From Xanthostigma xanthostigma (taxonomy: Eukaryota; Arthropoda; Insecta; Raphidioptera; Raphidiidae), in NCBI GenBank assembly GCA_963575645.1, contig OY754469.1, forward strand, positions 12,046,001 through 12,110,000: DNA of 64,000 bases, given 5' to 3'. Both the position numbers and the translations under genes were made by a program. The notes beneath the pieces are model-generated. The model had not been told where the DNA came from, did no database searches, and saw only the letters and a program-made list of their open reading frames with translations. The first letter of the stretch is position 1. Each line of letters opens with the position of its first letter. This document shows positions 1-64,000 of this stretch, in pieces.

Positions 1-544
1 ACACATTGAGTTTACGCATTTCTAATTCTTTGTGTACAAAGAATACTGAGGTTAAAATTTCTGCCCGAAAAGTTGGACTGTTGGCTTTATTACATCTAGA
101 AAACCCTACTCCAGCAAAATAATGTTATTGGGAGGAAATTTATGTAGTGCTATACAATGAAAATGAGACCTATATCTTATTTATACGGAGTCACAAAAAT
201 TTTTAATCATCACTTTAGTCCATCGACTATAGATAAATTTAAGAAACTGCCAAAAAATTGTAGTAGTGACTAATGCTGAGATCCTGATGCGACTATCAAA
301 GATAAAAGTTCTTTTGAGTTGAAATTTACTGTGGTTTGGTAATTCAGTGTTAAAAGTAGTTTTAGCGTTGAAAGTTGTACCAGAAACCGAGTGTAAGTAG
401 AAAGTGTAGTCGTTGGCAAACTCTGAGTTGGCTCTGAACTGCTCACGTAAGTGTTGACAACACACAAATCTTCGGACACAACTGCGAATTTGTTGGTCAA
501 ATTCTCGAGCTGTTTGAACCTGGTTCTAGCAAGGCTCCGAGAAC

Positions 545-965
545 TATATACTATTACTAAGTGACGAAAGCCATAACAGCTAAACTGCAAATCTTCATAA
601 TCAAATGTCTCAGAGCAACCCTCAAGGTGAAGTGGTACGAACACGTCTCAAACAACGAACTTTGGAAACGTGCATATCTTGAACAAATCTGTATAACTAT
701 AAAACGTAGGAAATGGAATTGGATACGCTACGAAAGACAGATGACGACATAGCGAAGGGAGCCTTGGACTGGAACCCACAGGGATATCGAAAAAGAGGAA
801 GACCAAAAATATACTGGAGAAGAACTGTTCGTGAAGAAGTTATAAAACAAGGAACTACCTGGCTTCAAGTCAAAAATGGCAAAAGATAGGACTAGATTCA
901 ACATTTTCGTAGAGGCCCTATGCCCCACTTAGGAGTTAAAGGAATTTATTATTATTATTATTATT
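545..965 (+). mobile_element. 3' end of a degraded non-LTR retrotransposon (LINE)
   Basis: Two consecutive reading frames give the C-terminal tail typical of insect LINE reverse-transcriptase proteins. The first, from about 561, contains WYEHVSNNELW and IKRRKWNWI. After a frameshift near 745 the second reads through ALDWNPQGYRKRGRPK and WRRTVREE. The reading is closed by a stop near 886. The element ends in a TTA microsatellite at about 950-965, as in LINEs that end in simple-sequence tails. The 5' part, with the endonuclease and RT core, is gone or too decayed to read. Dead copy. The clade is uncertain, possibly RTE-like. Confidence 0.75.
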
Positions 966-1042
966 GTAAGTTCAAACAGTAGGAAAAGTTCTAGAAACAC
1001 TCAGGTGTGTTCGAAGAGTTTTCTGTTGCCAACAGACGCTTT

Positions 1043-1320
1043 GGAAGGGTGTAGGCTTTCACGAACAGCGTTGTTCCAAATCTTCTTGGTTTCCGAGCTT
1101 GTAGGTCGTGGAATAATGGTATCGTTTCGTCTTGGCAGCTCATAGGTAAGTGTGTTTTCCCTTTATTTGTGTCAAGCTTGAGTGTGTTCTCTGGTCGGTC
1201 ATACTACGACCGAGCAGAAAACACACTCACACCGCCTTTGATAATGTTTACCGCAGTTGTAGACGAAAAGTCATGGACCAAGACCAAGAAGATTTGAGAC
1301 GTTTTGGGAGCTCTGAGCTT
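1043..1320. mobile_element. Penelope-like fragment, family B
   Basis: Shares with 44170-44300 the block GGCTTTCACG, then CCGCCTTTGATAATGTTTACC, GTAGACGAAA and CCAAGAAGATTTGA. An inverted piece of the same sequence (CAAATCTTCTTGGTTTCCG) starts near 1076, so the copy is palindromic. The segment 1239-1269 has the form of a decayed hammerhead core with stem II but GAAAA in place of GAAAC. No protein is left. It lies at the 3' side of the transporter exon 6, within the host gene. Confidence 0.5.
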
Positions 1321-1398
1321 ACCAATATAATTGCATTTATTGCATCGATGAAGAAGTTTCTCAACTGATAATCACGTGGGAAGTGAAATAAAACTTAC

Positions 1399-1691
1399 TT
1401 GTTCTAAAGATAACCGTTATAGCCGTTCCTGCAAAAACGTAATGTCTGCTTTTAACGGTGGCGCACATTGCTGACAACATCAAGAATATTCTGGAAGACA
1501 AGTCTGCAATGGCAGCGACTGTTAAACACAATGCTATTTCTTTGGAGGTGAATGCTCGATGGAAGAGTATGAACGGAGTGAGGTTCACTATTGTGATGTC
1601 CGAAAGGAAACTGAATGCACAGCCTAGGCTGATGTTGACGTACACAGGATCGGTCAGTAAAGTCAGATCCATCGATTCCACAATGGAATTA
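1399..1691 (-). CDS. Transporter exon 6 (helices 7-8)
   Basis: The acceptor is a pyrimidine-rich TTTTTTTTCAG ending at 1692. The exon enters in phase 2 (its first T completes a Cys codon) and leaves in phase 1 at ACAA|GTAAGT. It is 293 nt long. It encodes NSIVESMDLTLLTDPVYV, then two hydrophobic helices, including TPFILFHRAF and AAIADLSSRIF with the conserved Asp/Arg pair. This is the last exon visible; no continuation is seen between 1 and 1398, which holds LINE and Penelope-like debris. Confidence 0.85.
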
Positions 1692-4600
1692 CTGAAAAAA
1701 AATATGTATAGTTACTTTATTATGGAGAACAAATCTACTAAGAATTATTCACGTGAATAAACGCGTAATTTTCTCATTTAAAGAAGTTGTTTGCATTACA
1801 TATAAAAAAATAGTAAGTAAAAATCTTTGATTAACGTCTGAATAGAACTCGTCAAATAAATAAAATTGTCGACCAATTTTTATTGACAAAAATAAAAAAA
1901 TAACAAATCAATATAACACAAGATGACGTTTCGATCCGGATTTGGATCTTTTTATATTGATTTGTTATTTATTTTTTGTCAATATATTGGTCTGAGAAAA
2001 ATTGGTCGACAATTTTATTTATTTGAATAGTAAGTAAAGACAGGGCCCGATCCAGACAGGGCCGTAACGTGGATTTTGTGAGCCCTGGGCAAGACCTTCA
2101 AATTGGGCCCTCCTCAATAAAAAAAATTGAGAAAAAATTTCCCATGGTTATAGTTTCTGTTCTTTCACTTTTTTAAAGTTTAGTAGGTATATCACTTAAT
2201 AAATAAACACAAAATAAGGAATCTTTAAATTGGTCCTGTCCATATTTTTTGTAATTTTTTTTTATTTTATATTTATGAAGAAAAACGAATTAAAAATTTA
2301 TTTAAATTGCATTCTTCTTGCTTTTTTCTCCGCAAACTCATCAATTATATTATTAAAATCTATTTCTTGCACTATGTTAGATTCAATTGATATAATAGAC
2401 AGGTTCGACAAACGCTGTTGTGAGAGCGACGATCTTAAATAGTTTTTAATTAACTTCAGTTTACTAAAACTTCTCTCGTAAGAAGCGGTGGTGACTGGTA
2501 GGGTTAGAAATATTCTTAAAGCAACAACGATGTTTTGGTACGATTAGACTAATTCGAAATCATGTATACCGATGAAGCAGATGACATCGATGACAGTTAA
2601 GTTAGTTTAATCCAAGATTAATTTTTAATCTTGTTTTATAATACCGGGCCTAAGTATTGAGAATTAAATAAATATGTTTTTTTTTAAATAAAAATTCTAA
2701 TAGCATATTCTGGCTTTTTTGGGCCCCGTCTATTTGAGCCACCAGTGGTGTTACTTATATATGTGATTTGTAATATTCATTAAAATACGAATGAAAATAA
2801 TTGAGATAATTTTTATCGGGATCTTCTTGGGTCCCTCCGGGGCCCCCCTGTGCCCTGGGCCCTGGGCAAGTGCCCCTATTGCCCCTGCCTAGTTACGGCC
2901 CTGGATCCAGATATTTCACCGCTCCGAGCAAAATAATATTTGCCGTCTTTTACCCATGCGTTGTTCCATATTCCACATTTTATTTTTGTAATCTACTAAA
3001 ATATGATGTGAAATTTCAGTGATGTCAATATAATAATATATTCTAACAACTTTTGTGTAGGGTGTTTTTTTTTTTGTTTAACCATCTTTAAAATTTTCGC
3101 CGCCGACGCCGCGCCGTCCTCAATTTTACCGCCCCGGGAAATTGCCCGGTTACCCCCCCCCCTAGATCTGGCCCTGAGTAAAGAACAAGCGATCCAAAAA
3201 TTAGTTGTTAACAATTTTGTAGACAACGTCTACAGTGGCTAAAGGATCTAGAAAAACGCAATTACAGATATTAAATTTGCATTTATTGACTAACATTTCG
3301 AATGATTTACCTTCATCCTTAGACGCCATTTGTACTCTGAGGATGAAGGTAAATACTTCGAAACGTTAGTCAATAAATGCAAATTTAATATCTGTAATTG
3401 CGTTTTTCTGGATCCTTTGGTCATGTTGTCTACAAAATTGTTAACATACAAAACAATATGTGTTTCATAACAACAATAGCAAACTATTGCTACACATTTG
3501 TATTTATGTAATTAAAATTTAAAATAATTGGCATAACATAGGTAATTAATTAACCGTAATTAACGTGTTTTTCCGATGTTTAAATATAAAAACAATACAG
3601 AAAATCTATACTACATTTAACTCTACCAGACAATAAGGAAAATTTTCACCTTTGATTTTCACTTAAAAGTAACTCTTGTTTGATTGAAGGAAAAAATGTA
3701 AAAATAAGCTCTCGGAGTATGTGAAATATAGTTGCAAATAAGCTTTATTATGAAAATAATTGATTGTTCGGATGTCTAGTAGAGTAAGTGATAACTCATC
3801 CGCTGCGATAGTGGAAGTGTCGGGTTTGACAATGATATTGAAAACAAAATTATCTAATATAGCATAGTGAAACTGTAACAATGTGTGTTTCATAACAACA
3901 ATAGCAAACTCATGCTATATATTTATATATTTTTTAATATCTAGAATGTCTCGATTATGATATTGATATCGGGTTTGAATCCCAGAGAGAAAAAACATGT
4001 AACGAATGCCACAAAACTTAAAAAATGGGTAAGTATTGAAGGAATTAATTCTCTTTTGAGATATTACTGTTGAACGACGTGTAAGAAATCGAAATGATCA
4101 ATTTAAATTTAATCAATGCATAGTTTAATCCGTCTTTTATGTTAAGATGTTTGAGTGAAACTACGTTAAGAGAACTTCTAGAAAATTGTTAACACAAAAC
4201 ATTGATTACTACGATTGATGAACAAGTTTTGTTAAGAAAATAAAACATTTTTAGTTAGTGCTATGATCAAAACGTGTGCAGGTTTCGTGGTAGGTATTTT
4301 CAAGTTTAGATTAAATAAATATGAATTTCTTTTTAGGTTAAATGGCACACTTTTAAACTTAATTAAACAACAAAAATCCGGTTTTAAATTTTTCTTAAAA
4401 ATTTAGAGAGCTTTAAAATGCTTCTAGAGAGTAAAATTAGAGAGGACTTTCAATTCGTAAACTACAAAGTAGGTACGAGAAATGTTTTGGCAGAATTTAT
4501 TTTTCTCTCCAAGAATGACTATTATTTGAAGGAAATTTATTTTGATTGAGGAACAATTGAAAAAAAAAACTTTACCAGTGTAACACTTGTGGCCAACGTT

Positions 4601-7600
4601 TCGAAAAAATATATTTTCATTCTCAGGGCCTATGAACATGTATAATAAATGAACATTAACTCAGCAAAAAGTTTTTGATATATGTTTCATAGTTTGAATA
4701 AAAATAATAATATTGATTACAAATATCTTTGATTTAAATTTAGTAATTCCCGCCAGTGCCATTTTAACCCATAATAAACCCTCGTCTTTATTATTGGTAG
4801 AATAAGTTGCAGCGTTGACAAATTTGTTAATGTAAATTGTAGTTGCGTCCAATTTATACAGATATTTAGTCCAAAAAATGTTAAATATAAATTATTTAAA
4901 TGGTCAATAAATTTAATTTTTTTTATGTGTAAATAAAAAGGTTTTTTTAATCTATTACAGTTATTTTTATAAAAAAATCTTTATTTAAACATAAGCAAAA
5001 ATAGGTTTAAAGACAAATCGTGTACTGATTCTCTATAATCTATATCTACCGTGTTAAATTTCTATTTTTCAAGTATTAATATTTCAAAAACTAAGCGGTC
5101 AAAAATTTTCAAAAAATTAATTTAGTTTACATACACTATAATAATTATGATTGTATGGAAAAAAATTTATTGAAAAATCTTTATTTTTTTTCATGCGCTA
5201 ACCTCCTTAAAACTGAAAATTGTTATAAAATAACTGTAAAACTATAGTAACAAACACTGAACTGACAGAACGTGCCATGTGACGTAACACAAGACCCGCG
5301 AAAAATGGCGGCGTTCAAACAAGTCGAATTTTATCGATGTTTTAAAATTTGATTTAATAATTAGTTTGAACATTTCCAAGAGTGTTTATATTTTTTATGG
5401 TGTTATAATGATGTAAAAAGTGAATTAAAAATATAAAAAAAAATGCATGCATATACCCTATTGAAAAATCACAGGAAATTGGACAGGTTAAAGATGAGAT
5501 AACACCTTTTTAAGTATACCTAATGTACTTTTTAAATAAAGGTGTTATCTCATCTTTAACCTGTTCACTTTCCTGTGATTTTTCAATTCTTATTCAACAA
5601 TGGACATGACTACGACAAACAATATTTTATGTCCATAGGGTCTGAGGATGAAAATATATTTTTCAAAACGTTGCCACAAGTGATACACTTGTAAAACTTC
5701 TTTTTCAATTTATTGTTCCTCAACCAAAATAAATTTCCTTGAAACGTATAATTTGCAACAAAACTAATGGATTATTGTATTAAAATCTTTACCGAAATAT
5801 ACCTTTTTCTTAAAAAAAGTAAATATCGTCTGCTGACGTCTATTGATAACGTGACGTATTTTTAAAATTTACTAGCGCTTGGAACAACGGCCTTATTTAT
5901 AGATACATATTATATGAATAAAAAATTATGTTATCTTATGTTAAATTCCAAACAAAATATTTATACCAAAATCCCTTTTTCTTATCGGTGTTAGTCGTAA
6001 TATCAGGCAGAGACGACCAGTTCGGTATATTAGAGAGAGATCGGTTGAAGTTCTTTAAATTGTTTATCTTTTCATTTTCTAACGATTCAACATCACATAC
6101 GTTTCCATTTTCAGGTAGTAATTTCTCAATTTCACTGGACTTTCTTTCCTTTATAACTTCCATTAATTCTTGAGAACCACCTCTCGATAATGCTCCAGAT
6201 ATTTTACGCGGTTCTAAAAATCAACACTCTACAATCAGTCAACTGAATAAAGTTAAATTTAAGTGTTACGTTAAAGCTATCTATTTTTTTAGCCTAGATA
6301 CCTCCTAAATCAAATTTATGTAAATACTAGCGGTCCCTCCCGGTTTCACCCGGATACGATAGATATATTTTGTGTTATCGGAAAATCTGGCAAAATGTAA
6401 TGAAAAAGACTGCAGCGCAGAAATGTCGGAACTAATAGCTGTGAGCAACTTCTACCAGACTTGCTTCTGAACTAATAGCTTTTAGCAAACTCTCTCAGAT
6501 GTCACGATGTGTTATTAAAATAGTTTGTTTTTTTTTGACAAAACACCGTAATTTTGTTGAAAATATTTAATAAAAACTATCCTCTAGTCTAATTTGGACC
6601 AAGCAAGACACGTTTACAAAATTTCACTACAAACGGTTCAGTGGTTTCGGAGATTAGCGTGGACAAACATCGTAGCACGAGACTTTTATAAAGATAAAGA
6701 TATGCTGGAGCACCGGAAAGAAGAAGTGTCCAGGGCCGTAACTAGAACCTCGGGGACCCCGGGGCAAGAAGTAAAATTAGGCCCCCTACGAAGAATTTAA
6801 AAAGTGCTTTTTTTTCAATGGGTTCTTTTTTCCACACAATTTTAGAGGTAATTTGTGGAAGGGCTCTAAAAAGTAAAAAACGAGCGTGGACATCTACGAA
6901 CCCCTAAAAAGTAGGCAACGAAAAGCGGCCTTATTGTCGGTACGGCCCTGCTCGTGGCTATGAAAAAAAAACGGTCAAGTGCGAGCCGAACTCATATAAA
7001 GAGGGTTCCGTACCATTCCGTTTTTTGTGAGAACTTTAAGACTAAGATTTTTGTTTGGTTTTTCCTCTTAACTATTTTATTCGCTATTCTTTTCAAAATT
7101 TTAGATTTTGTAGATTCCAGACCATAGAGACATAAGTAACTAGAGTTCGCTAGTTCGTATGCTTGCCATAAGTGAAAGTGTCCTCAGTTGAGAGAGAGAA
7201 CGCTGCAGAAAACCCAGAAAACCAGATATTTGTTTACTCAAATCAGCATTGTTTTGTATCATTAGTTACCATAGAGATAAGGAACTTTTCTCTCTCTGAA
7301 TTGCAGACACTTTCACGGCTCACTCGCGTATTCTAGTCTAATATCTCTATGGTTTAGACTGAGCCTCACCTTAAAATTGTAATTATGTATTTATTGCAGT
7401 GCAGGGATTTTTCTCTTTTCGACATGGCGTCTAAATTTTATAAAAGTCGAAAGAGAAGTTCATAAATAGCACGACGACAAAACTTACCTTCTGTATGAAT
7501 TATTTCATCCAATATCAATGGCTTATTGTTGTCCACTTGGTCTGGCTTCTTTCTCTTAACCATATGTCGTTCCACAGGTTGCATTATAACACAACCCAAC

Positions 7601-10600
7601 AGACAGTGTAAGTTAATTGCTGCGATTATTGCAACGGTTCCTCGGAATCCGTATTCCTCGAGACACAACTCGATCAACATCGGGAAACAAATGACTATCA
7701 TGCCGATACCTGTCTGTGTGATACCGTTTATCATCGGTCTCCTTTCGACAAAATAATTGTTCAACGATGCGAACGTTACTGGCGTAATAAGGCCGAAACC
7801 AATTCCTGAAACCAGCGTTTTTTTTAAATTCCAACTCAATATCTAGTTTTTATCCGACTATGGTATGCAGCGTTGCCAGTTTTTTTTTTTTGCCAAGTCG
7901 GGATTTTGGAACGCTTTGAGTGAAAACAGCGGGATTCTTTCGTCGAAAGCGGGACATAGTAAAAAAAAAAACGTATATAATCAGAAGTTTTCAAATACCT
8001 ATTTATCTTTTTATTTGAATTAAAATTACGTTTACGTGACAATAGATAGCAAAAATAGCCATAGAAAATGTATTTTAATAAAAATATAATATTTTAAATC
8101 AGATTTACCCTATTGTTAAATAGTTGAGTCTTATTCGTCTTCAGAATAAAAATAAAAAAACAGAAATCAAAACCAAAAAAGTTTTATTCATTAGAAAAAT
8201 ATGGCGTTTCAAACAATAGTCTGTGGAGTGAGTTACAATTAATTGCAACTTACAATAAGAGAATAATTATTTATAAGAATTACTTATTCATGATATTTCT
8301 GTGAAGATTTAACTTCTTTTAAAGTTATCCCCGAGTTATCCCCGAAAAGCGGGACTGAGCCTGTCCCGCGCGGGACATTTAATTTTGATTTAAAAATCGG
8401 GACGTCTGGCAACGCTGCTGGTATGTGATACTTGAGTAGGTGTGCCATGCAGGGATGCGGGAAATAGGAGACACTCTCCAGAGTGTTCAAGGTCACCGAA
8501 ATGAAACTCACACGAATAGGAAAATGTCATTGTACAGTACTATGTAATATGGCTAGGATTGGCGGAGGTCATTTATTGAAGTCAATAAAACAAGGATGGC
8601 GTAGGAAGGCAAATGAAAAAAAAAATACGTGTGGCACTCGGGGACTGCCGCGGTAAAGCTATTGCATATTCTTTTTAGGTCTTTAAGTTTTTCTTCTCTA
8701 TAAAACGAAAATAGCTAGGTATAAATAATAAGGTATAAATAGTGTAATTACACACCAAAACAATTATTCATTCAAAAAATTTGAACAAAAAGAACGATAT
8801 TAAGAGTATGATCATAGAATTTCGCGCGATGTACATTTATATAGATATAATATCATATATACTTTCTCTGCACATAACCTAAATAATTTAGGTTATTTTT
8901 ATAGCAGTATTATATATAAATTCATTTATACACAAATAAAGATAGAATCAGTTATGAGCAGTTATGCAGTTATGAGCACACAAACACCGTGCCGAAGTCT
9001 GCCGAACTGAAACGACGTTAGACGATGTACGGCTGTCAACGCCGCACCGCTGTGCCGGTCGGAGTGGGGGGTGTTAGGTTTTATTCGTTACGGAATGGGT
9101 GTTAGGTTTTTTTTCGTTACGGAATTTCTTGATTCGGTCGCCGCGCTCAAAGCCCGCTATAGAAGCTATGCAATAGCTTAAAAATCCATATGTAAGACAA
9201 AAGCACAGGAAGGCAACACAAAATTGGCTTCAGAAACGGTTACCCCCTTTCTGGAACTTTCTCAAGACTTGTGGGCGAAGCTAAAAGGAATGGTTATGAA
9301 TTTTGCAGTATGTTCGTTAAGTGATTTTCATAATCGAGGTGTCATTCGATTTGTGTTAATTACGTGAGTGCTCTCGGCTAAAAAAATAGTTTTTGTGTAA
9401 AAAATCCTGGTATGAAATTTTTTTTCTGGCCAAATCGAAAGAATAATTTGATAAGATTTCAAAAATATATACTTTTAAAGTAGTCGGGTTTAAGTTCTTT
9501 TAAGTTTAATTTTATTGTACCTTGAAGTATGCCATTTGCTATGGCAAGTTCGGTTATTGAATCAACGAAAATTGTCAAAACACTTCCGGTGAAAAATAAT
9601 AACGCCCCTGTAACACCGACTTGTCTCAACGAAAACATTGTTGTTAGTTTATTTGTCAACAAACCTAGAAGAATAGCAATTATGTAATAATGCATCAATA
9701 CTTTTCTTAAAATTCTGTATCTTAATATCTTACCCATCAAAGCGCACGTTGTTCCAAAAATGCAAAAAATTAATGTTGAAATACTAGTTTCGTCCCCTCT
9801 CTCTTTTAAAAAATTACTGAAAACTAATCCGAAAGCTTGCCAAGGACCTACTATACATCCCTGAAAAATATTTTGTTTTTGAAATGATTTATTTTCGGGC
9901 AGTGAAAAATAATGAAAAATCTAGTTAGAGACAGGATTCCGCACAATGCTTATGGGATTTGGTTTTCGGTTAAATTGATCGAAAATGGTTTTATTTTATT
10001 ATTTAAACAACACTAAAAAAAGTGTCTATGGACGCATAGCCTAAAAACCAATAGATTTTTAGCTACAGATATCTTTAGCTAGATTTTAGATATAGGGATA
10101 TCCATTGAATTTACAAACATGTACCATGTTCAATTTTTGTGCTTTTTTTAGAAATAGAAGAATAGTCGAAATCTAGCTAATGTTGGAAGGCGTCACCCTG
10201 TATAAAATAATAATGTCATATTCGGATTCAGCATACTCGAAAAAATATTTCTAGAGCTTAGGATTTTTTAAGATTGTGGATTCAATGGATAATCCCTATA
10301 TATATCAACAATCTTGCTAAACATATATGTAGCTAAAAATCTATTGGTTTTTAGGCTACGCGCCCACGGACACTTTTTCTTAGTGACCTTTAAACTGTAA
10401 AATAAAACTATTTTCGATCAATTTAACCGAGAACCAAATTCCATAAGGTTTGTGCGGGATCCTTTGGAAATATTCATCTACGGTGTTCTTTTATTGTAAG
10501 TAGCTATATATTTTAAAGTTTTCATTTCTTTAATACGAAATGAAGACATTTTTTATTCATTCACCTATAGGTCACGCTATTGATGAATGAATGAATAACT

Positions 10601-11939
10601 GAAAATTAAAGACGCTCGACAACAGCTGACGTCATAATACATTTCATAAGCGTCTATATTCAACTGTATAAAAATTTAATTATTTTATGTCAATCGCAAC
10701 TGAAGATGTATGTAGTTAATATAAAAGACTATATCTCCTTCAGAATCTTTGAAAAAAATTACTGTGGCATATATTAGAACTGTCGACATTAAAAAAAATA
10801 GATTACCTATTTTTTGTCACCAAAATTAATAGATTACTTTTTTGTTACCAAAAAATCCGCAATCATTATTCAGGTGTTCATATTAGATTAGATTGTAAAT
10901 ATGGACGCCCGAAAGCTGGGGTCAACACCATCTTAATTGTTCATATTAATTTACATAAATGTTAATGCGAAAACATTAAAAATTAAAATCTACTGCATTT
11001 TAATATTCCAAAGTTTTACTGTTGATTTTTAAATATAATTATAATTATTTTCATTGAGATTGTAAATTATAAGCTGATCAATAAAGAACCTTGCACAAAC
11101 CTTCTGAGATTTAGTTTTCGGTTAAATTGAACTAAAATGACATTATTTTTTAGTTTAAAGGTCACTAAGAAAAAGTGTCCATGGGCGCATAGCCTAGAAA
11201 CCAATAGATTTTTAGCTGCAGATATGTGTAGCGAGATTTTAAATATAGGGATATGTTTTCGAGTGCGCTAAATCCGAATAATATGTCATTAGTATTTTAT
11301 GCAGGCTGACATCTTCCATAATTACTTAATTTTCGACTATTTTTCTATTTCTAAAAAAAAGCACAGAAGTTGAACATGGAATGTGTTTGTGAATTCAATT
11401 GATTTAAACAATAAAATAAAACCATTCTCGATCAATTTAACCGAGAATCAAATCCCATAAGGTTTGTGCGGGATCCTTTGGTAAATTTTGTTTGGATTGA
11501 TTTCGAATAGTAAAAACAAAAACACGTGAAAATTCTACAAAATATTTTCTCTTCTCAACGATCGTTTCGGACATTAAGTCCGTCATCAGGAGTACAGACT
11601 AGTCTGTACTCCTGATGATGAACTTAATGTCCGAAATAATCGTTGAGAAGAGAAAATTAGAATTTTCACGTGTTTTTTGTTTTAAATATTTGTTATTGAT
11701 CATGTTCTACCAAGTGCCGAGGGAAAAATGAGTGCAAATTGAATTGATTTCGTTTCAAAATACATTTTCAAACACAAAATTTAAACCTAGAACATCGGTT
11801 TATTTTTCTATATTTTAAAAAATTCACACCGACAGGAAAATCATAAAATAATACCTACAAAAACTAAACACATCGCCGCTGCTATCATGTAGCCCCATCC
11901 GCCTTCCGGCGGCACAAGATCGTTTTTTGAGACCGTCAT
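1399..11939 (-). CDS. SLC16-type monocarboxylate transporter-like protein (gene, 3' end outside window)
   Basis: Six exons join with matching phases (0, 1, 1, 1, 2) into 403 full codons plus one base. The product is a plasma-membrane major facilitator expected to carry monocarboxylates or related small organic solutes. Diagnostic features are PPEGGWGYMIA at residues 10-20 (the SLC16 N-terminal motif before helix 1), YFVERRP at 135-141 (helix 4/5 motif), EEYGFRGT at 167-174, a polar cytosolic loop of about 100 residues (roughly 205-305), and DLTLLTDPVYVN at 314-325 entering helix 7. Helix 8 keeps Asp369 and Arg373 in the spacing of the Asp/Arg pair of MCT1. The Lys of helix 1 important in MCT1 is not present (GPWQAF, 32-37). 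Start chosen: the ATG at 11937-11939, a few residues before the motif. Helices beyond about 8 or 9 are missing because the gene runs off position 1. Introns are about 2.0 kb, 69 nt, 1.7 kb, 1.3 kb and 4.3 kb and are full of MITEs. Family assignment is firm; the substrate is unknown. Confidence 0.9.
1809..2038. mobile_element. Short Penelope-like element, family A, copy 1 with 13-bp target duplication
   Basis: The element body is 1822-2025, flanked by AATAGTAAGTAAA at 1809-1821 and 2026-2038. It starts with AATCTTTGATTAACGTCTGA and ends TTTTATTTATTTG. It is largely palindromic: AAATTGTCGACCAATTTTT recurs inverted near the other end. The minus strand at 1925-1950 has stem II and GAAAC of a hammerhead core, but the CTGAAGA part is deleted here. 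It lies in intron 5 of the transporter. Confidence 0.75.
2049..2911. mobile_element. hAT DNA transposon derivative with 8-bp target duplication
   Basis: The perfect duplication GATCCAGA lies at 2049-2056 and 2904-2911. The body 2057-2903 starts CAGGGCCGTAAC and ends GTTACGGCCCTG, a typical hAT terminal inverted repeat. It contains the C-terminal end of its own transposase on the minus strand (2298-2543). The rest of the transposase is deleted. It lies in transporter intron 5. Confidence 0.88.
2298..2543 (-). pseudogene. hAT transposase C-terminal dimerisation region (truncated)
   Basis: An 81-codon open stretch ends at a natural TAA (2298-2300). It contains VALRIFLTLPVTTASYERSF, then KLKLIKNYLRSSLSQQRLSN, and near the end EIDFNNIIDEFAEKKARR. 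This is the conserved C-terminal region of hAT transposases of the zinc-finger MYM-type 1-like group, where catalytic-domain end and dimerisation segment meet. It is preceded by a stop codon in frame and no N-terminal part, so it is a remnant of a defective element. The protein would have acted in the nucleus on the CAGGGCCGTAAC ends that bound this element. Confidence 0.85.
2912..3207. repeat. GC-rich hAT-like debris in intron 5
   Basis: A run of CG-rich sequence at about 3098-3175 (CGCCGACGCCGCGCC, poly-C, TAGATCTGGCCCTG) resembles the right end of another CAGGGCC-type hAT element, but no left end or duplication is visible. Nothing coding is seen. Confidence 0.3.
3208..3445. mobile_element. 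Palindromic Penelope-like element with hammerhead-like cores
   Basis: Arms of about 110 bp run from GTTAACAATTTTGTAGACAA (about 3208) to the matching inverse ending about 3445. The right arm carries CTGAGGA at 3337-3343, a GAAG/CTTC stem II and GAAACG at 3360-3365, followed by TTAGTC. The left arm carries the decayed mirror image on the minus strand (3294-3322, TAAGGA and GAAATG). It lies in transporter intron 5. Confidence 0.65.
3446..4530. other. Intronic sequence without recognised gene
   Basis: AT-rich. The only structure noted is a direct repeat (TGTGTTTCATAACAACAATAG) at about 3458-3479 and 3885-3906. No exon-like stretch fits the transporter. Confidence 0.4.
4531..5740. mobile_element. 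Inverted-repeat element with hammerhead-like ends
   Basis: Inverted arms of about 110 bp: the left runs from AAGGAAATTTATTTTGATTG to about 4640, the right from about 5625 to AAATAAATTTCCTT at 5740. The left arm on the minus strand (4597-4625) reads CTGAGAA, an A/T stem and GAAACG. The right arm on the plus strand (5642-5670) reads CTGAGGA with the GAAA changed to CAAA. The inside is AT-rich and contains a second, separate hairpin at 5460-5586. Confidence 0.6.
5460..5586. repeat. Long hairpin (MITE-like palindrome)
   Basis: Arms of about 50 bp begin ATTGAAAAATCACAGGAAA and end with the inverse. They share GGTTAAAGATGAGATAACACC, separated by about 25 nt. The arms are near-identical, suggesting a young insertion inside the 4531-5740 element. 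No duplication is identified. Confidence 0.6.
5967..6213 (-). CDS. Transporter exon 5 (central cytosolic loop)
   Basis: The acceptor is TTGATTTTTAG ending at 6214 and the donor is TTTTG|GTATAA. The exon is 247 nt, entering in phase 1 and leaving in phase 2. It encodes a charged loop without hydrophobic segments: EPRKISGALSRGGSQELME, then EKLLPENGNVCDVE, ending DKKKGF. Such a variable loop between helices 6 and 7 is usual in SLC16 proteins. Joined to exon 6 it reads KKKGFCNSIVESMDLTLL, which fits related insect proteins. A same-length open frame on the plus strand is a shadow. Confidence 0.8.
6325..6700 (+). repeat. Dispersed repeat E (ACTAGCGGTCCC start)
   Basis: It begins ACTAGCGGTCCCTCCCGGTT and runs through AACGGTTCAGTGGTTTCGGAG to GCGTGGACAAACATCG. 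The same sequence occurs inverted at 28715-29099, at matching length. The two copies share the CTATTAGTTCAGAAGCAA-type motifs. A retroposon-like or Helitron-like short repeat; the class is not resolved. It lies in transporter intron 4. Confidence 0.6.
6731..6950. mobile_element. Small hAT-like MITE
   Basis: It begins CAGGGCCGTAACTAG and ends GTACGGCCCTG, the same ends as the larger hAT at 2057-2903. The flanking 8 bp do not match well, so insertion boundaries are less certain. Intron 4. Confidence 0.55.
7122..7352. mobile_element. MITE with long terminal inverted repeats
   Basis: It starts CCATAGAGACATAAGTAACTAG and ends AATATCTCTATGG. The arms of about 75 bp share AGTGAAAGTGTC and GAGAGAGA blocks in inverse order. 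Intron 4. The superfamily is unknown. Confidence 0.5.
7488..7805 (-). CDS. Transporter exon 4 (helices 4-6)
   Basis: The acceptor is GCTGGTTTCAG ending at 7806 and the donor GAAG|GTAAGT at 7487. The exon is 318 nt, phase 1 to phase 1. It encodes GIGFGLITPVTFASL, YFVERRPMINGITQTG, LEEYGFRGTV and GCVIMQPVERHM, followed by a polar tail. Each of these blocks has a counterpart in SLC16 transporters (helix 4-5 motif and the YGFRG loop before helix 6). Confidence 0.92.
7860..8425. mobile_element. Non-autonomous hAT element in intron 3
   Basis: The body 7868-8417 starts CAGCGTTGCCAG and ends CTGGCAACGCTG. The flanks ATGGTATG and CTGGTATG agree at seven of eight positions. The inside carries GGGACA/GCGGGA blocks in inverse order near both ends. 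No transposase is readable. Confidence 0.75.
8570..9180. repeat. Intron 3 sequence with a GC-rich block and a short tandem duplication
   Basis: AAGCTATTGCATA near 8656 recurs inverted near 9160-9180, suggesting a terminal-repeat element. Inside, 8985-9140 is GC-rich, and GGTGTTAGGTTTT plus CGTTACGGAAT is duplicated in tandem at about 9068-9126. No coding potential is recognised. Confidence 0.4.
9521..9664 (-). CDS. Transporter exon 3 (helices 2-3)
   Basis: It follows a 69-nt intron whose acceptor is ATTCTTCTAG, and leaves in phase 1 at TTCAAG|GTACAA. It encodes GLLTNKLTTMFSLRQVG, then a hydrophobic helix GALLFFTGSVLTIF, then ITELAIANGILQG. This matches the helix 2-3 region of SLC16 proteins. 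Without the 69-nt intron the reading would carry 23 extra residues not expected in the family. Confidence 0.85.
9734..9860 (-). CDS. Transporter exon 2 (helices 1-2)
   Basis: The acceptor is AATATTTTTCAG and the exon is phase 0. It encodes GCIVGPWQAFGLVFSNFLKE, then RGDETSISTLIFCIF. The donor is ATGG|GTAAGA at 9733. The block corresponds to the end of helix 1, the extracellular loop with the charged motif, and helix 2. The position of the MCT1 helix-1 lysine is occupied by an uncharged residue. Confidence 0.88.
9933..10465. mobile_element. MITE family D, copy 1
   Basis: Long inverted ends: GGATTCCGCACAATGC at the left and TTGTGCGGGATCC at the right, followed inward by CGGTTAAATTGATCG and ACCAATAGATTTTTAGCTAC. 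The same family is at 11083-11480, 17430-17943 and 33894-34370. No coding capacity. This copy lies in transporter intron 1. Confidence 0.7.
11083..11480. mobile_element. MITE family D, copy 2 (shorter)
   Basis: Same ends and inner blocks as 9933-10465 (GGTTAAATTGAACTAAAATG left, TCAATTTAACCGAGAATC right) but shortened in the right half. It sits about 0.6 kb from copy 1 in the same intron. Confidence 0.68.
11515..11690. mobile_element. Near-perfect palindromic Penelope-like element
   Basis: Arms of about 80 bp meet at ACAGACTAGTCTGT (11594-11607), running outward to AACACGTGAAAATTCTA and its inverse. Each arm has one hammerhead-like core pointing outward: the left one (minus strand) is intact, the right one (plus, 11612-11640) has mutations in the second stem strand and GAAAT instead of GAAAC. 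Intron 1. Confidence 0.75.
11554..11592 (-). ncRNA. Hammerhead-ribozyme-like motif, best copy
   Basis: On the minus strand, in order: CTC (stem I), CTGATGA core, one extra C, GGAC-TTAAT-GTCC (stem II and loop), GAAA core, C-GATC-G (two-base-pair stem III with A-U), TT, then GAG pairing back to CTC. All catalytic-core positions of the hammerhead consensus are present. The cleavage site would follow the second T of GTT. The extra base between the core A and stem II departs from the textbook form. Hammerhead motifs are known in terminal repeats of Penelope-like elements. Activity is not shown here. Confidence 0.65.
11859..11939 (-). CDS. Transporter exon 1 (start codon and SLC16 motif)
   Basis: ATG at 11937-11939. 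It encodes 27 residues, MTVSKNDLVPPEGGWGY followed by the start of helix 1, and ends in phase 0 at TTT|GTAGGT. A second possible donor four bases on (GTATTA) would break the phase. The PPEGGWG block just before the first helix is the family signature. No upstream in-frame start is more convincing. A 5' untranslated exon farther upstream is possible. Confidence 0.85.
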
Positions 11940-12315
11940 CTTTCGATCGACCACTTGTCTTCAGATCTAATTTTGCGTCTTTACGGCCACTTTATTTAAT
12001 CATTATTTTACGCTATTCGAAATTCACCGGCAAGAATATGAAACTGAATGAACCCAACGACTTAAGAAACTATTGTGTGAGCGTATTTACTAATGTGATT
12101 TGTAATTTCTTATCACACGTTTTATTTACTTAAAAATTAAAACTGACAACTTTAATTAGGAATAATAAACTGCCGTGTTTGGCATTCAAAATTTCGTTCG
12201 TGCAGCACAGGAGCATATTTAATACACGACTGTGACAGAATTTTCTGTCACGGATGTAAAAGTGAGGTCACGCGAACGCTTAAAAACTATATCTGAGACG
12301 CTATTTGACTCTTAC

Positions 12316-12573
12316 TTTTTGACGTGATATAACGTCTTATAAATTGATGAAACACCGGCTGCACGCACGAAAAAGTGTCACGTTCCGCCTGAGCCTGAGC
12401 GTGCAAGCGAGAGCGCGGTATATAAGCAATAGAGAGGCACGATCGGCCCAAGCGTCGGCTTGTACGCATTTCTCTCTCTTCTCGCGTGACGTCAGAGAGT
12501 TCATCAATGTTTCTTTATGACGTTATCACGTAAAACTATCGTCCGTAAACCGACTTTACAGACAACCAATTTT
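12316..12573. mobile_element. Repeat family C, copy 1
   Basis: From GACGTGATATAACGTC to CCGACTTTACAGACAACCAA. The inner ACGTGATAACGTC block occurs at both ends in inverse orientation, with TTGATGAA next to it. Other copies: 36693-37235, 42402-43105, 48601-48817, 62457-62700. Copy 1 and the 62457 copy share a GC-rich middle (TTCCGCCTGAGCCTGAGCG). A 60-codon open frame inside is a chance feature of this repeat. It lies upstream of the transporter start. Confidence 0.7.
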
Positions 12574-12782
12574 TGTCTTAAAATGTTCACATCGTAGTAT
12601 TAGTCCACAGGAATTTTTATTTCGCTTAAATGTAACCGTTTTACATGATAAAACAGCACTAAACATTTTAAATAAAAAGTTGGCGCGAGAATCATATATT
12701 TAATACCCTCTATATTGCTAGCAAAGATCGGGAGAAAGACTTAAACACTACGGTGCAAACATATATACGTCTGTCTCACTTA

Positions 12783-13037
12783 TTATACTCTGAGTCCCCT
12801 GCTCTTGCCCGTAAATGGATGCGCGTCAGTTTGCACCTGTGAAAGGGAGGTGGCTTGCTCTATTCCACTTACTAATTGCCCCACTACAGCGGCGACACCT
12901 GCGCACAACGGGTCAAGTAAAAAGAAGGAGATAGAAACAGTCATTTGTTGTCTCACTTCATGGGCCGTGCTTCCACTTACGACCACTAGCAATATAGAAG
13001 TTATTAAATATATTATGGCGAGAACACGAACCGCCAT
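12783..13037 (-). CDS. Possible first exon of a small secreted protein
   Basis: It starts at ATG 13035-13037 in the favourable context AAACATGG. It encodes MAVRVLAIIYLITSILLVVV, a convincing signal peptide, then SGSTAHEVRQQM and a hydrophobic second half. The open frame runs 84 codons to a TAA at 12783. However, a consensus donor GTAAGT at 12867-12872 would end the exon in phase 0 after 55 codons (12873). I do not recognise the family and find no second exon. It could instead be a 5' part of an uncharacterised gene or chance. An overlapping plus-strand frame looks less protein-like. Confidence 0.3.
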   Translation of the reverse strand: MAVRVLAIIYLITSILLVVVSGSTAHEVRQQMTVSISFFLLDPLCAGVAAVVGQLVSGIEQATSLSQVQTDAHPFTGKSRGLRV

Positions 13038-13398
13038 GTTTATTTAATATGGCGTCGTTATTGTAGTATACAAACAAGTGCCAAATAAGGATCGGTATCG
13101 TTTACACGAAGTTCGCTTAGTGTGTACTCACGTTTGTGTGTTTACTACAAGTCTGACGTCACACTTCAAACCATCGTGGCAGGCAGCGTGTTTTGACATG
13201 TTACAAAATTTCAATTTAAAAATTGAAATAATAGATCAACCCCGTGTTTTTGTGAATTACAAACCGATAATTTCTAATGAAATAGTTATTTCTGCAAATT
13301 ATATTTTAGGTATTTCAAATGAAATATGGCCGTTAATTAACAAACTCGATTCAATTGCATAAGTATTTAAAATACTAAACAAACTGATAAAATTCCAG

Positions 13399-13838
13399 TG
13401 AAACACGAAGCTAGTTTTGCCGCTAGATTTCATGCTAGGTTTCAAGCTTGCTGTGGCGCTGACTTTCGTTAAGGCTTTTACGTGTTCGCTTCACACGATG
13501 CGTGTATTGAAGCTTGCTTTGTGAACGCGTTTGTAGCGCGCGTAGTGATAGTTCGAATATTAACAAAAGTGAACGTTTATTGTTTCTGAACAGAACACAC
13601 GCCATGTTTGTTTTTGAGCGTTTGTTCACGTCGCCCACGTTTCCTGTTTGGTTCTTGTTCAAAACAAGCAGACAAACAAGCATGAAAAATAGCTCTGATT
13701 TTGATTTTGAAATTCATATTGTGACCACGCACGTGAGCCTGCAGTGACGTCATTTCCATCCTCGTAGCCAGTGCGCCAACCAGCATAAGTCCTAGCAGTG
13801 ATTCTAGCGGCAAAACTAGCCTCGTGTGCAGCGGCCTT
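13399..13838. mobile_element. hAT-like MITE family G, copy 1
   Basis: Left end about GAAGCTAGTTTTGCCGCTAG; right end CTAGCGGCAAAACTAGCCTC followed by GTGTGCAGCGGCC. The same ends recur at 14124-15212 and 26607-27053. Open frames on both strands within it recur in the other copies with many changes and are not genes. Confidence 0.6.
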
Positions 13839-14504
13839 TTATCGAAATGTCAAATAATATGCTGATTGAAATAGTTCTGGTTAGATGAAAACAGTAGTCT
13901 AATTTTAAATAAAGTAAATATAATTTTATCTTCAGATATAGTAAATAATTGCGATACCAAAGAATTGTCTTAACATTTTTTCATCTAATAATAAACAGGT
14001 AAATACCCAATGCTACACGAGAAGAAGTCAGCTTTCAAACAGTAAAATATTTTTTTCAAATCGGTTCAGTAGCTCCTGATACTATCCGCGACAAACATAT
14101 ACAAACTTTTCCTTTCTATAAAGGCCGCTGCACACGAGACTGGATTTTCCGCCAGATTCCTTGCTAGATTTGACTACTTATAGTTTTCTAGCGCTGGTTT
14201 CCTTGATTGCTTTTATGTGCTCGCTTCACACGAGACGTCGTTTCAAGCTAGTTTTGTAGGTAGGTTCGGTGCGCGCGCAGTGATAATTAGAACGGTAACA
14301 AAAGTAGATGTATTTATTTGTTGTACGTTTGTCCGTGTTGTCCACGTGATAAGATACTGGTTCCTGATTGGTTCTTGCTCAGAGCAAGTAGAGGACCTAG
14401 CACGAAAATAGCCCCTGTTCTAATTTTAAAGTCAATTTTGTGAGCCAGCAGGCGAGCCCGCAGTGACGTCATTTTAAGTCTCGTAGCCAGAAGAAGTCCC
14501 AACA

Positions 14505-15179
14505 CACTGCAAATCAGAAGTGTGTTAATTTGACACGCCACAGCGTGTTATTTTTTGTAGTCGTTTTAAACACACAAACAGGGGTGTTAATTTCATTACA
14601 CTTACGCGTGCTTCAATCTGTTTGACCTGTATCGTGTTCACAGACTAACAGACGCACAGAGTTTTTCCAAAAATATGTTTCTTTTGGATTCGGGCGACCT
14701 CAAAACGAAAATATATTGTAAAGTTTTGAAAAGTGATTTTTGACCTAAACTAGTAATATATTCCCCACTTGTGGGTTGGAAGGGTAAAAGTAGTATTAGT
14801 TATTTAATAAATTTCTTTCATCTTAAAAATAAAAAAAATGAATTGTTTATTTTTCAAATAGTATATTTATGCTGACTTGAACACGTGTTACTTCAAGTTT
14901 CTCCATTCTAAAGCCACACCTAAGAGTGTAAAATAAACTTACACGTGTTATTTCAACACACCTATCTATGTATATGTAGTACCTAATTGTGTTATTCTCG
15001 TGCTGTGTCACCAAATGTGTTTTGATTCTAAGACACATAACTGTGTTAGTATTGCATATTACACGTGTCGATGTAACACGTCGTGTACTAAAATCATATT
15101 TTTTTAACATGGTAAAAAGAATAAACACGCTTATACGCGTTGAAATAACACAGTTTGCAACACGCCTAGATTTGCAGTG
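14505..15179. mobile_element. GTGTTA-rich element nested in family G copy 2
   Basis: Bounded by CACTGCAAATC and its inverse GATTTGCAGTG. The two ends (14505-14625 and 14876-15165) are unusually dense in ACACGTGT, GTGTTA and TAACAC words on both strands. The centre is occupied by yet another repeat (14600-14800). No coding capacity. Confidence 0.5.
14600..14800 (-). repeat. Fragment of repeat family FH
   Basis: The stretch GACCTGTATCGTGTTCACAG to TTCCCCACTTGTGGGTTGG matches, inverted, the start of the longer copy at 25903-26075 and the part at 23876-24030. It is the innermost layer of a three-level nest. Confidence 0.6.
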
Positions 15180-15212
15180 CAGTGTTTCTAGCCTCGTGTG
15201 CAGCGGTCTTAA

Positions 15213-15619
15213 CATACTTTGCGATTAACTTTCAATTATTGTTTCAATATCCTGAGAGAAAAATATCTGCTCGAAACCGACAAAAGTAAACAACAGTAGG
15301 AACACAAACCTCAGAGTTAATTAACTAACGAACTTGAGACAATAAAGTGAATTAAATGTTATTACATCTTTACTTTGTCGGACATTAATTGAGTTTCTCT
15401 TCACTATAATTATCCAGCAGATTTCCTTCCTCTGATTAATAGTGGTTCTAATTTAAAAAGGTTGATTGTGTGATATTTTATCAGACAAATACCAATGCGA
15501 TCTTTTCAATCGAGAATGAAAAACTTTCCGTTTAACGAAACTTACTGATGTAAGCTGCAATTAATATTACAAATTTCGTCTCTATTTAAGGCTATAACGT
15601 TGTTTTTTCTCATATTTTT
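15213..15619. other. No feature recognised
   Basis: AT-rich sequence with no open frame, inverted repeat or exon-like signal that I can support. Confidence 0.4.
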
Positions 15620-15810
15620 ACACGACGGGGAACATATTATGTAGGTAACCATGGCAACGAATAGCAAATATTATATTGAATACTAGCCATTACCCGCGTC
15701 ACCTCACGCGATATCAGAAATTTTATTTTCTTTATTATAATCAAATGTCGACATTTTTGAAGTTGGAATGGTCCCGTCGCCCAATTGGCTGGATTTTTTT
15801 TGAATATTTT
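15620..15810 (+). repeat. Repeat family FH, 3' part
   Basis: GGTAACCATGGCAACGAATAG through CCATTACCCGCGTCACCTCA to CCCAATTGGCTGG is almost identical to 26397-26570 and occurs inverted at 23056-23200 and 34930-35090. Confidence 0.7.
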
Positions 15811-15973
15811 GACGTTCATCCAAAAATCCGACCGATCGATGGCGTTAGTGTAAACGTCAAAAAAAAGTTTCACAATATAATAATGTTTTATCCTAACCCA
15901 ATTGCACACAAAACTTCCACTAACTTTATAATGCATTACAACTATGCACTTCACAAAAGGTTAATAAACAACA

Positions 15974-16260
15974 TTTCATGTTCAGCGATTACATTTTTTT
16001 TTTCAAGTTCTATTGTTATACGCTCACTGATTTGTCAAGTTGAAAGCAAACCACGATGAAGATAATTTGTATAAATCTTTTTTTTATAGATAAAGAAGTG
16101 TGACTGTCTTTCATGTCCAGCGATTAAAAAAATATTTTTTTTCAAGCTCTATTGTTTACGCTCATTGATTTGTCAAGTTGAAAGCAAACCACGATGAAGA
16201 TAATTTGTATAAATCTCTTTTTATAGATAAAGAAGTGTGACTGTCTTTCATGTTCAGCAT
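15974..16260. repeat. Tandem repeat, period about 136 bp
   Basis: The word TTTCATGTTCAGC starts units at 15974, 16109 and 16246. Two full units and a partial third share GTCAAGTTGAAAGCAAACC and ATAAAGAAGTGTGACTGTC. It lies directly after the FH fragment. Confidence 0.75.
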
Positions 16261-16626
16261 TTAAAAAATATTTTTGCACGACTCCCTAGAAAAAATTGCT
16301 GCTTTTCATTTCTGTATAGCGGTTATAAAAAGATCCTTTTTCACACTAATGCGTACAGTAAAACAAAAGTATAATTCGATTTTACTAATCCAATTAATTT
16401 TTTAATAATAATTATACTGAATATGTGTTTTTCAGTGCAACAACATAAACACAATATCGCCTTAACTGGTTATAAAAATTTCAATAACTAGTGTGACCTG
16501 TGCGAATTATTCGCACTAAATAAGTATAATAATCATCACTTTACAAAATTATTTTTTAAATATGATTGCAGGTATTCAATTCGTTTCTAATTTTGCACAC
16601 TGCTTATAACGAACGTTCTTCTTTTT

Positions 16627-16930
16627 GTTGTATTACAATATGAAGCTCAGATGACAGATCGAAGAAATATTTTACTAAAATTGTCATATAGAGGCGCAAG
16701 TAGCAAAAGCGTTGAGCTAAGCCGTCAGATGGCATCATGCAGCATTGCTGTGACGTTGTTCAGCTTTGCTCGCTGTTTCAAAATTAAAGCCGTCAGGTGG
16801 CAGTATGCAGTATTGTGTCTGTTGTATTACAATATGAAGGTCAGATGACAGATCGAAGTGTTGACGTTGTTTAAAAATTAAAGCCGTCAGATGGCAGACG
16901 TTGTTCAGCGTTGCTGTATTTTAATAAATT
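16627..16930. repeat. Imperfect local repeats with GCCGTCAGATGGCAG units
   Basis: TTGTATTACAATATGAAG occurs at about 16627 and 16822. AAAGCCGTCAGRTGGCAG-like words occur at about 16720, 16786 and 16883. Looks like a degenerate tandem array of mixed spacing. Confidence 0.45.
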
Positions 16931-17429
16931 TACAAAAACAAAAGCAATAACAAATTTTTTAGTTGTCGATGTCAGTAGAGCAAGCAATTATCTGTAAAAT
17001 GATATATAAATAATTTATGTGGAGAAATTGTGAGGTTTTTTCTAAAAAGGGAGGCAAACATCTTTAACCTTAGCGTATTAATATATACGATTACAGTTAT
17101 TTGATAAATGCTCATTTGACACAATGTTAAAAGAGCATGAAAAATTCCGGGCGGTAAACGGTGCCGCCGTCACGCACACAAGCTACTTATTATTTGGTTA
17201 CGATGAGGTGTTAAAATTGGCATTTACGCGAGTGAATTTGCAGACAAAATCAACGCACAAACGATGAAAACCACAAGAGAAAAGCTCGCACTTTGTATAT
17301 TAAGACGCCTAATATATACTTTTGAGCGAACATGTGGTGAGAGCGCTTAGTCAGCTTAGTACTCTTAAAACAGGTATTAATATTAAACCTTTGAATATTG
17401 CACAGACTATACATACGAGAAGATACTAT
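16931..17429. other. No feature recognised
   Basis: AT-rich with one short GC-rich patch at about 17145-17180. No supported gene or repeat boundary. Confidence 0.4.
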
Positions 17430-17943
17430 AGGAGTCCGCACAAATCTTATGAAATTTGGTTCTCGGTTAAATTGATCGAAAATGATTTTATTTTATAGTT
17501 TAAAGGTCGCTAAGAAAAAGTGTAAATGGGCGCGAACTAATAGATTTTTAGCTACAGATATGTTTAGCGAGATTTTAGATATAGGGATATCCATTGAATT
17601 CACAAACATGTACCATGTTCAAATGTGCTTTTTTTTAGAAATAGAAAAATAGTCGAAAACTAGTGTTGGCAGGTGTCACCCTGTATAAAATAATAATTTC
17701 ATATTCGGATTCAGCGTATTTGAAAACATATTTCTAGAGCTTAGGATTTTTTAAGATTGTGAATTCACTGGATATTCCTATATTTCAAATCTCGCTAAAC
17801 ATATCTGTAGCTAAAAATCTATTGGTTTTCAGGCTGTGCACCCATGGACACTTTTTCTTAGTGACTTTTAAACTATAAAATAAAACCATTTTCGTTCAAG
17901 TCAACCGAGAGCTAAATCCCATAAGGTTTGTGCGGGGTCCTTT
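17430..17943. mobile_element. MITE family D, copy 3
   Basis: Left AGGAGTCCGCACAAATC, right GGTTTGTGCGGGGTCC. Inner blocks match the copies in transporter intron 1, including ACCATGTTCAA and the central GTCACCCTGTATAAAATAA. Confidence 0.7.
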
Positions 17944-18035
17944 TCTTTGAGCGGCGCTCAAAAGAAATTGTACAGTCCTATAATTAAATAATTTAAACTG
18001 ACTGACTGACAGAGAGTGCACAGCATAAACCGGTG

Positions 18036-18351
18036 GGCCTAGATTAGTGGTTTCCAAACTTATCTGACCTACCGCCCAGAAAAAATATTACTCAGCGCCT
18101 CCTGGAAATTATTTTTTTAAATTTTAATAGAAATTAAACCCAAAGATATATTTATTAATGTTTCTACCTTTTTCGTAAGATATAGTAAAGAAGGGTGTAA
18201 ATTAGAAACATTGCAGTTTGAAATTATGAAACTATTTATTGAACTCATTCATCATCCCCAAATGCACCTGTGGCAATCACTGCCCCCCTGGATCGCTGCA
18301 GCATCCACCAGGGGGCGGTAGCGCTCATTTTGGGAATCACTGGTCTAGATA
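18036..18351. mobile_element. Non-autonomous hAT element
   Basis: The body 18044-18343 runs from TAGTGGTTTCCAAAC to TTTGGGAATCACTG. Flanks GCCTAGAT and GTCTAGAT agree at seven of eight positions. GGGGGCGGTA and TACCGCCC-type blocks face each other near the ends. No transposase is present. Confidence 0.7.
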
Positions 18352-18769
18352 CATGAAATTTTGCATAGAAGTTCCTTATATAACGTAGTTAAGGCTAGAT
18401 TTGGTTTGGTTATCAAAGTGAAAATTGGAAATTCGAAAATCACAAATAGGCACTCCTATTTCACTTATCTGTTTTGATGTACTGATAAGTGGCTGATGAC
18501 CTTAGATGTTGAGCGTCTATAACCTACAATCTATGCTGGTAAGAACGTTTTGTGAGCCCTCAAACTTGTACTTACCCAAAAAGTATTGTAACAGCGGAGT
18601 TCAATGATCGTTTCACGGAAGCGGCATTCTGTGATTTTTTTTCTACGCAGTCGCCATATTCTGAAAATAATAAAACCAAAAATAAAATAAAATGACAAAC
18701 TCAGTTTCCACTAATCATAAATTAGAAGAACTTTTCCATGCTTACAATATTAAATTTTGACCAAATACA

Positions 18770-19275
18770 AGCAAAAAACTGATGAAACACAGATTTTTTT
18801 AAAATGTTTTTTAAGAAGTTCCAATCTTTCTTTTTTTTCCTTGACATTTTTGTATACCTAACGGTCAACACGAATAAAAATTATTTCTATTTCTATTATC
18901 GCTCGCAGGTGCAATTTTGACAGATTGTGTATCATACTTATATATAAATGTTCCCTCAAATTTGCACCCTTTTACGATTGAATTTTTACAAGATACAAAC
19001 AAAAAACTGAAGAAACACAGTTTTTTTAAACTCCTTTTTAATGTTTTTTAAGAAGTACCAGTCATCGCTTGCAGGTGCAATTTTGACAGATTGTGTATCA
19101 TACTTATATAAATGTTCCCTCAAATTTGCAACCTTTTACGATTGAATTTTGACAAGATACAAACAAAAAACTGATGAAACACAGTTTTAACTCTTTTTTA
19201 ACAAGTTCCAGTCATCGCCCGAAGGTGTCGTTTTGACAGATTGTGTATCATAAACGCCCCCTCAAATTGGCACCC
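18770..19275. repeat. Tandem repeat, three units of about 150-166 bp
   Basis: The block CAGGTGCAATTTTGACAG starts at 18906 and 19072, and in diverged form at 19222. Between them AAAAAACTGATGAAACACAG and TTCCCTCAAATTTGC recur. The third unit is the most diverged. Confidence 0.7.
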
Positions 19276-19610
19276 TTTTGCGATTTTATGGAAATGTTTA
19301 GAGTCAAATTCATTTTACTGGCCTAAAATGAACTGTCGCGTCTTATAAGTCTTGAATTACTTGCAAACTCCATTTTTTAAAATGAACTTGTTCATTCTAA
19401 AGCTATAGCTTAACATTTCCACAAATATGACATCTTTAAAGATGATTCCTTTGATAAATACATTCTGTGAAAAAAAGTACAATGCAATGAATGAATACAA
19501 ATATACAGAGTGTCCCAAAAATACGACCGAGGATTTTGATGCTTATTTTTTTTTAATTGTACCTACTTTCTAACATCACACTGTATTTAATACGTATGTG
19601 TGTAAATATA

Positions 19611-19905
19611 TATTCTATCAAGGGCGTAGATAGAAGGGAGGCAAAGAGGGTAACTACCCCCCCAGGACCATAATAATATAAAACTGAAAATAATACGAAT
19701 ACCTGGCTAAAAAAAAATATTTAGAAATAGGTACTTCTTGAAAAATAAATTGTAAAATTGGTTTGGGAATTAATATATTGCTTGACACCTTCCTTCGTGA
19801 ATATTCTTGTGTGATAAGTACCTAATAATAAAACACAAAAAAATATTTATTTTTTTGCTTTAATCCCCCCCGCCAGTAAAAAATTTCTACGCCCTTGTAT
19901 TCTCT
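19611..19905. mobile_element. Non-autonomous hAT element
   Basis: The body 19619-19897 starts CAAGGGCGTAGA and ends TCTACGCCCTTG. Flanks TATTCTAT and TATTCTCT agree at seven of eight positions. The centre is AT-rich with poly-C blocks near both ends. Confidence 0.75.
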
Positions 19906-19989
19906 TCTACTTATTATTTAGTCAGTTTGTCGCTATAAAAACAAGATATAGACTTCTTAATCTATGTACCAAAATACATACTTTAATAT

Positions 19990-20220
19990 TATAAACAGGT
20001 AAAGTTTGTAAATTTGGATGTAGGAGGTAATCTCCAAAGCTAACCATACGATTACAATTTTTTTTTACCAATATTTAGAATGAACCTTCAGGATGGACTT
20101 AGGCTATATATTATCGCGTTAAAATAAAAGCGCTTTTCGTGGAAACCAATTTTGTTAAAACGGTGGCAATCTACAAATTCGGGCGAAGCCGAACCGGGCC
20201 GCCAGCTATTAATGTTTTAA
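19990..20220. repeat. Dispersed repeat fragment
   Basis: GGATGGACTTAGGCTATATATTATCGCG resembles 46530-46565. The following TAAAAGCGCTTTTCGTG to CGGGCGAAGCCGAACC recurs at 20940-21030 on the far side of the mariner element. The two flanks may therefore be one repeat split by it or two neighbouring copies. Confidence 0.45.
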
Positions 20221-20355
20221 TAGAATAGGGCGATTCATATGTAAATTTGAAAGGAATATAAAATATGTAAACAATTTCAATCAATAAAAGATACATTAAT
20301 TTCCTTTACCCTTTACATTTATATTCTAAATTGTAAGTATACATATTATACTATA

Positions 20356-20932
20356 CAATATGTAAACACGTAAGGTGCACATAGGGAAATTAGCATTGGG
20401 AAAAAATACTTGGATCAGAGTTAGCCATGACTGCATTAATTGTTATTTCTATTGAATTATCATGGTAATCTTGAGGATTGCTATTTTATTTTGATTTATT
20501 ATTATTTTACTTGGCTTTTTTAGTAATAAAAAGCTCTTATAAATCATTATTTTAATTTTTTTGTACAAAAATAAAACAAAAAAACAACTCCATCTCTATG
20601 GAAATATTTCATTCAAAAATTGCCTGACTAGTATGACGTATGCGCGTTGGTAAATCAGTGACCCAAATGTCTTTAGGTTCAACACGAATAGGCGGAGATA
20701 TTTGATCTCGCACCATATTTAAGTATTTTTGGGAATTTAATGTTCCATTGATAAAAAAAGTCCGATTATGTTGTAATCATTTGAATATTTTCTTCGGTAG
20801 TATACACATTCATTTTGCAAAAGAATATTATCTGTCAAATTGAAAAACAAGATTTCAAGGCTCACTCTGATCCAGTCATTTTTTCCCAATGTTAATTTCC
20901 CTATGTGTCCCTTACGTGTTTACATACTGTAT
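20356..20932. mobile_element. Tc1/mariner-like element with long inverted ends, internally deleted
   Basis: Left TATGTAAACACGTAAGGTG followed by CACATAGGGAAATTAGC; right TAATTTCCCTATGTGTCCC then TTACGTGTTTACATA. The arms of about 60 bp also share TTGGATCAGAGT. A piece of transposase lies on the minus strand inside. Confidence 0.65.
20620..20770 (-). pseudogene. Mariner-like transposase fragment
   Basis: About 50 codons read RTFFINGTLNSQKYLNMVRD followed by ISPPIRVEPKDIWVTD. The pattern FFxxGTxxxxxYLxML followed by W within about 20 residues is the part just before the second catalytic aspartate in many Tc1/mariner transposases of insects. No catalytic triad remains, and the frame stops shortly after. 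Confidence 0.5.
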
Positions 20933-21103
20933 AAAATATAAGCGCTTTTCGTGTAGACAAATTTTGCAAAGTCAGTCGACGAAAAAACGGTGGCAATTTA
21001 CAAATTCGGGTGAAGCCGGACCGGGCCGCTAATCAGAAAATAAAATTGGTCGTTCAGTAAATAAAAGAACAATCTGTATCAAGTTTACTAAAAAGTTCAA
21101 TAA

Positions 21104-21177
21104 ATGAACCGTCTGTGTAAGTCCAAGGATAGCATCCACGTTTGTCCTGGGTGCAGCAGTTGTCCCGGAGGATTACT
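21104..21177 (+). CDS. Candidate short exon encoding a Cys-rich peptide (doubtful)
   Basis: An ATG at 21104 opens a frame reading MNRLCKSKDS then IHVCPGCSSCPGG. It runs directly into CTTAC|GTAAGTTA, a strong donor. GC content is above its surroundings. Only about 25 codons, no known family, and no partner exon found. It may be chance. Confidence 0.15.
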
Positions 21178-21444
21178 TACGTAAGTTAATTACACTGATT
21201 GTAAAGTACAGTTATGGATAGATTACAATGTCTTCCAGTGGTTGCGCTATGATTTTACGCGAGGGGTAATAATAAAACACCTATTTATATATTTACCTAG
21301 AACGAATTTTTGTCTATTTGTACCGGCATGACTAGAGTATACTACAAAACTGTTTTTAATTGATACACTACTGATTGTGTTTAGAGTAACTATAATTTTA
21401 TGTTGTTCCCTCATTTTAATATCTATAGAGAGATGTAAGTTATA

Positions 21445-22200
21445 TACTACTAGCGGTCCCGTCTAGTTTCACCCGGGTGCAAAAGAACGAATAGGGAAGG
21501 GAGGGACATGAGTACGCACATTCATCTTAGTTTACCGAGATGAATGTTGGGTCCAAATTTTTTGCAGTTTTCGGCAGTTCCCTGCTTTATTACTTATTTT
21601 AAACTCAAACCTCCATTTTTGATGAAAATATTTTTTTTAAGTAATAATTATTTCTTTTAAATCAATAATTACTGTATAATTAATAAAATATAGTAAATAT
21701 TTAATCGAAAACATTGTAGGAAAATTATTTTTATATATAGGTACTGTAATAGTTTTCAAATGAGCTATTATTTAGATTTATTTAATTTTAATTAGTCGTA
21801 AATAAAACTAAAATAAATTTAAATGATAGCCTTAGAAAAAGGCAATGTATAAAATAAAAAAAAAAACATTAAAAACATATTTGTCCAAGGTGGGACTCGA
21901 CCCACGACCCTGATATTAAGAGTCGCGCGCTCTACCGACTGAGCTAACCGAGGTTCGGGATATTTTTCGGGATAGTCTGTTAGGGCATTTCACCTGAATA
22001 TAAGTATATGGTGAAAAATGTTGACTGACATTTTTCATTGATTTTCCGCTTCTATTAGTCGTAACGTGATATTATATAGCCTATAGCCTTCCTCGATAAA
22101 TGGGCTATCCAACAAAAAAAAATTCAATTCAAACCAGTAGTTCTTGAGATTAGCGCGTTCAAACAAACAAACTCTTCTGCTTTATAATATATTAGTATAG
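21445..22200 (+). repeat. Dispersed repeat E2 with inserted sequence
   Basis: Starts ACTACTAGCGGTCCCGTC with CACCCGGGTGCAAAAGAACG and ends GATTAGCGCGTTCAAACAAA plus TATTAGTATAG. The 336-bp copy at 51016-51351 has the same two ends without about 400 bp in the middle, so this copy carries an insertion that includes the tRNA-like sequence at 21881-21953. Confidence 0.6.
21881..21953 (-). pseudogene. Decayed tRNA-Lys(CTT)-like sequence
   Basis: Minus strand shows the D-arm (TTAGCTCAGTCGGTAGAGC), anticodon loop with CTT, and GTGGGTCGAGTCCCAC in the T-arm. The T-loop is one base short, the anticodon stem has several mismatches and the acceptor stem does not close. Not a functional tRNA; either a pseudogene or a SINE head. 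It lies inside repeat E2. Confidence 0.6.
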
Positions 22201-23055
22201 ATTCATTATACTCATTGTGTTTACATTGAAAATTAAAAGAAATTCTATAGACATTTTCAAAAAAAATACAGCTAGGTGTAACATGTATGGGGTTTGACAT
22301 ATTATTTAATGTCTAATCCGCCATTTTTTATATACATACAGTAATACTAACAGCGTGTAAAATGTAATGTGTTTATGGTTTAAATTTCTATCACCAGATG
22401 TCGTATCGTTTCATGTAAAATCCCAATACAATTTGTCAAGTGATAGTCAATTTAAAGAACAATTGTTATTGCATAAAAGTGTGATTTATTTGAATATTTA
22501 TATAACAAAATACTAGTTGTATTCGATCACGCGTTGCAGTGGCTCAGTCTGGTTTGAGTGTGTTGCTGTAACGTTCAACAGATAGCGCTCCCGTTGCCGT
22601 AAAATATTTAGTATAGCGTGCGTTGCTTTAACGTCTAACAGATGACGCTATTAAAAAAAACATGTTTTCACTTGACACAGATGTGACATAATAAAAACAC
22701 GCATGTATTCGAGTGCAACGTTGTGTCAAAAATTTCAAAGCAATCGATGATGAACTTTCGGAGATTAAAGATGTTGAACAAACGAACATTTATATTTTTA
22801 TTTATAAGATGAAGAATAAGTTATCAATAATGCTCTCTGTACAGACACCACTGACCTGACAGGATTTACTATGAAATGGTTTTTCTCTAGCCAACCTCAT
22901 TAAACCTCAACTTCAAGAGATGATAAATTTTTAGTAAAAAGATTAAGGTCAAAAGTATGACTGTTTAGTTCTTCATACGTTTTCTTTAAAGTAATAAAAC
23001 ATTTGAACAAGTTTTAATAATTGGTTGACAGTGGATATATTATTTAAAAAAAGTT
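22201..23055. other. Mostly unrecognised sequence with a short local duplication
   Basis: GCGTTGCTTTAACGT and CAACAGATAGCGCT-like words are duplicated at about 22555-22590 and 22618-22650. No gene is supported. Confidence 0.4.
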
Positions 23056-24030
23056 CCAGTCAATTGAGTGACGGGACCATTCCAACAATGTTGACATTTG
23101 AAATAATATAATATTGAAAATAAAGTTTTTGTCATCGCGTGCGGTGTCGCGGGTAACGGCTAGTATTAAATATAATTATATTTGCTATTCATTTGCATGG
23201 TTACCTAACCTACATGTTTCACGTCATGTAAAAATTTATCAAAGCATGCTTAAATAATTTCTTGCTGACAGATCTACAGAACAAAGACCAGCTGATTTTT
23301 TTATTTTCCAAATATTTCCGAATCTACAAAGTTTAGAAAACAAATTTTTCTTAAAAAAATAAATACAATAATAAACCGTTATGAAAAGTATACCATCATT
23401 ACATAAAAAAATAACCAAATCTTTGATTAACGTCTGATTAGAACTCTTCAATAAATAAAATTATCGACCAATTTTTCAGACAATATATTAACCAAAAAAT
23501 ATATATAATTAATAAATTAACGTTTCAATCCGGATTTGGATCTTCTTCAGAACTGATCTAAAAAATATAAAAAATAATTAATATTTAAATTTTAAAGATT
23601 TTATAAAAAGCTAATTAGAAGTTAAATATTAATTATTTTTTATATTTTTTAGATCAGTTCTGAAGAAGGTCCAAATCTGAATTGAAACGTTAATGTATTA
23701 ATTATATATTTTTTGTTAATATATTGTCTGCAAAATTGGTCGATAATTTTATTTAATAAAAAAATAACGTTACAGCATATATCTCTCTTGCGTATGCGCC
23801 GATTTTCCCCAAAAACAATAGGGCTCTTCATAATTGCATATCAAATATTCTCCTAAAATTTGGTTTCAATCCACTCATCTGTTTGACCTGTATCGTGTAT
23901 ACAAACAGACGCACAGACTTTTTCCAAAATCATGTTTTTTGGATTCTGGGGACCTCTAAACGAAAAAATAATGAAAAATTTGGACCTAAATTAGTACCAT
24001 TCCTCATTTATGGTGTTGGAATGGTAAAAA
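23056..24030 (-). repeat. Repeat family FH, long copy split by a family A element
   Basis: Read on the minus strand it matches 25903-26590 from end to end: the CCACTTGTGG-type start region, GTATACTTTTCATAACGG, and the final ACCCGCGACACCGCACGCG. It is interrupted at 23403-23768 by a short Penelope-like element with a 13-bp duplication. Confidence 0.7.
23403..23768. mobile_element. Penelope-like family A, copy 2, with 13-bp target duplication and two hammerhead-like cores
   Basis: The body 23416-23755 is flanked by ATAAAAAAATAAC at 23403-23415 and 23756-23768. The left arm on the minus strand (23521-23550) reads CTGAAGA, A, GATCC/GGAT stem, GAAACG. The right arm on the plus strand (23660-23689) has CTGAAGA, A, a diverged stem and GAAACG. 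The cores face outward from a 100-bp AT-rich centre, and outer arms share AATTATCGACCAATTTT. Inserted into an FH repeat, whose uninterrupted counterpart is at about 26190-26220. Confidence 0.85.
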
Positions 24031-24754
24031 TGTGTGGACAAAAAATGAATCATACTATTTATTTGCAACCGAGTCGTCAACTTGCAAAAAAATAATTTTA
24101 AAAGTAAAATTTGTTCAGCATAATTAATTCGTTTGCCAAAACATATTTCCATTATTATTGACTAGCGATGTGCGCAACATGTTTCAATAAATTTTCTGTT
24201 AGATAAACAATTTACGGTTTGCAAGAAATTAATAATGGCTATAAAACAATGATTATCATAATGTGCAGAACAATATGTTCCAGGAAAAGAGCTACCATTT
24301 TTAACCGATTTCAAAAAAAGGAGCAATTCGACGCGTATGTATTGTGATCCCAAACATCTAATGCCGTGTTTGGTTGGTAGTAAAATCGTGCAAGTAGGAC
24401 GTGAATATGTTTCCATTGACGCATCGCTTTTCACGGGATGTGTTACGTTTCATTTTTGCTTGCTGTGTGTATGCGTTGGACAGCTGTGCATTAGTGCTTG
24501 TTGTGTGTGTGTGTTGGAGAGGTGAACATGGCGTTTGTCGATACGTCTTATTAGATTTTCGTTAGACGATAGGGCGGCGAAATTTAACTACTAGAATTTC
24601 GCTTAAATTTATGTTTCACATCTTATCGAAAATTAAAAATTTCAGGGAAGAAAATATTTTAATTGCTAGGTAAGCAAGTCAGACATAGTTATTTTATAGC
24701 GACATATTAATTATGCCAAAAAATAAAGATTTCGAAAATGTAAAAAAAGTATGT

Positions 24755-25225
24755 ATCCATTTGAAAAAAAAATGCATGTACATTTCCGATTGTGTTTGAA
24801 GTACAAAAAAATATACTCCAGCAGTTTCCAATACTAAATTTTGAGTTGAATCTCTATACATTGATATAAAATTTTTGTAAGGTTACATAAGAAAATATTC
24901 GAGAAAAAGGTGATTGATATATTAGGTTAACAGACAGTTCTTGTTTATTATTAATACTTGCACATGTTTGGAGTACTATAAAAAATAATTATTAGGTACT
25001 GTGTGTTTAGTTAATAAACTGATAACGCTTTTCTTGAATATTTTCTTATCTAACTTTATGACAATTTTATATGAATACAAATATATGTTGCCATTTGAAA
25101 AAAAAATGTATGTGTACCTCCGGTTGAGTTCGAAGTATAAAAAAATATACTCCAGCAGTTTCCGATAAATTTTTCGAGTTGAATACAAAACTATGAAAAA
25201 TTGGTATAAAAACTTTGATAAGAAA
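24755..25225. repeat. Direct repeat pair about 330 bp apart
   Basis: CCATTTGAAAAAAAAATG through AATATACTCCAGCAGTTTCC to GAGTTGAATAC-like sequence occurs at about 24757-24890 and 25090-25205, diverged by scattered changes. It looks like an old duplication or two halves of one repeat. Confidence 0.55.
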
Positions 25226-25334
25226 ATTATTCAAATCTTTAATTAACGTCTGAATAGAAATAAATAAAATTGTCGATCAATATATAGTCTGAAAAAATTG
25301 GTCGACAATTTTATTTATTTGAAAAGAATTATTC
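25221..25334. mobile_element. Penelope-like family A, copy 3 (short)
   Basis: The body of about 25233-25322 has only the two outer arms (AATAAAATTGTCGATCAA and TTGGTCGACAATTTTATT) with the centre and hammerhead core deleted. Flanks AGAAAATTATTC and AAAGAATTATTC agree at 10 of 12 positions. Confidence 0.65.
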
Positions 25335-25902
25335 CCTGTTGCTATTATCGGTGAACACACTGTATTTAATAATTAAAAAAAATAAGGCATAAAGATAACG
25401 TCCCTACCACAAGTGCTGCCTCTCGTGGTTAATCGGAGGCACTGCTCTCTCATGAAAAAGGTTCATTAGTAGAATGCGAAAACAGACGATGGTTGTTTTT
25501 TAGGTTCTCGACTTTTACAGTAACATATGCATTATAATAATGTTTTCACGCAAAGTGGACTGAATATTCACCTACTGCAAAGAGATGGCCGACGCGACGT
25601 CATATTGATATATTTGTTCAGCAATTGAAATGAACATAATTTTGCTTTTATGTGCGGCATACGGTTCCACCTGCTTACTTAAAAGCTTGCATGTGTGATA
25701 AGCACAGTTTTATAGGCAATTCAAATAAAGCTCGATTTGATATTTATTCATTTTTCTGTAACTTATCGAATTTCATTTTAATTGTGATAAGTCAAAATAA
25801 AAATTTCTAGTCAAACTTTTTTCAAGATTTCAAAATTCAGTAAATAAAAATAAAAATCTTCTATCAACTAAATAGGTACTGTTTTTACAATATCTGATAT
25901 TA

Positions 25903-26590
25903 CCATTCAAACCCACAAGTGGGGAATGGTATTAGTTTAGGTCAAAGATCACTTTTCAAAAATTTTACAATATCTTCCGTTTTGAGGTCTTCCGAATCCA
26001 AAAAACATATTTTTGGAAAAACTCTGTGCGTCTGTTAGTCTGTTTGTCTGTGAACACGATACAGGTCAAACGGATGAGCGGATTGAAACCAAATTTTGGG
26101 AGGTTGTTTAATATGCAAATATAAAGAGCCCTATTGCTTTTGGGGAAAATCGGCGCATGCGCAGAAGAGATATTTGCTATAACGGTGTTTTTTATATAAT
26201 AATGGTATACTTTTCATAACGGCTTATTAATTTATTTATTTTTTCAAGAAAGTTTCGTTACAAAAAATTTTTTTCTTAACTTTATAGTTTCGGAAATATT
26301 TTGAAAATAAAAAAAATCAGCCGCTCTTTTGTTTTATGTATCTGTCAGAAATAAACTAGTTCGGCATGTTTCAATTAATTTTTGCATGACGTGGAACATA
26401 ATATTATGTAGGTAACCATGGCAACGAATAGTAAATATCATATTGATTACTAGCCATTACCCGCGTCACCTCACGCGATATCAGAAATTTTATTTTCTTT
26501 ATTATAATCAAATGTCAACATTTTTGAAGTTGGAATAGTCCCGTCGCCCAATTGGCTGGATTTTTTTTAAATATCAAAAAGAACTTCTTT
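25903..26590 (+). repeat. Repeat family FH, uninterrupted copy
   Basis: Begins CCATTCAAACCCACAAGTGG, passes GTCAAACGGATGAGCGGATTG and TAACGGCTTATTAAT, and ends with ACTAGCCATTACCCGCGTC and CCCAATTGGCTGGA. No open frame. Partial or split copies occur at 14600-14800, 15620-15810, 23056-24030 and 34930-35320. Confidence 0.7.
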
Positions 26591-26606
26591 AAAAACAATA
26601 TATGGT

Positions 26607-27053
26607 TTTGCCGCTAGATTCCTTGCTTATATTTGGCTGCTAGGTTTCAAGCATGCTGTGGCGCTGTATTTCGTGATGGCATAAATGTGTATTCGCTTCA
26701 CTGCACGATGCGTGTTTGGAAGCTGGCTTTGTAGATGGGTTTGATGCGCGCGCAGTAACAGTTCGAATGTTAACAAAAATGAGCGTGCATTGTCTCTGAA
26801 CAGAACGCAATGACGCCATGTTTGTTTGTGGGCGTTTGCCCATGTCGCTTACGTGACAAGATACTGTTTTCTGCAGATAAGTTCTTGATCAGAGCCAGCA
26901 GAGAAACAAGCACGAAAAATAGTCCCGGTTCTAATTTTAAAATCTGTAACCACGCGCGAGAGTCCGCAGTGTCGCCATTTCCATTCTCTCAGTCTGCACA
27001 AGTCCTAGCAGTGATTCCAGCTGCAAAACCAGCCTCGTGTGCAGTGACCTTAA
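26607..27053. mobile_element. MITE family G, copy 3
   Basis: GCCGCTAGATTCCTTGC at the left and AACCAGCCTCGTGTGCAGTG at the right match copies 1 and 2. It directly follows the FH repeat. The open frames inside are relics of the repeat's composition. Confidence 0.6.
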
Positions 27054-27696
27054 TATAGCCAGTGTGCAGGATAATAAAATATAACTGTCTGTTATATAAA
27101 AATAAACCTTGATATGATGTTATGCAACAAAAACTCTTCATATGCTAACGTTTATTAATTATTAATATAGTACTTAACGCAAAACCCATTAAGAGAAATT
27201 ATCAGAGAAGGGATTTGTTTGAATATATTTATAATTAACGTACAATTATTATGTTATACTACTCTGAAATGTGTTGGTAACAAAGTGTGTCAGCTTTATT
27301 TTTTGGTTTTGTTCCAGTTTTAATTATTTAACTGACATATGAATTATATATTTAAAACAGATTACTATGTTTAATTCTATATCTATCTATGGGCTATGTG
27401 TAAGGAGGCGGAGTTACAAATTTTGTAATGCGAGCGTTTGTGGTGGGCACTAGGGGAAACTTCAAGCTCAAATTTTCCGTATGTCAATGAGCAATGTTTA
27501 TTAAAAGTGAAAAAAGTTATAATTTTACGAAGCTTTTTAATTACAAAGAAAACATGGGAAAACTAAGCGATTTGGAAATGCTTGCTGTGTTCCGGGCTGT
27601 TGCGCTGGTGGCGATTTAAGTAAAATAAAGACCATTGGCGCCTTAATTTGACGTTCCGCTGTCAGTGTAAACAAATTAACATCAATTTTCCTTATT

Positions 27697-27725
27697 GCAC
27701 ATACCGCTAAACTAGCGGTATGTGC
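27697..27725. other. Perfect 13-bp hairpin
   Basis: GCACATACCGCTA and its exact inverse are separated by AAC. It is the only strong inverted repeat in a roughly 1 kb stretch (27060-28200) without recognised genes. The role is unknown. Confidence 0.5.
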
Positions 27726-28212
27726 TTTATTATCGCTTTGTGCGTCAGAGCTGACTTTCGTTCATATAAGAAGTTATATTTAAGTTAATTTCACACGAAA
27801 TCCATTCAAATTGAAGCTTTTTGAAAAGAGGAGATTCTAATCTATAAAATAGAACCATTTTTAAATCAATTTGAGTTCATAAATACTATTAAAATTGTAA
27901 TTGAAAATCACAAACAGCAGTTGTCGGTTGGTCTGTACGTATGTACGTACGTACGTCACGACTCTACAGATCGCAATTTTGGTCGGATTGCCTTGGGTTA
28001 TATTTTATTCACTTTGTTTACTATCAGACCAGAACCCTATTTAAATTCACTAAAATGTGTTCAGTAGTTTAATTTTTATAAACAGTTTTATTTTTTATTA
28101 TTTTTGACAGCTAATATAGTTTAAAAACAATATAATAATCGCTGTGAAAATATAGTGTAATCCATAAAACAAGTGCTACACTTGTATACCGTGATAACAC
28201 CACTGGACGTAT

Positions 28213-28287
28213 TAGGCAGCCGTGGCGTAATGGTTATGCCGTTGGATTCCCAAGGGCAAGGTCCTGGGTTCGATTCCTTACGGTATC
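28213..28287 (+). pseudogene. tRNA-like sequence (Gly-CCC-like), probably a SINE head
   Basis: TGGCGTAATGG (A box) and GGTTCGATTCC (B box) lie at the right spacing, with ATTCCCA as a possible anticodon loop. The anticodon and acceptor stems pair poorly. It is followed by T-rich sequence, not by a mature 3' end. An RNA polymerase III head of a short retroposon is likelier than a working tRNA. Confidence 0.5.
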
Positions 28288-28560
28288 ATTGACTTTTTTC
28301 TTTTTTTTTTCTTTTTATTTTGTTTTATTTTATTCCACTTGATATTAATTATATATTATATTATGTATAGTTCTTAATTTTTTTTATTTTTGCAAACTTA
28401 AAAAAAAATATTTTTTCAATTTTTAATTATTTATTTCTTTAAATTTTTAAATCTTTTTAAATTTATTAAAAATATTTTTTAATTGTTATTTTTTTATCAT
28501 ACAGTGGAAAACTTGCGGGATGTGCACTTTTGGTTTTGCCAACTATTACATTTTTTTTTG
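28288..28560. repeat. AT-rich low-complexity tract
   Basis: Long runs of T and mixed TTTATT and AAAAATATTTT. No coding sequence. Confidence 0.6.
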
Positions 28561-28714
28561 ACACATCATGGCCATCTAAAGTTTTTGACATATCACTATA
28601 GAAACATGTCGCGATTTCCATAAAAGTGAGTTCAATAATTCTCTATTACCCACTAACGGCGCTAGTAGGCTTCGTACACACAGCCTACATAAAATTCGCG
28701 TGTCACAATTTTGG

Positions 28715-29099
28715 CCGCGCTAATTTCCAAAACCACTGAACCGATTTTAATGAAATTTTATAAATGTGTCTTGCTTGGTGCAACTTACGCTACAGGATAA
28801 TTTTTAATAAATATACAAAATTACGGTGTTTTTCTCAGAAAAAAACGGTTTTAGTAACATGTAGCGACGCCGACATTTGATAAATTTACTCAAAGATATT
28901 AGTTGAGAAGCAAACAAAAAAGACTGTTTAAGTACTAATTAGCGACATCTGTTAGAATTTGCTCAAAGCTATTAGTTCAGAAGCAAATCTTGTAGAATTT
29001 GCTTAAAGCTATTAGTTCAGACGTCGGGCCGCAAACGAAATACATTTTGCAGAATAATATCTATCGCACCCGGGTGAAACCGGGACGGACCGCTAGTAA
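28715..29099 (-). repeat. Dispersed repeat E, second copy
   Basis: Minus-strand copy of 6325-6700. It ends at GGACCGCTAGT and contains CCACTGAACCGATTTTAATG and three CTATTAGTTCAGAAGC-like words. Confidence 0.6.
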
Positions 29100-29159
29100 T
29101 GTAATAAAATAAGACTCCTTACAATAACTAGTATAGTGTACAAATCTAAATAAAAAACA

Positions 29160-29288
29160 ATATTTATTCACTAAACATATTTATTGGTCAATGTTTCGGC
29201 ATGAATTTTTGTCTTCCTCACGACTTTTACTAGTTTCTTGAGACAAAAAAATTATGCCGAAACATTGACTATTAAATATATTTATTCA
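29160..29288. mobile_element. Small palindromic Penelope-like element, 11-bp target duplication
   Basis: The body 29171-29277 is flanked by ATATTTATTCA on both sides. Arms TATTGGTCAATGTTTCGGC and its inverse each carry GCC-GAAACATTGACC. The left core on the minus strand has TGAGGA, A and a GACA-started stem; the right one is truncated before the CTGA. Confidence 0.65.
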
Positions 29289-29584
29289 ACACGCGTGAGT
29301 AATATATAATTTCGGGGCCCTGCTAAATTCGGGCGAAATAATTAATTACTTTATGACGCCTAGAGTGCGAATAATGAGCCGAAACTGTACGGTAATATAT
29401 TACTGCACAGTTTCTGGACCAATAGGAACGCTGTAGCGATTTTTATATATGAAAACAGCATCGCAATTCAGCGAAAGTCAGGGCCATCTTGTGTGCATCG
29501 AGGGCGGTGGGTACGTCAATCAATGAAGTGATTTATTATTTCTCCCTCTTTTATCAGGGCCCCGATTACATTTTATTACTCGTG

Positions 29585-29730
29585 CTAGTTGAATAAAGTA
29601 TTATGTGCGACTATTGATCGAAGGAGAATATTCCACTCACGCGTTAACGCACTCGCTACGCTCGTGCGGCAAATTTCACGTTCATGGAATCTTCTCCTTT
29701 TCTCACTAGTCGCACAATATACTATTATTA
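29585..29730. mobile_element. Short MITE with about 40-bp inverted ends
   Basis: AGTATTATGTGCGACTATTG at the left and ACTAGTCGCACAATATACT at the right, with GGAGAATATTCCA facing TGGAATCTTCTCC inside. No coding capacity. Confidence 0.55.
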
Positions 29731-30054
29731 AACAAATATTGTTTTTAATTCAGCTTTGTATTCTGTACTTATCATAAATATAATGATGTTTAACAATCTA
29801 CTATTATTTAATAACAGTATAATTCTACAAAAAAAATAACAAGCCCCTTAAAATAAAAATAGTTCAGAGATAAAATTAAGACTTTATACAATGAGTGTGT
29901 TATCTTTGCTTGCACAACCTGAGTGATTGATTTATTGTTATAATGTTTTTCTTACATCAGAAGGCTTGTTAAGCTACGCCCACTGTGAATAAAATATTTA
30001 ATTAATTATTTTTTTAAAGTATATTGTTAGGTTTACAATTTTTTTAAAGGTATA

Positions 30055-30595
30055 CTGTAAATCAGAAGTTCCCAAACTTTTTTGTCTCGTAGACCACTTG
30101 TCATGTTTTTCGGGTTTGGGTAGACCCCCTGCTTATCTGGTATTGATTTTTTGCAAATTCATTAATTTCAAACAACCGTATAGTGTTACTCACTTTGAAC
30201 GATTTAAATTTATAACGGTAGTGAAATGTAGTGTGAAATGTTTAGTTTTATACATTTATTAATTAGATTCAAATTAAACGTATCAAATTAAAATTTACTT
30301 TCTGTTACATAAAATAACTAAGCAAAAAATAAATGCTTTTAGTGTAAGGGACGAACCTGATGCTTTAATAATAAATTTTCAACATTTGGCATCAATTTAG
30401 TTAGATTTAATCTTAAATCTCTTCGGTTAAAGATGCCCAGTTTATTTCTTTTTTTGTTAGGAGATTCACTATCGTTGACCCCCCATTTTTATTTCATGGA
30501 CCCCAAATTTTTTTCCCGCTGACATGGACTCCTTGCAAGTTGTCGTCGACCTCTGGGGGTCGATATAGACCACTTTGGGAATCACTGCTGTAAAT
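30055..30595. mobile_element. Non-autonomous hAT element with perfect 8-bp duplication
   Basis: CTGTAAAT lies at 30055-30062 and 30588-30595. The body 30063-30587 begins CAGAAGTTCCCAAAC and ends TTTGGGAATCACTG. TCGTAGACCACTT and TATAGACCACTTT sit just inside. No transposase is readable. Confidence 0.85.
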
Positions 30596-31084
30596 AAACA
30601 AATATCAAACTTTCGGCCCTTGTGGTGTAATATAGTATTAATTCAAAAATTAAAACGTTGTCGGGAACTAAGCAGGAACGAGCCGCTTGTAACGTTTTAA
30701 CAATCGTCTGTTTCAGTTTAGAATCAATCTAGGAGTATGAAATGCTAATATTTCGATTTGCATTTTGTAACACTGTACGTAGGCAGGTTCAATCGCTTTG
30801 TCCTTTTGCCTCGATTTCAGCCATGCACTTTGTCACTACAATAGAAATGATTTTTTTCTTTGACCATGCGTTTTCTTTGTACGTGTACATATATTTGAAC
30901 CTTTGTTATTTTATTTTGCATACGTGTCTATAGAATGAAAACCGATACAGAATTGGATGTGGTTTCAATCGTATCGGTCATATTGATTTCCGGTTAAAGT
31001 TATTAACTTATTATGCAAATCGGTTAAGTAAAAAAAATAAAAAAGACGGGTTGCACTCCGGGAGTACCGGCCGAAGTGAAAACC

Positions 31085-31395
31085 TATATGTATTTAAACT
31101 AAATTTCGCTAGTAGCAATATAAGTTACATGCAGTGCAAAAAATTATAAGCTATAAGCTTTGACAAAACATTAAGAGATGTCGCTATGCATCCAGGTTTC
31201 GTAAAACTACACATTTATAAAATTACATGCAGCCAGTCACTACAAATTTTTTAAATTTGTAGTTTTACGAAACCTGAGTACATGGCGACATCTCTTAAGG
31301 TTTTGTTAAAGCTTATACCTTATAATTTTTTGCACTGCATGTAACTTATATTGCTACTGACATCTAGCGAATTTTAGTATATGTACTGCCGAAGC
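31085..31395. mobile_element. MITE with about 120-bp inverted arms
   Basis: CGCTAGTAGCAATATAAGTTA to GTTTCGTAAAACTACA on the left is mirrored on the right, including GACATCTCTTAA. The arms are about 90 percent alike by eye. It lies next to the nested palindromes at 31423. Confidence 0.65.
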
Positions 31396-31422
31396 AAGTA
31401 CGGTAGACTGTCTCAACAACTC

Positions 31423-31463
31423 GTCAGGGTCACGTGACCCTGACGCCTGACGCGTCAGATCTG
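31423..31463. other. Cluster of overlapping perfect palindromes
   Basis: A perfect 22-bp palindrome (31423-31444) is centred on the E-box CACGTG with arms GTCAGGGTC. It is followed by CTGACGCGTCAG (31447-31458) and CAGATCTG (31456-31463). CTCGTCAG before and CTGACGCGAG after make an outer imperfect pair. Confidence 0.7.
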
Positions 31464-31577
31464 ACGCGAGTTTAACAGTTTTTAACCATTACAAAAAAAG
31501 TGTACAACGCCGCTAAAGAAGTTTTCACTTCAAAAAACAATGTTTACAGGGTCCGGCAATTGATTTTCAGAACAAAG

Positions 31578-32204
31578 CTGTCGTTTAGTGATGTGTCGCT
31601 CCTGAGCGAGTCGTTCATGATGAACGGCTCCTTTCTCGGAGCGGAGCGAGTCGCTCTTTTTTTTTGTGAATGACTCACTCTGAGCGCCATTGCTCTGTGC
31701 TGAGCTGTTCTGTACTGTTGCATTCGCGCATTTACAGAGCGCACACAGCACAGGCCACAAAGGCACTAGTGAATTTTGCACGTACGGAGTTATTTTTGCT
31801 GAGTCATTTAATGTTGAATGACACACTGTAAGTGTAATAGTACTAAGCTTACAGTGACTTAAACCATTCACATTGACGTCGTTGACAAAGATATAATATT
31901 ATTATTGTTAAGCTTTTATTATACTTTATAGTTTATCCGAAATGTGAATAATATAAGATCATAAGCATATAAAAAACGAGCTCAGAACTGAGTGTGTGTA
32001 TTGTGCTGTGCAATGCTACGTGACTCTTGAGCAGTGAGCATGTAGGATGACAGTTCACACCTCTGCAGTCTGCACACTTGTGTAGTGCGTACTGTCTAGT
32101 GTCACTCCTTTGAACGACTCGCTCTGAGAGACTATTTTTAGTGAGCGGAGCGCACTGAGCCAGCTCCCAATAAAGAGTCATATGGACCCATCACTATTGT
32201 TGTT
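31578..32204. mobile_element. hAT element with GAGCGAGTCGTTCA-type ends
   Basis: The body 31586-32196 begins TAGTGATGTGTCGCTCC and ends GGACCCATCACTA. GAGCGAGTCG words face GAACGACTCGCTC near the ends. Flanks CTGTCGTT and TTGTTGTT agree at six of eight positions. Open frames inside are not transposase-like. Confidence 0.65.
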
Positions 32205-32326
32205 GTTGAATTGAAGTGTTTCTATCCGATTTGTACTATTGGCCGGTTGCAGAGTATAGAGTTGGGACAACTGAATCGATCGCAACGTTAGCTGTGGACT
32301 AAATGAGCAATAAATCATGCAATTGG

Positions 32327-32643
32327 TTATAGAGCAGGGGTGGCGAACTTTTCTACATCTACGTATCAATTTTTTTTTTTAATTTTAATGTGGCCATGAC
32401 GTTCCAACAAGCAGCCAAAGAAATTTAGTTGTCAAAAAAATAAATCAAACAAATTAAAAGAATAATTTCGATAAAACACTGAGCGTCACGAAACTTTTTC
32501 GTATTTTTTATGTTGATAGGTAGGTAGTCATTTTTTTCGACATCTAGCATATTTTTAATTATATCGATTTTGCACCTCAATTAATGCCGTGATTCCCAAA
32601 ATAATCTGTCGCGTGCCATAGGTTCGTCACCCCTGTTATAAAG
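32327..32643. mobile_element. Non-autonomous hAT element, two-copy family (copy 1)
   Basis: The body 32335-32635 begins CAGGGGTGGCGAACTTTTC and ends GGTTCGTCACCCCTG. Flanks TTATAGAG and TTATAAAG differ at one base. The second copy is at 55116-55400. Confidence 0.8.
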
Positions 32644-32993
32644 TACATAAAATATTTGTAAAAAAACATTTTAAAAACAAATCTTTAATGAATAGTACTA
32701 AAAAGTAATTTTTTTTATGATTTCGGTTCATAATTAATACAGTCTGGGTTGTGAGAATACCTGATTATAGGTAGACAGTGACTTTAGACTGTGATCATAT
32801 ATCACATTTTAATATTTATGTAGGAATAGTCTAATGGCGTCAAACTCTTTGTAATGTAGAAGATTAGAATGTACTCACAGAAATTAATTTGTGTAAATGT
32901 GCAGGGAAATGAAAGTGGATAAAATGGATATTTTTTCAATAGATTTTTCGACTAGACTCGACTTAAAATTCTACAATGTCTTCCTTATGGAGA

Positions 32994-33440
32994 AATAATA
33001 ATAATAATAATAATGCGTTTAAAGTCCGTTTCTCGACTTTATGTCATATAACAGACGCCATTCGCACCATTACTATTTTTTTTTTACCACACTTCCCGTT
33101 ACTTTCTACAATTTTAAATTTGCAACTTAATTAATAGCAATGGGCGAATGAAGGAACTTTTAGGAAATTAAGGATAAGGTAGGCAAATTTTGAGCATAGG
33201 AGTCTGGCAGGTAATCGGCCATGGCCTTGAATAAGGAACCCTCTCGATATTTATCTGGAATTATTGAGGGAAACCATGGAAAACCTTAACAATATGGCAG
33301 GTACAGGAATTGCCGTTTCTCGGCGAGAGGCAGTAGATAAAAAGTCCTAGTCACACCTGTCCCCGCCGGGATTCGAACCCGGTACCTCCCGCATGCGAGT
33401 CTAGTGCTCTCATCGCTATACGTCACCCCGCTCGGTCCTT
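32994..33440 (-). mobile_element. tRNA-derived SINE with (ATT)n tail
   Basis: Read on the minus strand, the head at about 33440-33350 has tRNA boxes ending GGTTCGAATCC. It is followed by GGTTTTCCATGGTTTCCC and AAGGCCATGGCCGATTACC, which resemble the conserved central (Nin-type) domain of several arthropod SINEs. The tail runs ACGGGAAGTGTG and CGAGAAACGGAC to an ATT microsatellite at about 32994-33013. A 5'-truncated copy is at 53028-53190. Confidence 0.75.
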
Positions 33441-33893
33441 ATGGTGAAATATAGGTATATGTGATCAATTTAAAGTCGTTTTTCTGACAATGTTTTCTGC
33501 AACCCAGCGAGAGTAATCAAAGTGTTGTTTCAATGAAGAGATTTTTTACAAAAAAAAATATTTTTTTGAGTTACATATTCTAAGTTTTGTAAAAGAATTC
33601 AAGTATAATTGAATTATTGTAATACAACTTCCGTTTCTGATAATTCTTATCGTTTCGGTATAAAAATATAAAACGAGATATTCATAAGAAAGAATCATTT
33701 ACTTCGTTAAAAGCATTTCCACTTCTCAAATATATGTATTTATTTGAATATTAAAATTACTCAAAGAAAAAGTTTAAAGGTTTTTTATATATAGAGGGTT
33801 GAAATGCTAATAATATGGAAATATTGAACCGTTTGCTAAGAAGAAAGAGTTAAAGATTTAAATATATATTACAATAATTTTTTTTAATACTGA

Positions 33894-34370
33894 AAGGACC
33901 CCGTACAAACCTTATGAGAGTTGGTTGTCGGTTAAATTGATCGAAAGTGATTTTATTTTATAGTTTAAAGGTCACTAAGAAAAAGTGTCCATGGGGCGCG
34001 TAACCTAAAAACCAATAGATTTTTAGCTACAGATATGTTTAGCGAGATTTTAGATATAGATTGAATTCACAAACATGTTCCATGTTCAACTTTTGTGCTT
34101 TTTTTAGAAATAAAAAAATAGTCGAAAACTAGGTAATGTTGGAAGGTGTCACCCTGTATAAAATAATAATGCCATATTCGGATTCAGCGCACTCAAAAAC
34201 ATATTTCTAGAGCTTAGGATTTTTTAAGATTGTAAACATATCAGTATAGCTAAAAATCTGTTAGTTTTTAGGCTATGCGCCCATGGACACTTTTTATTAG
34301 TGACCTTCAAACTAACCATTTTTTTATCAATTTAACCGAGAACCAAATTCCATAAGGTGCGAGGTTCTTT
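33894..34370. mobile_element. MITE family D, copy 4
   Basis: Left AAGGACCCCGTACAAACC, right CATAAGGTGCGAGGTTCTTT. Inner blocks are as in the other three copies. Confidence 0.7.
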
Positions 34371-34929
34371 GGTTCAAAAATGCCCATAGCAACACATTTT
34401 AATGATCGACTTTTTTGAATTACAAACACAAAATATATTTTGAAAGTACAAAATAAAGCAGCTAATTACAAAAATAAACGCCAATAGCGTATGTGCCATA
34501 CGACAAATACGCTAATAAAAGTTGTAGAGCCTGCAAATAAAAAAATAACACTTGTTTCAAGGTCCGTTTGAATTTTTAAGCGAAATTGTTCTGCAAATAC
34601 AAAGCATAAAATGTTTAAAAATTAGAAAATAAATTATTCACTACATTGTTATCGCGACGAAAACAGCGATTCGTTTCTTATCAAGATTTATTTTGTGCTT
34701 TTGCACGCACATTAAATTTCATTCAATTGTGTGCAGCTTGTTAAATCCTTCAAAAATAGTATAAATTTAAGTGGCTAGTAACGGGATTTGGTGACTAATT
34801 ATATTACACACCTTTCAATAAATGTCAACGAACAAGAAAATTAATTATTTATTGAAATTATTAGATCCTATACATTTATCAGATGTAAATTTGGAAAATT
34901 TCTTATAGTCAACTAGCTAAAAATAAAAA

Positions 34930-35320
34930 AATTACAGCCAATTGGGCGACGGGACCATTCCAACTTCAAAAATGTTGACATTTGATTATACCTAATAAAG
35001 AAAATAAAAGTTCTGATATCGTGTGTGGTGACGCGGGTAATGACTAGTATTCAATATGATATTTGCTATTCGTTGCCATGGTTACCTACATAATAATGCT
35101 CCACGCCATGTAAAAATTAATCTAAGCATGCCGAACTAGTTTATTTCTGACAGATCCATAAAACAAAAAAGCTGTTTATTTTTTTTTATTTTCAAAATAT
35201 TTCCGAAACTATAAAGTTTAGAAAAAAAATGTTTTAACGAAACTTTCTTGACAAAATAAATAGAATAATAAGCCGTTATAAAAAGTATACCATTATTATA
35301 TAAAATATAATATATTTTAC
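34930..35320 (-). repeat. Repeat family FH, 3' part
   Basis: Minus-strand match to 26190-26570, from CCATTACCCGC-like sequence up to GTATACCATTATTATATAAA. There it stops, a few bases before the foldback element at 35325. Confidence 0.65.
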
Positions 35321-35324
35321 ATAC

Positions 35325-36200
35325 AGGGTGAGTCAGACCACCCGTATCAGTCGTTTTTTTCGAAAACGGTTAGTCGTAGAGAGTTGTGTCAAAAATCTGT
35401 ATTATAAAAGCGCTAATGAAGAATCGAATGGTGATATTTTTTCCCCCCGGAAAGGTCGGCTTCCCTGTTAGTTTGCTCCGAAATGTTCAGAACTCCGGAA
35501 TGTTAAATGGCACGATAGGTCGAAAGTGGAATTGTTGAAAAGATCTTTAAAAAATAAGCAAGTTTTGTAGGACATTTTTTTTTGTTACTGCCACCCCTGT
35601 TAAGTAATATTCGTTTGAAATTATTAAATTAACATGTAAGAATAACAAACTTAATTTTAAAAGTTGGCATTTAAAATCTAGTTACCTAATTAAACAATGT
35701 CACAAATGTTCAAACTGTCTTCAATTTACTTCTAAACACTGCAGAGCTCTTCTAGATATGTTATGAGTACCTGGAAGTATTTTCCGACAAAAAAAAAACA
35801 ATTGCAATTATTGAAAACTTACTGTGACATTGTTTAATTAGATAACTAGATTTTAAATGCCGACTTTTTTGTTATTCTGACATCGTAATTTAATAATTTC
35901 AAACGAATATTACTTAACAGGAGTGGCCGTAACAAAAAAAAAATGTCCTACAAAACTTGCTTATTTTTTAAAGATATTTTCAACAATACCACTTTCGACC
36001 TATCGTGCCATTTAACATTCCGGAGTTCTGAGCATTCCGGAGCAAACTAACAGGGAAGCCGACCTTTCCGGCGGGAAAAAATATCACCATTCGATTCTTC
36101 ATTAGGGCTTTTATAATACAGATTTTTGAGACAACTCTCTACGACTAACGGTTTTCGAAAAAAACGACTGATACGGGTGGTCTGACTCACCGTGTATATT
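35325..36200. mobile_element. Long foldback (inverted-repeat) element, copy 1
   Basis: Arms of about 380 bp: ACAGGGTGAGTCAGACCACC to TAATTAAACAATGTCAC, mirrored from GTGACATTGTTTAATTAG to GTGGTCTGACTCACCGTGT. The centre is about 110 bp. No coding frame. An equal-sized copy is at 52123-53010, interrupted nowhere. Confidence 0.75.
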
Positions 36201-36692
36201 AAATGTTTTATTTAAATGTGCCATTATCATTGAAACCTCGGAAAATATTACATACTAGCAGATATTATAGTTAACTAAATTTCTAAATCGATTTCGATAA
36301 AAGTTGTCAATAAAATAAATTCATTACGTAGCCTATATGACTGGTACTTACTACATGGTATGAGGCCTAGGGCGACTAAGACTGCAAAAGAAGTTTCACT
36401 TATAGATCGCGTGTCTAACAACTTCATAGAATTTTGTTGCTCTGTGTATAATGCAACATAAAAGTAAAAAGCAATTATTTGTTGCAAGTAAAGTGATGGA
36501 AGGAAATTCCCTAGCTAGATGACGACAGGACGGGGCAGCCACCGACGCAAAGAAAAAATTAAATAAAAATACGAATATATTTTGCTTAAACCATAATTAC
36601 AAAATATATACAGTGTGTCCCAAAAAGTTTTATACAAATGGAGAAAAAGTTTATCTTACATTTCACAAAAAAACATATTCTTTACAAAAAAA

Positions 36693-37235
36693 ATGGTTGT
36701 CTGTAAAGTCGGTTTACGGACGATAGTTTTACGTGATAACGTATTCCGTAATACATAACCTAAACCTCCCAAAATTTGGTTTCAATCCGCTTATCCTTGG
36801 TGTCGGAATGATAAGAAATGTCAAAAGTGACGTTTGCAACTTACAAAGTATTATGTTCTAATAATAATTAGTTATTCCAATACTTAACTTAGAAGGCCTT
36901 GCATTTCACAATATACTAATGTCAAAAAATTGAATGCATTTATACAGCTATTTTTCTATATAAATTTGTATAAAATATTTTTCTATATAAATTTGTATAA
37001 AAAAACTGTTTAGGCAAATTCTGTTATACGAAATCTATGTAAAATGTTCTCCTCTTTCGTTTAAGACTGGTTTCAAACCGATCTGATTTAAATTGAGCGA
37101 GAAATTAGCAAAAAGCGTCAGGCGGAACGTTACGCGTTATGCGTTACGCGTTACACTTTTTCGTACATGCAGCCGGTGTTTTATCAATTTATAATATTGG
37201 TGATTCATCAATTTATAAGACGTTATCACGTCAAA
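36693..37235. mobile_element. Repeat family C, copy 2, nested
   Basis: GGTTGTCTGTAAAGTCGG to ACGTTATCACGTCAAAA, in the opposite orientation to copy 1. The middle is almost the same as that of 42402-43105, including GAAAGAGGAGAACATTTTAC in inverse. Confidence 0.7.
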
Positions 37236-37448
37236 ATCTCTGCATGACTTGTAGATCCATATAATATTAAGTACATTGGCTAGAATACAGAGAAAATAAA
37301 AATCATGGTTTATATTATTAATTAGATTATTTATTGAATAAAAGAATAAGACATAATAAACAATTGACAACCTCCATATCAATTTATCAGCAATGAATAA
37401 TACGCAACTAATAAATTTTATTGAGAACATGTAAAATTACTTAAATTC

Positions 37449-37705
37449 TACGGAACTTCAACGTATTCACCGTCCCTTTCTAAACAGGTGACTGTTCATT
37501 GAAAAAAATTCGTTTATGACATTTCTAATCACATCTGGAGTTAAAGCTTCACATGTTCCGCGAATGATTCTTTCAAGATGATCAAAACGTAAAATGGCCT
37601 CTTAAGGTATACCTTTTCTTTTAAGTAGTCCCACAAAAAAGAGTCTAGGGGGGTAATGTCCGGCGACCTTGGAGGCCAAAAAACTCCATGTACCTCCCGA
37701 TCACC
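37449..37705 (-). pseudogene. Mariner-like transposase C-terminal part, frameshifted
   Basis: Minus strand gives VHGVFWPPRSPDITPLDSFL then WDYLKEKVYLKRP, and after a frameshift RIIRGTCEALTPDVIRNVIN, and after another GEYVEVP and a stop. WPPRSPDxTPLDxFLW is the region of the third catalytic acidic residue in a common insect Tc1/mariner-related transposase group. Two frameshifts make it dead. Confidence 0.75.
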
Positions 37706-38040
37706 AATGTTTTAAAAAAATTGTAGGTACTTATTAATTATGGATCTACAAGTCATGCAGATATTTTTATCAAGATTTTTTTTTGTGAAATGTAAGATAA
37801 ACTTTTTCTCCATTTGTATAAAACTTTTTGGGACACACTGTATACATTATACAATCTATGTTTTTGAAAGATGAAATAGCACAACTATAGCGATCTTGCT
37901 TTAATAATACAGATTTCAAAATGAGACAACTGTACACGCAAATTTCTATTTATTTTGCGTGGGAAATAAGCGTTTTTAATACTTAAAGTGAAAATCTACA
38001 GGATATCTCCATTCTTGTTTTGAAATTTCCACACACTTAT

Positions 38041-38660
38041 ACAGGGTGTTCCACATGCTCTATGACAAACTTTGACAGATGGTAGGCTGCTAGAGTTTAA
38101 ACATATTTTTTTTAATAAACATGTGTCCGATTCGTTTTTGTTTAGAAGTTACAAGCATTTAACCTTTATTAACAATTAACAATAAAAATTTAATTTAAAT
38201 GATAATCACAACACTTAAGACTATAAAAATTGTTCGAAATGTCCACCCTCAGCTTGAATGCAAGCCTCACATTGACGAACTAAAGATTCGGTCACTCGAA
38301 GAATGAGATTTGGATCATTTCTTATTTGGCTAGCTGCATCTTGAATTCGTTCAAGTAACTGCTGATGGGTAGCGATTTCAACATGGTAGACCAGCTGCTT
38401 CATGTGTCCCCATAAATAAAAATCCAGAGGATTCAGATCGGGTGAACGAAATATCTAATAAATAATTAAAATGACACTAATAATAATTATTGTCATAACA
38501 ACCGATATTTCTATTTATCAGCCTACGTTTTTGATTCTTTAAATGCTTGTAACTTATAAACAAAAACGAATCGGACCCATGTTTATTAAAAAAAATATGT
38601 TTAAAATCAAGTGACCTACCATCTGTCAAAGTTTGTCATAGAGCTTGTAGAACGTATGTG
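38041..38660. mobile_element. Tc1/mariner-like deletion derivative
   Basis: Left ACAGGGTGTTCCACATGC then AAACTTTGACAGATGGTAGG; right CTACCATCTGTCAAAGTTTG then TCATAGAGCTTGTAGAACG. Arms share about 120 bp, including AACAAAAACGAATCGGACC. It keeps only the end of the transposase on the minus strand. Confidence 0.75.
38221..38450 (-). pseudogene. Mariner-like transposase C-terminus (open, 77 codons)
   Basis: Reads FRSPDLNPLDFYLWGHMKQL, then ATHQQLLERIQDAASQI, and RQCEACIQAEGGHFEQFL before a TAG stop. SPDLNPLDFYLW carries the third acidic residue, and the GGHFEQFL end is the usual C-terminus of this transposase group. The frame is intact, unlike the related piece at 37449-37705, but the N-terminal DNA-binding and first two catalytic parts are absent. 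Confidence 0.82.
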
Positions 38661-39019
38661 TATTTTCAAAACAATAAATTGTTTATGAAAAAAAGTGTGC
38701 GTATAAGCTTTACGCGCGTTTGAAGTAAAACATGTGAACACTATTGTGTTTACATTTTTTTTACATGTATGTAAGATTCAGATAAATAAACAGACAACAA
38801 TGATAAAAACTAAAAATTCGTCGTATAGATATCTTTAAAACTATAGAATAGGCATGATGACAGTATAAAAGAATCAAAGAATAAATAGTTTAAGAGAAAA
38901 ATATATGCTAAAAAATTTTTACAAAATGACCCAGTGTTAATATAAACATTAAGCGATTAAAAAGGTTTTTAATAAAATAAAAGTATAAAATACTGCAATG
39001 GGCCATGTTGACTGAAACG

Positions 39020-39395
39020 CCGAATGACGTCACGCCTTCTTAAATCAAAGAGAATATAAACACTTGAAGTAAATAATCACCGTGTCGCTTAAGTTTTTGT
39101 TGCGATCATTCACTTCTGCATCATTTAATTAGTTGATTTGATGTTTATTCGTTTTTTGTGATATTTTATAACACTTATGTCGTAGATTATTTTTGAGGTT
39201 AGTTAACTTGCAACTAAAGAAAACTTTTTTTCCACTAAGTCCCTAGTTTTAAGAAAATACTTAATATAAATCATATCATTAGACATTAAGTAAATTTACA
39301 TACCATTCTAAGAAATACCTCTGAACCACAGTTCTACACCCATAAATACAATATCTAATGTCAGCTGTCACTAAGGCGTGACGTCACAAGCGTTT
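39020..39395. mobile_element. MITE-like element with TGACGTCA at both ends
   Basis: Left AAACGCCGAATGACGTCACGCC, right GGCGTGACGTCACAAGCGTTTT in inverse, about 22 bp of matching ends. Each end contains a perfect cAMP-response-element word TGACGTCA. The inside is AT-rich and non-coding. Confidence 0.5.
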
Positions 39396-39959
39396 TCGCG
39401 ATCACTTCAAAATAGAAAGAAGAAAATGCAATAATTTGCGTTAAAATTTGATTTATTGCTGAAATAATGTTTTTTTTTTTAAATAGAACACGTGTACCTA
39501 CATTATAGAATGGGATTTCAAAATCTGTCATCATGCAGCTCTTATAAACTAAGTTACGATTTTATTTATTTGTATCAATTGAACTAACCTACTGAATAAT
39601 TCAATAAATAAAAACAACTCTCGCACTATGGGAACTTTGTTATCCGCCGCTATAAAGGAGTATTATTATTATTATTATTATTAATGAATTTTGTAGGCCA
39701 AGCAAAAGTCACTCTATTTTTGCATCGGCAATTTACGAAATTCACAAAACGCGTCTTACTCCAATAAATTTTCTAAAACACCCATTTTTACGATATTTAG
39801 CTAAAGGTCAAGTGGCAAAGAAAATAATTATATTTTGTAAGATATTGGCTAATAAAACGTTCAATAAAGATCCGGTTTTCTTTTTGCCCATTAACTCATC
39901 TCAATCGCACGTATGAAGGGGGTTGAGATACAGAAAAAAAGTTAACATTCTACCGATAA

Positions 39960-40330
39960 CCAGAGATAACATCCTCCGCAATGAATAGTGGGTCGACGCG
40001 CCGATTGGTCGCTCGCGACGTGACGTAACGCATCGCGACGCTACTATTGGACGCCCGGCGTCGTATTAAATGTGGCGGTGTGCTTGAACAAACGGTCAGT
40101 ATTGTCCATGAGTCTGCACCACTCGCATATCACGCACGAACGAATTCATCGCTCGCGTTCGAAATTTGTCACGACGACAATTTTTATTTCGTTAATCATT
40201 TTGCGATAATTTCTGTTTGGAAAAATTATTTACATTCTCTACGCTGTGAGTTCGGTTTTATTAGCGACTGACAACATTGCAGAACTGTTCAAGAATTCAT
40301 TTACTCAAAGACACACTCAAAGGTAAGAAT
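39960..40330 (+). promoter_or_regulatory. Candidate promoter and non-coding first exon
   Basis: A CpG-rich island in AT-rich surroundings. It has GATTGGTCG and CTATTGGACG (CCAAT boxes in inverse), GTGACGTAAC (CRE-like) and CGCTCGCGACG. An initiator-like GGTCAGTATT lies at about 40094. The block ends in CTCAAAG|GTAAGAAT at about 40321, a good splice donor. A 74-codon open frame (40047-40271) is not convincing as protein. If real, the gene lies downstream to the right, but I recognise no further exon. Confidence 0.35.
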
Positions 40331-40889
40331 TTTTTAATATATTTTAAAATCTAAGTGAAATAATGTTACATGTCGACCCTATTTAAAACCAAACTATAAC
40401 CAAACTACACAAGAAACGAAAGTTATTTTTTTATTACAAAAGTATTTAAAAAAACCCGTCAAATTGGTAACCTCTTCCCTTTTTTAAGTCGGTTAAAAAT
40501 TCAGAATTATAGATAATAAAAAGGGTTGTCATATACACATTTAAGAACTTTCAAATTAATTGTAAATTATAGGACGCTCAACGTCTGAGTTCATCAGCGT
40601 CTATTATTAACTTTTAAGGAGTTAATATGTTACGTCAGTGTTTTTAATTATTGAATATGAAAAAAACATTTGGATTATTTTTTTATAATACCTGCCAACC
40701 AGTGACTAAATGTATTAAAAAAGCGACTGATTATAAAATATCTAAAAGTGAATTTGAATACAGATATATCGTAAGACTAACAATTTTTTTTGTAAGGTTT
40801 ACATTTTTTTTAAATCCTTATAAATTGATAGCGCTTACAAATTATTTAATATTTAAGATTCTAGCATTTTTAATAAATTTTACTGATAT
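40331..40889. other. No feature recognised
   Basis: AT-rich, with an open frame of about 80 codons that has no recognisable features. If 39960-40330 is a first exon, this would be intron. Confidence 0.35.
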
Positions 40890-41165
40890 AATATAATAAC
40901 GGAACAATTGGAACCTTATTCTGTGCAATATATTTATTTATGTTGCCAACGTTTCGGCTGTAACTTAAGATTTCTTCAGGGCTCTATAATCGACAAATTA
41001 AAAACTTTCTTAAATTTTTTATTTGTCTAATAAATGATTAATCATGTATTATATTTGTCAGTTATGGAGCCCTAAAGAAGTCTTAAGTTATAGACGAAAC
41101 GTTGACAACATAAATAAATATATTGTACAGAATAAGGTTCCAATTTTCCAGTTATTATATTATCA
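40890..41165. mobile_element. Palindromic Penelope-like element
   Basis: Arms of about 95 bp from ATAATAACGGAACAATTGG to its inverse. The minus strand at 40950-40979 reads CTGAAGA, A, a long weak stem and GAAACG. The plus strand at 41072-41101 reads CTAAAGA, A, GTCT/AGAC stem, GAAACG. Both are followed by TTGNCAAC. Confidence 0.65.
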
Positions 41166-42119
41166 AAATCAAACAAGAGGAACGATAACAACATAAAATA
41201 TGAAGTTAATGAATTACTTTTAAATATTGAGTAGAGTCGACAGTGTTCGACGCAACGCTGTACAGAGATTTTAAATAAATAAAAAAAATATTCCAATTAC
41301 CTAAATTATATTATTATTAATCTTAATACTAAATATTATGCAAAAGTAACACTTAGGTATTTGAATAAATGCAAATGCCCGAAACGCGTTGTCGCAATCT
41401 ATTTCATTCCTTGTGTGGCGTATTACGCGAAATTCTGAACATTTATTAGAACCACAACTTTACAAACTTAAATAGATCAGTTGACTTCGCAACGAACAAG
41501 GAAACTGTCACCGAAAAGTTGAGAAAATTAATTAATGTCAACGGGGAAAATAAAACCAATAATTATTTGAAGATCAGTGTGCATTATTTTAAGCCTGCTC
41601 CAGACCAAAAATTTATTCGTTTGTACAAAATTTTGAAACAAATATACCTAGTTATTGAAATATTGATAAAAAGAATTGGCTAGCATTTTATATTTTCACT
41701 ATCAATTGTAAATATTAAATTAAAAATAAATTTATCAAAAAAAAAAAAAAAAACAATTAAATGTGGAAGAAACGATGAATTAATTTCCACTTATCTTTTT
41801 CAATTAGCATTAAAATCTCCGTTGGGGAAAAATAAATTTAATCAGTATATTAGCTTCATTTGAATTTATTAGTAATATCGAATGTATACTATACAGGGTG
41901 TAAAATTAAGTGACTAAGGACTGGAAATTGTCGAATATGACTTAATTCCGCTTTTTTAATGTTATATAATTTATCATGAAGAAAAATAATTTACCTTAGT
42001 CAGTCAGAATCTGATAATAACTTCCAAGAGAGACAAATTTATTTTTAAATAAATCACGGACTTTTTGGTATATTTGACTATAACTCTATATGTTTATTTA
42101 TTTATGTCTATTTTTAATA
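41166..42119. other. No gene recognised
   Basis: AT-rich, with an A run at about 41740-41755 and a solitary ACAGGGTGTAAAATTAAG at about 41893, which looks like one end of a DNA transposon without its partner. Confidence 0.4.
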
Positions 42120-42235
42120 GCCATTTCCAGGAGTGGATCTACATAGGGACTAATAGGGCTTAAGCTCATGGGCTCCCAAGTGTCAAGAGCTCACAAAAAT
42201 TAAATATCATATCAGATTTTTAATGTCCATATCGT

Positions 42236-42375
42236 GTAATAATAAAAATGATAATAAGATTTTGGACAATTACTAGTTAACAAATGTTTATTTACAATGA
42301 AACGTTCCTGAATTAGTAAATAAACATTTGTTAACTAGTAATTGTCCAAAATCTCATTATCAGTTTTATTATTGC
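42236..42375. mobile_element. Palindromic MITE nested in the hAT element
   Basis: Arms of about 58 bp (AATAATAAAAATGATAATAA to ACAAATGTTTATTTA) around a 22-bp centre with GAAACG and CCTGAA. The centre may be a last trace of a hammerhead-like core. Confidence 0.6.
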
Positions 42376-42401
42376 CTAAATATCATGTTTTCAATACTTT
42401 T

Positions 42402-43105
42402 GACGTGTTAACGTCTTATAAATTGATGAATCACCAATATTATAAATTGATAAAACACCGGCTGCATGTACGAAAAAGTGTAACGTAACGTTCCTAACGT
42501 TCGTAACGCGTAACGCATAACGCATAACGCATAACGCGTAACGTTCCGCCTGACCCTGTGCGTGCTTTTTGCTAATTTCTCGCTCAATTTAAATCAGATC
42601 GGTTTGAAACCAGTCTTAAACGAAAGAGGAGAACATTTTACATAGATTTCGTATAACAGAATTTGCCTAAACAGTTTTTTTATACAAATTTATATAGAAA
42701 CATATTTTATACAAATTTATATAGAAAAATAGCTGTATAAATGCATTGTTGTCTATTGCATGGCGCGCGCGCGACGCGGTCGGTCGTCTTTGTTTGCCGT
42801 ACATGGAAATTAGAAAATAACGTATGTCTTGTCTTAACATGAAAACGGCTGCATTTCTAATGTTTATTTTTTGACATTAGTATTTTGTGAAATGCAAAGC
42901 CTTCTAAGTTAACTATTGGAATAACTAATTATTATTAGAACATAATACTTTGTAAGTTGCAAACGTCACTTTTGACATTTCTTATCATTCCGACACCAAG
43001 GATAAGCGGATTGAAACCAAATTTTGGGAGGTTTAGGTTATGTATTACGGAATACGTTATCACGTAAAACTATCGTCCGTAAACCGACTTTACAGACAAC
43101 CAATT
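42402..43105. mobile_element. Repeat family C, copy 3, expanded
   Basis: Same ends as the other copies. It has an expanded ACGCATA/ACGCGTA microsatellite at about 42505-42545 and an extra GC-rich piece (GGCGCGCGCGCGACGCGG) near 42762 absent from copy 2. Confidence 0.7.
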
Positions 43106-43999
43106 TTTTTTTAATTAAACAATAAGCACTTATCGTGTAGTAAAAAATAGTTAATATTAATGATTATTATTATCATTGCTGAATTTGGATATTATTTTGG
43201 GTGAATTTTGACATACACAATTTTTAGGTGAATTCTCACATTTTTTTGGTATATTTTTTAAAACATTTTTGATGAATTTTGTCATTTTTTCCGGTGAATT
43301 TTGATAATTTGAGTGAATTTATAGTACCTATTATTTGTTTGATCAAGTCAACAAATTTCAACTCTGACTTTAATGTTATTAAAAATTAATTTTGAACGAA
43401 AAAACGATTCTTAATAAAAAAAAAAATGAGGCCTCGTTGGACTCCACTAAGCTTTAGGCCTATAAAAAACTTGATGCGTCCCTGGCAATTTCATTTTCTA
43501 CACTTATCAAGTTGTTATTTATTTATTGCTTCGATAAATTCTGGAGATGAATTTTTTGGTTAATAATACGTTAACCACTTTATTCTGGCGTTCTTAAACT
43601 TCAAGTTAGTATAGTTTTCATAAAAATTCAGTGTCGGTAAAAATTTTACATTTACCTAAAAAAATACCACAAAAATGTTAATAAAAACAAAAAAACTGCT
43701 AACACGTTTCAATGTCTTTTTAAATACAGACATAAAAAAAGTTTTCCGGTAGCTTTTTCTTTGCAAAAACACCAGGTCTATTATTTCGTGCCCCATGTGC
43801 CACTGGATCGGTTTTGCGAAATCTATTTACTTATTAAATAATGTATTAGTATGTTGTATCTCACGAACGCAAAAGGAGTTTTAGTGTTACAATATGAATT
43901 TTTCTACGGAAAATAAGGAAAATTTCTACCACAATTTCAACCATTATTTTATTGCTATAAATATAAGTATTATAATTATTCCGTACACAATAGATATAC

Positions 44000-44130
44000 T
44001 TTTAGTGAAAATTTTTTATTTTAAAAAAATTCACGTTTCGACAATATCGTTATTATTATCAGGTAAAACATGATGATGATAACGATGTTGTCGAAACATT
44101 TTAATTTTTTTCAGTAAAAAATTTATACTA
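44000..44130. mobile_element. Palindromic Penelope-like element
   Basis: Left arm, minus strand 44034-44062: CTGATAA, T, a long A/T stem and GTC-GAAACGTG. Right arm, plus strand 44071-44100: GATGATGATAACGATG and TTGTC-GAAACATT. Outer arms share AAAATTTTTTA and TTTTAGT words. Confidence 0.55.
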
Positions 44131-44169
44131 AAAATAAATCTCGTGTAGGTACGGAATAATTATAATATA

Positions 44170-44300
44170 TCCAAGTTTGTAGGCTTTCACGGCGATTACA
44201 TCGCCTTTGATAATGTCTACCGCAGTTGTAGACGAAACGTCAGGTAGAAATACCAATGGGCCACGGTATACAAGCCCGGAAACCAAGAAGATTTGAATTA
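44170..44300 (+). mobile_element. Penelope-like fragment, family B, with hammerhead-like core
   Basis: TTTGATAA, T, GTCTAC-CGCAGTT-GTAGAC stem II, GAAACGTC at about 44205-44240. It is followed by GGTATACAAGCCCGGAAACC and AAGAAGATTTGAA. It matches 1043-1320. Open frames across it are accidental. Confidence 0.6.
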
Positions 44301-44429
44301 TATTTATGCTTACGTATATCCACAAAAAGTAAGAGAAGGATCTTGATTTCAACATTATTTTGTTGTTTAAAAAATATTTCTTTTTCAAATTGTACACATA
44401 ATTTGTTGTTGAAAAAATAGCCAAAATTA

Positions 44430-45360
44430 TTTAGTCAGGTACCATTTTTTTTATTTGATTTTTTTCAAAATCAATTACGTTTCACCTGTCGGAATGAAAA
44501 GTGCCCGAACAATATGGAGGAAGTTTGAGGCACGCGCACAAAACATTTTCAACTATGAAAAGAACAATTGGGTTTTTGAATGAAATTTTTTTTTGTCATA
44601 AATGGAAAGATCGTATATAAGTTTTATAACAAAACTATTTTTCTTTTTTTATTTTCGTTATAATTCAAAAGTTATATCAAATTAAAAATAAATTTTTGTA
44701 CCCAGTTCCGAGAACGCGCCGACATTTCCCGAACATAATGTGACGTCATAATGTTTTAGTCAATAGTAATACACATGTAGAAGCCATTGATAGTATACTG
44801 CGTATATACATTTTACCATTATGACGTCACAACTGTCAAAAACAATTTTAGTGCGTTTGCAGTAACGTGATTTTTTTAAATATTTTATCAATTTTAAATT
44901 GCTTATAATAATTAATTTAAAAAAAGTTTTTTGAAAGTTTTTCGCATCGATTATCAATATTATTTATAATAAAGTTTTAAAATACAATAAAAAAATCGAT
45001 AATTATTTTTTTTTCAAAAGGCTAATTGGCGCTTTGTGTTGTTTTTCACCGCACACTCGATGTAATATTATTATATCAGTCCCATATGTATCCTCGGTAT
45101 AATGTGATGAAACATTGAGCAAAACAAACTAACCATTAACATTCATGTGAAAGCTCTCTGCTTGAGTTTCTGACACTTCGCATAGTATTCTCTTACAGTA
45201 ACTAATAAGTCAGTATAATTCAAAACCGCAGCGCCAACCGAACCGGAGTTAATCCACTTTAAAATCATATACAGTCGTCTCCTTCATATCGCATCAAATG
45301 TGCAATTTCGAATCAAGGCCATCGGTAGATCGCTGAGTTCGTAACAACAGACGATCTACT
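44430..45360. other. No feature recognised
   Basis: AT-rich sequence with no supported exon or repeat boundary. Confidence 0.35.
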
Positions 45361-45368
45361 AAAATGAC

Positions 45369-45966
45369 TTAGGGTACGTGCACCACGGAGCTGTGATACT
45401 AGATGATAGCAGTGATGATAGCTTAGAGAGTGAATTACAAGCGCTGATGCGATTGTAGAATAATTTCAATAGCCTGTCCATTAATTCAAGATGTCGAGTA
45501 GTAGCGACGATGATTATTTCGCTTCTGCAGCGACAAAATGGTTTATTTTAAATAGGCAAACTAAATTTTTGTCTAGACAATACCACGTTCACCCTATAAA
45601 TAAGAACCGATCTACGCTTGGTGAATATCATCACCTCTTTAATGAATTAAGAAATTATCCACAGCGTTTTTTTGAATATATGAGAATGGAGCAAGTCACG
45701 TTTGATTATATTTTGGAAAAAATAAAGCCAAGGCTTGTAAAACTCGCGGGGCACAATGTGCAGTCAGCTTGCAGCGCGCAGAAGAATGGTAAATACCATT
45801 CTTTAAAACACAGCGATTATAACAATTCGCATACTCGATGTACTCTCTGCTTGGTTGTGCACGCTTTCATATGAATATGCGATAAAATTCTATCAGCGCT
45901 GTAAAGCTATCAGCTATCATCACTGCTATCATCTAGTATCACAGCTCCGTGGTGCACGTACCCTTA
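45369..45966. mobile_element. PIF/Harbinger element, internally deleted, TTA target duplication
   Basis: The body 45372-45963 begins GGGTACGTGCACCACGGAGC and ends in the exact inverse, with arms of about 50 bp that continue through TGATACTAGATGATAGCAG. TTA flanks both sides, the three-base duplication expected for this superfamily. It carries the N-terminal part of its transposase on the plus strand. Confidence 0.9.
45491..45874 (+). pseudogene. PIF/Harbinger (HARBI1-like) transposase N-terminus
   Basis: The start MSSSSDDDYFASAATKW is followed by RQYHVHPINKNRSTLGEYHH, LRNYPQRFFEYMRM and FDYILEKIKPRLVK. This order (basic R-x-Y-x-V-H-P, L-x-x-E/N-L, F-F-x-Y-x-R-M, F-D-x-x-L) is that of HARBI1-type nucleases just before the DDE domain. 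After about residue 95 the reading turns into unrelated sequence, so the catalytic domain is deleted. The frame ends inside the right terminal repeat region. A nuclear protein in the intact element; non-functional here. Confidence 0.8.
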
Positions 45967-46001
45967 CAGGAATTCATATATAGATATTATTTTAGCTTTT
46001 C

Positions 46002-46359
46002 ATTTTTACTAGAGCTGTAAAAGTAACGAGAAACTGTGTATCCGTTTGTATTCGTTACTTAAAGAGCCAGTACCCGTTACTTTCGTATCGTTACGTTACT
46101 CGTTACTTTTCATACGACATACAATCGTGTACTAACAGCATCAAGCATGTACCATCGCATCGAGGCGCGTCGCATACGTGATACGGTATGACTTCGTTCG
46201 TATAACGTATAACCACATCAAACGAGTAGAGCTGACATGGATATGACAAATGCGAGTAACGAAATGAATTTGTAAGTAACGATTCGTTACTTCGAGTCAG
46301 ACGATGTATCCGTTACTCAATAACGAATACATACGGTTTGTTACAGCTTTAATTTTTAC
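46002..46359. mobile_element. hAT element with perfect 8-bp duplication
   Basis: ATTTTTAC lies at 46002-46009 and 46352-46359. The body 46010-46351 begins TAGAGCTGTAAAAGTAACG and ends TTTGTTACAGCTTTA. GTTACTCGTTAC-type words are spread near both ends as subterminal repeats. No transposase. Confidence 0.85.
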
Positions 46360-46423
46360 ACCGAGAGATGGCGTTGCTGTTATTTTTATCAACATAGTAC
46401 CAAGGGGTGGCAAATATTTATCT

Positions 46424-46565
46424 ATACTAATATTATGAAGAGAGGAATGAGAATTTTGTTTGTGCGTTTGTGTGTATGCGGAGGATAATCTCCGGAACCA
46501 CTGCACCTATTTAAAAAATTCTTTCAGCACTATTTAGGATGGACATAAGCGATATATTATCGCGG
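46424..46565 (+). repeat. Short dispersed repeat fragment
   Basis: ATACTAATATTATGAAGAGAGG, TGCGGAGGATAATCTCCGGA, and CACTATTTAGGATGGACATAAG. A diverged match lies at 20015-20120. It resembles the 3' region of short insect retroposons. Confidence 0.45.
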
Positions 46566-47806
46566 GGTGAGATACAGTTAGATTTTTCAAAAATTCGTTT
46601 TTATTTTTTTTGCATTTTATTGAAGTATTATGTTTCGAAAATAATCTCTGAAAATTGCAAGTCAATCCGACGAATAATTTTCGAGATATCATACAATTAC
46701 TGAAGGGGTCTATGACCCCCATGGCAGGAAGCTTCCACGTCGGCAGAAGTTCTATTGTATGGCCCAGGAATTGATGATTCGATTTAAGTAATTATTTAAT
46801 TAGTATTTGTATACATAAATCAAGTGTTAAATTGGGAAACACTTTCATAAATTTTCAGAAATTTATAACTCAAAAACTATAAACTTTAGGAAATATAATA
46901 CCGTATCTATATTGAAATACTAATGTGTTTTTCTCGGAACTATGAAAACCTGAAAAATCAAATCGGTAACAACTATAATTCAAAAATCACTCGATGGATT
47001 TTGATGAAATTTTTACACCTTATTAATACCATTACGAGTCCTTGATCGCAGGATTTTCAATTTTGTTCAAAATTTCGATTTTTTTTTAATAATAAACTAA
47101 TAATAAAAATCCGGGAATAAAGTGTCAAAAGCCGCCATTTTGTTAGTTTTCAAAAAAAATGATCCAGTCAGATTTTCTACAGATTGTCACCGCGAAGCGT
47201 TACTTGCGGAAGGGGGGGTCGTCAAAGATGGCGATTTTTTTATAAAAAAATAATATTTTTTGTAGGTAATCAGTTTTATAAAATAAACTTAATTATTATG
47301 AAAAAAAAATATTAAAAATACCGGGCCGTTAGATGTGCATATTGAGGATTTCAATAGTCCAGATCACGCCCTGGTATAAATAAATATATTTGACGCAATG
47401 TCGGAATTAGTTAAGTTTTAAAAAAATCTTATTGACTATTCCCGTAACTACTTCTTAAAAAAATATTTAAGACGCACCGTTACTTAAAATCAGTTCAATT
47501 ATTTATAATTTACATATATAAACGTTTCATTCAAAAAATTGGATTTTAATGACGTTATTGATGATTTCATTTTAAAAAAATATCCAGCGTTAAACAACGT
47601 TTGCACTCAATACACAATAGGTATATGTCCAATAAAAATTAAAAGTTCGATAACTAGACCTATATTATAAAGATTGTAACAAACCACGCCGCCACTGGTG
47701 TACTCTGGTAGTCATGTAGAGAAACAGAGGCAAGATGGCAGCAGAGCGAATGAACTAGGAAGTAGTGTTCATGTTAAAAAAATTAAATTTATAAATGTGT
47801 TGAATT
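46566..47806. other. No gene recognised
   Basis: AT-rich, with a few degenerate AAAATTTTCAAAATTT tracts. No supported feature. Confidence 0.35.
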
Positions 47807-48080
47807 AAATAATATTCATCAAGTAAATAAAATTGTCGACCAATTTTTCTCAGACCATACGATATATTGACAAAAATGATAAAAATACAAATCAATATAA
47901 CACAAGATGACGTTTCGATCCGGATTTGGATCTTCTTCAGAAATATCTAAAAAATATAAAAATTAATTAGTATTAAGTAATAGATTTCACGCAGGATTGA
48001 AACTTTGAATGATTCAAAAAATTTTATTTACTTGAAGAGTTCTATTCAGACGTTAATCAAAGATTTGAAATAATATTCAT
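47807..48080. mobile_element. Penelope-like family A, copy 4, 13-bp target duplication
   Basis: AAATAATATTCAT lies at 47807-47819 and 48068-48080. The body 47820-48067 has one clear core on the minus strand (47912-47941): CTGAAGA, A, GATCC-AAATCC-GGATC, GAAACGTC. The right half is diverged. It ends GACGTTAATCAAAGATTTG. Confidence 0.85.
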
Positions 48081-48600
48081 GTTACAAACTTACGTTAATA
48101 AATATGTTGAATAAAATAATAATAATAATTGTTACAAGATTACTTCTAATTTTATCATTTATACCGCTCACCAGATCACAGTGTATCTATATTTTAATGT
48201 GAAAAAATTGTTTCAAAAACAAAAAATAAATACATCATATTATCTATAAACTTGACAAGCATTTGTGTTTTCTTCGAATCAACCCCCCTCCCCCCATATG
48301 AACAAATAGGAATTGGCTGAAGATCGGTAGTGTTTTGTTTCAAATTGTTAAAAATTTAAAACAAAAAACGTCAATAGACCATATCGATCTTCTGCCAATT
48401 CATATTTTGACATATTTCTGTGATATACAAAAATTAAGAAATAAAAATAACAGCAGTAAAATGATTTATATTGAATAGATTTCCCGATGAAATAATTTTT
48501 GAAAAAAAAAATAGTAAATATGAATTAACACACAAACATACGACCTAAACACATAACAACTCTTTTTTGTGGTAGTTACTATTATATTTCGAATTTTTCT

Positions 48601-48817
48601 TTTTTGACGTGATAACGTCTTATAAATTGATGAAACACCAGCTGCACGCACGAAAAAATGTAACGTTCCTAACGTTCCGCCTGACCCTGTGCGTGCAAGC
48701 GAGAGCGCAGTATGCTTCGGCCCAAGTTTGACAGCTACTTAAATTTAGGTTATGTATTACGGAATACGTTATCACGTAAAACTATCGTCCGTAAACCGAC
48801 ATTACAGACAACCAATT
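48601..48817. mobile_element. Repeat family C, copy 4 (short)
   Basis: GACGTGATAACGTCTTATAAA to AACCGACATTACAGACAACC. The middle is reduced to about 90 bp of GC-rich sequence. Confidence 0.68.
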
Positions 48818-49419
48818 TTCTTTTATTTCTGATTTATGTACCTACATTTTTGTAATATTAAATATTTACAATAATTTTTCGCATATTTACACACAATACA
48901 TATTTATTAATTATTAATTTTAAATCTAATTTATTGTGTTTGCTAAAATTTGTGTGTATTTTTACAAAACGGAAGTAATAACTGTATGCCGAATTAAAAA
49001 AATGCTAGTACTGATGGTTTGTTTATTTTGGTAAAATATCAAGAAAAGTTTAATTAATTTTAAATAAATGCCACAGGCAGCTGTCTACTGTTTAACTGCA
49101 GAGAAAGGAATTCTGAGAGAAAAAAATATATTAGTTCATCTAGCATTAGTATTAATAACAATGTTTTGTTTTGTGTTTAAAATTAAAAATCTGATGCATC
49201 TATTTCCGAATTGGATGTATATATTTTACGGCTAGAACCCGAAGTGCGGCTACATCTAGTTTTAGCCAGTTAGAACTAGGTTTAGCCACTTCCTCTTGGT
49301 TAAATCTAGTATTAATTTTGCCGTTAATAAAATTTTTGTATCAGAAAATAATAACACATTTTTATTTATTATTACACTAATTACTAATCATCCTTATATT
49401 TTTTAGCCTAATTGTTATT

Positions 49420-49915
49420 CTGAAGAAGATCCGAATTCGGATTGAATGTTAATTAATTGAATTATAATTATATAATTAATGCCAATAAATAACTACCATT
49501 TGTCATTTTATTTTAAATTTAAATTAACTGAATGTCTCCATAATAAATTATTAAAAAATTACATATTATAAATGAAATACATAATATTACCAATGCTAAG
49601 TTATTCTTTAAGGTATTTATCATTTTTATTAATGTAATTTATTATATGTATATGTATTTATTGTATTTTAATTTATATTATGTATTTTTTGTAGATCCTG
49701 AGGAAGTTTTAATATATAAAACGAAACGTTGCGATTAAAAATATAGCTTAACAGCATATATCTTTATTGATCTATTTATCCTCTGAAAAATAATATTATA
49801 AAATTAATAGATCTGAAACACATATAAAATAAATTATATAATTTGTTAATATATTGTCTGAAAAATTGGTCGATAATTTTATTTATTGAAGAGCAATCAG
49901 ACGTTAATCAAAGAT
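49420..49915 (+). mobile_element. Composite of two Penelope-like ends
   Basis: 49420-49450 has CTGAAGA, A, GATCC/GGAT stem and a decayed GAATG. 49698-49728 has CTGAGGA, A, GTTTT-AATATAT-AAAAC, GAAACG, from a different family. The right edge, 49850-49915, is the family A outer arm (AATTGGTCGATAATTTTATT) with GACGTTAATCAAAGATTTG. Boundaries and order of insertion are unclear. Confidence 0.5.
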
Positions 49916-50248
49916 TTGGTTATTGAGCTTCTTTAATCGATTTTACTTGTGTTAATTCGTACACATCGTGATAAAACGTGTATTGTGCACTTCCCTTTAA
50001 CGATGAGAGCAGTGTATATTTTCTCACAAATAATCGAGACACGGGCCTTGGAAGTCATGTCTGGGATACCCTGTATTGCAATTGAGTTTGAAAATGGCAT
50101 AATGCAGTAAAAATTCACAAGTGAATGACTAAATTATATTCAAGAAAAGTACATTAAAATACAAATATTTTAAATGTTTTATTTGTATTTAATGAAATGT
50201 TTCTACGATAACATAACATATTTATAAAAAAAACATATTCTGTAGCTC

Positions 50249-50630
50249 AAAATGGAAATTTTAACCTGTATTGTGTTTTCATGAATTTTAAGATAGTTGT
50301 TTTGATTTAAAAGTTCCTGAATTTCTCTCTTACTGTTTTATTTTGTTTACACAAGATAAACTACCATCTTGTATGCTTTATCGCACGGATAGTTTTAACA
50401 GCAAAAGAATCTTAATTGAAATATTTACTATTTGACGTCAAAATGAACATTTTCACCTGTATTGTGTTTTTGGGAATAAATTTTGAATTCATATTGTGAT
50501 TTTATTTTTTAGTTGTTTATAAGTAGGTACGACGTAAATCTTTTATGCTTTATAAAGGACCTCATCGATGGTTTTAAAAGCAAAAGTATAGCTTAATGTT
50601 ATTAAAAATTAATAAAGCAGTAAACTCTGA
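50249..50630. repeat. Tandem duplication, period about 191 bp, diverged
   Basis: AAAATGGAAATTTTAACCTG at 50249 and AAAATGAACATTTTCACCTG at 50440 start the two units; both go on TATTGTGTTTT and end near TTTTAAMAGCAAAAG. Confidence 0.6.
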
Positions 50631-51015
50631 GGAATGTAGTAAAAAAGGTTAACATTTCGACATTTTTTAGTACAAGTAAATTGACTAGGATGAAAGGTTT
50701 TCTAAAGATTCAAGATCTTTTTTAATTTGTTACATTTGTTACACAATCAAGTATAATAAAAATATTTGTACTTTAAAAATCTATATTTTTTTGACAAATC
50801 GGTAAAAAAAACAGTCTTTTCAAAAAATTTAAAATTTTTGAATTTACAATGCATTCGTTTTTAAGAACCGTTTTCGTGATATTCTGGATTGTACTCGTTT
50901 TCTTTATAATATTATGTGGTGTACCTACTTCCAGCATGTTAATTATGCACATTTTTTGTTTTTTCGTTTTACTGACAGTAAAAAAACTTGCGATCGCTCG
51001 GCCAATTATATGAAA

Positions 51016-51351
51016 TACTAGCGCTCCCGCCCGGTTTCACCCTGGTGCAAAAGAACGAATGGGGGAGGGACATGAGTACGCACGTTCATCTTAGTTTACC
51101 GAGATGAATGTTGTGTCCAAATTTCATGATGATTGGAGTTATCGATCAAAAGTTCTTGTTGGACGGACAAATTTTGAGTTACATTTTTCATTGATGCTCC
51201 GCTCCTATTGGTCGTAGCGTGATATTATATAGCCTATAGTCTTCCTCGAAAGATGGACTATCCAACAAAAAAATAAAAATTTAATTCGAACCAGTAGTTT
51301 CTGAGATTAGCGCGTTCAACCAAACAAACAAACTTTTCAGCTATTAGTATA
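51016..51351 (+). repeat. Dispersed repeat E2, compact copy
   Basis: TACTAGCGCTCCCGCCCGG at the start and GATTAGCGCGTTCAACCAAA plus TATTAGTATAAATAG at the end. It is the uninterrupted counterpart of 21445-22200. Confidence 0.65.
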
Positions 51352-51424
51352 AATAGAAAATAGGTACAAAAAATATAAAGAGAAAAAAGTGATGAAAACT
51401 GAAAATTCACTCTAAAAATCTTTA

Positions 51425-51770
51425 AAAATGTTGTATCCGAACGCCGATTAACCGAATCGCCAATTATCCGAATCGGTCCTAAGCGTAATATAAAAAATTA
51501 AAACCAAGTAATTTTTCAATAAAAACAAGTTTTGTGGGAACGCAAGAAAAATGCGAGTGACAATTGCCGTGTAGACGCTACAATGGTATCAGCACACGTC
51601 GAAGTTGGAACTCGCTGGAGTCCAGATATATTTAACTTAATAAAGTTTATTCTATGTGTGACAATTCGTTTTTCTTTTTTACCAGTCTATGTCCGATTAT
51701 CCGAATTTTCGGTTATCCGAATCGACCCCGGTCCCAATTAATTCGGATAATCGGCGTTCTACTGTATATG
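51425..51770. mobile_element. pogo/Tigger-like MITE
   Basis: Right end ATTCGGATAATCGGCGTTCTACTGTA is a typical Tigger-like terminus; the left end CCGAACGCCGATTAACCGAA is its diverged inverse. TCCGAAT words recur inside. An open frame of 69 codons within is not transposase-like. Confidence 0.6.
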
Positions 51771-52122
51771 TAAAATATATTATAAAGAAACTCTTCACCT
51801 ATATATTAGTATAAGAATAAGATAATGGACTTTCAAAATCAATTATTTAATTGACGACGTAAATACAAAATTACTTTTGTGTAAACCAAACTTTACTTAG
51901 CTGGAAACATTAGTAAATTTGTTTTCTCGCATAATATAATATTTTTGAAGAAATCCACCCTTTGGCTGTGCTTAAAATATATAGGTAATTTAATTTACAC
52001 CATACTTTAATTTCGCGCGTAATGTGAAAGTTTATTATAGACATATACAGGTACAGTTCGCAGTATTTAATATCTGTAAATTTATTTCTATCACTGTAAA
52101 ATGCCAAAATATCTATATATAG

Positions 52123-53010
52123 GATGAGTCAGACCACCCGTACCGTTAGTTTTTTTCGAAAACGATTAGTCGTAGAGAGTTGTGTCAAAAATCTGCATTA
52201 TAAAAGCCCTAATGAAGAATCGAATGGTGATATTTTTTTCCCCGGAAAGGTCGGCTTCCCTATTAGTTTGCTCCAGAATGTTCAGAACTCCGGAATATTA
52301 AATGGCACGATAGGTCGAAAGTGGTATTGTTGAAAAGATCTTTAAAATATAAGCAAGTTTTGTAGGACATTTTTTTTTATTACTGCCACCCCTGTTAAGT
52401 AATATTCGTTTGAAATTATTAAATTAACATGTCATGATAACGAACTTAATTTTAAAAGTTGGCATTTAAAATCTAGTTCCCTAATTAAACAATAATAAAT
52501 GTCACAATAAATTTTCAATTATTGCAATTTTTTTTGTCGGAAAATATTTAGGGGTACCCATAGCATATCTAGAAGAGCTCATCAGTGTTTAGAAGTAAAT
52601 GAAAAACAGTTTAAACATTTATGGCATTGTTTAATAACTAGATTTTAAATGCCGACTTTTAAAATTAAGTTCGTCATTATGACATGTTAATTTAATAATT
52701 TCAAACGAATATTACTTTACAGGGGTGGCAGTAACAAAAAAAAATGTCCTACAAAACTTGCTTATTTTTTAAAGATCTTTTCAATAATACCACTTTCGAC
52801 CTATCCGGCCATTTAATATTCCGGAGTTCTGAACATTCTGGAGCAAACTAATAGGGAAGCCGACCTTTCCGGGGAAAAACAATATCACCATTTGATTTTT
52901 CATTAGGGCTTTTATAATGCAGATTTTTGACACAACTCTCTACGACTAACCGTTTTCGAAAAAAACGAACGGTACGGGTGGTCTGACTCATCCTGTATAA
53001 CTCATCCTGT
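52123..53010. mobile_element. Long foldback element, copy 2
   Basis: AGGATGAGTCAGACCACCC to the inverse GGTGGTCTGACTCATCCTG. Structure and length equal copy 1 at 35325-36200. The two copies differ mainly by point changes and small indels. The right end is followed by repeated ACTCATCCTGTAT. Confidence 0.75.
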
Positions 53011-53027
53011 ATAACTTATCCTAATGT

Positions 53028-53190
53028 CTTTTTCCTTCATTTGTCCATTGCTATTAATCAGTTGAAGTTGAAAAACTGTAGAAAATAACGGGAAGTGTGA
53101 TAGATGGAAAATAGTAATGGTGCGAATGGCGGCTGTTATGATCTGAAGTCGAGAAACGGACGTTAAACGTATTATTATTATTATTATTTT
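53028..53190 (+). mobile_element. 5'-truncated SINE copy
   Basis: TCCATTGCTATTAATCAG, AATAACGGGAAGTGTG, GGTGCGAATGGCGGCTGTTA, GTCGAGAAACGGACG, then an ATT microsatellite at about 53171-53189. It matches the 3' part of the SINE at 32994-33440 and lacks its tRNA head. Confidence 0.75.
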
Positions 53191-55107
53191 AACCTCTTAA
53201 AATTTTAATGCAAAACGTCCACTGCGGAAAGATGATAAAAAAATCTTAAAAAAATACGTAATCATTCGACCAAAGCTAGAACATGTAGGTACTATGCTTC
53301 AAAACTGTGTCATTTGCCAATAAAAAATTGTCACCGTTATAACCATTATAAATCTGTGCGAACAATAATAGTCCCATAAAAAAGGTGTCGTATACTAAAA
53401 CTGATATTAAAAATTACAACACTTGTTTCTAAGTACCGTTGCATTACGAATCCAGCAACATTAATCATCCGTCAATTCTTTCATACAGCTGGTCAGTTGA
53501 AACAAATGACCGGAGGCTTGAAATTAACACGCAATTATTAATTACTCTTCTTTTTCTATTCTTTAAAAATATGTCACAGTGAAAGGGTTTTTGTAGATTG
53601 CGACCGCTGTGAAGGTCACAAATATTACATTTTTAACATAGATTAACGAGCATATTACGAACTAAAGTTTAGACTTTCTTTTTTTATTTTTAAGGAGGTT
53701 GATGCGTTACAGTCCCAATCAAAAGTAAGTCGAATTCTAAATCGGAACTTTTTCAGAATAAATTTTTACAAAAGGTTATAAGTCGATGATACCAATTAAT
53801 TATTGTCATAAAGGCATAAATAAATCATTTTTTTTATTATTAATGAATTATTTTAGTATTTTACTTAACGGACTAACTTTTGAATTTTTTGTAAAAGTTA
53901 GGTTAGGAAAAATAAATATATGTAAATATCTGTATTTTATATATTTTTTGCAGTAAATAAGTAAAAAAAGAAATTAGAAGTAGTGAAAACTAAAATTAAA
54001 TCATTAAAAAGTTGAAAATTCAGTTAAAATTGTCAAGAATAAAAGTCCATAATCAAAAATTGCTAAGGTTTAATAATTTTTTTTTATTGATAAAATGTCT
54101 CCTAATTAAATTGGAAAAAAATTTAAAATATTTGTAAGACATCGATGCTTTACCCAGTTAGACTGTTTTCGGAACTGCTAACATTATTTGGTTATTTTCA
54201 AAAAATTAAAATGTACAGTTTGCATGCTAGGTTGACATATTTTCCATAAGACTACATGTTAAAGTATTTTAATTTTTAACTTTATAAATCTCCTAATGAT
54301 TTTAGATTTTTTACAGAAAATTTTGTCATAAAAAATCTATTAAAAAAACTTTATTTCCGATTTTTTTCATTATCTTCGTTTAACGCCTCAACCTCCTTAA
54401 AAGACAGTAGGTATAGAATCTTTGTACTGTTGTTGGTTCATGTCCTATCATTCGAGACAAGCAATTATATCTTTTATCAGCCTTCACTTTAACGTTAGGA
54501 TATAAAGCTTTAGGGAGTTTAAACTTTGTATTAAAATGATCAACATAGTACCCAGAACTACTACAAATGTGTGCGTGTGCCTTGCGGGGTTAATCAGCTG
54601 TCAAATTTTTTTCCTCCGCCGTGTCTGTCTGTGTAATTATTCCGTTTGTAATAAAAAGATTTTTGACTATAAACGAACCATTTTATTTATTTAAAAATTG
54701 TATACCGATCATCTATCCCATTTTATGTAGGATTTATGTAATGGGCCGGCATTTTTCACGATGCCCCAGGGCGGCAGTTAGGGTAAAGCTGGCCCTGAAT
54801 ATTTCCATTCACGACATTCGTTACATCGCTACTAGAAAGCACGGTCTCGTAGTAACCTCATTCCTGTATCAAAATAGAAATGCTTAGCAAGAATTAAGGC
54901 ATACACGCTAAATATTAAATATGCACTTTATTTAAAACTAAACTTTATTGACAGCAAAACGTTTTTAAATGCTTTATAGTTGTCTTTTAGTCTATTAACT
55001 TTACTTAACTTTGTAAAGTATTTTTCGTACAAAATGTGGTGGAGGAACGGGTCGATATGGTGGAAGTACGGGACGAAGCGTAAGAAATGCCTGTAGTTAA
55101 TAATTTA
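53191..55107. other. No gene recognised
   Basis: AT-rich. A GGGCGGCAG/TGGCCCTGAATAT patch at about 54765-54800 resembles one end of a CAGGGCC-type hAT element. Otherwise nothing supportable. Confidence 0.35.
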
Positions 55108-55408
55108 TTCTAGATCAGGGGTGGAAAACCTTTCTACACCTACGTGCCAATTTTTTTTTAATGTTTAATGTAGCCATGGTGTGCCGACAAGCAACCTAAA
55201 AAAATTAGTTGTCAAAAAACTGAATCAACCATAGTTAAAAATAATAATTTTGAAAATACATTGAGTGCCATATGAAACTTTTTCGTATTTCTTATTTGGT
55301 GATAGTCAATTGTTTTCGACATCTAGCATATTTTTAATTATTTCGATTTTGCACCTCAATCAAGAATAATCTGTCGTGTGCCATAGGTTTGCCACCCCTG
55401 TTATAGAT
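55108..55408. mobile_element. Non-autonomous hAT element, two-copy family (copy 2)
   Basis: The body 55116-55400 begins CAGGGGTGGAAAACC and ends GGTTTGCCACCCCTG. Flanks TTCTAGAT and TTATAGAT differ at one base. Clearly related along its length to 32335-32635. Confidence 0.8.
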
Positions 55409-56671
55409 TATAGCCGATCGACATCTAAGGTTATTAGCGTTTATAAGTGGACGCATGAATATAATGTGTAATTTATAACGCTTAAATAAACGTAGCTAAA
55501 AGCATTTTTGAAAAGTGTTTTATTAACTACTATTACCTTAAACTTGAAATGCTAGCTTTTATAATAATAATTTGTCTTATTGTGGTACTACACAACGATT
55601 CGCATTTTCTAATTAATAATTAATTTTATTTTGAGCTTCAAAAATAATTTCGTTTTTTTTGTCAAATGTGAAGATAATATATATAATGGTGATTTTTAAT
55701 TTAATTCTAATTAACAAAAGGACAAAAAGGTCGTCCTGCCAATCAAAATATGATTATTTTGAACAGCTCATATAATTCTTCATACATAAATAACGCAAAC
55801 CAATTTTTTGTTTTTATATCCTTCCTCTTAACAATTGCAAGTGCAAATTTTTCAATGGAATTTTAATTACAAACAAGAAAAAAAATCGGGCCGCAGAGCC
55901 AAACTCTGTCGACATAATATAGTATATTTGCTAATATAGATATTGTAATTTTATGGTGAATAAAAAATTTAACACCATAATACAGCCCTTAAATATAATA
56001 TTTTTTGTCTTAATATCAATATACGATATAGATTTTATCAATACAATACCTTTTAACCTAATAATTGGATCACCTCTTTAAATATATCCATTACTACAAT
56101 GTCGTGGAAGAACGGGTTTCTTGTGGTGGAAGTGCGGGACGAATTGTTCAAATTATCAGACTAAAAGACAATTATAGAGCGTTTATAATCGTTTTTCAGT
56201 TTGATAATTGGAACACCTATGTAAATCATATTTTTATTCCTTACACATAAACAGATAGTGTAAACCAATTTTTCCGTTCTCATATACTTTCTCTTTGCAA
56301 ACAAGAATTAAAGAAATGCATGTATTACAAGCCATATGACGACGTAGAGGACAGTCACACTTCATTATCTATGGAAAGAAATGATCTAGTCAACCAATCA
56401 CAGACTGAATATTTATTATATCATTTCAGTAACGTCATATATATTTAAAATTCCATTGAAAAATTCACACTTTTGGAAATTTCTTTTTATTATTGAAAAA
56501 GCTTCTGAAAAATTATTTCCTAATCAATATCTAACAAAAAAAATTAATATCCGGCGTGGGACGCCTGGCAAATGTGAAAGTAAAATTCTAGTAACTAAAT
56601 TTTGCCTTGTAACTAAATTTCGCCTCGTCAACTAAAGAAATTCCAGTGACTAAATACGTGTCAAGTATACT
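55409..56671. other. No gene recognised
   Basis: AT-rich. GTGGTGGAAGTGCGGGACGAA near 56125 is close to GTGGAAGTACGGGACGAAGCG near 55060, the two ends of what may be one old repeat. Confidence 0.35.
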
Positions 56672-57299
56672 ATAGTCGCACACGCAGTACACAGCTGACA
56701 CAGCGAAACAACGAGTGTACAGTATATGCGCGCACACACACATAGCGGTGGCGTTGAAGGGGCGTGATGCCGTTTCCGTCACGGCATGGTTTCGCTGCCA
56801 AACGCGCCAATAGGTGATTCACATCAATAAAAAAGATGTCGGACGACTCCATTAATTGTGGAGCCTTCATTTAAATAGAACGAACACATAGTCGCACACG
56901 CAGTACACAGCTGACACAGCGAAACAACGAGTGTACAGTATAAGCGCGCGCGCACACACATAGCGGTGGCGTAGAAGGGGCATGATAGAGTGTGATGCCG
57001 TTTCCGTCACGGCATGGTTTCGCTGCCAAACGCGCCAAAAGATGTCGGACGACTCCATTAAATGTGGAGCCTTCATTTAAATAGAACGACAACATAGTCG
57101 CACACGCAGTACACAGCTGACACAGAGAAACAACGAGTGTACAGTATAAGCGCGCGCGCACACACATAGCGGTGACGTAGAAGGGGCATGATAGAGCGTG
57201 ATGCCGTTTACGTCACGGCATGGTTTCGCTGCCAAACGCGCCACAAGATATCGGATGACTCCATTAAACGTGGAGCCTTCATTTAAATAGAACGAATAC
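56672..57299. repeat. Tandem repeat, three units of 206-216 bp
   Basis: Units start with ATAGTCGCACACGCAGTACA at 56672, 56888 and 57094. Each has CGCGCACACACATAGCGG, GCCGTTTCCGTCACGGCATG (itself partly palindromic) and TCCATTAA...GTGGAGCCTTC. Overlapping open frames on the minus strand repeat with the unit and drift in frame, so they are not genes. Confidence 0.85.
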
Positions 57300-57690
57300 A
57301 ATATGATTTGATTGTTATGCGACAATCTTACGGTATAAAATGAACAATTGAAGTTGCTGTAATAGGACTTGTTCTAGAATCTACAGAATCGTGAAGTTGT
57401 AACGGTGTACTTGAAACTTATATTATAATCGCAACCGGTGCCTACACATTCCTTATCAATGCTCAATGTGGCAGCGTAATAAAGCCGGAGGCTAATCTTT
57501 TACATTCACAAATTATATACCGCCTAAGAAACAATCGTAAAGTTAGGATAAAGTCATTCATAGCGTTAAACCGATGCTGAAAGGAACTACGTGCCACTTT
57601 GATCACTAAATAATGAGATACCATGACCATATTACATTAGCAAAATTGTCTTGTTTATATAATGAAAAACAAGTGTTTTCATATAATATA

Positions 57691-57805
57691 CAGTGTAACC
57701 TCTTTTATTATTATTATTTTATTATTGTTATTTATTTTACAGTACCTACTTGAAAAAGTCTAAGTATAAAGACGAAACGTCGGTAATAAATAAATCTATA
57801 TCTCA
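57691..57805 (+). mobile_element. Solitary pogo end and Penelope-like tail
   Basis: ACAGTGTAACCTCTTTTATT at about 57690 equals the left end of the pogo element 290 bp to the right. After it, 57749-57779 reads CTTGAAAAA, GTCT-AAGTATAA-AGAC, GAAACGTC, a hammerhead-like core with a damaged CTGANGA. Confidence 0.5.
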
Positions 57806-57981
57806 TAAATTTTTGTCCACATACCTGCGATTTTTTCACTGGACTATAAAAAAAATATTTTTTTTTTGTTGAAAATATTACAATTTTGTGATGGTTAATT
57901 TATAAAGTGGAAAAAATGGGCCAGGCTCCTCAGTTGATTTTTTCTTTGTGTTTTTCTTGTATCTCTATTTTCTGTTATAAC

Positions 57982-58483
57982 TACAGTGTAACCTCTTTTT
58001 AACGTCCTTCGTTATAACGAAAACTCTCTATAACGTAGAATTTTTACAATTTTGGTTGGTTTACCTTAAAACCGTTACATTAATACCCTCTTTATAGCCC
58101 AACAGTCATTCTATATTACGAGGAAATATGTTCATATTTAGGCGTCAGCAAATATTTACAGACGTAAAGAGGACCATTCTGAACCATCACCATCTATTCA
58201 ACAAGCACTTGATGCCGCCAAACTTATCGAAAAATTCCAATTGCTTAATGAAGATGATTCCACCACATCCCAAGATATGCATAAAATACTTAATAAAACA
58301 CAAAACAAATATTGGCATAGCAAAAAACGTCAGGCAAAGTTAACAGACTATGTGTGCTCGGAATAAATTAATTAGGTGAAATTTGATTATTTTTCTTTTC
58401 CACCTTCCATATAACGAAAACTTTTTATAACGGGAAAAAAACGCTCGGTCCCTTGAGATACGTTATAAAGAGGTTACACTGTA
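57982..58483. mobile_element. pogo/Tigger-like element, internally deleted, TA target
   Basis: The body 57984-58481 begins CAGTGTAACCTCTTTTTAACG and ends CGTTATAAAGAGGTTACACTG, flanked by TA on both sides. Subterminal ATAACGAAAAC words face each other. It keeps the transposase C-terminus on the plus strand. Confidence 0.85.
58148..58366 (+). pseudogene. pogo/Tigger transposase C-terminus
   Basis: An open stretch of 72 codons to a TAA at 58364-58366 reads EPSPSIQQALDAAKLIEKF, then LLNEDDSTTSQDMHKI, and KKRQAKLTDYVCSE at the end. Tigger-type transposases end in such an acidic and serine-rich, then basic Q-x-K-x-T-D-Y/F tail. The DNA-binding and DDE parts are missing. Confidence 0.7.
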
Positions 58484-58489
58484 TTAATT

Positions 58490-60065
58490 ATAAAACTAAG
58501 GTAAGAATAAACAGAAGTAGAACTGACATATTTGTAAAATAGGCAGTAATTGAGGACTACCTACCGAAAGAAGTGAAAACTTAAAAGTTAAAACTATAAA
58601 ATAACAGTTATTAACGTAGTCAGTTTAACTTTACTTATATACATATACAAAGCACTAATGTTACAATCTTACAATAATGACAATTACAGTCAAGATAGGT
58701 AAAAAACTTTACGTAGATACGATATTATCCAAGGGAGAGGGGTCACCTTTGTTTTTAAAAAGGGAACCCCCCATTTTTTTTTGTTGGATATTTTTTTCGT
58801 CTAAACTTTTCTTCAATTCGGGTCGTAGCTATTTTCCCAAAATGCTCATTAAAAAAATCATTATTAGCAATATGCGAAAAATCTACAAGCTAAATTAAAA
58901 AAATTTTGATAAAAGATGTTCATTTTCACATAAAAAAATCGACAATAGAAAAACGTCCAGTGTTTTTCAAAAAACACCGATAAAAAACGTCCAAAGTTTT
59001 TAAAAAAACAGTCCTGTATATGTGACTGTTTCCTACTAGAAATCATAGCCACAAACCCAATCGTGTTTATTTCATTTTAACACGTTAAGTTACGGAGATA
59101 CAAATTTTTAAATTTTAATACCTGCTTCCGTCAATTCGCTATATGTGAAACATTAAAGTAGCGACATCTAGCATCATTGACCGGCGAACTCACTGCCACT
59201 TTGATACATTATATCAAATGGGATAACTTGTAAAAATTATTAAATTTTGTAATTCTCATTTATATTAAATATATATTTTTATATATCACACTATATTTTT
59301 TTTTTTTTTAAATTATTGTGAATATACAATAATTGAGGTTATAATACTTACTTCTGCTTTCTCATGATGGAAATCCATTTTTCTCTTTCGATTAACTTAT
59401 GGTTATATTTTGAGAAACAATAGAAGCTAACATCACTATTTTTTATGTATTATTACAATTAATAATGGAGAATTTACAAATTGTGATTTTTGTCTTTGAT
59501 TTTATATCAGTACATCAGCCGTAAAAATGCCAGATTTCGCCGCTAAGCGCGCACGGTCGTTCAGCGTCTCCCTTCCAAGCAGCTGCACGTAGCGAATAGA
59601 ATCAAGGTGCGTTGGCGGCAGATATATAAATTAAGCTGCTTATGTGCGCAGAACTCGTAATGAGATAGATAATGTATTAAATATACGTAACTGGTCCTGA
59701 GTAATAATATCTCAATATTAAATCTTACCATTTATTTCTGACATAACAATATTAAAAATCAACATTATTTAATTCTTGTTTATCTCAGCTGTTATATTCC
59801 GTTTTGTTTTATTTGCACAAATAAGTATATAAATAAAATAAATAAACACGGTACATTGACTATAGGCACTTTTGTGTGCATTCAAATGCGTACAAAATCT
59901 TTTTTTCCTCAAATTGCTGTTCGAAATAACAGTGGGTAGGTAATTTAATTGATCAAACAAAATATTATATCAATCAATATATATATGTTACATATAAACG
60001 TATTAATCCGTGTAGAATGCGAAATAAACAATGAACGTGTACTGAGTGGGTATATTGTCCCTAGA
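58490..60065. other. No gene recognised
   Basis: AT-rich, with short open frames that have no recognised features. GCGCGCACGGTCGTTCAGCG near 59545 is a GC-rich patch of unknown nature. Confidence 0.35.
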
Positions 60066-60545
60066 TTTATTCACGCAGTGGTTCTCAAACTTTTTTGGTG
60101 ACGGAACCCTTTTGGAAAGCGAAATACTTGACGGAACCCTACAATAAAACAAAAATCTCTTTATGTGCATTCTTTATTAATAAGCATAATACGAGTACAA
60201 TGTAACAGTTATACTTATATTAATATTATTATAATCCGAAATAAAAATAGAAATACAAATTGACAGTGCAAACAATTCTCGACTTTATGTTTTGTTCATA
60301 ACTATAGCGCCTAATCTCAGAGGCGGCTTCTATAATAGGGACTGCGCGCACACAAGTAGATACCTATCGGCGGCGGCATAGTACAATAATTGTACTGTGG
60401 TGGCGACTAAGTTCGGCTGCGCTCATGATAACACCGCCTCAAACAGACAGAGAGGTGTTTTTAATATTTTTCTAAATTCTTGCAGAGCCCCCACAGGGGT
60501 TTCGCGGAACCCTAGGGTTCCGCGGAGCACACTTTGAGTATGGCT
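60066..60545. mobile_element. hAT-like element
   Basis: Left end CAGTGGTTCTCAAACTTTTT with GGTGACGGAACCC; right end GGTTCCGCGGAGCACACTTTG. Inside, CCCACAGGGGTTTCGCGGAACC. These ends are those of a common animal hAT group. I cannot define a clean 8-bp duplication. Confidence 0.55.
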
Positions 60546-60949
60546 TATTTTATAGTGTTTTATAACTTTATCCGTAATATATATAATTTTATTGTTTTTA
60601 GTTTATATGTCGACTGTTATTCATGACAGATAATTTATTTAAAATAGCTACCTCTGTCATTATTGTAGGTCGTAAAACTGTTTACGTTTCGATAGTTTTA
60701 AATAACGAACGCATCAGTGCTGTGGTTCGTATGTTGGTTTCGTTTGGTTCGTTGCGTTTCTTTTATAGATACATTAATTGTTGAATCGTCAACTAGTTGA
60801 TTCTAAAAAAAGAGACAGTCGATTTCGTGACTAATGCATACATGAAGTACAAGGAACGCTAGACAGGGCCGTTGCAACTTCAAATTAACTTGCGACTAAG
60901 TTGCATTTCGTTGTTCAGGGGCGGATGGGCTCAACTATTCCGGTCAGGG

Positions 60950-61105
60950 AACATAACTGTGTCCACCGTGAGCATAACTGTATCCAACCTGGACAATTAC
61001 TGTGTCTACCGTGGACATAACTGTATCCAACCTGAACACAGCTGTGTCCACCGTGAACATAAGTGTGTCCAACCTGGAGACAACTATGTCCACTGTATAC
61101 ATACA
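60950..61105. repeat. Minisatellite, 21-bp unit in alternating A/B form
   Basis: About seven units: CATAACTGTGTCCACCGTGAG (A) alternates with CATAACTGTATCCAACCTGGA (B), giving a 42-bp higher-order unit. As 21 is a multiple of three, both strands stay open, which yields spurious frames. Confidence 0.8.
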
Positions 61106-61242
61106 TATTATATTTAGCATCGATTTCGTACAGGTTCTGGTTCGAAATAACATTTGTCTACGCATTTTGATCAAAATTTAGCTTGAAAAGCGGTCTTTTT
61201 CTATGTAGAACAATCATTTGTTTTTGCGTGAGTACAATCTAA

Positions 61243-61324
61243 TGTTCTAGAATCTAGAACATTAGATTAGATTAATTCAAACTCCCTGTAATCTAGTATC
61301 TAGATTACAGGGAGTTTGAATTTC
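61243..61324. repeat. Two adjacent palindromes
   Basis: TCTAATGTTCTAGAATCTAGAACATTAGA at about 61239-61267 shortened here to its arms TCTAATGTTCTAG, and then TCAAACTCCCTGTAATCTAG facing CTAGATTACAGGGAGTTTGA. The second has 20-bp arms around TAT. Confidence 0.6.
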
Positions 61325-61763
61325 TAGGTTTGAATACGACATTAGGCTGCTCCTGCTGTACGACAACTGTAATAGGGTATTTTGCACCATGTAAGAAAAA
61401 AATCTAATAATACACATTCTTGATAGATTTTGTAAAAAGCAAACGAGAAATGTTGATTTCTATTCATAATAATGCATTATAAAATTTATGATTTAAGTTT
61501 AAGAATTGTATTTTTTAATCTGTTCTTCAAAAGTCAAAAACACTGTGACGTCACTTCGTCTGTAAACTAGATACGTTTATCTTGTGTTGTGTGTTATTTT
61601 GAAGTTGTTTCAAGTTATTATCACGTTTATACACTTCTATCCCGTATTTTATTGATTTAATATTATGGCAGCCGGTTTCGTAAAACCAGAAAGTACCTAC
61701 CAAGGATAAATGCATTTAATAAATAAATAAAGTTTTACTAACTTGCATACGGACTTACACTGG

Positions 61764-61961
61764 TAACGTAATAATTCAATAAATAAAATTATCGACCAAT
61801 TTTTCAGACAAATATATTAACAAAAAAATATAATTAATACATTAACGTTAATGTATTAATTATATTTTTTGTTAATATATTGTCTGAAAAATTGGACGAT
61901 AATTTTATTTATTGAAGTGTTCTAATCAGACGTTAATCAAAGATTTGAATAACGTAATAAT
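61764..61961. mobile_element. Penelope-like family A, copy 5, 12-bp target duplication
   Basis: TAACGTAATAAT lies at 61764-61775 and 61950-61961. The body 61776-61949 is a palindrome of about 65-bp arms around ACATTAACGTTAATGT, having lost the hammerhead cores. The right side has the extra tail GACGTTAATCAAAGATTTG, as in copies 1-4. Confidence 0.88.
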
Positions 61962-62456
61962 CATAGCAATCTTAAATATTTTAAATTGTAAAGTGTTGCT
62001 ATGGTTACTGTGCACTATTGTTATTATTTACAATCATAATCACGTCACGAGTGAACATTCATAACGATAAATTAAAAAGGGGTTTTTATGGCACTATTCG
62101 GTTATAAAATATTATTATAAAAATTGTAGTGCTTCTTTATTTAAACCACTTTTCAAAAAACGGTGTAAATACCTATTGTCAGTTGTCATCCGGTGTGAAC
62201 GAATATTTACGTAATTTATTTTCCCCACTGGTGCTATGAAAATCAGTGTTTGTACAAATTTTAGATGTAAATCCGAGAGCTACGGTGTCTACAACATTCA
62301 CAGAAATAATTTAGAATACGTTTTAAAAAAAAATCTACACCAATAAGAAATATTACTAGAAAAGCGCGGCATATGTATAAAAATAATTAGCGTTTGCGTT
62401 CCAATAGTTAGAAATTTAAAAAAATTGGAGGAGGAGAAAAAATTTGACACAAAAAA

Positions 62457-62700
62457 ATTGGTTGTCTGTAAAGTCGGTTTACGGACGATAGTTTTACGTG
62501 ATAACGTCATAAAGAAACATTGATGAACTCTCTGACGTCACGCGAGAAGAGAGAGAAATGCGTACAAGCCGACGCTTGGGCCGATCGTGCCTCTCTATCG
62601 CTTATACCGCGCTCTCGCTTGCACGCTCAGGCTCAGGCGGAACGTGACACTTTTTCGTGCGTGCAGCCGGTGTTTCATCAATTTATAAGACGTCAAAAAA
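62457..62700. mobile_element. Repeat family C, copy 5
   Basis: TTGGTTGTCTGTAAAGTCGG to TCAATTTATAAGACGTC, inverse of copy 1, with the same GC-rich middle. Open frames inside recur in copy 1 because the DNA is the same repeat. Confidence 0.7.
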
Positions 62701-63117
62701 AGGTGCGTCAGTTCGTGGACACACGACGGAAGTTATGCTATTTACGTATTTTGTATTAATGTTTAAAATGTACAATAACACAAAAAAACAACAAAATTAT
62801 TACATTTTTAATTTATTAATAAGAAATATAAAAAAAATTAACTATTAAATTTAAAACTTTTTAATCATAAAAAAAGACAATTCTGGCGCTGCCGGGAGTC
62901 GAAATAGCCACTTATATTTGCACCAACTTTGATGCCCTTATTTTGTTCCGCAGTGTAGACACACACCTCGTCTTAAGTGAGATTACAAACTGAATTATTT
63001 ATTCCTCGTTTCACACGAGAATTAGGTTTACGTTGCACTGTTATTAACGACCAGAAGAAAAAATAATTTACTCACTTTGTAATATTTCGAAATTTTATGC
63101 GCAGTACTTATTTTTAA

Positions 63118-63160
63118 CTAGCGTCCCGCCTCGGTTTAACACGGGTGCAAAACTGTTCTT
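63118..63160 (+). repeat. Fragment of the E/E2-type repeat start
   Basis: ACTAGCGTCCCGCCTCGG with ACACGGGTGCAAAA, directly before the hAT element at 63167. Only the first 40 bp or so are recognisable. Confidence 0.5.
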
Positions 63161-63166
63161 TTTTGT

Positions 63167-63718
63167 ATACCTACTAGTGATGTGCCGGATATCCGTATCC
63201 GTATCCGCGGATATCCGAGGGAGAAGAAAGATCCGTATCCGTTAGTTTTTTGGCGGATTTTTTACGAATCTTTTACCTTATTAATTTTCAATAGATGAAA
63301 TTTTATTATATATAGGTGATTAGGTAATAATGAAAAACTGTTAAATTCCATTCAGATTATTTTTTATTTTTTAAAATCGTATTTGGCACCTTTATATTGC
63401 AAACATTTATCGTAGTGAGTACCATACCAATAGTACATAACTCAAAGGTACTAAAAAACTATCTTTATAATGAGATATTGCACATCGATCTTTGGAAAGA
63501 GACAATCTGTTATGAGAGTTAACTCTTAAAGAGGTCAATAACTTTTCCCATAACAGATAGTTTCTTTCCAAAGGTCGATGTGCAATATTTACCGCCGCGT
63601 ACTCTGAGAAAGTTAAGATCCGTATCCGTATCCGCGGATCTTGAAACCAAATATCCGTATTCAGATCCGTATCCGCGGATATACATTTTTAACGATCCGG
63701 CACATCACTATTACCTAC
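63167..63718. mobile_element. hAT element with ATCCGTATCCG subterminal repeats
   Basis: The body 63175-63710 begins TAGTGATGTGCCGGATATCC and ends GGCACATCACTA. Flanks ATACCTAC and TTACCTAC differ at one base. ATCCGTATCCGCGGAT words crowd both ends. A further palindrome (GCACATCGATCTTTGGAAAG and inverse) occupies 63478-63590. No transposase. Confidence 0.82.
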
Positions 63719-64000
63719 ACATATATACTATATAGTATAACGAAAATTGTTCGGCCAGCGAGCTCAGGGGCGCTATGTCGTAGGCAATAGGACAAGATCT
63801 TCAAGAACACTTTAAACCAAAAAATCAACAACTTCTTTACCCAGTCAGGGCCACAATTTCTAACTAAACAACACAACAACAGGCCATAGCTTGTAATAAA
63901 AAACCCAACCACCTACCACATGACACAAAGGACAATACAACTACTTAAAAAGCAGTATCGGATGACAAAATTGGAAGATACAAAAAATCGTACGTGTCTT

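Follow-up and report, generated by a model that had tools for sequence, protein, structure and literature searches.

Exact-core hammerhead-like motifs in the genome of Xanthostigma xanthostigma, including those of the window (the whole stretch of 64,000 nucleotides analyzed), nearly always carry one extra base between CTGANGA and stem II, together with covarying stems and a self-complementary stretch, and such motifs lie beside ORFs with RT and GIY-YIG domains. They are best read as belonging to an already known type of element in which a variant of the core is fixed: judging from sequence, the sites are very probably decayed non-coding copies of the pseudo-LTR of an EN+ Penelope-like element (PLE) with a minimal type I hammerhead, the inherited one-base bulge of which would be tolerated or mildly useful.

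All eight sites named in a preceding sequence-only reading exist in the window, and its claim of exactly one unpaired base before stem II held at the five intact ones (3337(+) T, 11589(-) C, 23550(-) A, 47940(-) A and 49698(+) A; stem II of 4–6 bp). These are 5/5 of the window motifs that combine CTGANGA and GAAAC with a stem II of 4 bp or longer; among window motifs with an intact core and GAAAC, no qualifying stem was found at offset 0 or 2–5, and dinucleotide shuffles of the window (n=60) gave one such hit in total. The claim failed at 40979(-), where stem II is absent at all offsets 0–4; the inverted partner of this site, 41072(+), has a 4-bp stem after one A. Nor do 44062(-) and 44207(+) show CTGANGA followed by one T, their cores being decayed (CTGATAA and TTGATAA, respectively), although a single T does precede the remaining stem at 44207 and at 44070(+), the partner of 44062(-).

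The covariance model R1, built from copies outside the window and used with a cut-off of E<0.01, recovered 14 window copies, 13 of them complete (Table 1). Stem II of at least 4 bp follows one base in nine of these 13, the stem being of at most 3 bp at every offset in the other four (23655, 29185, 40943 and 11607), while at offset 0 none of the 13 has a stem of more than 2 bp and so none of at least 4 bp. The base after the core letters in the complete matches was A in eight, T in four and C in one, a tally that is no independent test of the extra base because the model contains that column. Descriptor hits were at offset 1 in 60/61 cases (window, sample and fetched loci, part of the loci having been picked by an offset-free pattern). 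Rfam hammerhead models gave no match in the window at the gathering score, and none of the 24 matches at E<=10 was to a hammerhead family.

Table 1. Hammerhead copies and associated insertion in the window; E values are those of model R1, and "new" marks copies absent from the earlier list.
Feature	Position	Strand	Evidence
Hammerhead copy, extra T, stem II GAAG/CTTC, inside palindrome 3206-3446	3332..3372	+	R1 E 1.1e-8
Decayed inverted partner (CTAAGGA, extra T)	3282..3322	-	Sequence reading and palindrome; no model hit
Hammerhead copy, core CTGAGAA, extra T; left arm of 1.2-kb inverted pair; new	4590..4631	-	E 7.4e-9
Hammerhead copy, extra T, GAAA to AAAA; right arm of 1.2-kb inverted pair; new	5637..5677	+	E 1.4e-7
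Hammerhead copy, extra C, GGAC/GTCC; 8-nt palindrome ACGATCGT replaces stem III	11552..11594	-	E 0.0032
Inverted partner of 11552..11594, T after core, decayed stem II; new	11607..11649	+	E 0.00068
Hammerhead copy, extra A, GATCC/GGATT	23514..23555	-	E 2.5e-13
Inverted partner of 23514..23555, extra A, 3-bp stem II; new	23655..23696	+	E 2.7e-10
Palindromic insertion between 13-bp repeats ATAAAAAAATAAC (23403-23415, 23756-23768); 36-nt tail, left end only	23416..23755	.	
Decayed hammerhead copy, core GTGAGGA, stem II lost, A after core; palindrome 29172-29284; new	29185..29226	-	E 2.8e-8
Hammerhead copy, A after core, stem II lost	40943..40984	-	E 1.4e-5
Inverted partner of 40943..40984 (CTAAAGA), extra A, GTCT/AGAC; new	41067..41108	+	E 1.8e-6
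Decayed copy (CTGATAA), T after core; palindrome 43968-44167	44028..44067	-	Weak model hit, E 2
Decayed partner of 44028..44067, extra T, 6-bp stem	44071..44100	+	Weak model hit, E 4.6
Decayed copy (TTGATAA), extra T, 6-bp stem II GTCTAC/GTAGAC	44202..44246	+	Weak model hit, E 0.28
Hammerhead copy, extra A, GATCC/GGATC	47904..47945	-	E 1.3e-13
Hammerhead copy, extra A, GAAACGTT changed to GAATGTT; new	49415..49455	+	E 6.6e-7
Hammerhead copy, extra A, 6-bp stem II GTTTTA/TAAAAC	49693..49735	+	E 6.4e-10
Decayed copy by the right limit of the earlier reading, A after core	57746..57786	+	Weak model hit, E 0.36
Copy truncated at palindrome center (5' core part missing); palindrome 1852-2026, 13-bp repeat, tail at one end; new	1920..1958	-	E 3.8e-6

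Throughout the 623-Mb genome, a scan whose conditions included the core, GAAAY and an A-started palindrome yielded 20,029 exact-core motifs (121 for the reversed-pattern control), and in the first 100 listed of these the best stem II start lay one base after the core in 77, two bases in one, five in one and directly after it in none, with 21 lacking a 3-bp stem. The view that this is a conserved variant, not random decay, is thereby supported, and the base did not turn out to be absent from most intact genomic copies, as far as exact-core motifs represent them: beside the 0/100 at offset 0, the G class, into which any canonical G10.1 would fall, comprises only 256/20,029 motifs. Against it, pairing is best at offset 0 for up to 11 of the first 100 motifs in the G class. 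The extra base is A in 68% (by subtraction), T in 30%, G in 1% and C in 1% genome-wide, C or G following CTGANGA in 422/20,029 motifs. Position 17 was T or C in 21/21 distinct motifs whose loci had been chosen without the pattern GAAACGTY, 28 further motifs being uninformative here since their loci were picked by that very pattern. An IMG/VR control of at least 120 stretches (stem of at least 4 bp) gave, among the matches listed and with repeats of the same motif included, 14 at offset 0, three at offset 1, one at offset 2 and two at offset 3.

Covariation likewise favors a stem II one base downstream. The offset-1 structure has 86.6% of its cells paired, as against 49.5% in its best slid version, and a covariation score of 0.754 (shuffle mean 0.273; 0/500 shuffles as high), whereas for stem II alone 90.4% of cells are paired at offset 1 and 46.6% directly after CTGANGA. 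Pairs 2–4 of the offset-1 stem II and pairs 1–2 of stem I lie above every shuffle; stem I pair 3 just equals the shuffle maximum, stem I pairs 4–5 are not above shuffles, pairs changed on both sides show no excess (6 vs. 5.5 in shuffles), and a few off-register pairs also exceed the shuffles, less strongly. The motifs are a core variant and not a canonical hammerhead, stem II not standing directly after A9.

The comparison with Penelope-like elements proved apt, in that loci coding for Penelope-type proteins carry the extra base too. Elsewhere in the genome, RVT_1 and GIY-YIG domains share one ORF in L173 (804 aa) and L171 (578 aa), and offset-1 hammerheads occur in 6/12 GIY-YIG loci (two of the loci overlap) and in 3/4 stretches around long frames, with five stem II families in coding loci; the DNA examined held no offset-1 hammerhead in 6/12 GIY-YIG loci and 1/4 ORF stretches. 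A relaxed scan of the coding loci gave 14 hits at offset 1, two of them counted twice owing to the overlapping loci, and five at other offsets. In L173, the same hammerhead recurs, at 3951 and 1232 on the minus strand and at 6924 in inverted orientation, a pseudo-LTR order of direct plus inverted, and two RTs aligned to the first RT were 36% and 32% identical to it. Three viral-collection and nine prokaryote-collection loci (three-RT alignment, 23–39% identity) were taken, by their titles and scores, as other RTs and not PLEs. For the stem II families of the window itself, no direct link to an ORF was obtained. The several families are indeed distinct in sequence, but "unrelated", as they had been called, does not fit them, and common descent explains the shared base better because they share one architecture.

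Penelope-style insertion structure is seen in part of the copies, flanking repeats with a one-sided tail at p<0.05 being found in 5/18 of the inverted pairs tested within the window and 14/20 of those tested outside it; the repeats measure 10–25 bp, the gaps (11–52 nt) are at one end only, and the inner truncation varies. Five insertions in the window show clear repeats plus a tail; among them, complete hammerheads occur in 23452-23755 alone, the rest including a truncated hammerhead at 1852-2026 and a GAAACGTT remnant at 42238-42373; the tailed insertions 25258-25320 and 61775-61916 lack a model match. A diverged empty site for the insertion 23416..23755 lies within 25900-26573. Five hammerhead palindromes of the window, as well as two longer inverted pairs, yielded no repeat at p<0.05. 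The window also contains long palindromes lacking any hammerhead match.

We propose that the pseudo-LTR hammerhead would run from a short stem I through CUGANGA, the extra base (nearly always A or U), a stem II opening with G10.1-C11.1 (or G-U) and GAA to a self-complementary stretch, with U or C at the cleavage position; this short stretch (mostly ACGU) could supply stem III only by pairing with its counterpart in a second molecule or a second tandem copy, and the extra base would bulge out as a single inherited nucleotide between A9 and pair 10.1-11.1, with catalysis either tolerating it or gaining mildly from it. Tandem PLE transcripts might then cleave themselves in dimeric form, possibly aided by PLE protein. 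Reverse transcription might be primed from both cut strands and begin internally, immediately 3' of the ribozyme, which would leave head-to-head palindromes tailed at one end.

The minimal type I hammerhead of PLEs was reportedly described by Cervera and De la Pena (2014) and by Lunse et al. (2017); no description of an extra base in PLE hammerheads was identified in the other literature searched. Compared via the available parts of two further papers (PMC7761336, PMC6155905), the PLE minimal hammerheads resemble the motifs here in lacking a normal stem III, with dimeric cleavage proposed, in their pseudo-LTR location and in their thousands of dispersed copies, the extra base being near-universal among the exact-core motifs here. 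One extra base at the same position occurs, according to the part available of PMC3705267, in the plus-strand hammerhead of Chrysanthemum chlorotic mottle viroid (A10, between A9 and G10.1), where A is natural, U faster, and C and G harmful, although that hammerhead has loop-loop contacts and belongs to a viroid, not a transposon. A core insertion known from a viroid hammerhead appears fixed in transposon hammerheads, some twenty thousand of them in one genome, which offers natural variation for asking about the role of the extra base and a descriptor for motifs unreported by the Rfam search of the window; searches demanding stem II directly after CUGANGA would miss most such motifs.

As to the insertions, EN+ Penelope of Adineta vaga (PMC3846280, in the part available) likewise has head-to-head inverted pseudo-LTRs with a palindromic junction, target duplications (8–10 bp, vs. 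repeats of 10–25 bp here) and a 31-bp tail on one inverted pseudo-LTR, the word hammerhead being absent from the main text there. Poseidon of Anolis carolinensis (PMC11167929) carries its hammerhead close to where the ORF begins, with cutting and extension of both strands and with internal RT starts accounting for the tail, as in our proposal, its main text stating no extra base. Metazoan retrozymes share type I hammerheads in non-coding repeats (PMC7229834, PMC7761336, parts available), but are small tandem repeats with canonical hammerheads; here, neighboring copies are mostly inverted (minus-then-plus in 21/25 neighboring listed copies of the genome), and the pattern CTGATGAG..CGAAAC, a test for the canonical type I hammerheads of retrozymes, occurs 47 times against 19 in the control, and the identity was rejected.

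Several other explanations may be weighed against this one. It is a serious possibility, if short of an even chance, that the base is a neutral relic, a bulged founder PLE having expanded and later families having inherited the base with activity unaffected: their common architecture makes all the families look related, the copies are evolving in the manner of non-coding DNA, an AT-rich genome favors A and T anyway, and some G-type families exist. The persistence of the base in PLE families whose RTs are 32–36% identical to the first one aligned, and the rarity of C and G, which matches the harm reported for them in the viroid hammerhead (PMC3705267, in part), speak against such a relic, both weakly because the copies are not independent. 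Counting against the main proposal, too, non-coding copies are no independent evidence of selection. A somewhat less probable view would make the Penelope hammerheads a separate core class, CUGANGA-W, unreported by Rfam hammerhead models, in which a selected, near-obligatory A/U insert after A9 is tuned for dimeric or protein-assisted cleavage of tandem PLE transcripts.

That coding, not catalysis, fixed the extra U, with A9-U-G10.1 serving as the PLE ORF start codon, is very unlikely, even though CTGANGATG occurs in most listed T-type motifs: ATG is present in 4/5 ORF-linked families read, but a stop follows after three (L173, L167), nine (L171), 17 (L168) or 25 (L170) codons, the fifth family (L161) has no ATG at that site, and the position is occupied by A in about 68% of motifs. 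In the ORF-linked families that were read, this origin was rejected on the early stops or the missing ATG. It is more improbable still that the palindromes are foldback DNA transposons (MITEs) having captured hammerhead sequences. Their terminal-inverted-repeat look and the hammerhead-free long palindromes would suit such an origin, which is nevertheless disfavored by the length of the flanking repeats, the one-sided gaps, the varying inner truncation, the empty site and the similar ribozymes adjoining RT/GIY-YIG ORFs. Two microRNA matches, at 3267-3393 and 42256-42355, were set aside as falling on palindromes with scores below the gathering ones.

Exactly one base separates the CTGANGA core from stem II in all five exact hammerhead motifs of the window (64 kb, A+T of 68%) that were retrieved as CTGANGA, a stem of 4 bp or longer and GAAAC in that order, with no exact motif at an offset (i.e., the number of unpaired bases between the core and stem II) of 0 or 2-5 in this 64-kb scan, and with only one match in total over 60 dinucleotide shuffles. 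The sequence-only reading had ascribed the extra base to hammerhead-like copies at eight sites, which holds for the five exact motifs, the remaining sites being decayed copies: the minus-strand copy at 40979 has lost its own stem, its plus-strand partner at 41072 forming one after a single A, and the copies at 44062 (minus strand) and 44207 (plus strand) lack core letters. A covariance model built from 29 motif copies, all lying outside the window, returned 14 window matches at E<0.01, 13 of them complete and carrying A (8), T (4) or C (1) after the core letters, in a column that is built into the model; counted without the model, the offset-1 stem is 4 bp or longer in 9 of these 13, the offset-0 stem never exceeds 2 bp, and 4 have at most 3 bp whatever the offset. 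An Rfam search of the window did not report a hammerhead; Rfam microRNA precursor matches at 3267-3393 and 42256-42355 scored under the gathering threshold and fall on palindromes.

Hammerhead motifs, palindromes and repeats of the window
Feature	Position	Strand	Remark
Exact hammerhead motif	3337	+	one base before stem II
Exact hammerhead motif	11589	-	one base before stem II
Exact hammerhead motif	23550	-	one base before stem II
Exact hammerhead motif	47940	-	one base before stem II
Exact hammerhead motif	49698	+	one base before stem II
14th model match	1920-1958		cut at palindrome centre
Hammerhead palindrome	3206-3446
Hammerhead palindrome	11506-11690
Hammerhead palindrome	23452-23755		flanking repeats, p<0.05
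Hammerhead palindrome	40888-41163
Hammerhead palindrome	43968-44167
Longer inverted hammerhead pair	4525-4639/5629-5744
Palindrome	1852-2026		flanking repeats, p<0.05
Palindrome or inverted pair	25258-25320		flanking repeats, p<0.05
Palindrome	42238-42373		flanking repeats, p<0.05
Palindrome or inverted pair	61775-61916		flanking repeats, p<0.05
Tandem repeat	56831-57300		206-bp units, 2.3 copies, 95% matches

In the X. xanthostigma genome, the extra base is nearly fixed among Penelope-type hammerheads. Across 623,323,696 bases in 28 contigs (window included), CTGANGAN{9,26}GAAACGTY occurs 20,029 times (9,937 + 10,092) versus 121 times for the reversed-pattern control, such pattern counts possibly being lower bounds for repeats. 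Whether the base might be absent from most intact copies genome-wide, a possibility that the sequence-only reading had itself raised, was checked on the first 100 listed motifs, all within one 5-Mb stretch of contig C1: the longest stem II (at least 3 bp) lies at offset 1 in 77, at offset 2 in one, at offset 5 in one and at offset 0 in none, 21 having no stem II of that length. CTGANGA is followed by A in 13,681 of the 20,029 motifs (a figure obtained by subtraction), by T in 5,926 (control 13), by G in 256 (control 31) and by C in 166 (control 50), these counts and class splits covering exact cores with GAAACGTY only; a looser pattern that omits the terminal CGTY matched 57,594 times versus 29,421 in its control, with offsets unsorted. 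In the hammerhead numbering used here (A9, G10.1, 17), a canonical G10.1 would appear in the G class; of its first 100 listed members, 56 have their stem at offset 1, 11 have it at offset 0 and 33 lack one. Extrapolation from this class puts motifs with G10.1 and no extra base at no more than about 28 of the 20,029, fewer still if three same-length GGAAAAT copies are mere T-to-G changes. A genome search for the canonical form CTGATGAG..CGAAAC gave 47 matches (control 19), and two copies (G000 C1:5417291 and C1:46574219) have a canonical-looking core, CTGATGAGTCCCAATAAGGACGAAAC, that lacks the extra base.

Covariation favours a stem II that begins one base after the core in an alignment of 29 motifs from outside the window, all with GAAACGT and with differing stem II regions, the selection of which dropped repeated stem II strings as well as families whose stem III differs (GAAATGTACAT, GAAACTAGT); one member (L140) has its stem placed further in. 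When stem I (3 bp) is combined with an offset-1 stem II, 86.6% of cells are paired (60.8% in shuffles), 60 cells are changed on both sides (20.9) and the covariation score is 0.754 (0.273), none of 500 shuffles being as high in any of the three; the count of pairs in which both sides change (6 versus 5.5; 296/500) is not above shuffles in this alignment. Sliding the partners by one column lowers pairing to 49.5% or 26.2%, and setting stem II directly after CTGANGA leaves 46.6%. None of 500 shuffles matches pairs 2-4 of the offset-1 stem across 77 distinct stem II strings, and the nearly invariant pair 1 is not above shuffles, with one offset-0 and two offset-2 pairs also above shuffles, less strongly. 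A scan free of stem conditions (73 records, 48 distinct) again supports the offset-1 pairs 2-4 of stem II, along with pairs 1-2 of stem I, in which pair 3 only ties with the shuffle maximum and pairs 4-5 fail. Position 17 is T or C in all 21 distinct motifs from loci chosen without GAAACGTY, in which the core is followed by A (10), T (10) or C (1). As a palindrome after GAA was a scan condition, the palindrome tally (ACGT 42, ATGTACAT 3, ACGATCGT 1, ACTAGT 1, ATAT 1) shows variety, not frequency.

Minimal type I hammerheads, thought to work as dimers, are described in Penelope-like elements (PMC7761336, PMC6155905), and a GIY-YIG search of the genome gave at least 37 matches (150 scored of 521 candidates). 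The open frames of L173 (804 aa) and L171 (578 aa) each have matches to RVT_1 as well as GIY-YIG, L167 matching RVT_1 only and L170 GIY-YIG only; two reverse transcriptases share 36% and 32% identity with the first, and two scans for related proteins gave weak matches only. A relaxed scan placed offset-1 hammerheads in 6 of 12 GIY-YIG loci (L161, L167, L168, L170, L171, L172; the L170 and L172 motifs are the same, two being counted twice) and in three (L173, L174, L176) of the 4 stretches that surround long frames, with 14 matches at offset 1 in total and 5 at other offsets (0, 2 and 3; L169 has three of the 5), and with five stem II families in the coding loci, four with T and one with A. The L173 hammerheads lie directly ahead of the 804-aa frame and 250 nt past its end, with an inverted copy further on; from the core onward, the direct copies are identical over 119 nt and the inverted copy over 85, a 34-nt difference that fits a tail.

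Many window copies are head-to-head inverted pairs within palindromes, and 25 listed neighbouring genome copies less than 1,500 bp apart comprise 21 minus-then-plus, 3 plus-plus and 1 plus-minus arrangements. The palindrome at 23452-23755, bounded by identical 13-bp repeats, lies within a larger inverted repeat as an insertion in its left arm (23041-24027); the right arm (25900-26573) has the same site without the insertion and with one diverged repeat copy. Flanking repeats beat random windows at p<0.05 in 5 of 18 window palindromes or inverted pairs (with and without hammerheads), each time lying at most 3 nt from one end and at a distance of 25-36 nt from the opposite end, complete hammerheads being present in 23452-23755 alone among these five; the 13 failing this threshold include five hammerhead palindromes and two longer inverted pairs. 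In the genome, 20 stretches around minus-plus pairs were sampled (the 21 neighbouring pairs minus one 1,142 bp apart), and 14 have flanking repeats at p<0.05 (from 400 random pairs, uncorrected for 20 tests), all 14 with a one-sided gap (11-52 nt versus -8 to 2); below the threshold, 2 show the same gap and 4 have none, repeat lengths being 10-25 bp. Comparable head-to-head inverted pseudo-LTRs are described for Adineta vaga (PMC3846280), in which the duplications measure 8-10 bp and one of the pseudo-LTRs bears a 31-bp tail, and Poseidon of Anolis cuts and extends both strands, starts reverse transcription internally, has a tail corresponding to the stretch separating two start sites, and carries a hammerhead cleaving only with protein added (PMC11167929). 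The palindrome at 42238-42373, with a 10-bp flanking repeat, a 27-nt one-sided gap, GAAACGTT near its centre and no CTGANGA core, is possibly another truncated Penelope insertion. The palindromes at 31095-31381 (287 bp), 35307-36211 (905 bp) and 52116-52999 (884 bp), without a model match at E<0.01, are foldback elements of unassigned class.

Most simply, the extra base was inherited from the source elements of these hammerheads. A viroid hammerhead has a documented single extra base between A9 and G10.1, at which A lowers the rate moderately, U raises it and C or G is harmful (PMC3705267), and insertions beside CUGAnGA amount to at most one or two bases in the alignments described in PMC10085705. 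G and C are scarce at this position in the genome (422 of 20,029), which agrees with these kinetics, an agreement that is only suggestive because the copies are non-independent and the genome is AT-rich; some G-type families are present in the genome. In the families read, a coding reason for the base (ATG) does not hold. L091, an IMG/VR contig, has a hammerhead-like motif in which stem III is closed (by eye) and CTGATGA is followed by one extra T, so the insertion may not be confined to Penelope elements. Elsewhere in the window, by eye, the open frame at 45485-45874 resembles a HARBI-type transposase N-terminus, and the minus-strand frames at 7438-7842 and 9459-9920 resemble parts of a membrane transporter.
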